From IMG/VR virus record IMGVR_UViG_3300030104_004019, positions 1-33,554 of that record: 33,554 nucleotides of DNA; one strand, given 5' to 3'. This DNA is from a virus. This document shows, piece after piece, positions 1-33,554 of the stretch (positions are counted from its first letter, which is position 1; every line of letters begins with the position of its first letter). A program made the position numbers and the translations under genes. The notes beneath the pieces are model-generated. The model ran no database searches, had not been told where the DNA came from, and was given only the letters and a program-made list of their open reading frames with translations.

Positions 1-425
1 CCTGTCAAAGCACCATCAACAGAAGTTGCGATACGAATACCTGTCTTGTCATTCTCAAATCTTTGTTTTTGGTTCTGGTCTGTTGTCAGATTGTATATGT
101 CGCCAAAATGACTTTTATACCATGGACTGTCAACCAATCTTCTGCACTTGACAGAGTCTCTGATTGATAATGTTAATGCATACGATGCAAACAGAAATTT
201 TTTTGTAGGATCGACTGTCCATGTCCATGCTGGCAGAGCCACTGCAACAGATATTGATTTCATGTGTCTCGGTGGCACATTTATAATCAACCTTTTTATG
301 TCGCCATGAACGACAGCTTGCAAATGTTCACTGATGGCATCTATATGCCAGTTGTCATAAAAGTCTCTTGAAGGTTCAATTATTGGCCAACTACTCTTGG
401 TGAACTCTTTTAATGACCTCTTCAT
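1..425 (-). CDS. terL: Terminase large subunit, N-terminal part (cut by left edge)
   Basis: This is the ATPase end of the DNA-packaging motor; 141 residues are visible and the rest lies outside the window. Translating the reverse strand from the ATG at 425 gives MKRSLKEFTKSSWPIIEPSR, followed by a region NWHIDAI..HLQAVVHGDIKRLIINVPPRHMKS. That region is the typical adenine-binding and Walker A part of phage large terminases (VPPRHMKS being the P-loop variant). It is followed by WTWTVDPTKKFLFASYALTL and RDSVKCRRLVDSPWY, also family signatures. The start overlaps the end of the upstream small-subunit gene by 35 bases, as is common for terS-terL pairs. The nuclease domain is not in the window. 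The family call is secure; the exact start is probable, because no other ATG fits before the conserved region. Confidence 0.9.
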   Translation of the reverse strand, partial: MKRSLKEFTKSSWPIIEPSRDFYDNWHIDAISEHLQAVVHGDIKRLIINVPPRHMKSISVAVALPAWTWTVDPTKKFLFASYALTLSIRDSVKCRRLVDSPWYKSHFGDIYNLTTDQNQKQRFENDKTGIRIATSVDGALT

Positions 426-918
426 CTTCTCTGCTCTCACTTGATTCAATGACAGCATGTTCAAGGACTCTTTCAATTGTGTTGAGATCTCCATCTGATA
501 ACCTCGATATATCTAATACTTTCTTTTCTTCTATTTGTGCTGTAACTTCAACAGCTTTTAAATCTGGCACGCATTTGCCAAGCAATGTCTTTGCAGCCAT
601 GACTCTAAGTTCTGGATCTGCAGAAACTTTACCAACTGTCATCATGCCACCATCATCATTTTTGTAGACAGGAAATATTTCTTTCCCTTGCATAACCTGT
701 GTCAAAAATCCGACAGGATCTGCTTGTCCCATTATCCAGTTGATAGTTGCATTGTGATTCCACTTATAAGGTTTATCTCTCGCAGGTTTTTGATACTTCA
801 TAGGTTCAACTGATTTAAATCTGCCATCCCATGCCTCAGTTTTTATAGGTGGACCATCTTTGACAGGTCTCTGCACCTGCATTTTTGGTGTATTTTTCTC
901 TGATTGGTGTTTTTTCAT
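391..918 (-). CDS. terS: Probable terminase small subunit
   Basis: The 175-residue protein lies directly upstream of terL and overlaps it, the usual place for the DNA-recognition subunit of the packaging motor. The N-terminal half is basic and rich in Pro and Lys. The C-terminal half carries DPELRVMAAKTLLGKCVPDLKAVEV followed by a DISRLSDGDLNTIERVLEHA helix. This LKAVEV plus 'LSDxDLxxIExxL' arrangement is what I recall from small terminase subunits of marine and alphaproteobacterial phages. A clear helix-turn-helix is not obvious. The ATG at 918 has no strong ribosome site and the upstream stretch is very AT-rich. Function rests on position plus the C-terminal pattern; it could be another packaging accessory protein. 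Confidence 0.62.
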   Translation of the reverse strand: MKKHQSEKNTPKMQVQRPVKDGPPIKTEAWDGRFKSVEPMKYQKPARDKPYKWNHNATINWIMGQADPVGFLTQVMQGKEIFPVYKNDDGGMMTVGKVSADPELRVMAAKTLLGKCVPDLKAVEVTAQIEEKKVLDISRLSDGDLNTIERVLEHAVIESSESREDEEVIKRVHQE

Positions 919-984
919 GTCAAAATGTTAATTTTGTTAATATTTTTAAAAATTAAGTGTCAGACAATTATATACTTATTTTTA

Positions 985-1015
985 CAAAAAAGAAAAGCCA
1001 GAAATTAATCTGGCT
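985..1015 (-). terminator. Rho-independent terminator after the 1069-1650 gene
   Basis: On the minus strand a 6-bp stem AGCCAG/CTGGCT (996-1001 with 1010-1015, loop of 8) is followed by TTTCTTTTTTG. It sits about 50 bases beyond the stop at 1069. It separates the leftward gene behind the 1650 promoter from terS. Just past it, at 967-972, the minus strand reads TATAAT, a possible -10 box for the terS-terL operon with only a weak -35 (TTTCTT) 17 bases away. Confidence 0.75.
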
Positions 1016-1068
1016 CAACTTTATTACTTATTATGAGGATTACATGCGTAATAATTTATTATAACTTA

Positions 1069-1650
1069 CTAAAAGTTATAATCATAAAACTTTCTGGGAT
1101 TACATGACAGGATGTGACGACCATTTTTTGATTTCCAAGATCCATCTTTTTGTCTCCTAATGGTAATCGCATCTGCAGTTGGATCTGAAACAATAGACCA
1201 CTTCTGATCACCTTGATTAACAACATGACCACAAAAACCTCCAGGAGCAACTTTCTTCTTCCACTCACCTTGCATAGCAATCATAGGACGAACATACATA
1301 GTTTTAACAGATGCTATTCTAACAATCTCATATGGTTGAATATCAGTATACATGTGTAAATTTGCATATTTATAAAATACAGGATGAACAACAAACTCTG
1401 GCTCAACCTTTTCAAAACCTTGTTTATTTAAAAAAGTAATATCAGAAACATCCTCTGGATTTAAGTTCTCAAGGAAGTCAATGGCATCTTTCTCGTTGTG
1501 AAACCTCAAAGCATCAGCATCGTGAATCACTCCAACTAAAACATCTTTATGAGGAGCAGTCCCAACAAACTTTGCTTCCTCAAACCACTTCTTGACATCA
1601 CCATTTACAATAACATCAACATTAAATTTAATAAAATAATTTTTTAACAT
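1069..1650 (-). CDS. Conserved phage protein of unknown function (FYDYNF C-terminus)
   Basis: This 193-residue protein is the only leftward gene in the control region and has its own copy of the repeated promoter and a GAGAAAGGA ribosome site. The C-terminal 90 residues contain MYVRPMIAMQGEWKKKVAPGG, then GHVVNQGDQKWSIVSDP, a basic IRRQKDGSWK segment and the ending RKFYDYNF. I recognise this GGF.GH..NQ..QKW / FYDYNF pattern as a recurring uncharacterised domain of phage and plasmid proteins. The N-terminal 100 residues are not recognised. There are no membrane segments or signal peptide. Divergent early expression opposite the main arm suggests an early regulatory or host-directed role, but that is inference. 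Confidence 0.7.
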   Translation of the reverse strand: MLKNYFIKFNVDVIVNGDVKKWFEEAKFVGTAPHKDVLVGVIHDADALRFHNEKDAIDFLENLNPEDVSDITFLNKQGFEKVEPEFVVHPVFYKYANLHMYTDIQPYEIVRIASVKTMYVRPMIAMQGEWKKKVAPGGFCGHVVNQGDQKWSIVSDPTADAITIRRQKDGSWKSKNGRHILSCNPRKFYDYNF

Positions 1651-1656
1651 AATAAA

Positions 1657-1711
1657 TTTCCTTTCTCAGTTATATATAGTATCGCATAAGATGGCAGGAA
1701 AGTAAAGTAAA
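1657..1711 (-). promoter_or_regulatory. Repeated promoter cassette, copy 1 (leftward)
   Basis: Read on the minus strand: TTTACTTTACT with the -35-like TTTACT at 1706-1701, a 19-base spacer, then TACTAT at 1681-1676, a short leader and GAGAAAGGAAA (1667-1657) before the ATG at 1650. It drives the leftward unknown gene. It matches the other four copies in spacing and in the GATACTAT core. Confidence 0.75.
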
Positions 1712-1899
1712 AAGTGAAAAAAGATTAAAAGATCCCAAACACTGGTTAACGAAACCATTAACTTTTGACATTGGGGTCGACCTATAACTTATTGTAATCA
1801 ATAAACTTTTCTGCCCATGAACCCAGTGTTACCAGTCTTCCCTAAATTTTTACAAAGAAATATTTTTTCTGATTTCTCTCCTTATATATACTTTTCTTC

Positions 1900-1949
1900 T
1901 TTACTATTTTAGAATAATATAAGATACTATAAATCCATTTGAGAAAGGA
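1900..1949 (+). promoter_or_regulatory. Repeated promoter cassette, copy 2 (rightward)
   Basis: TTTACT (1900-1905), 19 bases, TACTAT (1925-1930), then GAGAAAGGA (1941-1949) and the ATG at 1958. It lacks the doubled TTTACTTTACT and the GGCCAGAA spacer core of other copies, so it is the most divergent copy. It heads the long rightward arm. Confidence 0.75.
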
Positions 1950-1957
1950 AACCATTT

Positions 1958-2569
1958 ATGAATACAGATATCAGATTATTTCATGGCACAAGTAAAAAGC
2001 ATCTTGATTCAATATTAAGAAGAGGATTACAACCAAGAGGAACTAATCCATCCAACTGGGAAGACTTCCCATCAGCACCTGACAGAGTTTATCTGACAAG
2101 GTCATATGCAATATTCTTTGCAATCAAATCAGCTTACCTCACCAACACTGATCCTGTTATCATTGAAGTAGATGTCCAGGACAATTTAGTTGCTGACGAA
2201 GATTATCTTGCTCAATGTAAATGGAAAGATAAAGAATTAAATTTTTTACAGGATAAAAGTTTAGAAGATAAAACTTTGTATTGGAAGATAAGATCTCCAG
2301 CTTATCCAATGATGGCTGAACACTCATTAAATAAATTAGGTAACTGTTGCCACATGGGAACAATAAAACCAAAACAAATAAAAAGCTGGATGTCATTCAG
2401 AAAAGATAATCAGATAGCACTCAGCCATGATCCAACAATAACAATTCAGAACTTCTTCTTGCTCGGTCAAGGTTACATAAACTCTCTACAAAAGTTCTTT
2501 GACAGTTATGGTAAGCAAGGCAAGATGTGGGAAGAGTTTGATAAATTAATAGAGTTAAACAATGCCTAA
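1958..2569 (+). CDS. ADP-ribosyltransferase-like protein (Arr/DarT/Tpt1-type fold)
   Basis: This 203-residue protein is the first gene of the rightward arm. Its N-terminus reads LFHGTSKKHLDSILRRGLQP: a His in HGT (His9) followed by a 'L..IL..GL.P' helix. This is the entry strand and helix of ADP-ribosyltransferases such as rifampin transferase Arr, DarT and Tpt1. It is followed by DRVYLTRSYAIFFA (Tyr45 in YLT), then the strand PVIIEVDV and ADEDYL (Asp80 or Glu81), giving a plausible H-Y-D/E NAD-binding triad. The remaining 120 residues are helical, charged and unrecognised. Known phage ARTs (T4 Alt, ModA, ModB) modify host RNA polymerase or translation proteins, and first-gene position under an early promoter fits a similar job. 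Fold from motif reading is fairly convincing; substrate is unknown. An Arr-like resistance or DarT-like DNA-modifying activity is also possible. Confidence 0.62.
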   Translation: MNTDIRLFHGTSKKHLDSILRRGLQPRGTNPSNWEDFPSAPDRVYLTRSYAIFFAIKSAYLTNTDPVIIEVDVQDNLVADEDYLAQCKWKDKELNFLQDKSLEDKTLYWKIRSPAYPMMAEHSLNKLGNCCHMGTIKPKQIKSWMSFRKDNQIALSHDPTITIQNFFLLGQGYINSLQKFFDSYGKQGKMWEEFDKLIELNNA

Positions 2570-2930
2570 AGTATTTGTAGTCAACAGACCAATAAGAAAT
2601 AAATTCGGATGGACACCTGACTTGAGTGATGCATCTCGCTATGGTTCAATTGAAATAGTTTTTGAACCTGATGATAATCCTCAGTTTGTTCCATCTCCAA
2701 TGATAATGAAAGCAAGAAAGATAATGAAAGACTTCTCGCCAGAGGACTACATTCTCTGGCCAGGAGGAGGAGACCCAATAGCAGTGATGATAGTATGCAT
2801 GATTGCTAGTGAGTTCTCTCCAGTGGTGCGTGTCCTTAGATGGGAACGCAATCTAGACAAAGGTGACAGGGATAGAAGACAAGGTTGGTACATGCCTGTT
2901 GCTTTAAATTTAAGAAAGGAAATAGCATGA
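2562..2930 (+). CDS. Conserved phage hypothetical protein
   Basis: This 122-residue protein overlaps the ART-like gene by 8 bases. It starts PKVFVVNRPIRNKFG and has a central 'DYILWPGGGDPIAVMIVCMIAS' segment. It ends with VRVLRWERNLDKGDRDRRQGWYMPVALNLRK. I recall this layout (a 'D.Y.L..GDP.A......A' helix followed by V+VL+W+R) from uncharacterised phage proteins near replication genes, but no function is known to me. There are no catalytic motifs, cysteines in pairs or signal peptide. The 'VMIVCMIAS' stretch is hydrophobic but too short for a membrane helix. Cotranscription with the genes on both sides is likely because stop and start codons overlap. Confidence 0.7.
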   Translation: MPKVFVVNRPIRNKFGWTPDLSDASRYGSIEIVFEPDDNPQFVPSPMIMKARKIMKDFSPEDYILWPGGGDPIAVMIVCMIASEFSPVVRVLRWERNLDKGDRDRRQGWYMPVALNLRKEIA

Positions 2931-3514
2931 GTGAAATAAATCTGCTTGATGATGTAGCACCTGCATCAAATGAACTAGGTGCAATTTCTGATATGGCACA
3001 ACAGATGTATGATCTTCAAGAGGAGATTATGAAACTGGAACTGTCATTGAAACAAAAGAAGCAGGATCTCGATAAGTTGGCTACTCAAGACCTTCCAGAC
3101 CTAATGCAAGAACTGAATCTCAAAGACTTTACTCTTAACAATGGAGCAAAGGTTACAGTTGATGATGTGCTCAGTGGTTCAATACCATCAGCAAGTTCTA
3201 TACTTAGAGCAAAAGGTGAAGACAAGATGGAGAAAGAGATGCGCCAAGAACAATGCTTTGATTGGCTCAGAGCCAATGGTGGTTCAGATTTAATCAAGAG
3301 CAATGTTGAGGTTCAATTCGGTCGTGATGAAGATAAGTTGTGCAATGACTTTACAAAAGAGTTGCAGGACAGATCTATTCATTACAGAAGAGCAGTGGGA
3401 GTCCATCCAGCTACTCTCAATTCATTTTTAAAAGAAAAGATTGAGAATGGTTCAAATGTTCCCAGAGATACTTTCAAATTGTTTGAAGGTCGTAAAGCCA
3501 AAATAAGGAGATAA
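2927..3514 (+). CDS. Conserved phage protein with N-terminal coiled coil, next to SSB
   Basis: The ATG at 2927 is preceded by AAGAAAGGA and overlaps the previous stop as ATGA, so it is preferred over the in-frame ATG at 2885. The product is 195 residues. Residues about 20-60 are a heptad-like stretch (QMYDLQEEIMKLELSLKQKK) predicted to form a coiled coil. Then come 'LPDLMQELNLKDFTLNNGAKV', a conserved CFDWLRANGGSDLIK segment, and VHPATLNSFLKEKIENG near the end, with a basic tail GRKAKIRR. This is a recurring phage family of unknown function that sits beside single-strand binding proteins, so a role in replication or recombination is likely. No enzymatic motif is visible. Confidence 0.75.
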   Translation: MSEINLLDDVAPASNELGAISDMAQQMYDLQEEIMKLELSLKQKKQDLDKLATQDLPDLMQELNLKDFTLNNGAKVTVDDVLSGSIPSASSILRAKGEDKMEKEMRQEQCFDWLRANGGSDLIKSNVEVQFGRDEDKLCNDFTKELQDRSIHYRRAVGVHPATLNSFLKEKIENGSNVPRDTFKLFEGRKAKIRR

Positions 3515-3517
3515 ACT

Positions 3518-4306
3518 ATGGCAAATGAAGTAAAGAAAAAAGAGTCAACTGAAATCGTTGACATTAACTTACTGCTTGAGGATGCTGAAGCAGGACACAA
3601 CATGTCTAATGATGACATGATGATACCAAGACTGAGGATATTACAAGATGGATCTCCTCAAGTTAAAAAGAGAGATGGAGCATATGTTGATGGTGCTGAG
3701 CCAGGACATATCTTTGATAATGTTTCTCGTCAAGTCTATGATGGTGAAAAAGGCATCATGGTTGTTCCTGTAACTTACAGAGGAACTTACATTGAATGGA
3801 AACCAGACAGAGGTGGACTGGTCGGAGATCGTGGACCAAACTATGATACCTCAGAATGCAAAGCAAATGAAAAAGGTAAGTTGTTTCTTCCTAATGGTAA
3901 TGAGGTTGTCAGAACAAATGAATACTTTGTGTTCGTTGTTGATGATGATGGAGTGTATTCGCCAGCACTTATATCAATGTCATCCTCAGGTTTGAAGAAA
4001 AGTAAACGATGGAACTCAATGATAAATCGTTTGCAGATTCCTCATCCCAATGGAACTGGTACAATCAATCCAGCAATGTTCTGGACTGCTTACAGATTAA
4101 CATCAGTGCCAGAGAGTAATGACGATGGCTCATGGATGAACTGGGAAGTTGAAATGTGCTTTGATGCAAAATCAGGTGGGATACTGGCCAATCTTCCGAC
4201 AGGAAAAGATATCTATCTCGAGTCAAGAAACTTTAGAAATAAAGTAAAAGATGGTGATATCAAAGTGTCTGCAGATGATTCGCAAGATACCAATGATGAT
4301 TTCTAA
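3518..4306 (+). CDS. Probable single-stranded DNA-binding protein
   Basis: The 262-residue protein has the segment MMIPRLRILQDGSPQVK, then GAEPGHIFDN, GIMVVPVTYRGTYIEW and SSGLKKSKRWNSMINRL. I associate this series with a conserved phage protein often annotated as SSB-like. The decisive visible feature is the C-terminus: a basic core is followed by SADDSQDTNDDF, an acidic tail ending in Phe. Such a tail is how bacterial SSB and T7 gp2.5 recruit partner proteins. It lies between the coiled-coil protein and the primase, consistent with a replication module. Ribosome site AAGGAG precedes the ATG. The fold cannot be confirmed by eye; it might be a recombination accessory protein instead. Confidence 0.6.
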   Translation: MANEVKKKESTEIVDINLLLEDAEAGHNMSNDDMMIPRLRILQDGSPQVKKRDGAYVDGAEPGHIFDNVSRQVYDGEKGIMVVPVTYRGTYIEWKPDRGGLVGDRGPNYDTSECKANEKGKLFLPNGNEVVRTNEYFVFVVDDDGVYSPALISMSSSGLKKSKRWNSMINRLQIPHPNGTGTINPAMFWTAYRLTSVPESNDDGSWMNWEVEMCFDAKSGGILANLPTGKDIYLESRNFRNKVKDGDIKVSADDSQDTNDDF

Positions 4307-4307
4307 T

Positions 4308-4376
4308 TCTACTCCAAATAAAATTTTGCCTTAATTTTTAAAGAGTAGATGTTGTGGGGAGTAACTTCCCCACAGC
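4308..4376. promoter_or_regulatory. Two inverted repeats in the SSB-primase gap, including a 10-bp hairpin
   Basis: The outer repeat is TCTACTC (4308-4314) with GAGTAGA (4343-4349). The inner hairpin is GTTGTGGGGA (4351-4360) pairing with TCCCCACAGC (4367-4376), ten pairs with one G-U and a 6-base loop. No U-tract follows, so it is not a standard terminator. It lies 17 bases before the primase ATG (4394) and covers the region just after an alternative ATG at 4349. It may mark an RNA cleavage site, attenuate downstream translation, or bind a protein. Confidence 0.55.
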
Positions 4377-4393
4377 TTAATTGTGAGGATAAG

Positions 4394-5923
4394 ATGGCGA
4401 TTGAAGAAAGGTTTATGAACCTGTTTAGAGGATACGAACTTGCTCATGGGCAGTATCGTGTTCAGACAACAGAGGCAGATGGCAAGAAGTCTGGCAGAGC
4501 ATTAACAATAAGTGAGCCAGCAACAATAGTAAATTTTAAAGAACATTTAAATGGTGGCGAATATATATTAGGTGTCATCATGTTAAAGAAAAACAACTCA
4601 TGTAACTTTGGTGTGATTGATATAGATATTCGTGGCAGTGGTAAGCTGAATGAAAGTCTTGAGAGTCTTGAAAAGAAAATAAGAAACACTCCATTAATAC
4701 TTTGCAGAAGTAAGTCTGGTGGTGCTCACTTATATTTATTTGCAGATCCAGAGATTGCTGCAGTTGATATGGTAAACAAGTTGAATGAGTATGCAGCACA
4801 TTTAGGTTATGGTGGTGCTGAGATCTTCCCCAAGCAGATCTCTCGTGCTAATGATAGAGACAGAGGGAACTGGATTAACCTTTGTTACTGGGATGGTGAC
4901 AAGACTGAAAGATATGCAATCAGCAATGGCAAGAAGTTAAGTCTTATGCAGTTTGTAAAGTTAGCTGAAGAAAAGACAGCCACACACGATGAACTCATGA
5001 AGTCCAGCTTTAAATTAGTTGAACACTTCAAGGATGGTCCACCATGTCTGCAGCACATAATGACGATGGGATTCCCTGAAGGTGGTCGCAACAGTTCATT
5101 ATTTAATGTTGGTGTTTACTTTAGAAAAAAGAATCCAGACGACTGGCAAGAGGATCTGATGAAGTTTAATTATGAACATGTTGATGAACCACTGCCAGCA
5201 ACAGAAATAAATGGACTGATAAAAGCAGTCTTAAAAAAAGATTATGCATACACCTGTAAACAAGCACCAATATGTAACTACTGTGAACGATCCAAATGTA
5301 TCAAAAGAGACTATGGCATTGGTGGCATTGGTGGTGGTGCAACGATAGAGATAGATGCCATCACTAAATATGAAACTGAGAACAGGTCATCAGTGAGATG
5401 GTACATTGAAGTTCAGGGAGAAAGAATAGAAGTAACAACACAACAGTTACTTGACCAAAGACAATTACAAAAGCTATGTGTTGAAAAGTTAAATAAATGT
5501 CCAAGCACAATGCCTGCAGCAAAATGGGAAACAAGAGTCAATGAACTATTGACAACAGTTGAAGTCATACAAGATCCAGATGATGCAAGTCCACAAGGTC
5601 AGTTTGAAAAGATCCTTGATTCATTCTTAACAGGTAAAGTCCAAGCCAGACAAAAGGATGAAATCATGAATGGTAAGCCATGGCATGACTCTGATGAGAA
5701 CAAAGTTTATTTTAGATCTGAGGATCTTTTTATATTCCTTGAGTCAAGAAGATTTAGATATCCATCCCAGCACCAAGTTTGGTCTTGGCTGAGAACTTTG
5801 GAAGGTGATAGAAAAACATTCAGGATAAAATCCAAGCCAGTGAAAGTTTGGTCAGTGCCTGCACCAGAGTTTTATGATGATGAAGAACTTGATGTGCCAT
5901 CAACAGTTGTGGAGGATTTTTGA
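4394..5923 (+). CDS. Archaeo-eukaryotic-type primase (AEP) with C-terminal cysteine cluster
   Basis: This 509-residue protein probably makes RNA or DNA primers for the phage polymerase. The catalytic strand is FGVIDIDI (Asp76, Asp78), the hhDhD metal-binding motif of AEP primases. It is followed by CRSKSGGAHLYLF with the sxH motif His112, and by AEIFPKQ as in phage and TOTE-type primases. The C-terminal half has GPPCLQHI (Cys218), PEGGRNSSLF, then TCKQAPICNYCERSKC (Cys288, 294, 297, 302). These cysteines could hold zinc or, as in the PriL subunit, an iron-sulfur cluster. The last 190 residues are unrecognised and may contact partners. I chose ATG 4394 because GTGAGG lies just upstream; the ATG at 4349 would add 15 residues across a strong hairpin. 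The stop overlaps the helicase start. Confidence 0.75.
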   Translation: MAIEERFMNLFRGYELAHGQYRVQTTEADGKKSGRALTISEPATIVNFKEHLNGGEYILGVIMLKKNNSCNFGVIDIDIRGSGKLNESLESLEKKIRNTPLILCRSKSGGAHLYLFADPEIAAVDMVNKLNEYAAHLGYGGAEIFPKQISRANDRDRGNWINLCYWDGDKTERYAISNGKKLSLMQFVKLAEEKTATHDELMKSSFKLVEHFKDGPPCLQHIMTMGFPEGGRNSSLFNVGVYFRKKNPDDWQEDLMKFNYEHVDEPLPATEINGLIKAVLKKDYAYTCKQAPICNYCERSKCIKRDYGIGGIGGGATIEIDAITKYETENRSSVRWYIEVQGERIEVTTQQLLDQRQLQKLCVEKLNKCPSTMPAAKWETRVNELLTTVEVIQDPDDASPQGQFEKILDSFLTGKVQARQKDEIMNGKPWHDSDENKVYFRSEDLFIFLESRRFRYPSQHQVWSWLRTLEGDRKTFRIKSKPVKVWSVPAPEFYDDEELDVPSTVVEDF

Positions 5924-7380
5924 GACAGGTTGAAATAATATATGGACCACCAGGAACTGGGAAGACAACAGCACTCTTAAATATAGTTGAGACTGCTTTG
6001 GGTCGTGGTGTTAAGCCAGAGAGGATTGCATATCTTGCATTCACTCGTAAAGCTGCAAATGAAGCAATAGAAAGAGCCATGGCAAAGTTTAATCTTGATG
6101 AAGACAGGTTTCCATATTTTAGAACATTACACTCAATGGCATTCAAGCAACTAGGAATAAGAAGAGATGAAGTCATGACAGACTCTCATTTTAAAAACCT
6201 TGGCAAGTTATTGGGAGTGCAGTTCAAAGGAATATACGATGAGGATCTAGGTTTGCATCTTGGTGATGGACTTGGAGACAAATGTGCAAGAGTAGACTCT
6301 CTGGCCAGAATTAACATTCGTCCAATAGCAGAACAATATGCCTTTACACCTATGAATGATTTGACATTGCACGCAGTTAAACAATTCAGCAATGCTTTAC
6401 AACATTACAAAAAAGAAAGAGGTCTATTTGATTTCACAGATATGCTTGAGAACTGTCAGTCAGCATTAGATGTTGACATATGTATATTTGATGAGGCACA
6501 GGATCTTTCCTCACTTCAATTTAGCATGGCAATAAAACTTTCAAAACTTGCATCAGAAGTTTACATAGCAGGTGATGATGACCAAGCAATATTTAGTTGG
6601 GCAGGAGCAGATGTTAAAAAGTTCTTGAACCTTAATGGCTCAAAGAGAGTATTGCCAATGAGTTACAGGATACCAGCAACTGTCCACAGATTAGCCAACG
6701 ACATAGCATCCAGGATAAAACATAGAGTTCCCAAGCATTGGTCACCAAGAGAAGAGAAAGGCAATGTTGAATATGTTGTCGATGAACATCAGATAAATTA
6801 CAAAGGTGCAGGAACATGGATGCTTCTTTGCAGGTCTAAATATTTATTGAACAGGTTTAAAAAAGCTGTAAGACTTCAGGGATATGCTTATTCAATCAAT
6901 GGTAAAAGTTCTCTTGAGTCAGATGCAACCAAAGCAATAGAAGACTGGGAGAAGATAAGGAAAGGCAAAGAACTCTCTCAACACAGCACATCTAACCTGT
7001 CACATTTTATATATAAGAAAATAAAAGTCAAAAGAACTACACCATCAAAGTTTGAGGATCTAGGATTGCCAGAGGGATCTGAGAACAAAGACTGGATGGA
7101 AGTGTTGAGAGGAATACCATCAGACGAAAGAGAATACATAAGGTCATGTCTTAGGAATGGTGAGAAGTTTTCTGACAAACCAAGAATAACAATATCAACA
7201 ATCCACCAGAGCAAAGGTGGAGAAGCAGACAATGTTGTATTAATAACTGACATGGGAAGATTAAGCTGGGAAGCACTTGGCACAGATGAAGAACAAAGAG
7301 TTTGGTATGTGGCCATAACAAGAACAAGAAAGAATTTATTTATTGTAAGACCAAGAGGTCTGAGGCATTTTGCGATATGA
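5920..7380 (+). CDS. UvrD/Rep-type superfamily 1 DNA helicase (TTG start)
   Basis: This 486-residue ATP-dependent helicase carries all family motifs in order. Walker A is YGPPGTGKTT at residues 8-17, motif Ia AFTRKAANEA, and Walker B ICIFDEAQDL. Motif III is AGDDDQAIFSWAGA, motif IV MSYRIPATV, motif V ISTIHQSKGGEADNVVL, and motif VI VWYVAITRTRKNLF. It would unwind DNA during replication or repair. It is shorter than UvrD (about 720), with reduced 1B/2B inserts. The start is TTG at 5920, supported by GGAGG five bases upstream and by the TTGA overlap with the primase stop; no ATG lies before the P-loop. Codon use is like its neighbours. It ends an operon: an AT-rich terminator-like hairpin and a new promoter follow. 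Confidence 0.92.
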   Translation: MRQVEIIYGPPGTGKTTALLNIVETALGRGVKPERIAYLAFTRKAANEAIERAMAKFNLDEDRFPYFRTLHSMAFKQLGIRRDEVMTDSHFKNLGKLLGVQFKGIYDEDLGLHLGDGLGDKCARVDSLARINIRPIAEQYAFTPMNDLTLHAVKQFSNALQHYKKERGLFDFTDMLENCQSALDVDICIFDEAQDLSSLQFSMAIKLSKLASEVYIAGDDDQAIFSWAGADVKKFLNLNGSKRVLPMSYRIPATVHRLANDIASRIKHRVPKHWSPREEKGNVEYVVDEHQINYKGAGTWMLLCRSKYLLNRFKKAVRLQGYAYSINGKSSLESDATKAIEDWEKIRKGKELSQHSTSNLSHFIYKKIKVKRTTPSKFEDLGLPEGSENKDWMEVLRGIPSDEREYIRSCLRNGEKFSDKPRITISTIHQSKGGEADNVVLITDMGRLSWEALGTDEEQRVWYVAITRTRKNLFIVRPRGLRHFAI

Positions 7381-7403
7381 ATAAGTCTTTGTTATCATTG
7401 AAT

Positions 7404-7435
7404 AAAAAAATTATTTCTTCAGAAATAAAATTTTT
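7404..7435 (+). terminator. AT-rich terminator after the helicase
   Basis: The stem is TTATTTCT (7411-7418) with AGAAATAA (7421-7428), loop TC, followed by AATTTTT and preceded by a run of seven A. The stem is all A-T except one pair, so efficiency may be modest. It sits directly upstream of promoter copy 3. Confidence 0.5.
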
Positions 7436-7484
7436 ACTTTACTTCACGACAGAAATAAAAGATACTATCAGAATTGAGAAAGGA
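7433..7484 (+). promoter_or_regulatory. Repeated promoter cassette, copy 3
   Basis: TTTACTTTACT with TTTACT at 7438-7443, 19-base spacer containing ACAGAAATAAA, TACTAT at 7463-7468, GAGAAAGGA at 7476-7484, and the ATG at 7493. It restarts transcription after the helicase. Confidence 0.75.
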
Positions 7485-7492
7485 AATTTATT

Positions 7493-8131
7493 ATGACTAT
7501 TTTTACAATCGATCCAAAATCTTACAAAGTAAGTATGTATTCATCCAGAAAGGTTGCCCAACAACATGGCAATGGAATGATTACATTTAGCAACTCATCT
7601 GAGTTAGCATTAGATCCTAATGTGACAATGCAAATCCTTGTGAATGTTTTTAACAATAACAATAGCAGTATGACAAAAAAGTTTGCTGATAAAACAAAAG
7701 GTTCAAAAAGAGTATTTGAATGTTTACAACAAAAGTTTTCTGTTGTAGATCCTATTGGTCCAGTTACTGCCAAAGCATCTGTTGGCGACCAACAAGTTTA
7801 TATTCCCAAGGAAAAGAAGATCGCAGACTCCAGTGGCACAAAGCCAACGAAGTTGAGAGGAAAGTTTGCAGGCAGATATATTGTCAACCATCTTGAATCA
7901 AATCCTCGTAGACCAAACACCAGAGGTTTTCATGCCACTGGTATCCTTGTCAATCTTGGTGCTGAGCAGGGAACAATCAGCTATGAAGATTACATAGAAC
8001 AAGGTGGTCATCGTCAAGATCTCGCTCATGACTTGGGCAGAGGTCGTTGTAGTATCCTTGGTAAAGATAAGAATGGAAAATACTTTACTGTGTTTGGTAA
8101 TACTAAAATAGCAGGGAAGTTAAACAAGTGA
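7493..8131 (+). CDS. Phage protein of unknown function behind promoter copy 3
   Basis: This 212-residue basic protein has an N-terminal half rich in Asn, Ser and Val that is not recognised. Its C-terminal half has the segment SNPRRPNTRGFHATGILVN, then TISYEDYIEQGGHRQDLAHD and LGRGRCSIL. This 'NP+R..T.G / YEDY...GG.RQDL..D...G' pattern recurs in uncharacterised marine-phage proteins, in my memory next to replication genes. There is no nucleotide-binding or metal-binding motif. Basic character could suit DNA or RNA binding, but that is a guess. It is the first gene behind its own strong promoter, so it is probably abundant. The following lipoprotein gene overlaps its stop by four bases (GTGA). 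Confidence 0.65.
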   Translation: MTIFTIDPKSYKVSMYSSRKVAQQHGNGMITFSNSSELALDPNVTMQILVNVFNNNNSSMTKKFADKTKGSKRVFECLQQKFSVVDPIGPVTAKASVGDQQVYIPKEKKIADSSGTKPTKLRGKFAGRYIVNHLESNPRRPNTRGFHATGILVNLGAEQGTISYEDYIEQGGHRQDLAHDLGRGRCSILGKDKNGKYFTVFGNTKIAGKLNK

Positions 8132-8373
8132 GGAAGTTTTTATTATTCTCAGTGATGGTCGTTATGGGAGCATGTAGTTCCCAACGATCTGATGTTAAAC
8201 TTGTCAAGGAAAAAGAGATGTACCAGTTGACTCGTCAAGAAGTTATTAATGGGCATCAAGAATGCAAGGCAGCAGGATTAAGACCAGTAACAGTTTACAC
8301 AAGAATATTTGTTGATGGCAGACCTGTACCAGTTGCTATTGATGTAACATGTGGAATAAAGGGCAAGGACTAA
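8128..8373 (+). CDS. Small phage lipoprotein
   Basis: The 81-residue product begins MRKFLLFSVMVVMGACSSQ: two basic residues, a hydrophobic core and the lipobox MGAC with Cys16 as the lipidation site, so it should be cut by signal peptidase II and anchored in a membrane. The mature part is short and polar with two more cysteines (QECKAAG and DVTCG) that could pair. The start codon is GTG at 8128 with AGGGAAG upstream and a GTGA overlap with the previous stop. Phage lipoproteins of this size often block superinfection (for example T5 Llp); Rz1-type spanins are another class but are usually Pro-rich and sit by lysis genes, unlike here. Function is inferred only from the signal and place. Confidence 0.7.
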   Translation: MRKFLLFSVMVVMGACSSQRSDVKLVKEKEMYQLTRQEVINGHQECKAAGLRPVTVYTRIFVDGRPVPVAIDVTCGIKGKD

Positions 8374-8603
8374 TGGATATAAAATTAGCACACATGTTAA
8401 TAAATAACTTGACATCAATCCCTGATGGTCACGACGATCTTCACTTTTATTTAAAAACTTTAAAAGGAGAGGTTCCAGAAGATCACAAGCCATCAAAGAT
8501 TGAATGTCTTGAGCATCTTGAATTAAAAGTCAACGAACAGATAAGACAATGGGAGTCCATAAGAACTCGAATAAAAAATTATCACAATGGTTTAGACAAA
8601 TGA
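8373..8603 (+). CDS. Small helical protein of unknown function
   Basis: ATG 8373 overlaps the previous stop as TAATG and has AAGGA upstream, so it is chosen over an in-frame ATG at 8349. The 76-residue product is charged and mostly helical (SIPDGHDDLHFYLKTLKGEV, then CLEHLELKVNEQIRQWESI), perhaps a small coiled coil. I do not recognise a family. It is translationally coupled to the FAD-dependent protein gene, whose start overlaps its stop. Confidence 0.6.
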   Translation: MDIKLAHMLINNLTSIPDGHDDLHFYLKTLKGEVPEDHKPSKIECLEHLELKVNEQIRQWESIRTRIKNYHNGLDK

Positions 8604-9526
8604 TAATTTGGGGAGCAGGACTCGCAGGTCTTCTAGCTGCAAATATGTTTAGGAAGTGGTCACCTGTAGTATATGAAAAGCAGGATTCACTTCCTAATAA
8701 TCACAACGCATTATTAAGATTTAGAACAAATCAAGTTGGCACTGCTTGTGCCATACCTTTTAAAAAAGTAAAGGTAACAAAAGCAATCAAATATGATAAG
8801 CAAATAATAACAGAACCAAATTTATTTTTTAGCAATATGTATTCTCAAAAGGTTACAGACTCTGTCCTCAGCAGATCCATAGATAATTTGGATCCAGTCC
8901 AGAGATACATAGCACCACAAAATTTAATAGAGCAAATGTCTATTGGTGTTGATATAGATTACAATGTTGAAGCAAACACAGAGTCATTATTTTATAGAAA
9001 AGAAAAAAGTTATCCTGTAATATCTACATTGCCAATGCCACTAGCGATGAAGATGATTGGTTGGGAGAACTTTCCTAATTTTAGAACTAACACAATCTGG
9101 TCACAAAGCTGTGAGATTGGAGAACCAGAAGTTAATATAAATCAAACTATTTATTATCCAGATCCATTGGTGCCTCAATATAGGATCTCCATAGTTGGTA
9201 ACATAGTGATAGCAGAATACAGATCTCAACCACCAAACACAGGTCAGTTCATCCATGAGGCACTGTATGATGATTTTGGATTCAGAACCAAAAGACTAAT
9301 CAATCTTTCAACCAAAGAACAGAAGTATGGGAAGATTATGCCTATTGATGACAAGACAAGAAAAGACTTTATTTATACACTCACTGAGAAGTATAATATA
9401 TATTCTGTCGGAAGATTTGCGACTTGGCGACAGTTGTTATTAGATGATGTTGTTAATGATATCAGTGTTATTGAGAGATTGATTACCAGCAACTCTAATT
9501 ATAATTTTAGAAAGGAAATGATATGA
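8600..9526 (+). CDS. FAD-dependent oxidoreductase-like protein
   Basis: The 308-residue protein starts MIIWGAGLAGLLAANMF: a Rossmann strand with GAGLAG (residues 5-10) at the very N-terminus, then VVYEK with Glu26 at the end of strand 2, which normally binds the FAD ribose. Near the C-terminus, NIYSVGRFATWRQLLLDDVV resembles the GR..TW.....DD motif that closes the FAD site in UDP-galactopyranose mutase and related amine-oxidase-fold enzymes. The substrate cannot be told. ATG 8600 is chosen because the glycine motif follows at once and it overlaps the previous stop; an ATG at 8549 would add 17 residues. It lies directly upstream of thyX, itself a flavoenzyme, so it may serve nucleotide, cofactor or cell-surface sugar metabolism. 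Confidence 0.65.
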   Translation: MIIWGAGLAGLLAANMFRKWSPVVYEKQDSLPNNHNALLRFRTNQVGTACAIPFKKVKVTKAIKYDKQIITEPNLFFSNMYSQKVTDSVLSRSIDNLDPVQRYIAPQNLIEQMSIGVDIDYNVEANTESLFYRKEKSYPVISTLPMPLAMKMIGWENFPNFRTNTIWSQSCEIGEPEVNINQTIYYPDPLVPQYRISIVGNIVIAEYRSQPPNTGQFIHEALYDDFGFRTKRLINLSTKEQKYGKIMPIDDKTRKDFIYTLTEKYNIYSVGRFATWRQLLLDDVVNDISVIERLITSNSNYNFRKEMI

Positions 9527-10182
9527 AAGTAAAATTAATTAATGCAACAAGTGATGCAGTGGATTTATTGCTGTTCACTAAGAACACCAGACTCATGAAT
9601 GATGAAGGTGCTTATGATAAAATAAAGGCATGGCCACAAGAGCAAAAAGATGAGCACCTTGATTACATGCTCAACACCATAAAATCTTCTTGGGAATTTA
9701 TTGATTACACATTTGATATTAGAGATGTGTCAAGAGGATTTACTCATCAGTTTGTTAGAACCAGACAAGGATCTTATGCTCAACAATCTCAAAGAACTGT
9801 AGACATGACAGGTTTTGAATATTACACTCCAGAAAGAATTATTGCAGATGGCATGGCAAAAGAGATCTATGATGGCACAATGGAAATAATCAATCAAAGA
9901 TATCAACAGTTGATAACAGCAGGTGTTCCTGCAGAAGATGCCAGAGGAATATTACCAACTAATATTTATACAAATATAGTTGCAAAATTTAATCTTAGAA
10001 CTTTACATGAGATGGCAAAGAGTAGATTGAGTCCAAGAGCACAAGGTGAATATCGTGAAGTGTTTACAATGATGGTCGCTGAAGTTGTAAAAGAACATCC
10101 ATGGGCAAAACCATTCTTAACACCTAAAGAGTGGGCAGCACCATCAATGGCCAGATCTCTCAATCCAGAGGTGAAGTCATGA
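9523..10182 (+). CDS. thyX: Flavin-dependent thymidylate synthase, variant motif
   Basis: ThyX makes dTMP from dUMP using FAD, NADPH and methylene-tetrahydrofolate, supplying thymidine for phage DNA. The 219-residue length fits. The region SRGFTHQFVRTRQGSYAQQSQR matches the ThyX signature, and the motif is R79-T80-R81-x7-S89, where nearly all known enzymes have RHR-x7-S. The dUMP and folate region NIYTNIVAKFNLRTLHEMAKSRLSPRAQGEYREV is intact, with the usual R.Q.E pattern. The ATG at 9523 has AGAAAGGA upstream and overlaps the previous stop. Thr in place of the flavin-facing His is unusual and may be a lineage trait or affect activity. Confidence 0.93.
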   Translation: MKVKLINATSDAVDLLLFTKNTRLMNDEGAYDKIKAWPQEQKDEHLDYMLNTIKSSWEFIDYTFDIRDVSRGFTHQFVRTRQGSYAQQSQRTVDMTGFEYYTPERIIADGMAKEIYDGTMEIINQRYQQLITAGVPAEDARGILPTNIYTNIVAKFNLRTLHEMAKSRLSPRAQGEYREVFTMMVAEVVKEHPWAKPFLTPKEWAAPSMARSLNPEVKS

Positions 10183-10697
10183 ATATATTTTATTTAGATA
10201 GAGATCCAGGAACTGCTGCAGCAATGCATTGTGACAAGCATGTTGTTAAAATGATATTAGAAACAGCACAGATGCTTTCAACTGCTCACAGAGTTTTAGA
10301 TGGTGATGAGCCAGCAGATGAAGTTGGGCTGTATAAAAGAGCATTTGAAAATCATCCATGCTCTATATGGTTGAGAGATTGTGTAACTAATTATATGTGG
10401 GGATATAATCTCTTCACTTCATTATTAAAAGAGTACACAAGAAGATATAAAAAATTTCATGCTTCAAATAGATTATCAAATCTTTTAAGTTATGAACCAG
10501 ATAACATTGCTAAGTTTAAATGGCAATGCAATATGGATGCACCAATGTCTTGGTTGGGAGTTACAGAGCCACCACAATGCATGCCAGATAAATATAAATG
10601 CGAAGATCCTGTTCAAGCATACAGGAATTATTATCTTGGTGAAAAAATGTATATGGCTGTTTGGACAGAAAGAGAGGTGCCACAATGGATACAATAG
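10179..10697 (+). CDS. Conserved phage protein, HCDKHVVKMILE family
   Basis: The 172-residue protein starts MNIFYLDRDPGTAAAMHCDK and continues HVVKMILETAQMLSTAHRV. Later come HPCSIWLRDCVTNYMWGY, EYTRRYKKFH and, near the end, EDPVQAYRNYYLGEKMYMAVWTEREVPQW. I recognise this as a widespread uncharacterised family of marine phages, including cyanophages, often beside nucleotide-metabolism genes. Conserved His, Asp and Cys in 'HCDKHVVKM' could form a metal or catalytic site, but no reaction is known to me. The ATG at 10179 has GAGGTGA upstream and overlaps the thyX stop; an in-frame ATG at 10131 is less likely. Its place after thyX hints at nucleotide or DNA metabolism. Confidence 0.75.
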   Translation: MNIFYLDRDPGTAAAMHCDKHVVKMILETAQMLSTAHRVLDGDEPADEVGLYKRAFENHPCSIWLRDCVTNYMWGYNLFTSLLKEYTRRYKKFHASNRLSNLLSYEPDNIAKFKWQCNMDAPMSWLGVTEPPQCMPDKYKCEDPVQAYRNYYLGEKMYMAVWTEREVPQWIQ

Positions 10698-11149
10698 AAA
10701 CAGATAATAATCTCTTTAGAAAGAAGATAATCATAACAGATCTAGATGGCACAATATCAGATTGCACTCATAGGTTGAAGCATTATAAAAAGAATAATTA
10801 TTTTAAATTTAATGAACTTGGTTCTGAAGATTTACCTATAACACCAATCGTCAATATTTTAAGGAACTGTAAAAGTCAAGACAATGATGTTGTTGTTATC
10901 ACTGCTCGTGATGAATACCACAGACCAGCAACTCTTGACTGGTTGAAAAGATATGACATCCCTTGTGACAATTTATTGATGAGACCATCTGATGATAACA
11001 GGTATGATGATGAAGTCAAGCAGGATCTTTTTGAAAGGAATTATGAAAAGGAAGATGTTTGGTTTGTTCTCGAAGATAGACAGATGGTAGTCAATATGTG
11101 GCGAAGTTTAGGTCTCACTTGTTTACAACCAGCTCCAGGAGATTTTTAA
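10685..11149 (+). CDS. HAD-family phosphatase (polynucleotide 3'-phosphatase-like)
   Basis: The 154-residue protein has HAD motif I as IIITDLDGTISD (nucleophile Asp19, acid Asp21) and motif II as VVVITARDEYHRPATLDWL (Thr73). A Lys in DEVKQDLF serves as motif III, and WFVLEDRQMVVNMWRSLGL as motif IV. The DRQMVVNMWR.LGL.C ending and the 'T(A)R...RP.T..WL....I' segment are those of the phosphatase half of T4 polynucleotide kinase. There is no P-loop kinase domain, so it would only remove 3' or nucleotide phosphates. ATG 10685 follows GAGAGG and overlaps the previous gene by 13 bases. It may trim DNA or tRNA ends or act on nucleotides. Confidence 0.82.
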   Translation: MDTIETDNNLFRKKIIITDLDGTISDCTHRLKHYKKNNYFKFNELGSEDLPITPIVNILRNCKSQDNDVVVITARDEYHRPATLDWLKRYDIPCDNLLMRPSDDNRYDDEVKQDLFERNYEKEDVWFVLEDRQMVVNMWRSLGLTCLQPAPGDF

Positions 11150-11331
11150 TGGGAATAAGAATAATAAATAATGACATTGAAATAGATGGTGAAAAGGTTG
11201 CTCGTATATTTGATGTGCGACCAACTCTAAAAGATCGACTCATTCAAGTTATCGAAAATGCAGATGACCATGAAGAAGAGATCCAAAAAGCATATGAGAG
11301 AGGAAGAGAGGACGCAGAAAACGATGAATAA
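11149..11331 (+). CDS. Small conserved phage protein of unknown function
   Basis: The 60-residue product starts at ATG 11149, which overlaps the previous stop (TAATG) and has AGGAGA upstream. It reads MGIRIINNDIEIDGEKVARI, then FDVRPTLKDRLIQVIENAD, followed by a very acidic helix EEEIQKAYERGREDAENDE. The beta-hairpin 'I.IDGE.VARI' plus a short helix is a pattern of small phage proteins of unknown role. It overlaps the next gene by 8 bases. Confidence 0.6.
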   Translation: MGIRIINNDIEIDGEKVARIFDVRPTLKDRLIQVIENADDHEEEIQKAYERGREDAENDE

Positions 11332-11623
11332 AAATCCAGCTAAAATTTTAGAAGAGATGGCTAACACTTTCCGTGAAAGGAACAAGGTCTATGGAGATAA
11401 CTGGAAAGTTGTTGGGGAAGTCATGACGTCATTATTTCCGAATGGTGTTGTACTTAAAACCGAAGAAGATTATAATATATGGCATCTGTTTGAACTTCTT
11501 GTTGTTAAGATAACAAGGTTTGCTAACAGTGAATTGAAGCATCAAGACTCAATTCATGACACTGCAGTTTATGCAGCAATGATTGAGGGAATGATTACTA
11601 AGTTAAAGAAAGGAAAAAATTAA
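11324..11623 (+). CDS. DUF6378-like small phage protein
   Basis: This 99-residue protein from ATG 11324 contains ILEEMANTFRERNKVYGDNW, then a VLKTEEDYNIWHLFELLVVKI segment, TRFANSELKHQDSIHDTAVYAAMIE and a basic tail. The order 'ER...YGDN ... KI.R......H.DS..D.A.YAA...' matches the phage domain I know as DUF6378, whose helices and conserved E/D residues recall MazG-type NTP pyrophosphatases. A role in nucleotide pools is therefore plausible but unproven. The in-frame ATG at 11258 would overlap the previous gene by 74 bases and is not preferred. Its stop overlaps the SDR start. Confidence 0.65.
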   Translation: MNKNPAKILEEMANTFRERNKVYGDNWKVVGEVMTSLFPNGVVLKTEEDYNIWHLFELLVVKITRFANSELKHQDSIHDTAVYAAMIEGMITKLKKGKN

Positions 11624-12297
11624 TGAGTAATATTTTAATAACTGGCACTGGCAAAGGTCTTGGCAAAGCCATGAAAGAAGAATTAGAAAAACAAGGTCAT
11701 TCAATTATAGATTATAATTTAGAAGATGGAAATGATGTAAGAATAACTAAAGATCTAATAATGTGGGAAAACATTGATGTGTTAATAAATAATGCTGGTG
11801 TCAACCTTATAGATTGGCTGGAGGACTTTGAAGAAGATATGTGGGATAAAGTTATGGATACAAATGCCAAAGGTATTTATATGATGACTAAGGCATGTCT
11901 GCCAAGTCTAATTAGAAGAAAAGGAACTGTCCTAAATATAGTCAGCAATGCAGCACACATGCCAATGACTTGTTCTCTTGCATACAATGCATCCAAAGGT
12001 GCTGCCCATATAATGACTTTACAGTTGGCTCGTGAATTAACAAAAAAGCATGGCATAACAGTTTTTGGAATAGCACCAAACAAATTAAAAGGAACTGGAA
12101 TGAGTGATGCAATAGATGACCAAGTTGTAAAAACTCGTGGCTGGACAAAAGAATATGCTCAACAATATCAACTCAATGGATTATTGACAGGTGAAGAAAC
12201 ACCACCACAAAGGTTAGCAGAGTTTGTTGCATTTCTACTTCAATCAAAAGAACACCACAAATATTTAACTGGTTGTATTTTACCATATGGAGCATGA
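11623..12297 (+). CDS. Short-chain dehydrogenase/reductase (SDR)
   Basis: The 224-residue NAD(P)-dependent oxidoreductase has the cofactor loop TGTGKGLG (residues 7-14), NNAG at 56-59 and Asn81. Its catalytic set is Ser108, Tyr121 and Lys125 (AYNASKGA). All residues of a classical SDR are present, so it should be active; the substrate is not predictable. It lies inside the replication arm between a DUF6378-like gene and a VOC protein, with overlapping or tight spacing, so it is not a stray insertion. It is likely an auxiliary metabolic gene taken from a bacterium; base and codon use do not differ visibly from its neighbours. Confidence 0.88.
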   Translation: MSNILITGTGKGLGKAMKEELEKQGHSIIDYNLEDGNDVRITKDLIMWENIDVLINNAGVNLIDWLEDFEEDMWDKVMDTNAKGIYMMTKACLPSLIRRKGTVLNIVSNAAHMPMTCSLAYNASKGAAHIMTLQLARELTKKHGITVFGIAPNKLKGTGMSDAIDDQVVKTRGWTKEYAQQYQLNGLLTGEETPPQRLAEFVAFLLQSKEHHKYLTGCILPYGA

Positions 12298-12298
12298 C

Positions 12299-12778
12299 AT
12301 GAAATTTAAAATAGAACAGATAGCAATCCGTCCAAAACATCCTATTCGTGCAAAACAATTACTTTCTGAGATAGGTGCAGTAGATTGGTCAGAAGACCAT
12401 GTTGTTGCCACTGGCAAGGTTTTTGGTCATGAGGGAACTAATGAAGCAGACTTGTCTTTTAACTATGAAATATTTGATGGCAAAGAGTTTGAGATTTTAA
12501 ATTATACCAAAGGAAGAAATTGGATTGATTCAGCACATCCTGAGGGAAATGTAGTTAGTCATCTTGGTATGCATTGTTCAGCAGAAGAACTTGAAAAATG
12601 GAAAGAATTTTTTCATCAGAGAGCAATTAAAATTTCTCAAGAAGTTTTTACAGACTCACATACCAATCCTGTCATAGCAGGCAAAAGGTCATATAATTAT
12701 GTTATATTTGATACAAGAAAAATACTTGGTGTGGATCTTAAATTTATTGTTAGGATAAATAAAGATGATAGTCTTTGA
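12299..12778 (+). CDS. VOC (glyoxalase-like) family protein
   Basis: The 159-residue protein starts MKFKIEQIAIRPKHPIRAKQ with a repeating beta-alpha-beta-beta-beta layout. Its first module ends in FEILNYTKGRNWID, the strand that in VOC enzymes gives a metal-binding Glu. The second starts with SHLGMHCSAEELEKWKEFF, with His as the metal ligand. RSYNYVIFDTRKILGVDLKF then forms the last strands. VOC proteins isomerise, open or conjugate small molecules or bind drugs; the specific reaction is unknown. ATG 12299 has GGAG six bases upstream; the ATG at 12287 is an alternative. It directly follows the SDR gene, so the two may act on one metabolite. It overlaps the exonuclease gene by 14 bases. Confidence 0.65.
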   Translation: MKFKIEQIAIRPKHPIRAKQLLSEIGAVDWSEDHVVATGKVFGHEGTNEADLSFNYEIFDGKEFEILNYTKGRNWIDSAHPEGNVVSHLGMHCSAEELEKWKEFFHQRAIKISQEVFTDSHTNPVIAGKRSYNYVIFDTRKILGVDLKFIVRINKDDSL

Positions 12779-13298
12779 TTTAGAAACAACAGGTCTTCCA
12801 AAAGCTGAAGGATCTGATTTAGACATTCAACCAAGAATTATAGAGTTTGGTGCTATAAAGGTTGATGATGATTTTAAAGAGATTGACAGGTTTCAATTTT
12901 TATGTAGTCCTGGATTTGCTTTAGATCCATACATAATTAAACTGACTAAAATTACAGATGATATGCTTGAGGACAAAAAACCATTTTTGGGATATTACAA
13001 AGAACTCTGTAATTTCTTTTTGGGAGAAAAATCTTTGTGTGCTCATAATCTTGCTTTTGATAGAAAGATATTAAGGTTTGAACTTGAGAGAGCAGAAAAG
13101 ACTTGTAAATTCCCATGGCCACCAGAACATTATTGTACCATTGAAATAGGTCAGTCAGTCTGGGGAAAGATGAGAAAGCTAACAGAACTTTATAAAGAAG
13201 TAACTGGCAAAGACCATGTTGGTGCTCACAGATCTTTAGACGATGTTGAAGCAACAATAGAGATTTTAAAATGGTATAAAAAAGAAGGTCATATATGA
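12765..13298 (+). CDS. DnaQ-like 3'-5' exonuclease (DEDDh)
   Basis: This 177-residue protein probably proofreads for the phage DnaE. Exo I is FDLETTG (Asp5, Glu7), Exo II is CAHNLAFDRK, and Exo III is HRSLDDVEAT with the His typical of DEDDh enzymes. The region 'PRIIEFGAIKVDD' and 'ITDDML' are family traits. It covers only the nuclease domain of about 180 residues, as in the epsilon subunit without its clamp-binding tail. It overlaps both neighbours, and its stop overlaps the polymerase start (ATGA), so the two products are likely made in step and may form a core polymerase. Confidence 0.93.
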   Translation: MIVFDLETTGLPKAEGSDLDIQPRIIEFGAIKVDDDFKEIDRFQFLCSPGFALDPYIIKLTKITDDMLEDKKPFLGYYKELCNFFLGEKSLCAHNLAFDRKILRFELERAEKTCKFPWPPEHYCTIEIGQSVWGKMRKLTELYKEVTGKDHVGAHRSLDDVEATIEILKWYKKEGHI

Positions 13299-16108
13299 TA
13301 AACCTTAGAACAAGGACTGAATATTCTTTTAGAACTGCATATGGTCCAATAGATAAAATAATATCTGATTGTAAGCAGGACTCTATGGGAATATGCGATA
13401 TGGGAACTTGGGGTCATGTTGCTTTTGATTCAGCTTGTAGAAAAGCAGAGAAGAAACCTATCTTTGGAGTAGAACTGGCAGTTGTCGAAGATGCAACAGA
13501 CAGAAGTAAACAGCCAATAAACCTTATGGGATTTATAGCCAAGAACAATCAAGGTCTCCAAGAACTTTATCAGCTTGTCACAAAAGCAACAGACCCATCA
13601 AGATTTTATTATGTGCCAAGATTAAGTTATGAAGATTTATTTGATGTAACCAAAAATATAATTATGCTCTCTGGAACTAATCCTATGTGGGGATCTTTAC
13701 CAATAACTAATAAAGAAAATCTTTACATAGAATTAAATCCAATGACAACTAAAAAGTCTTTGAACTGGGCAGAAGAAAGAGGTTTTAAAGTTGTTGCGAC
13801 AAGTGATAATTTTTTCCCAAAAGTTACAGACAGAAAAGTTTATGAAGTTTTGACAGGTCGAAACAGATATGACAGAACAAAGCCAATGCATATATTAGAT
13901 GAGTGGGAACTCAGAGATCTTATTCCTTGGATACCAGATGAAGCATTTGAGAACACTCACAGGATTGCAGATATGTGTAATGTTGAACTGCCATCTGCTA
14001 AAATGATGAGTTACGAATCAAAAAAGACTTTGAAACAAATGTGTGAGGAAAATGCAAAGCCAAGAGGAATAGACCTAAAAGATCCAATTTACAAAGCAAG
14101 ATTGAAAAGAGAACTTGACATGATTGCAGAAAAACAGTTTGAAGATTATTTTTATGTGATATCTGATATGATTAATTATGCAAAAAAGCATATGTTGGTT
14201 GGACCAGCAAGAGGATCTTCTGCTGGATCTTTAGTTTGTTATTTATTAAATATTACAGATGTGGATCCATTAAAGTATGATTTATTGTTTGAAAGATTTA
14301 TTGACATCACTCGTAAAGATCTTCCTGATATAGATATAGACTTTCAAGACGACAGAAGAGAAATGGTGATACAATATTTAATAGATAAATATGGTGTAGA
14401 GAAAGTTGCACATTTAGGAACTGTTTCTCGTTACAAAGCCAAGAGCACAATAACAGAGGTTGCCAAAGAACTTGGTGTGCCAGCATGGGAAGTAAATGAT
14501 TTAAAAGGTGCAATCATAGAAAGAAGTTCAGGTGATGCTCGTGCAGCAATGTGCATAATGGATACATTCAATGATTTAGAGATTGGCAGAACTGTTTTAA
14601 AAAAATATCCTCAAATGAGAATAGCTGAACATATGGAAAATCATGCTCGTCACAATGGTGTTCATGCTGCAGGAATAATTGTAACAGAAGAACCAGTTCA
14701 TAAATATTGCTCTGTAAATATGCAAAATGGTGCAGCACAGATAGATAAGCATGATGCAGAAAGATTAAATCTTCTTAAAATTGATGCTTTAGGTTTGAGA
14801 ACTTTATCAATATTGCAAGATGTTTTGGATCAAGTTGGTTGGGAAAGAGAGAAACTAATTAATTGGAAACTTGACGATGATGATGCTTTCAAAGTTTTAA
14901 ATGATGAAAAGTATGCAGGAATATTTCAGTTTGAAGGATATGCACTTCAGTCTCTTACAAGACAAATGAAGATACAAGACTTTGAGGATGTGGCATCAAT
15001 TACTGCTCTTGCTCGTCCTGGACCATTGAACTCTGGTGGCACAACTCAATTTATAAAAAGAAGAGTTGGAGACGCACCAACAGAATATATGCATCCAATG
15101 ACAGAAGAAATAACAAAAGTTACTTTTGGTGTTGTTGTTTATCAAGAGCAGGTGATGAACATAGCCAGAGATGTTGGTAAGTTAAGTTGGGAAGATGTAT
15201 CTCAATTAAGAAAGGCAATGTCAAAATCTTATGGTGAAGAGTTTTTTGACAGGTATTGGCAAAGATTTAAAGTTGGTGCTGAGGAAAATGGCATTGATGA
15301 AGACCAAGCACTGAAGATCTGGAAGAACATTAATACAATGGGATCTTGGGCATTTAATCGCAGTCATGCTATATCCTATGGTTTGGTCAGTTATTGGTGT
15401 TGTGTATTGAAAGCCAAGTTCCCACTTGAGTTTGCTGCAGCATGTTTAAGAAATGTTAAGGATGAAGAACAAGGAATAAGACTGTTAAGAGAAGTTGTAA
15501 ATGAGGGATTAAAATACAAACCTTTTGACAGATTTAAATCAGAGATAAATTGGTCTGTGCAAGATGGAGAACTTATTGGTGGATTGATAGGAATAAAAGG
15601 CATTGGACCAAAAATGGCAGAAGACATAATGAACAGAAGAGAAAGCAGTCAACCTCTAACTCCAAGGCAGGATCGTCTTTTAAACGAGGGAGAAACACCA
15701 TACGACGATATATTTGAGTGTGAAAGGAGGTTTGGTCATATGAAGAAAAATCCAGAGAAACATGGCATTAAAACGAGGATTATTAATATACAGGATCTCG
15801 AAGCAGATACTCCAGGAACATATGTATTTTTTGGCAAGTTAAAAGAAAAGAACTTGAGAGATATGAATGAAACAGTTAACCTAGCAAAGAGAGGTGGTCG
15901 CAGAGTAGATACACATAATCTCTGGTTGAACATGACTTTCGAGGATGATACTGGTCCAATCATATCAACCATCGATAGGTTTAAATATCCAAAATTAGGC
16001 ATACCAATAGTTGAAGAAGGCAGGATTGGTGATTGGTATTTAGTCAAAGGAATAATAAAACAAGGATTCAGAAAGATCTATGTTGAGAGAGTTCGTAAAC
16101 TTACATAA
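13295..16108 (+). CDS. dnaE: DNA polymerase III alpha subunit (DnaE-type), PHP site degenerate
   Basis: This 937-residue replicative polymerase is shorter than bacterial DnaE (about 1160). The N-terminal PHP domain starts MINLRTRTEYSFRTAYG, where the metal-binding HxH of active PHP domains is replaced by Arg5-Thr-Arg7. The palm has GPARGSSAGSLVCYLL and the catalytic LPDIDIDF (Asp345, 347, 349). The fingers have ARPGPLNSGG, VVYQEQVMNIARDVG and QLRKAMSKS. A helix-hairpin-helix is seen in GLIGIKGIGPKMAEDI, then a C-terminal OB-like region. No clear tau-binding tail is present. Separate DnaQ exonuclease lies just upstream. It ends the operon: an A-T hairpin with a T-run follows. Confidence 0.95.
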   Translation: MINLRTRTEYSFRTAYGPIDKIISDCKQDSMGICDMGTWGHVAFDSACRKAEKKPIFGVELAVVEDATDRSKQPINLMGFIAKNNQGLQELYQLVTKATDPSRFYYVPRLSYEDLFDVTKNIIMLSGTNPMWGSLPITNKENLYIELNPMTTKKSLNWAEERGFKVVATSDNFFPKVTDRKVYEVLTGRNRYDRTKPMHILDEWELRDLIPWIPDEAFENTHRIADMCNVELPSAKMMSYESKKTLKQMCEENAKPRGIDLKDPIYKARLKRELDMIAEKQFEDYFYVISDMINYAKKHMLVGPARGSSAGSLVCYLLNITDVDPLKYDLLFERFIDITRKDLPDIDIDFQDDRREMVIQYLIDKYGVEKVAHLGTVSRYKAKSTITEVAKELGVPAWEVNDLKGAIIERSSGDARAAMCIMDTFNDLEIGRTVLKKYPQMRIAEHMENHARHNGVHAAGIIVTEEPVHKYCSVNMQNGAAQIDKHDAERLNLLKIDALGLRTLSILQDVLDQVGWEREKLINWKLDDDDAFKVLNDEKYAGIFQFEGYALQSLTRQMKIQDFEDVASITALARPGPLNSGGTTQFIKRRVGDAPTEYMHPMTEEITKVTFGVVVYQEQVMNIARDVGKLSWEDVSQLRKAMSKSYGEEFFDRYWQRFKVGAEENGIDEDQALKIWKNINTMGSWAFNRSHAISYGLVSYWCCVLKAKFPLEFAAACLRNVKDEEQGIRLLREVVNEGLKYKPFDRFKSEINWSVQDGELIGGLIGIKGIGPKMAEDIMNRRESSQPLTPRQDRLLNEGETPYDDIFECERRFGHMKKNPEKHGIKTRIINIQDLEADTPGTYVFFGKLKEKNLRDMNETVNLAKRGGRRVDTHNLWLNMTFEDDTGPIISTIDRFKYPKLGIPIVEEGRIGDWYLVKGIIKQGFRKIYVERVRKLT

Positions 16109-16116
16109 GTCATTGA

Positions 16117-16148
16117 TTTTATTGAATAATAAAAATAATTCTTTTTTT
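16117..16148 (+). terminator. AT-rich terminator after dnaE
   Basis: The stem is TTTTATT (16117-16123) with AATAAAA (16128-16134), loop GAAT, followed by AATAATTCTTTTTTT. It is 9 bases past the dnaE stop and merges into promoter copy 4. The arrangement matches the terminator plus promoter at 7404-7484. Confidence 0.5.
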
Positions 16149-16203
16149 ACTTTACTTTCTGGCCAGAATAGACGATACTATAAATATCAATACTGAGAAA
16201 GGA
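16146..16203 (+). promoter_or_regulatory. Repeated promoter cassette, copy 4
   Basis: TTTACTTTACT with TTTACT at 16151-16156, a 19-base spacer carrying TGGCCAGAA, TACTAT at 16176-16181, GAGAAAGGA at 16195-16203, and the ATG at 16210. Its TGGCCAGAA core is shared exactly with copy 5. Confidence 0.78.
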
Positions 16204-16209
16204 AAAAAT

Positions 16210-16728
16210 ATGATTAGTAAATTTACAGTAAAACCAAGACAGATTACAGACTGGATGGGCAATATAAGAAAGACTTGGTGTGGTCCATATGCACTGGCTG
16301 TTCTTACAGGAACTCATTATGAGTTTGCTTATAGGACATTAAAAGAGATCCGAAGAAAAAGATCGACTGCAGGTGTCACAAATAAAAATATGATGTCAGC
16401 ATTCAAAAATTTAAATGTCAAATATAAGCACACTAAATTAGACAAAAGAAAAAAGCTGGCAAATTATATCAACGATGATTTGGCACCAAACAAAGTCTAT
16501 TTGGTTCAGATAACAAAACATTATCTTATTATTGACACAAGAGATTGTACAACAATAGATAATCAGATTCCACAATGGAATGACATGCACTCGACAAAAC
16601 ATTCTAAGAAATTAGTCTGTGAAGTTTTCGAGATCTTAAATCCAAACTTTGATCCATATCACCAAAACATGGATTTTAGGTTTGATGAGACTAATCAAGA
16701 AAAAGAAAAATTAGTCGCAAAATCTTAG
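16210..16728 (+). CDS. Papain-like (C39-like) cysteine peptidase candidate
   Basis: The 172-residue protein has TWCGPYALAVLTG near the N-terminus (Cys24 at the start of a helix) and VYLVQITKHYLIIDTRDC further on (His104, then Asp117 or Asn118). This is the order and spacing of a papain-fold Cys-His-Asp/Asn triad, as in C39 peptidases and transglutaminase-like enzymes. The middle is basic (KEIRRKRSTAG). The ending is polar and charged. It is a single-gene unit: own promoter upstream and a strong hairpin and another promoter downstream. It might cut a host protein, a phage protein or an isopeptide. Homology is judged from motifs only; it may be an inactive relative. Confidence 0.55.
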   Translation: MISKFTVKPRQITDWMGNIRKTWCGPYALAVLTGTHYEFAYRTLKEIRRKRSTAGVTNKNMMSAFKNLNVKYKHTKLDKRKKLANYINDDLAPNKVYLVQITKHYLIIDTRDCTTIDNQIPQWNDMHSTKHSKKLVCEVFEILNPNFDPYHQNMDFRFDETNQEKEKLVAKS

Positions 16729-16735
16729 GTGTAAT

Positions 16736-16767
16736 CATACATGGGAGATTAATTTCTCCCACGTATG
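16736..16767. promoter_or_regulatory. Strong hairpin without U-tract after the papain-like gene
   Basis: CATAC-A-TGGGAGA (16736-16748) pairs with TCTCCCA-C-GTATG (16755-16767), twelve pairs around one A-C mismatch with a 6-base loop TTAATT. No T-run follows on the plus strand, only CCCATTAAAACACG. It is 8 bases past the stop at 16728. The stem resembles that at 4351-4376 in G-rich left arm and AT loop. RNA processing or 3'-end protection is a reasonable guess. Confidence 0.6.
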
Positions 16768-16861
16768 CCCATTAAAACACGATTATTTCTACCAATATTA
16801 AACTCCTATAACATATTAATATAATTATCTTTTTTTAGACTTTCTTTAAAATAGTTATTTT

Positions 16862-16916
16862 TTTACTTTACTTTTGGCCAGAAATAAACGATACTATATA
16901 TATCATTGAGAAAGGA
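16862..16916 (+). promoter_or_regulatory. Repeated promoter cassette, copy 5
   Basis: TTTACTTTACT with TTTACT at 16867-16872, a 19-base spacer with TTGGCCAGAAATAAACG, TACTAT at 16892-16897, GAGAAAGGA at 16908-16916, and the ATG at 16924. The upstream stretch 16768-16861 is AT-rich and holds no gene. Confidence 0.78.
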
Positions 16917-16923
16917 AATTATT

Positions 16924-17625
16924 ATGAATATAGAAACAGCGATGTTTATCAGGGAAGAAAAAATCAGAAGATTCCCAAATAGTGTTATGGCTAAAAAGGA
17001 TAAATTTTATAAAGAGCATAATGATGTAATTGATGCTCTCAGAGAAATTACTAGCTGGAATGATTTTGCAGCAAGTTTAGTTAAGCAGTTTGATGACAAA
17101 GGTCAACTCTCTGAAAAGCAATTATTTTCTGCTTCTGCTATGCTTACTAAGATTGAGCAGAATAAAAAAGAGAGGGAAGAAAAGAAAAAACAACAAGAGA
17201 AAAATATGGTGTCTCTTGATGTTTCTAAAATTATAGCTATCCTTGATAAAACTGAAGGTGTTGAAAGAAGATATTCTAATGGTCGTGAATATGTTACTAA
17301 GAAAGTTCAGTTCCCAAAAGTTCGTGTTGGTGATTTAGTTTTTTCAAAAGCATCTGAGTCTTCTAAAAATGCTGGTGCTATTTATATCAAGTATCAAAAA
17401 GAATATATTGGTAAAGTTCTTGGTGGTTATTACTTACCATTCAACAATCCATCTGCTGAAGTTATCGAGCAAATAAAAGAGGTCTGTAAAAGTCCTCTTG
17501 AGTCTGCTATTGCTTATGGAAAAAGAACTGGCAACTGTGCAGTCTGCAGCAGGGATCTAACAAGGCACGATAGCATTGATAGAGGCATTGGACCAATATG
17601 TGCTGAAAGATTGGGGATTATATAA
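16924..17625 (+). CDS. DUF6011-type zinc-binding phage protein
   Basis: The 233-residue protein starts at ATG 16924, eight bases after GAGAAAGGA; a TTG at 16906 lies inside the ribosome site and is rejected. Residues about 80-100 are a Lys/Glu/Gln helix. The C-terminus is GNCAVCSRDLTRHDSIDRGI followed by GPICAERLG (Cys205, Cys208, Cys226 and likely His215 as ligands), the pattern of the DUF6011 zinc domain common in phage and actinobacterial proteins. The middle part (VRVGDLVFSKASESSKNAGA) may be a small beta domain. Function is unknown; its stop overlaps the SNF2 helicase start, so it may act with that enzyme on DNA. Confidence 0.78.
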   Translation: MNIETAMFIREEKIRRFPNSVMAKKDKFYKEHNDVIDALREITSWNDFAASLVKQFDDKGQLSEKQLFSASAMLTKIEQNKKEREEKKKQQEKNMVSLDVSKIIAILDKTEGVERRYSNGREYVTKKVQFPKVRVGDLVFSKASESSKNAGAIYIKYQKEYIGKVLGGYYLPFNNPSAEVIEQIKEVCKSPLESAIAYGKRTGNCAVCSRDLTRHDSIDRGIGPICAERLGII

Positions 17626-19325
17626 TGATAATCTCCAAAGCACCATTTGGTAAATATTGCATAGCAAAGGTTGATCTGGGCAACGAAAACTTTCAAAAGT
17701 TGTCTGGACTTCCTGGATTCAAAAAATGGTTAGGCAGGGAAATGATGTTTGACCCAACAGGTGCGAACATTGATTATATATACAAGTTTTGGCCAGATGC
17801 TCAATGGTCTGATGATGTGCAAGAAATATTAACTGAGTATGTTAATACTAAAAAAGAAGCACAAAGAATAAAAGAAGAAAAAGAAAAAGAACTTCCATCT
17901 TCTGATGATTTCATGTTTAAGACCAAACCTTTTGACCATCAAAAAAGAGCATTTTATTTATCAAGAGATAAAAAGAATTTTGCTTTACTTATGGAGCAAG
18001 GCACTGGCAAAACAAAAGTGATTATTGATACTGGTGCATATTTGTATGCTAATGGTGCTATTGACTGCATGGTTGTTATTGCTCCTAATGGTGTTCATAG
18101 AAACTGGTTATCAACAGAAATGCCAACTCACTTGCCAGATTGGTGTCCTAGCAAATCTATGTATTACCAATCAAACATGTCTAAAAATAAATTAGAAAAA
18201 TCTTTTAACGATGTTTACACTGCAGAAGACTGTCTTAAAATATTTACATTTAATGTTGAAGCATTTGTTAGCAAGTCAGCAATATTCTATATGGAAAAAA
18301 TATTGTTAGCTAATAATGTATTATTAGTTGTTGATGAAAGTTCTAGGATAAAAACTCCTGGAGCAAAAAGAACAAAAATAATTACAAAGTTTGGCAAGCG
18401 AGCAAAATACAGGAGGATCTTAACAGGAACACCTATTACAAAAGGTCCAGAGGATGTTTACAGCCAATTTAGATTTTTAGATCCTTTAATTCTTGGATAT
18501 GATAGCTATTACTCATTCAGAGCCAGATACTGTGTTATGGGAGGATTTGAGAACAGGCAGATTGTTTCTTATCAAAACACAGATGAATTGACTGAAAAAG
18601 TAGAGAACCACTCATTCAGAGTTCTTAAAAAAGACTGTTTGGATCTGCCACCAAAAGTTTATCAAAGACATATTGTTCCTATGACTAAGGCACAAGAGAA
18701 ACTTTATGTTCAAATGAAGAAGAACTTTATGACAGAACTCAGAGGTGATACACTTACTGCACCTGAGGCAATAACAAGACTGTTAAGACTGCAACAGATA
18801 ATTTGTGGTTGGTTTCCATCAGAAGATAAGCTGAATCCCATTGAAAATAGCAATGCCAGACTAGACGCATTAAAAGACGTTTTATCCGATATTAACGACA
18901 AAGTCATCATTTGGGCAAGATTTAAAGCTGATTTAAGAGCCATAGAGGGCATGTTAGGAGACCAAGCTGTTACTTACCATGGGGATGTTTCCAATGATAT
19001 GAGAGCCATTGCTGTCGATAGATTTCAGAACGATCCGTCTATAAAATACTTTATTGGACAACCTCAGTCTGGTGGTATTGGTTTAACTTTAACTGCTGCA
19101 AGTTATGCCATTTATTATTCAAATGATTTTAACTTAGAAACAAGACTTCAATCTGAAGACAGGTGTCATAGAATAGGAACGAAAAAGAGTGTTACATACA
19201 TAGACTTTGAAACACCAAAAACTATTGACACCAAAATAATCAAGGCACTGCGAAGTAAAAAGAACTTAGCAGATTCCATTAACAAAGATCCAGTATCTTT
19301 ATTTTTAGAAGAGGAAAATGAATGA
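17625..19325 (+). CDS. SNF2-family DNA helicase/translocase
   Basis: This 566-residue superfamily 2 ATPase begins with an unrecognised 90-residue segment, then has DHQKRAFYL (Q-like motif), Walker A LMEQGTGKTKVI (Gly126-Thr130), and Ia VVIAPNGVHRNWL. The DExx box is VVDESSRIK (Asp237, Glu238), and motif III is ILTGTPITKGPEDVYSQF. The second lobe has KVIIWARFKADLRAIE, GQPQSGGIGLTLTAA and QSEDRCHRIGTKKSV. This set and the 'TGTPI..GPED...QF.FL' block are SNF2/DEXDc traits of phage homologues. It probably moves along duplex DNA in replication, repair or recombination. It overlaps both neighbours, including a nuclease downstream. Confidence 0.92.
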   Translation: MIISKAPFGKYCIAKVDLGNENFQKLSGLPGFKKWLGREMMFDPTGANIDYIYKFWPDAQWSDDVQEILTEYVNTKKEAQRIKEEKEKELPSSDDFMFKTKPFDHQKRAFYLSRDKKNFALLMEQGTGKTKVIIDTGAYLYANGAIDCMVVIAPNGVHRNWLSTEMPTHLPDWCPSKSMYYQSNMSKNKLEKSFNDVYTAEDCLKIFTFNVEAFVSKSAIFYMEKILLANNVLLVVDESSRIKTPGAKRTKIITKFGKRAKYRRILTGTPITKGPEDVYSQFRFLDPLILGYDSYYSFRARYCVMGGFENRQIVSYQNTDELTEKVENHSFRVLKKDCLDLPPKVYQRHIVPMTKAQEKLYVQMKKNFMTELRGDTLTAPEAITRLLRLQQIICGWFPSEDKLNPIENSNARLDALKDVLSDINDKVIIWARFKADLRAIEGMLGDQAVTYHGDVSNDMRAIAVDRFQNDPSIKYFIGQPQSGGIGLTLTAASYAIYYSNDFNLETRLQSEDRCHRIGTKKSVTYIDFETPKTIDTKIIKALRSKKNLADSINKDPVSLFLEEENE

Positions 19326-19729
19326 GTGAAAAATCGTTTTGGGTATTAATCAGAACATCTTTGAAATTAAAAATGTACAGAGTGGAGAATAGAGTTATGA
19401 AAGGCATGCCAGATATACATTATGTGAAAAATGGGAAAACAGGTTGGATAGAACTTAAATACTTGGCAAACTGGCCAAAAACAAGAGTTACAATAGGTCT
19501 TAAGAAAAACCAAGTTTTCTGGTTAAAAGAGTATAACAAAAATAAAGGCAAGTGTTGGGTCTTGGTAAGAATAGACAGAGATTACATGGGATTGTATAAA
19601 GGTGAAGATGCAGAAAAACTTTATTTAAGACCAAGTAAAAAAGATTTTGTTGAGATGGCACACTGGCATAAAAAAGGAAATATGAAGTCTGAGGATTGGT
19701 CAGATCTAGTCTCTGTTATTACTAGCTGA
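19322..19729 (+). CDS. PD-(D/E)XK nuclease (VRR-NUC/Holliday-junction-resolvase-like)
   Basis: The 135-residue protein has Glu22, then GMPDIHYV (Asp31) and GWIELKYL (Glu44, Lys46). This is the E...PD...ExK core of the PD-(D/E)XK fold, with VRR-NUC-like layout. Then come IGLKKNQVFWLKEYNKNKGKCWVLV, the 'Q..WL......G...ivl' helix and strand typical of phage VRR-NUC proteins. It overlaps the SNF2 gene by four bases (ATGA), as such nucleases often do next to helicases. It may cut branched DNA or degrade host DNA. It ends the rightward arm; 63 bases later the leftward arm also ends. Confidence 0.82.
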   Translation: MSEKSFWVLIRTSLKLKMYRVENRVMKGMPDIHYVKNGKTGWIELKYLANWPKTRVTIGLKKNQVFWLKEYNKNKGKCWVLVRIDRDYMGLYKGEDAEKLYLRPSKKDFVEMAHWHKKGNMKSEDWSDLVSVITS

Positions 19730-19792
19730 AATATCCAAATAAAAAAGAATATCCCCAGACACCAAGTGTTAGATGTATGAAGTCTTCATAAT

Positions 19793-20275
19793 TCATGAGT
19801 TTCTCTCTTTGTACAAATAAATAAGTAAAACTATGAAACCAATTATTGTTAAAGTTAATGCTGCAATAGCAATGCCATTAATTATTTTGTGCATTTGCTC
19901 TTTTCTCTTATAGATCATCTCTTGTCGTTCTTTTCTTATTTTTCCTTCCATAGCAAGCAAATCATTCCATGCTTGTGGTCCAAAAGAAAGACTCAAATAT
20001 TGTTTTAATTCATATCTTTGCTGTTCAAACTTCTTTTTTGCTGCATATGCTTCAAGTGCTTGTTGTTCAATAGAACTTGCATACATTAATTTTTTAAATA
20101 ATGGTGGATTTTTTGCTTCTTTTTCTGCTTGGTCAACATCAGAAACTGCAGACATCCATTTACCAATTTGAGATGCCATTTGGTCTATATCTTGACCAAC
20201 TGCAAATCCTTGTTTAATTGTATTGAATGCTTTTGTTGCAACTCCGATGGCACCAGCTATTGTTAATGGATCCAT
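19793..20275 (-). CDS. Conserved phage protein with C-terminal membrane helix
   Basis: The 160-residue protein is the last of the leftward arm. It starts MDPLTIAGAIGVATKAFNTI, then GKWMSAVSDVDQAEKEAKNP, then a long charged helical region (EAYAAKKKFEQQRYELKQYL). It ends with a membrane span IINGIAIAALTLTIIGFIVLLIYLY and a short tail. I recall this as a recurring family in marine podovirus-like genomes located after internal virion proteins. Function is unknown; a membrane or virion-associated role is likely. GAGGTAAG precedes the ATG. Confidence 0.7.
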   Translation of the reverse strand: MDPLTIAGAIGVATKAFNTIKQGFAVGQDIDQMASQIGKWMSAVSDVDQAEKEAKNPPLFKKLMYASSIEQQALEAYAAKKKFEQQRYELKQYLSLSFGPQAWNDLLAMEGKIRKERQEMIYKRKEQMHKIINGIAIAALTLTIIGFIVLLIYLYKERNS

Positions 20276-20276
20276 C

Positions 20277-20444
20277 TTACCTCACAAGCAAACCTATTAA
20301 TAACACGATTGTTGTTCCTGCAGTACCAATCATTATGTGCTCTATTCTTTTTATTCGTAAAATTGTTTCTTTCCACCTCTCTGAGCAAACTGCTTCATGT
20401 GTGTCTAATTCTGCTTTCACTTCTTGTACTGATAATCTAGGCAT
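20277..20444 (-). CDS. Small membrane protein (XhlA/holin-accessory-like)
   Basis: The product is 55 residues from the ATG at 20444: MPRLSVQEVKAELDTHEAVC, a coiled helix with SERWKETILRIKRIEH, then a membrane span IMIGTAGTTIVLLIGLL. A charged helix containing HE..C.ERW followed by one C-terminal span is the pattern of XhlA-type phage proteins. An in-frame GTG at 20468 would give 63 residues and a TAGTG overlap with the upstream stop; neither start has a well-spaced ribosome site. It may assist lysis or stay in the virion. Confidence 0.65.
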   Translation of the reverse strand: MPRLSVQEVKAELDTHEAVCSERWKETILRIKRIEHIMIGTAGTTIVLLIGLLVR

Positions 20445-20467
20445 ATAATATTGTATAACTCCCCACA

Positions 20468-22711
20468 CTATTGCACTGCTTGATTTATTTTATTAAGCAA
20501 TGTGTCTGGAACTCTTGTAATTCCAACATCTTTTATTATTTCTTTTATATTGCTTGGTTGATCTGAACCTTCTGTTCTTATAGGTGCTTGAATCAGTGTA
20601 GAAAATAATGGTGCTTTCTTTCTTTTCATATAACCTGATACTGCTTCAACTGCACTTCTCGACTCACTTATACCTTTATATGATTTTGGATCCAATGCTT
20701 CTCCAATGCCCAATGTAATTTTTGAGAATGGTGTTGTGACAAAATTTAATAAACCTTTACGAGCCAAGCTGAACATTAACATGTTTGCAGTGTTAGGTGG
20801 ATTCATTTTTAATTCTGCCCAAAGAGTCGGAAGAACATTATCTTTAAATTGCTCTATTTTTGCCAATTCATCTTTACTAAATAATTGATTTATTAATTGC
20901 TTATTTTTTTTAAAGGTTTGGTTGTAATTATTAATTATATTGGTTCTTGTAACACCAGACTTACCAGCACCACTAAATCCTCTTGTTAAAATGCCATCTT
21001 TTACTAGAGCGACAACCTCATTATATTGGTTTTTAGGGATATTTTGTTTGATCTTTTTTAAAACAAGATTCATAACTGATGCAGGCTGAAACCTTGCATG
21101 ACCAAAAAAAGTGTTGACAACAGCATCTGCGTCAAGTCCTGGATTTGTAAGTTTTTTCAGTATATTATTTGCTGCTTTTTCAGAGCCATCTTTGCCAACA
21201 TCTTTACCTGTCAAACCTATGTATGCTCTGTAATCTTTATTTGCTTTTAATAGGTTTTCAATAACTGTCTCATCACCAACTATAAAAGCATTATCAACAC
21301 CTTTTACTATGTAATCATCTAGTGTAGATTTTATTGCTCTCATTCCTAAAAGTTCTGGAGATCCTGGAGCTTTGCTCTCAACATTTCTAATTAATCTGTT
21401 AATAGTTTTTTGATAATCTCTCATAACAGAAAAAGGTTTTTGTTTAAAATTAGGATTGGCTGAAAGTTTATTTAATTTTTTTAAAATCTCCACAGACTTT
21501 TTAAGAGTGGGATACATCGCCATTTCAGTTGTGCCAATATTTAATCCTTTTACTGCATTCAATGCATCTTCAGAAAATTTATTTATTCCTTGTGGTGTTA
21601 AAATTAAATCATTTAAGTTAGCATTTTCATATAAGTTTTTTGCACTTTTTTTATAACCTTGTGCTGCTTTTGTTACTATATTTTTAATTCCTACAGCACT
21701 TTCCAGTGGAACAAGATCTTTGTCTAATCCAGCAGTTTGGTTAGATCCCATGGTCTCTGTTAATGTATCAGCATCTTTCCTTATCATTTCAAGTTGTTCT
21801 TTATCAAAACCTGTAATAATTTCTCCACCATCATCTTTAGAATATCTTAATCGATCTTCTTCCATTATTTGCTTGGATGCTTGTGCTTGAGAATCACCTT
21901 GACCTTTTTGGAAAGGTTTGGTGGTTGCTTGACCTTTTGAAAGAGGATATTTTGATTTTGTTATGGTTTCATAAACATCTTTAGTTATTGTTGGCAGAGA
22001 AGATACAAATTTTTTAGGTGTAACTGCTCTAACACCTGCTCCCACTAGTTTGCCAACTGGTGGTGCAACCAAATCAGCACCAACACCTATTGCTGTGCTG
22101 GTGGCAACCTCTGCACCTCTATCAAATGCAGTTTTAGATTCAGAAGTTTTTGGAGATACAATCTCTTCACCTGCAATATTTGCTGCTTCTGTTGTTCCAT
22201 AACCTACTGTGCCTCTGCTTGCTGTTCCTAATAAAGTCTTTCCTCCTGATGCAAATTTTGCTGCAGGAAAAAATTTAATGATTTCGCTTACAACATTGCT
22301 AAAATCTGTTTCTGTGGCTCCTGGTTTATTTATGTAGTATGGTTTATTTTCCCACAATATTAATGGATTGTTAAATTTATCAACAAATGCACCACCAAAC
22401 CTTTCATCTGCTTCGTAAGTATTTTTTATTATCTCTGCTTTCCCAGTGGGAGTTCTTGATACCATCATTTTGAGCATTGGTGCTAACTGCTCAAAAAAAC
22501 TAATATCTATGTCAGTTATTTCACCAGCATTTTCAAACTCTATTTTTTTGTCTTCACCAGTAACTGCTTTTTTGACTCCAACAGCAGTGTCAACAACAGT
22601 GTCAACAACCTTATCTAAACCAAATGGAAGGTCTGACGATTTTTCTTCATCAATAATTAAATTATCATCATCTTTGTCAGCTTTTCCTAATAATTCTAAA
22701 AATTTGCTCAT
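20468..22711 (-). CDS. Large internal virion/ejection-type protein
   Basis: The 747-residue protein has an acidic N-terminus (KADKDDDNLIIDEEKSSDL). It then has a segment FVDKFNNPLILWENKPYYIN followed by Gly/Ala/Thr-rich stretches (GGKTLLGTASRGTVGYGTTE; VATSTAIGVGADLVAPPVGK) that could insert in membranes. The last two thirds are helical. Marine podovirus-like phages carry proteins of this size and look in the same place, thought to be ejected with DNA to form a channel. No transglycosylase or peptidase motif is seen. It follows the 420-residue protein with almost no gap, so it is in the same operon. The call rests on layout and composition. Confidence 0.55.
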   Translation of the reverse strand: MSKFLELLGKADKDDDNLIIDEEKSSDLPFGLDKVVDTVVDTAVGVKKAVTGEDKKIEFENAGEITDIDISFFEQLAPMLKMMVSRTPTGKAEIIKNTYEADERFGGAFVDKFNNPLILWENKPYYINKPGATETDFSNVVSEIIKFFPAAKFASGGKTLLGTASRGTVGYGTTEAANIAGEEIVSPKTSESKTAFDRGAEVATSTAIGVGADLVAPPVGKLVGAGVRAVTPKKFVSSLPTITKDVYETITKSKYPLSKGQATTKPFQKGQGDSQAQASKQIMEEDRLRYSKDDGGEIITGFDKEQLEMIRKDADTLTETMGSNQTAGLDKDLVPLESAVGIKNIVTKAAQGYKKSAKNLYENANLNDLILTPQGINKFSEDALNAVKGLNIGTTEMAMYPTLKKSVEILKKLNKLSANPNFKQKPFSVMRDYQKTINRLIRNVESKAPGSPELLGMRAIKSTLDDYIVKGVDNAFIVGDETVIENLLKANKDYRAYIGLTGKDVGKDGSEKAANNILKKLTNPGLDADAVVNTFFGHARFQPASVMNLVLKKIKQNIPKNQYNEVVALVKDGILTRGFSGAGKSGVTRTNIINNYNQTFKKNKQLINQLFSKDELAKIEQFKDNVLPTLWAELKMNPPNTANMLMFSLARKGLLNFVTTPFSKITLGIGEALDPKSYKGISESRSAVEAVSGYMKRKKAPLFSTLIQAPIRTEGSDQPSNIKEIIKDVGITRVPDTLLNKINQAVQ

Positions 22712-22712
22712 A

Positions 22713-23975
22713 TTAATCTAATTTGAATCCTGATTTATTAAATAATTTATCTAATCTAGAAACACCATACTTACGATTCATAAAGTTTGCTATTCCTTTT
22801 TGCTTTTCGTCTGATAAAGAATCCAGATCCATATCGCCATCTGAGTCTAATGAACCACCTTGATTAAGAAACATTTCCTTAGTTTCTTTTTCAATAGTTT
22901 TAATTACAAATTGATAAGGATTCTCTGTCATGATATCTGACTTCTGCCAGTCTTGCATCATCTGACTATAACTTGCATTATCTGCAGGAAATTTTCCATC
23001 ATTATTTTCTTTTGCCCAGTTGTTAACATAATTTCTAAATGCTGCAGCTTTATTCAACTGTTGTTTTTGCATTACTAGCAATAATCTGTTACCAGCAGGT
23101 GTGGCAGAAAGAGATGCTTGCTGTGCTTGTAAAAATCCAAGTTCTCTATCAGATAAAGCACCTTTCATTTTTGATACTGCTGCCAATGCAAGTTCATAAG
23201 TTTTTGCTCTAAATAATTCTGCACTTGCTATATTATCAATAGTCTTATCATCTTGACCTATAAGACCGAAACTTAAAGCGAAACTTTTTAGTGGTAACAT
23301 AAAAGACTCATATGGACCAGATGTAAAATCTGGACTAGAAACAATATCTAATAATTGACCAACTGTTGTTAAACTTCCTTGTGCTTTATCAGATGCATCT
23401 AAATGTCCTGCAAATGCTTTTGCATTATTTGATGCCAATACCTCACCAAACTTTGTATCACTTTTTTTGCCAACATCAATATTTATTCCTGATTTTCTTG
23501 GTGCATTATAACTAGATTGCACAGAGCCATCAACATTATAAACACTGAATTTAAAAAGAAGATTTCCTTTAGAGTCCGTTTTTTGCTTTCCACTTACCTC
23601 ATCCATTGCTGGTCCCATGTTAACTACTTTTGGAGCACCAGTCTTTGGTTTCAGAGATCCTGCCAGTGATGCAGTCAATGTTGCTCTTGTTTTTGCTTCA
23701 TCTGCTTGTGCTTCTCTATCTTTTAATAAATATGCTGCAGGTGTTGTCACTGCACTGGTTGCTGCACCAAGTGCTGTCGCTCCTGGCTGAGATGCTTGCT
23801 TGCCTAATTCAGAAAAATATAAAAGACTCAGTAAAGCTGGATCCATAGGTTTTCTTGAAGGTGTTAAAGCAGTTGCCAGCAAAGATGCTTGCTGTAAATT
23901 TGATGGAAGATCTTTTAATGCACCTGCATTTAGATTAGACATATTTGTATTTGATGTTCCGAGGACTGGTGCCAT
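22713..23975 (-). CDS. Probable internal virion protein
   Basis: The 420-residue protein is rich in Ala, Ser and Gln in its first 110 residues (NLQQASLLATALTPSRKP). It has a central beta-like region (NLLFKFSVYNVDGSVQSSYN) and a long helical C-terminal half with ELALAAVSKMKGALSDRELG. The segment 'LSDRE..FL......S..P..N+LL' recurs in phage structural proteins of unknown function. A strong ribosome site (GTAGGAGACC) precedes the ATG, and the start overlaps the upstream stop. There is no signal peptide or enzymatic motif. It is one of three consecutive large proteins likely packaged inside the head. Confidence 0.55.
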   Translation of the reverse strand: MAPVLGTSNTNMSNLNAGALKDLPSNLQQASLLATALTPSRKPMDPALLSLLYFSELGKQASQPGATALGAATSAVTTPAAYLLKDREAQADEAKTRATLTASLAGSLKPKTGAPKVVNMGPAMDEVSGKQKTDSKGNLLFKFSVYNVDGSVQSSYNAPRKSGINIDVGKKSDTKFGEVLASNNAKAFAGHLDASDKAQGSLTTVGQLLDIVSSPDFTSGPYESFMLPLKSFALSFGLIGQDDKTIDNIASAELFRAKTYELALAAVSKMKGALSDRELGFLQAQQASLSATPAGNRLLLVMQKQQLNKAAAFRNYVNNWAKENNDGKFPADNASYSQMMQDWQKSDIMTENPYQFVIKTIEKETKEMFLNQGGSLDSDGDMDLDSLSDEKQKGIANFMNRKYGVSRLDKLFNKSGFKLD

Positions 23976-24985
23976 TATGGTCTCCTACTCATAGCATATA
24001 AACTTCCACCAGTTCCAAGAGCACCTATCGTCTGCCCATATATACTTGGTTGTTGCATATATTGTTGTCCTTCTTCTAAAGAGATTGTTCTTTGATCGTA
24101 TGGAACACCTTGTAATGCACCAAGTGCAAAATTTAACATTTGGAAAGGTCTTTCTCTCTGCTCAACATAATCTGCATATCCTAAATCAAGTGCTGCTTGG
24201 TCTAATCTTCTTTGTGCTTCACCAGCAGTTATAAGACCAAGTGCTTGTTGTTCATCTAAAGCCTGAGTCAATGGTGCGAGATCTGCTTGTGCTTGTGCTG
24301 CCCTTATTCTAGATGCTTCATCTGTTTCATAGCCAACTCTCAATGCATCTTCTGCAGCAAATCTTGCAGCCCTGTCAGAATCAAATCTGCCTGCACCGAA
24401 CTCAAGTGCTTCTCTGCCTGCTTGCCTTCTTACATCTGCACCTGCTCTTGATATCTCTGCATCTGTTAATGCTTCTCTTACACCTAACCTTGAGCCACCA
24501 AAAGCACCTGCACGGACAGCATCTGCTCTATTACCAACCTGTCTATTTTGTCTGTCTCTTTCTAATTGTTCAAGTGCTGGATCGACTGCTGTTTGAAAAA
24601 CATCTTGATATCTCGATGCCATCTCTGAATCAAAACTTGGACCAAGTAATTCTTCTCTTGTTGCAGCATCATATCCTTGACCAAGAGTATCAGTTATCTC
24701 TGCAGCTTTGTCTAAAAATGGTTGTGTTCGATCTCGACTACCTCTTAAAATATCCATCCCTGCTCTTTCATCCTCAGTCAATCTTATCGGATTCCCTTGA
24801 TCGTCTGTTCCATATTCTGCAATCCTTGCAGCAGGAAATGGTGCTGGTTCAGATTTTGCTAATTCTGATGCTTGCTCAAATATTTGTTTTCCTGCAGCAG
24901 AAACCCATTCAGGAATCTGCGTGCCTTGAACAACCTTTGATGAGTCTGGCAAAGCTATTGGTTGATTTGTGCAAAGTGAACCCAT
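23975..24985 (-). CDS. Ala/Arg-rich helical virion protein
   Basis: The 336-residue protein is nearly all helix after residue 90, with Ala, Glu, Arg and Gln in repeating order (REALTDAEISRAGADVRRQA; AAEDALRVGYETDEASRIRA; RLDQAALDLGYADYVEQRER). The C-terminus FALGALQGVPYDQRTISLEE, followed by GQQYMQQPSIYGQTIGALG, is a pattern I have seen in marine podovirus structural genes of unknown role. Long amphipathic helices fit an internal or ejected protein. Ribosome site GAGGGATAA precedes the ATG. It is cotranscribed with the acetyltransferase upstream and internal virion proteins downstream. Confidence 0.6.
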   Translation of the reverse strand: MGSLCTNQPIALPDSSKVVQGTQIPEWVSAAGKQIFEQASELAKSEPAPFPAARIAEYGTDDQGNPIRLTEDERAGMDILRGSRDRTQPFLDKAAEITDTLGQGYDAATREELLGPSFDSEMASRYQDVFQTAVDPALEQLERDRQNRQVGNRADAVRAGAFGGSRLGVREALTDAEISRAGADVRRQAGREALEFGAGRFDSDRAARFAAEDALRVGYETDEASRIRAAQAQADLAPLTQALDEQQALGLITAGEAQRRLDQAALDLGYADYVEQRERPFQMLNFALGALQGVPYDQRTISLEEGQQYMQQPSIYGQTIGALGTGGSLYAMSRRP

Positions 24986-25423
24986 TTATCCCTCTATATA
25001 TATAGAACCGACCCTCGAGAAACCTTGCCTTTCATAAAATTTATCTTTACGAACGACATCTCCTGAGAAAACATGTCCTAATCTTAGTTGTAGTTTAACT
25101 TCTTTAACAATTTTTACAAAGTGATTTAATAATTTTTTAGCAACATCACTTTTTCTGTAATCTTTCATAACATAATACCAAAGATCTCCAATGTAGTCTT
25201 CATCAGACCACCAATCTTTGTTTTTCTGGCCAGATATTGAACCTATTACTTTTTCACCATCCACAGCGACAAGTATTATTCCTGTGTGTAACAATTCATT
25301 TATCTTGTGAACAAGTTTTCCAGTGTTTATTTTTGGAATATCAATCACAGTTTCCTCATGCATCATTTGTAACAGAAATATTATTCCTGATATATCGCCA
25401 ACATTGGCTCTTCTTATCATCAT
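24986..25423 (-). CDS. GNAT-family N-acetyltransferase
   Basis: The 145-residue protein begins MMIRRANVGDISGIIFLLQM, the first strand and helix of GNAT enzymes. It has ILVAVDGEKVIGSISGQKN (strands 2-3), then GDLWYYVMKDYRKSDVAKKL with the acetyl-CoA loop (normally Q/RxxGxG/A; here YRKSDVAKKL is a variant), and DVVRKDKFYERQGFSRVGSI at the end (the usual FYER.GF). It transfers acetyl from acetyl-CoA to an unknown amine. The P-loop variant lacks the glycines, so cofactor binding may be altered. It sits among virion genes and may modify a structural or host protein. TAATG couples it to the gene upstream. Confidence 0.8.
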   Translation of the reverse strand: MMIRRANVGDISGIIFLLQMMHEETVIDIPKINTGKLVHKINELLHTGIILVAVDGEKVIGSISGQKNKDWWSDEDYIGDLWYYVMKDYRKSDVAKKLLNHFVKIVKEVKLQLRLGHVFSGDVVRKDKFYERQGFSRVGSIYIEG

Positions 25424-25719
25424 TACATTGCACCTAAAGCACCCATTTCTTTTGGCATGTCATCTTCCATCTTTTCTTCTGGCATATCTTCACCAGCACC
25501 TTCTTTCTGAACAGCATTTATTAGCATTTCAAGTTCTGGTAACAACTTCATTAAAACTTTTGCCACTTGAGGTGTAATCGCAGAATCCAGCATTGCCAAC
25601 TCTTCTTTTGTCATTTCAGCAAGTCTCGACATTAAAACTATCTGAATAGACTCAGATGGATTTTTTAAATTCTCTTTTGCTTCCTCTGGGACATTTATTC
25701 CCATTTCTTCTAAAGCCAT
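25423..25719 (-). CDS. Small acidic virion-operon protein of unknown function
   Basis: The 98-residue protein has two amphipathic helices (ESIQIVLMSRLAEMTKEELA; SAITPQVAKVLMKLLPELEM). These are followed by an acidic low-complexity tail of Glu, Asp, Met and Lys. AGGAGATATA precedes the ATG. Similar short proteins occur in marine podovirus structural operons; role unknown, perhaps a chaperone or minor virion part. Confidence 0.6.
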   Translation of the reverse strand: MALEEMGINVPEEAKENLKNPSESIQIVLMSRLAEMTKEELAMLDSAITPQVAKVLMKLLPELEMLINAVQKEGAGEDMPEEKMEDDMPKEMGALGAM

Positions 25720-27099
25720 TTATATCTCCTTTTTTTTATATAAAACAGACCAATCTGTTGTTTTGCAAAATAAACCTATCACATAACAAGTTGGCTCTAA
25801 TATTTTACGATATATTTTTCCAAGATAATCTGGTTTATTTCTTTTTTTATAAATATAAGCAATTTCATTAGCACGATGACCAGCAACATGTTTCCAGAAT
25901 TTAACAAATCTTCCTTTTCTCATTTGTTTTACCATCCAGACTGCCCAGCAGTGATAACCATTTACATGAGTTGGTGTTAAATAATCTCTGGTAAATTTAT
26001 AATCTAAGACAACTTGTTGTCTTGTCATTAAATTTTGTCTTGATAATTCATTGCAAATAACTCTTCCTCCAACTGAAGCACCTATTGTGCCACCTATAAC
26101 ACCACCAAATCCTGGAAGCAAGGCATTACCTATATATGTGCCAACAGTTGCACCAACTGCTTTTTTTGCAGATTTTTCAGGATCTTTACCTTTTGTAAAT
26201 AATAAGTCTGTAAAGAATACACCAGCACCAGCACCGACAGCACCACCAACATTTCCTTCGCCACCTTTTAATCTATCACCAACTCTCTCAAAATATCCTG
26301 GAGGTTCTGCTTTATTAGACCCTGCAAAATCACTGTAGTCAATAGTATTAGATCTACTAGCAGTTAATTTTCCACCAGCAGTTTCATTTCTATACGCATA
26401 TTGAGGATTGTCAGCAGTTCCTATATTTTCTCTATTATTTACATTAACTTCTTTAGTAGCAGTGTCAGTGCCAGTGCCTACAACTTGCTTGCCTTTAACA
26501 ACTCTGTTCAACCTGTTAAAATCATCTACTCTGCCTGCTGCTTTTGCTGCATCTAGTGTGGCTAGTTCTGGATCGTAAAATAATTTTTGATTTTTTATAA
26601 CATTAAATTGCTTATCAGAAATATTAAAATTTTTAGTTATAGTCTCTGATGGCAGTTCACCAAAGCCAAGACCTGTCTTTGCTCCTGCAAAAACTTTTTC
26701 AGAAAACTTTGCTCCTGTATCTGCTAAATAAGGATCTGTAAATGCTTTGCCAATGCCTGATGTTGCACCTATAACAGCAGATTGTGTTATGTCTCGAGCA
26801 ACCTCTTTGGCTATTTCTCCTGGAGTTTTAAATCCTGGAGGAATCTCTCCTGCATTATATAGATCTTCATATTCTTTAAAAAGCTGACCTTCTGTTGCAG
26901 GATCGTATGTTTTTTCTCCTGTTTGTATTTTAGAGATCCACTGGAAAACTGGCATTTGAGAAGAACCATACAAATTTTGCAACTGCTGTTGAGAAAGTGC
27001 TGGTTGATTAGTTTGTGTTTGATAAACAGGAAAACGATAAATGCCATCCCCACCAATATCACTTATGTTTGTTAATGCTCCTAATTCGTCAACAGCCAT
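25720..27099 (-). CDS. Virion protein with glycine-zipper and CNELSRQ C-terminal domain
   Basis: The 459-residue protein has a polar N-terminal 270 residues. It then has a Gly/Ala run GGAVGAGAGVFFTD, and GTYIGNALLPGFGGVIGGTI, which continues GASVGG. These are glycine-zipper segments that could insert in membranes. The C-terminus starts RVICNELSRQNLMTRQQVVL and goes on with VNGYHCWAVWMVKQM and EPTCYVIGLF. I recognise this 'ICxELxRQGLM ... GYxxWA' unit as a common C-terminal domain of phage structural proteins with an upstream glycine zipper. It is likely carried in the head or tail and may help DNA entry. AGAGGTAACAT precedes the ATG. Confidence 0.62.
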   Translation of the reverse strand: MAVDELGALTNISDIGGDGIYRFPVYQTQTNQPALSQQQLQNLYGSSQMPVFQWISKIQTGEKTYDPATEGQLFKEYEDLYNAGEIPPGFKTPGEIAKEVARDITQSAVIGATSGIGKAFTDPYLADTGAKFSEKVFAGAKTGLGFGELPSETITKNFNISDKQFNVIKNQKLFYDPELATLDAAKAAGRVDDFNRLNRVVKGKQVVGTGTDTATKEVNVNNRENIGTADNPQYAYRNETAGGKLTASRSNTIDYSDFAGSNKAEPPGYFERVGDRLKGGEGNVGGAVGAGAGVFFTDLLFTKGKDPEKSAKKAVGATVGTYIGNALLPGFGGVIGGTIGASVGGRVICNELSRQNLMTRQQVVLDYKFTRDYLTPTHVNGYHCWAVWMVKQMRKGRFVKFWKHVAGHRANEIAYIYKKRNKPDYLGKIYRKILEPTCYVIGLFCKTTDWSVLYKKKEI

Positions 27100-27420
27100 T
27101 TATGTTACCTCTAAAAAACTTACAACAACATGCAATCTGTCTGAATTTGCTGCTTGTACTTTTAATATCTCACTTTCCTGTATTATAACTGGTTGTGTCA
27201 ATAATTCAACAGTATTGTTCGCTGTAATAGATTTGGTCTTAAACAATGAAAAAACGTCTGAACCAGACGTCAAGGTTATATCTATCGTTGAGCCACTACC
27301 ACTATCATCATTCACCAATATACTTTTAACTATTGTTTGAGTCGCAGTTGGGCAAGTATAAACAGTTGTGCTGTTAGTTGTTGTTAAATCTGCTTTTGCA
27401 TTTTTGTAATTATTAGGCAA
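27100..27420 (-). CDS. Small beta-rich structural protein (TTG start)
   Basis: The product is 106 residues from TTG 27420 and starts MPNNYKNAKADLTTTNSTTV. It continues YTCPTATQTIVKSILVNDDS, then IDITLTSGSDVF and a C-terminal LHVVVSFLEVT. The 'T..TVYTCP....IVKSI.V.N.SGS....+T..L' pattern is a known structural protein of marine phages, probably a beta-sandwich decoration or tail part. The TTG is preferred because AAAGGA lies seven bases upstream and the overlap with the previous gene is 8 bases. The longer ATG form from 27447 (115 residues) has no ribosome site. Confidence 0.68.
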   Translation of the reverse strand: MPNNYKNAKADLTTTNSTTVYTCPTATQTIVKSILVNDDSGSGSTIDITLTSGSDVFSLFKTKSITANNTVELLTQPVIIQESEILKVQAANSDRLHVVVSFLEVT

Positions 27421-27628
27421 AGAAAAATCCTTTTGCTGATGCTTCATCTTCTGCTTTAGAATTAGAAGTCTGAGTCATATTCGTTGTTTCTATATCGATC
27501 TGTTCAAGTGCTGCAATCAGTGCTTGATTAAAAAGTAACATTTCAGTGAATTTATTAAAAAAAGCCAACTCAGATGCAGGCAATGATGCTATTAATGTTG
27601 GTGCTGTTGGCAATCTTATTGTGCTCAT
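27413..27628 (-). CDS. Small structural-operon protein of unknown function
   Basis: The 71-residue protein starts MSTIRLPTAPTLIASLPASE. It has a helix FFNKFTEMLLFNQALIAALE and a polar tail ending GFFFA. The start overlaps the previous stop (ATGA) with GAGGATAG upstream. I do not recognise the family; its position suggests a minor virion part or assembly helper. Confidence 0.6.
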   Translation of the reverse strand: MSTIRLPTAPTLIASLPASELAFFNKFTEMLLFNQALIAALEQIDIETTNMTQTSNSKAEDEASAKGFFFA

Positions 27629-29511
27629 CTTGAACTATCCTCTCTTGCATTGACTCTAAAATCTCCCAAAGACCAATCATCAGCAATTCCAGTACTTGAA
27701 TATTTAATTGCTATCTGTCTGCCTTTTGCTCTGGTGCTAACTTTTCTTGTTGATGATGTAACTGTAAATGGACCTTTTGTAATCTCTGTGGCTTGTGGAT
27801 ATTTCCTTGATTTTAATTCAACAAATAAATTAGTTTCAGAAGTCATGGATGTGTCTGGCACAATTTTATCAATCATAAATAATTTACTTCCTGTTTCATC
27901 TATTTCTACTTCTGATGTTTCGATGTGACAATTCATAGCTGAACCATCATCACTTGTTCCTGTTTCATGATTATAAAGTTTAGCATCTTTATCAAAAGCA
28001 AATGGCACTGTTCTAAACCCAGTTGCATCAGACCAAACATTCCTTTGAAGAGAACCAATAGTCCAAACATTTTCAGAATAATTAAATGTTACATAGCTGT
28101 CTGGCTCTGGATTAGTTGCTTCTTCATTTGCTGTGCTTACATAAAACCATGTAACTTCATTAAATTTTTTATTGTGCCCAACGTGAATTTTATCTTGATA
28201 TCTTAATTGCATTCTATCAAATACAAAATGTTGAACAGAACAAGGAAGTTCTTGAATATTACCATTATAAACAAAGAAATTACTTTTACCAATCCAATAA
28301 ATAGTTCCATCAACACTGATAGTTCCATTAATAGCAACAGCACCACAATTAACACCTAATAATCTAAATGAAAATGTAAATGGTGGTCCAGTAAAAGTCA
28401 TTGCATATGCTGCCTCATCTGTTTGTATAAAAGTTTCATTTTTAGTTGGTGTGATGGCGATAATTTTATTGCCAACTTCTAACCTTTGGTCACCTGCAGT
28501 ATTCGATGCTGTCACTGTAAAATTAGTAAAATCTTCTTGATCTGAAAATCTAACTAACATTGGATCGAAAACACCATCAGAAAGATTGTTTGTTCCAGCA
28601 ACAACTAAGTGTCTGTCTGGGAAAGATATACTCAACATTCTATTTTGTGTTGGGACACCAGATGCACCTCCAAGACTTGAAACGAGGACTGCTCTCTGAT
28701 TTTCACCACCAGATGTATCCCAATAATATATTTGACCTAACCTATTGTTAGCTAATAAATCATCTCCCCAGATCTGTAAAGACCATTGTGTTGCTTCAAG
28801 AGAAACGTCTGATGTAGATGTTGTTCTCGCAGTTCCCCAAGTGCTATCTCCCCAAGCACCTGTTCCCCAACCAAGTGCTGGATCTGAACTTTCTATCCCT
28901 ACACTTTCAGCATTTCCTATTAAATATTTTATATTCATTGTGCCACCACCAGATGCAACTGTGCTTGATGCAGTATCTGGGGATACAAAAGAATAGCTAT
29001 TATCAGTGATTTTTGTTATCTCATAACCTTCAATTCGATTTAATGTGTCAGCAGATATACCACCTATTGCTGAAGCACTATCTAAAACAACATAATCACC
29101 TGTAACAGCACCATGAGATGTATCTGTTACTGTAACTGTTGTTGAACCACTTGTTGTCGCAAGTGGATTAGATAATGATGATGATGTTTTTCTGAGTGGT
29201 GTTATATCATACAAAACATCTGCTTTTAGAATATATAAATGTGATGAAGTGCCCAAAGCAATTCTATCTGCACCATCATTTGTGCTTCTCCAGAAAAGTA
29301 TTTTTTTTGGTTTTCCTTGAGCTGTGGTCGTTGTTCCTGTTGCTGTTGTTCTAAAATAGTCTTCTTGTTGCCAGCCACCTATTTTCTCTGGATATCCATT
29401 TACAAACCTTACAAGATTTCCATCTACATAAAATGGTCCATTTTTCCCTGCAGCATATTCTGTTATGTCTTTTACAATACCTGATTTAAATTTTAATAAT
29501 CTTAATGTCAA
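27625..29511 (-). CDS. Large tail/virion structural protein (TTG start)
   Basis: The 628-residue beta-rich protein starts MTLRLLKFKSGIVKDITEYA, then FYVDGNLVRFVNGYPEKIGGW. 'KSGIV.D.T.Y......D.N.VRF.NG.PEKIGGWQ' is a signature of a common structural protein in marine and P22-like podoviruses, thought to be part of the tail. Later come repeated short beta motifs (GNAESVGIESSDPALGWGTG; AWGDSTWGTA). Only TTG 29511 lies at the N-terminus; it overlaps the upstream stop as TTGA, and GAGGAA is upstream. No enzymatic motif is seen. It heads the structural block after the lysis genes. Confidence 0.75.
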   Translation of the reverse strand: MTLRLLKFKSGIVKDITEYAAGKNGPFYVDGNLVRFVNGYPEKIGGWQQEDYFRTTATGTTTTAQGKPKKILFWRSTNDGADRIALGTSSHLYILKADVLYDITPLRKTSSSLSNPLATTSGSTTVTVTDTSHGAVTGDYVVLDSASAIGGISADTLNRIEGYEITKITDNSYSFVSPDTASSTVASGGGTMNIKYLIGNAESVGIESSDPALGWGTGAWGDSTWGTARTTSTSDVSLEATQWSLQIWGDDLLANNRLGQIYYWDTSGGENQRAVLVSSLGGASGVPTQNRMLSISFPDRHLVVAGTNNLSDGVFDPMLVRFSDQEDFTNFTVTASNTAGDQRLEVGNKIIAITPTKNETFIQTDEAAYAMTFTGPPFTFSFRLLGVNCGAVAINGTISVDGTIYWIGKSNFFVYNGNIQELPCSVQHFVFDRMQLRYQDKIHVGHNKKFNEVTWFYVSTANEEATNPEPDSYVTFNYSENVWTIGSLQRNVWSDATGFRTVPFAFDKDAKLYNHETGTSDDGSAMNCHIETSEVEIDETGSKLFMIDKIVPDTSMTSETNLFVELKSRKYPQATEITKGPFTVTSSTRKVSTRAKGRQIAIKYSSTGIADDWSLGDFRVNAREDSSR

Positions 29512-29954
29512 CTTGAAACATTCCTCATTCTTTCACAAAGTCTTTCTGCTCTATTTGTAACTTGTTTATACCATCTTGAGTCTTTCATTTGAACTGATGC
29601 TTCTTGCCAATCACGACTATCAACTGCTTGTTTCATTTTGTGAAACCTAGACAATCTTGGTCTGCCCATATTAAACATCATGTTAGCTATAATGTGTTGA
29701 ACTTCCTCTGGCAAATCATCAAAGTCATCGTAAATAAGTTTACACTCATCAACAGTTATTTTTAAATCTTCTTCAAATAACTCATTCACTCTTTCCTCTG
29801 GTATCTCAGCACCAATAGGAAGTCCATGCTCTGGATCTGTATCTTTTATTAAATGACCTATACCACAAGTTGGCAGTCCTAAATGGTCAAGATAAATTTC
29901 ATATTTTACACCTTCATCTATTTTAAGATCTTCTCTTAATTTATCTATATTCAT
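29508..29954 (-). CDS. T4-type lysozyme (endolysin)
   Basis: The 148-residue glycoside hydrolase family 24 enzyme cuts the peptidoglycan glycan strand for lysis. It starts MNIDKLREDLKIDEGVKYEI and has the catalytic set Glu14 (DEG), Asp23 (YLDHLG) and Thr29 (TCGIGHL), equal to T4 lysozyme Glu11, Asp20 and Thr26. The ending DSRWYKQVTNRAERL matches the T4 SRWYNQTPNRAKRV helix. It has no signal peptide, so it depends on the holin. It is slightly shorter than T4 lysozyme (164). It lies downstream of the holin and zinc-ribbon genes and upstream of the tail protein. Confidence 0.94.
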   Translation of the reverse strand: MNIDKLREDLKIDEGVKYEIYLDHLGLPTCGIGHLIKDTDPEHGLPIGAEIPEERVNELFEEDLKITVDECKLIYDDFDDLPEEVQHIIANMMFNMGRPRLSRFHKMKQAVDSRDWQEASVQMKDSRWYKQVTNRAERLCERMRNVSS

Positions 29955-30055
29955 TTTTTCAACCTATCATTATCAATAACACCACAAATAGGACATTTGT
30001 AAACACCTTTTATTTCTGTCTCATTCATGTTAACTTTGCATCTTTCACACATCAT
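29951..30055 (-). CDS. 34-residue zinc-ribbon protein
   Basis: An unlisted small gene: ATG 30055 overlaps the holin stop (ATGA) and has AAAGGA eight bases upstream. It encodes MMCERCKVNMNETEIKGVYK, then CPICGVIDNDRLKK, with two CxxC pairs (Cys3, Cys6, Cys21, Cys24) like a minimal zinc ribbon. Its stop overlaps the lysozyme ATG (ATGA). So it fills exactly the gap between holin and lysozyme. Such a small protein might tune lysis or bind a host protein; function is unknown. Confidence 0.72.
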   Translation of the reverse strand: MMCERCKVNMNETEIKGVYKCPICGVIDNDRLKK

Positions 30056-30447
30056 TTTGTTATTCCTTTAAATTTTTCGAATGTCCTTAAACCACCAAGA
30101 CCTAGCATGCCCATGAGAACAGTCAATAAAGATTCCATATCAAATGTTGGTAACTTTGGCAATTCAACACCAAAATATGCTGAGAAAAACATTATAAATG
30201 GTGCTATAACAAAATGCCAAGCCAATGCAACACCACAAGTCCATCCAACAAAAGGTCTCCAGCCAGCAACAAATATACTTCTGTGCTGTGCTTCTGTTTT
30301 ATTTATTTCTAATTGACCTTTGGCAAGTTCCTGTGCATGTTTTTCTGCCATGGTTGCAATTTCATGTGCCAACTTATTTTTAACATCTTTATCTTCAATA
30401 AATTTGCCAAGCAATTTTGTTGCTGGTCCAATAAGTGCTTGTAACAT
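30052..30447 (-). CDS. Holin, GTA_holin_3TM type
   Basis: The 131-residue protein forms the membrane lesion that frees the endolysin. It starts MLQALIGPATKLLGKFIEDK, then a charged helix, then HRSIFVAGWRPFVGWTCGVA leading into two or three membrane spans (VALAWHFVIAPFIMFFSAYF; LLTVLMGMLGLGGLRTFEKF). The 'R..FVAGWRPF.GW....AL......' block and 'GL.GLRT.EK..G' end are the signature of the three-span holins named after gene transfer agents. ATG 30447 has GAGG eight bases upstream; TTG 30450 is adjacent. It overlaps both neighbours. Confidence 0.88.
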   Translation of the reverse strand: MLQALIGPATKLLGKFIEDKDVKNKLAHEIATMAEKHAQELAKGQLEINKTEAQHRSIFVAGWRPFVGWTCGVALAWHFVIAPFIMFFSAYFGVELPKLPTFDMESLLTVLMGMLGLGGLRTFEKFKGITK

Positions 30448-30641
30448 CAATATAACCTCATATTTTCATTAACTTTAACTAATTTACAATAACAATTATA
30501 GTTTTTTATTTCTTCTCCAATTTTAATTGTTTGATTATCTAAAAATTTTTTAAAATAATCACAACTATTAACACTCGCAAAATGAAGCATTCCTGCAGGA
30601 TTCCCTGCTAAATAACATAATAATACGAATGCAGGTTTCAC
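30447..30641 (-). CDS. Small secreted or membrane protein in the lysis cassette (GTG start)
   Basis: The 64-residue product starts MKPAFVLLCYLAGNPAGMLH, a short hydrophobic stretch like a signal anchor. Four cysteines follow or lie inside (Cys9, Cys27, Cys50, Cys52). GTG 30641 overlaps the previous stop as GTGA, and GGAATGGAAA lies just upstream. It lies between the EF-hand membrane protein and the holin, so it may be a lysis helper or an antiholin-like peptide. No family is recognised and the hydrophobic run is short for a full membrane span. Confidence 0.55.
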   Translation of the reverse strand: MKPAFVLLCYLAGNPAGMLHFASVNSCDYFKKFLDNQTIKIGEEIKNYNCYCKLVKVNENMRLY

Positions 30642-30958
30642 TTTCCATTCCTACTCATCCAAGCTGTTGTTCCCATATAAGCACCAACGATACCAGCACC
30701 AGAGATGTAAAATAAATTGCTAATATCAGACAGTGCATTAACTCTCTCAATAGGAACAAAAAACATTGCGATTGTAAAAGCACCCATAGAAATTAAAGTA
30801 TATCTCGCCATCCTTAATTGTGCTAAATTTTTTCTTAACTGAGTTTCAGTTTGTTTTATTTCTTTGACATGACTTAATTCCTCATCAGAAACTATGCCAT
30901 CACCATCCTCATCATACTCAGCATATACAGATTCTTTTTGCAATCTCTTTTGAGTCAT
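30638..30958 (-). CDS. Membrane protein with an EF-hand loop in the lysis cassette
   Basis: The 106-residue protein has the loop DEDGDGIVSDEE at residues 16-27: Asp16, Asp18, Asp20, Gly21, Ile23-type position and Glu27, a full EF-hand calcium loop. It is followed by a charged helix SHVKEIKQTETQLRKNLAQL and two membrane spans (LISMGAFTIAMFFVPI; ISNLFYISGAGIVGAYMGTT). I recall EF-hand plus two-span proteins in marine phages near lysis genes. It might be an accessory holin sensing calcium. Ribosome site is weak; ATG 30958 is the only start. Confidence 0.68.
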   Translation of the reverse strand: MTQKRLQKESVYAEYDEDGDGIVSDEELSHVKEIKQTETQLRKNLAQLRMARYTLISMGAFTIAMFFVPIERVNALSDISNLFYISGAGIVGAYMGTTAWMSRNGK

Positions 30959-30960
30959 TA

Positions 30961-31515
30961 TTAGATCTCATCTGGCCAATCATTCATTGGTGCATTTTCA
31001 CCTACTTTTTCAGGTTCAAATAATTTAATAAAATCTGCAAGACTACTACAATTATTAATAGCTGTTTCAATAGACGCACATTTTGTCCTGATGGCATCTC
31101 TATATGTTGTTATATCAGAAGATATTGCAGTTGATTTTTCTGCATTTCTTACAATCATCCAATCATGTTTAGATAATTTTTCTTGTGCTGTTCTTTTTGT
31201 TTGAGTTATCCAAATAGATTTCAAACCTAATGTTATGACTTGATTTCCATTTGGGTCTAAAACAGCTTTTCCATCTTCATCAACTTCTTTTATATCTGTA
31301 AGACTGCGTTCTATTAGAGAACCATCTGTTTTTCTCCCCCAATAAAATCTATTATCAAAAGGTTCTTGAGATGCAGGTGAGTCTTCCCATGTTAATCCTT
31401 TTGTTTTTTTATCATCATCTGACCATCTTGACCATGTTGCAGGATGTTGAGTGCCATCATCTGCTACCCATGATTTTCCTATTTTAATTTCTTTACCATT
31501 ATGTTTCCAAGGCAT
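30961..31515 (-). CDS. Tail fibre assembly chaperone-like protein
   Basis: The 184-residue protein starts MPWKHNGKEIKIGKSWVADD. Its C-terminal half has KRTAQEKLSKHDWMIVRNAE, then SSDITTYRDAIRTKCASIET. 'A...L...DW...R........+...R..IR' is the helical pattern of Caudo_TAP/tail fibre assembly proteins. Its N-terminal half resembles a small beta domain (PFDNRFYWGRKTDGSL). It directly follows the tail fibre gene, with AGGAG before the ATG, which is the usual place for such a chaperone. It could also be a minor fibre part. Confidence 0.68.
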   Translation of the reverse strand: MPWKHNGKEIKIGKSWVADDGTQHPATWSRWSDDDKKTKGLTWEDSPASQEPFDNRFYWGRKTDGSLIERSLTDIKEVDEDGKAVLDPNGNQVITLGLKSIWITQTKRTAQEKLSKHDWMIVRNAEKSTAISSDITTYRDAIRTKCASIETAINNCSSLADFIKLFEPEKVGENAPMNDWPDEI

Positions 31516-31523
31516 ATTATCTC

Positions 31524-33554
31524 CTATCTTGCATTACTAAATTTAAATGGTTGTGCAGCAAAAGCCATGTAAAGGAATGTACCACCACTACTATTATAAA
31601 CTGCTTCTGTTGTTCGTAATTTAAATCCTTGCGAAAGAAAATCAACATTAATAGCAGGACTTAATCCTGAACCATCTACTTCAGTGCCATTTCCTGGTAC
31701 ATATAAATATATATCTGTTCTATTGAATGTATTTCTTTTGTTATCAAGTAATTGAAAAGAACCAGAATCACTTGTTCTGACTAACATAAGAAATGCAGGA
31801 CGAAACCCAGTGTACACAAACGTGCCATCTGTTGAGCCATTGCCAACATAAGAACCTATCTTGCTGAATCCCTCAACAGAATGGAAACTATACATAACAA
31901 ATCCATCTGTGCCCTCATTTACTGTATTATCAGTATTAACTGTTACAACTGCGTTTGTAGGTGCAGTGTTATCAAATGCACCACTATTAGAACCAAATGG
32001 TCCACCATTGTTAAAATACAACTGACCAGTAAATCCATTTTGGTCTTGTCCTATAACCCATTGACCATTAGAACTTGTATCTCTATTTTTTATTATTACT
32101 AAATTTGGTGCTGAATCTAATCCATGTGTAATAGTGCCTTTTGTATTACTGTTTGCAGTATATGTAACAATAGAAAAGCCTGATGTAGTGTTCACACTCA
32201 TTTTAGTAGTGCTTATTGTGCCTTGTGTTGGTGTAAAAGCTACACCATCTTTTATAAAATTGCCAGTAACATCATCTGGATCTCCTCCTGCTTTCCAAGT
32301 CCAAACGACAAAATTTGTTCCATTATTATTATCTAAACCACCAGAAACTTGTATGCCATTAGTAATTATTTTTGGATGTGTATCATTTGCTTCAGCATCT
32401 GTTGTATTAGGATGCATATTTGGAAAGTTTGAACCATTTTTTCTCAACACATCTATTACAGTATGTTGAGTTACTTGATTTCTTCCTTTATTCCAACTCC
32501 AATCTGGTGTAAAAGTGTTTGTTGCTATGTCTCTATCACTAGTGCCATCACCAGTATATAAAAATGTATTAAAATGGTCGGTTGATTTTGTGGAACTGTC
32601 TGGACCAATAGCAACATCTGGTAAATTAGAAGAACACAATGCTAAAAATCCAGATGGAGGTTCATATTGAAATTCCCCTTTTCCTTTGCTGTCGGTATTT
32701 GTTGCAGATGATTCAGTACCTGCAAATGTACTATCTGAACCAAAATTGACGTTCAATGTATTATTAGATGTTTGTCTTACGAAAGATGGTGTTAATCTAC
32801 CAGTTACACTTGTAAAAGCAGCATTTGTTGTTGTTCCTGCTTCTATTTGTGCTTTAACTGTAGCAGAATTATCACTTGTTCCTTTATTAAACCAACTTCC
32901 TTGTTTTCCAAACCATATTGCATCATTGTCACAATCTAAAGCAACCATAACAACATGACCATCAGCAACAGTTCCTCCATAACCACTTGTGTAGTTGCTA
33001 TTATTGACTAATTGTGCAGCACCACTATTATCATCTGTAACAAGTACCCATTCATATGCGTCAACACCACCATCTTCATTTGCCATAACATAATTATCAG
33101 TATCAAATACACCCATCGCAAACCTATTTGAACTGCTTTGCCTTACTTCCCAATACCATTTACCACTATTAACAGCAAAAGTTGCAGGTGTCCTCCCACT
33201 ATTAGTACCACTTGTGATTACTGCTTTTAAATTACCTTCTGTTATTACAGAAGCAGTTTGTTTCCCTCCACCATTTAAAACACAAAAACTATTTTCAGGA
33301 CTATCTAACACAAAATCATTAGCAGTAATGTTTGTTGTTTTTGTTAAATGATTGCCAGAACCAGATGCATCTGCGATTGTATTATTAGGTTGGTCTGTGC
33401 CTGAGCCATATGGGTCTGTTCTTGAACTTCCTGATACATTTAAATCAGACTCATTAAAATCTAATCTAAATCCACCAGTGCCGAAATGAGTATTGCCATC
33501 TTCATAAAATTCTATCTGACCAACATGTACAGATTCAGATGTATTTGGTGTTAT
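31524..33554 (-). CDS. Tail fibre/receptor-binding protein with SPRY-like domain (cut by right edge)
   Basis: The reading frame is open to the window edge, so the start lies outside; 676 residues are visible. Just upstream of a GTG at 33311 the frame reads GGFRLDFNESDLNVSGSSRT, then NNTIADASGSGNHLTKTTNI, TANDFVLDSPENSF. This 'GF.LDF......D.SG..N......I...D...DSP.N.F' block is a well-known start of a repeat domain in phage fibres, so the GTG is internal. Next comes a SPRY/B30.2-like lectin domain (NSGKWYWEVRQSS, FAMGVFD). The C-terminal half has two beta domains: ITHGLDSAPNLVIIKNRDTS, and VEGFSKIGSYVGNGSTDGTF with GFRPAFLMLVRTS. It ends SSGGTFLYMAFAAQPFKFSN. It likely binds the host surface. 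Confidence 0.78.
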   Translation of the reverse strand: MTPNTSESVHVGQIEFYEDGNTHFGTGGFRLDFNESDLNVSGSSRTDPYGSGTDQPNNTIADASGSGNHLTKTTNITANDFVLDSPENSFCVLNGGGKQTASVITEGNLKAVITSGTNSGRTPATFAVNSGKWYWEVRQSSSNRFAMGVFDTDNYVMANEDGGVDAYEWVLVTDDNSGAAQLVNNSNYTSGYGGTVADGHVVMVALDCDNDAIWFGKQGSWFNKGTSDNSATVKAQIEAGTTTNAAFTSVTGRLTPSFVRQTSNNTLNVNFGSDSTFAGTESSATNTDSKGKGEFQYEPPSGFLALCSSNLPDVAIGPDSSTKSTDHFNTFLYTGDGTSDRDIATNTFTPDWSWNKGRNQVTQHTVIDVLRKNGSNFPNMHPNTTDAEANDTHPKIITNGIQVSGGLDNNNGTNFVVWTWKAGGDPDDVTGNFIKDGVAFTPTQGTISTTKMSVNTTSGFSIVTYTANSNTKGTITHGLDSAPNLVIIKNRDTSSNGQWVIGQDQNGFTGQLYFNNGGPFGSNSGAFDNTAPTNAVVTVNTDNTVNEGTDGFVMYSFHSVEGFSKIGSYVGNGSTDGTFVYTGFRPAFLMLVRTSDSGSFQLLDNKRNTFNRTDIYLYVPGNGTEVDGSGLSPAINVDFLSQGFKLRTTEAVYNSSGGTFLYMAFAAQPFKFSNAR

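Follow-up and report, generated by a model that had tools for sequence, protein, structure and literature searches.

The early/replication module of this marine phage is probably read from five sigma-70 promoters, each joined to the same ribosome-binding site, and many promoters of this type in the phage family may be helped by IHF bound at a putative upstream site. The stretch of DNA analysed (hereafter the window) is a virus record of 33,554 bases, probably a fragment. Its five promoter cassettes (Table 1) form a real set, far from chance. For uncultured marine phages, promoters have seldom been established; the cassettes give a set that can be checked, its start register defined, for a family present in dozens of metagenome contigs.

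A preliminary description of the window had placed the five cassettes before the genes starting at 1650 on the minus strand and at 1958, 7493, 16210 and 16924 on the plus strand, and all five are found there. Each comprises TTTACT, GATACTAT and GAGAAAGGA, followed by an ATG located 30 to 34 bases from the first base of the TACTAT inside GATACTAT. The doubled TTTACTTTACT is present in four cassettes, the exception being the one before 1958, again as described. The five copies are 67-85% identical to one another over about 65 bases. The copies before 16210 and 16924 do have the spacer core TGGCCAGAA in common, but its offset relative to the boxes differs by one base. A role of TGGCCAGAA as an operator was considered and rejected: the 12-base palindrome TTCTGGCCAGAA (16157-16168) is perfect in cassette D only and shifted in cassette E, and mainly the left half (TCTCTGG) is kept in relatives. 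The doubled TTTACTTTACT was likewise rejected as a required double box, as relatives have ATAC, GTGC or CTC before TTTAC. The cassettes are confined to the replication-type module; behind a terminator-like hairpin and another conserved element, distinct from the cassettes, come the genes for the terminase and the structural proteins.

Table 1. Promoter cassettes, upstream elements and gene A in the window.
Feature	Position	Strand	Parts	Downstream gene or remark
Cassette A	1659-1711	-	TTTACTTTACT 1711-1701; -35 TTTACT 1706-1701; 17-base spacer; -10 GATACT 1683-1678; ribosome-binding site GAGAAAGGA 1667-1659	Gene A; assigned from sequence and relatives
Cassette B	1900-1949	+	Lone TTTACT 1900-1905; 17-base spacer; -10 GATACT 1923-1928; GAGAAAGGA 1941-1949	1958-2569 (+)
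Cassette C	7433-7484	+	TTTACTTTACT; -35 7438-7443; 17-base spacer; -10 GATACT 7461-7466; GAGAAAGGA 7476-7484	7493-8131 (+) and onward
Cassette D	16146-16203	+	TTTACTTTACT; -35 16151-16156; 17-base spacer TTCTGGCCAGAATAGAC; -10 GATACT 16174-16179; GAGAAAGGA 16195-16203	16210-16728 (+)
Cassette E	16862-16916	+	TTTACTTTACT; -35 16867-16872; 17-base spacer TTTGGCCAGAAATAAAC; -10 GATACT 16890-16895; GAGAAAGGA 16908-16916	16924-17625 (+) and onward
Upstream element of cassette C	7382-7394	+	TAAGTCTTTGTTA	8/9 of the IHF consensus; same element in G001 at 8170
Upstream element of cassette D	16106-16118	+	TAAGTCATTGATT	9/9 of the IHF consensus; begins at the polymerase gene's stop codon
Gene A	1069-1650	-		193 aa; first gene behind cassette A; a terminator-like hairpin (1016-995) follows

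The cassettes had been described as having an exact, anomalous 19-base spacer, with a non-standard sigma interaction as a possible consequence. The 19-base distance is true of the inner TACTAT but not of GATACTAT, which lies 17 bases from TTTACT. Taken literally, TTTACT-N19-GATACTAT is nowhere matched exactly in the window, and the seven matches at up to three mismatches are at chance level (5.8 expected). With N17 the window contains five exact matches and, at up to three mismatches, 14 (6.2 ± 2.3 expected), a number reached in none of 100 shuffles; a reversed control pattern gave none in the window at up to two mismatches. To examine the register, every AGAAAGGA ribosome site preceding a start codon was collected from the window and its relatives, giving a set of 281 sites that includes close relatives. 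The upstream TTTAC was taken without requiring a -10 box, and identity to TATAAT was scored at every spacer length. TTTAC clusters 38-50 bases 5' of AGAAAGGA, with 178 occurrences versus 23 in regions read backward. Mean identity to TATAAT across the family is 3.81 of 6 at a spacer of 17 and 2.27 at 19; no other length exceeds 2.99.

The hexamers at spacer 17 are TATAAT-like (TAGAAT 13, GATACT 8, TAGAGT 7, GATAAT 6, TACAAT 6 and also TATACT), whereas those at spacer 19 in relatives are incoherent (GAATAC, CAATCT, GAGTAT), which identifies the -10 box as GATACT behind a spacer of the usual 17 bases. The apparent 19-base spacer thus arises because the -10 box was placed two bases off. TACTAT does match TATAAT at four of six positions, and in each of the five window copies it is 19 bases away from TTTACT, but since only the 17-base register remains TATAAT-like in relatives, a true 19-base spacer needing a non-standard sigma or an activator is very improbable. 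The predicted geometry is that of a normal sigma-70 promoter: GATACT has four of the six bases of TATAAT, the spacer is 17 bases in 5/5 cassettes, and the -35 box TTTACT, invariant in the window, has four of the six bases of TTGACA and is weak by consensus standards. A generic sigma-70 scan of the window did not list the five cassettes. Among family promoters, a G at -14 is conserved (65%) and an A-rich sequence is kept directly 5' of the -35 box. The set of 55 distinct promoters used below was selected with a 17-base spacer presupposed, and the spacing itself is argued from the -10-free register test only. The idea of a regulon read by the host polymerase stands, while the special spacing and special sigma, a tempting misreading, fall: the likeness to TATAAT peaks at 17. 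A search for a sigma factor (sigma-70 region 2) found none.

We identified 59 loci with the DnaE-type polymerase of this phage in the viral collection. In G001 (53,676 bases), the long relative nearest to the window, there are five perfect cassettes and no more; they occupy the corresponding positions before the same genes, and its extra 20 kb contain no cassette. The counterpart of cassette A lies at 2494 on the minus strand of G001 and is also found in L112, L107 and L114. A second relative, G010, has seven cassettes at up to two mismatches, and distant relatives show the same architecture before the orthologs of genes C, D and E and the first leftward gene. The proposal of a conserved promoter set over a replication-type module is borne out by this recurrence. 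When 2.9 million viral contigs were scanned for exact matches to three cassette versions, only this family was hit, and one exact pattern of a sister-clade version was absent from 84,980 bacterial and archaeal species genomes. Between cassette D and gene D, G001 (L065) has a 48-codon gene (16992-17138) that is absent from the window, which indicates that new genes can arrive immediately behind a cassette. Such gain recalls PeSL, the mobile promoter/stem-loop cassettes of T4-like phages proposed to let genes be swapped behind a promoter; the repeated early promoter units with exchanged genes are similar, but no terminator-like hairpin is found at the cassettes, and most copies stand at orthologous genes. 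We regard it as quite unlikely that the cassettes are mainly mobile repeats aiding gene insertion behind a ready promoter, with a secondary promoter role. The similarity of the five copies and the inserted gene would fit, but copies remain at orthologous genes across distant relatives and no stem-loop accompanies them; function and mobility are in any case compatible.

T7-type phages have a repeated conserved promoter per genome that is read by a phage RNA polymerase. The repetition is shared here, with sigma-70 boxes instead of such a polymerase: the single-subunit RNA polymerase domain (PF00940) is absent from nine family records, whereas the T7 control was found, the window itself being probably a fragment. 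Most of the largest G001 proteins examined are virion proteins or unassigned. With neither a phage RNA polymerase nor a sigma factor found, the host polymerase is, as the preliminary description suggested, the likely reader of the cassettes; host sigma-70 use and early timing are inferred. A host search found no relative of the polymerase in 84,980 species genomes. The Roseobacter phages CRP-901/902 were rejected as a guide to the host; they share the terminase (69% DNA identity to that of G010) but are without cassettes. A literature search found no paper on promoters of this phage family, and promoters go unmentioned in the CRP-901 paper.

A second element, TAAGTCATTGTTTTTA, is present 5' of TTTAC in many family promoters and takes the form (T)AAGTCATTGTTTTTA in the family. 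It usually lies 30-31 bases from TTTAC; distances of 39-40 and 50-51 form lesser groups, and a few sites are at 44 and 55. At up to two mismatches the motif has 70 matches, 65 of them with TTTAC 28-57 bases 3', the corresponding values for permuted motifs being 7.5 and 0.3; these statistics are descriptive, the motif having been found and tested in the same data. The element resembles the IHF consensus, TAAnnnnTTGATW (PMC10380432). At least eight of the nine consensus bases, in the right orientation, are found in 34 of the 55 distinct promoters, compared with 4.0 in shuffles and 3 on the opposite strand. Of shuffled motifs with the same composition, 2.7% reach 8/9, and T replaces the A of TTGATW at most sites. 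In the window the element is present at cassettes C and D and absent from A, B and E; its distances to the working -35 box, 55 and 44 bases, are outside the 30/40/50 series. Eleven of the 15 sites at distances other than 30-31 are in helical phase and four are not (p about 0.0008 on an assumption of independence that these related sites do not satisfy), and the steps of roughly ten bases suggest, without more weight than that, a protein on one helix face. The ortholog of the cassette D promoter in G003 carries TAAACACTTGATT at nearly the same distance, with 9/9 consensus bases; compared with TAAGTCATTGATT, the bases read by IHF are kept while the four unspecified bases change from GTCA to ACAC. 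This pair is the strongest single point in favor of reading the element as an IHF site. By its match to the consensus, the element is most likely a putative IHF site, and we give even chances to IHF binding there. Within the collections covered, the cassettes were confined to this family. The suggestion of a specific activator receives some support in changed form: there is a conserved upstream element in the family, but it is best matched by IHF.

A phage-encoded or other host activator that binds the element and makes the cassettes an activator-dependent phage regulon is a less favored explanation, which we consider unlikely. About 30 of 38 sites keep the GT within the four IHF-neutral bases, the element goes with these promoters, and its spacings (30-31, 39-40 and 50-51) hint at a fixed helix face, all of which would suit such a protein. 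However, Pfam and PHROG scans of the examined early proteins revealed no DNA-binding regulator, the model of the gene A product was weak and had no structural match, and G003 has other bases in place of the GT but keeps every IHF position. Slightly more doubtful still is that the A/T-rich stretch is a mere UP element for the polymerase alpha subunit, with no separate protein. The A-rich sequence 5' of the -35 box would be consistent with this, as would the T4 early promoters, which combine UP, -35, TGn and -10 elements (PMC2988021). A UP element accounts poorly for the fixed G positions (AAGT, TTG) and for the shifts of 10 or 20 bases relative to the promoter.

In the favored model, the host sigma-70 polymerase would bind TTTACT/GATACT soon after infection, and transcription would begin at five points, all with a short leader and an identical strong GAGAAAGGA ribosome site. 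The early/replication module would be expressed as two divergent units, gene A leftward and the primase, helicases, DnaE-type polymerase and nuclease rightward. The upstream element would most often lie about 52-66 bases before the start point, and at many family promoters IHF would bend the DNA there and favor polymerase binding in the manner of lambda PL. On this view, a single DNA-bending protein of the host may contribute to setting early gene expression in the phage. A bolder version, for which we hold rather less than even confidence, is that the sigma-70 promoter and helically spaced IHF site form a repeated composite switch, through which IHF (or a phage activator) could coordinate the whole early programme.

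On these comparisons the cassettes would belong to a known promoter type, like lambda PL and the T4 early set but without the T4 TGn, in a repeated composite form. Lambda PL has a GATACT -10 box, a 17-base spacer and upstream IHF sites, and is used by the host sigma-70 polymerase for early genes. The cassettes match it in -10 box and spacer and would resemble it in use for early genes and, where the upstream element is present, in putative IHF sites, with host sigma-70 and IHF presumed, but have TTTACT in place of TTGACA at -35, occur several times per genome joined to a constant ribosome site and have no repressor operator shown. The T4 early promoters are also several, conserved beyond the -35 and -10 boxes including upstream sequence, and read by host polymerase (PMC2988021). 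The extended -10 TGn of T4 is absent from the family, where AAGA precedes the hexamer and only the G at -14 is kept, and this unrelated phage family has an IHF-like element instead of the plain UP element of T4.

Several observations concern the neighboring genes. The family of gene A has a conserved C-terminal domain, GGFxGHxxNQxDQKW...GRH...PRKFYDYNF, and in several relatives is found near the leftward early unit. Gene B (1958-2569), the first rightward gene, occurs only in the window's own clade and shows a weak, below-cutoff resemblance to the RNA 2'-phosphotransferase Tpt1/KptA (FHGTS motif); its predicted structure model was unusable. The Tpt1/KptA fold is related to ADP-ribosyltransferases, and T4 ADP-ribosylates the host polymerase. 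For the divergent region 1712-1890, other clades (L122, L123, L125, L127, L128) have AAGGTCGGTAATGCTAAAAAATTA before TTTACTTTTA, which suggests a special promoter for the first rightward gene. The region 5' of the small terminase gene (919-1020, minus strand) corresponds in relatives to a hairpin and T-run followed by TTACAGTT..CAGTTGACCACTGnAA, once per genome (G009 23608-, G014 16114-, G016 22652+, G017 21897+, G005 5512-, G007 5746-). G004, G003 and G011 have one-base variants and the window's clade a diverged version; the element could be a late promoter region or a packaging site. Finally, the genome is mosaic: its terminase (3-918) is related to that of CRP-901/902, as seen with G010, and its replication genes (4349-16108; AEP-type primase, UvrD helicase, DnaE-type polymerase) are related to those of other phages.
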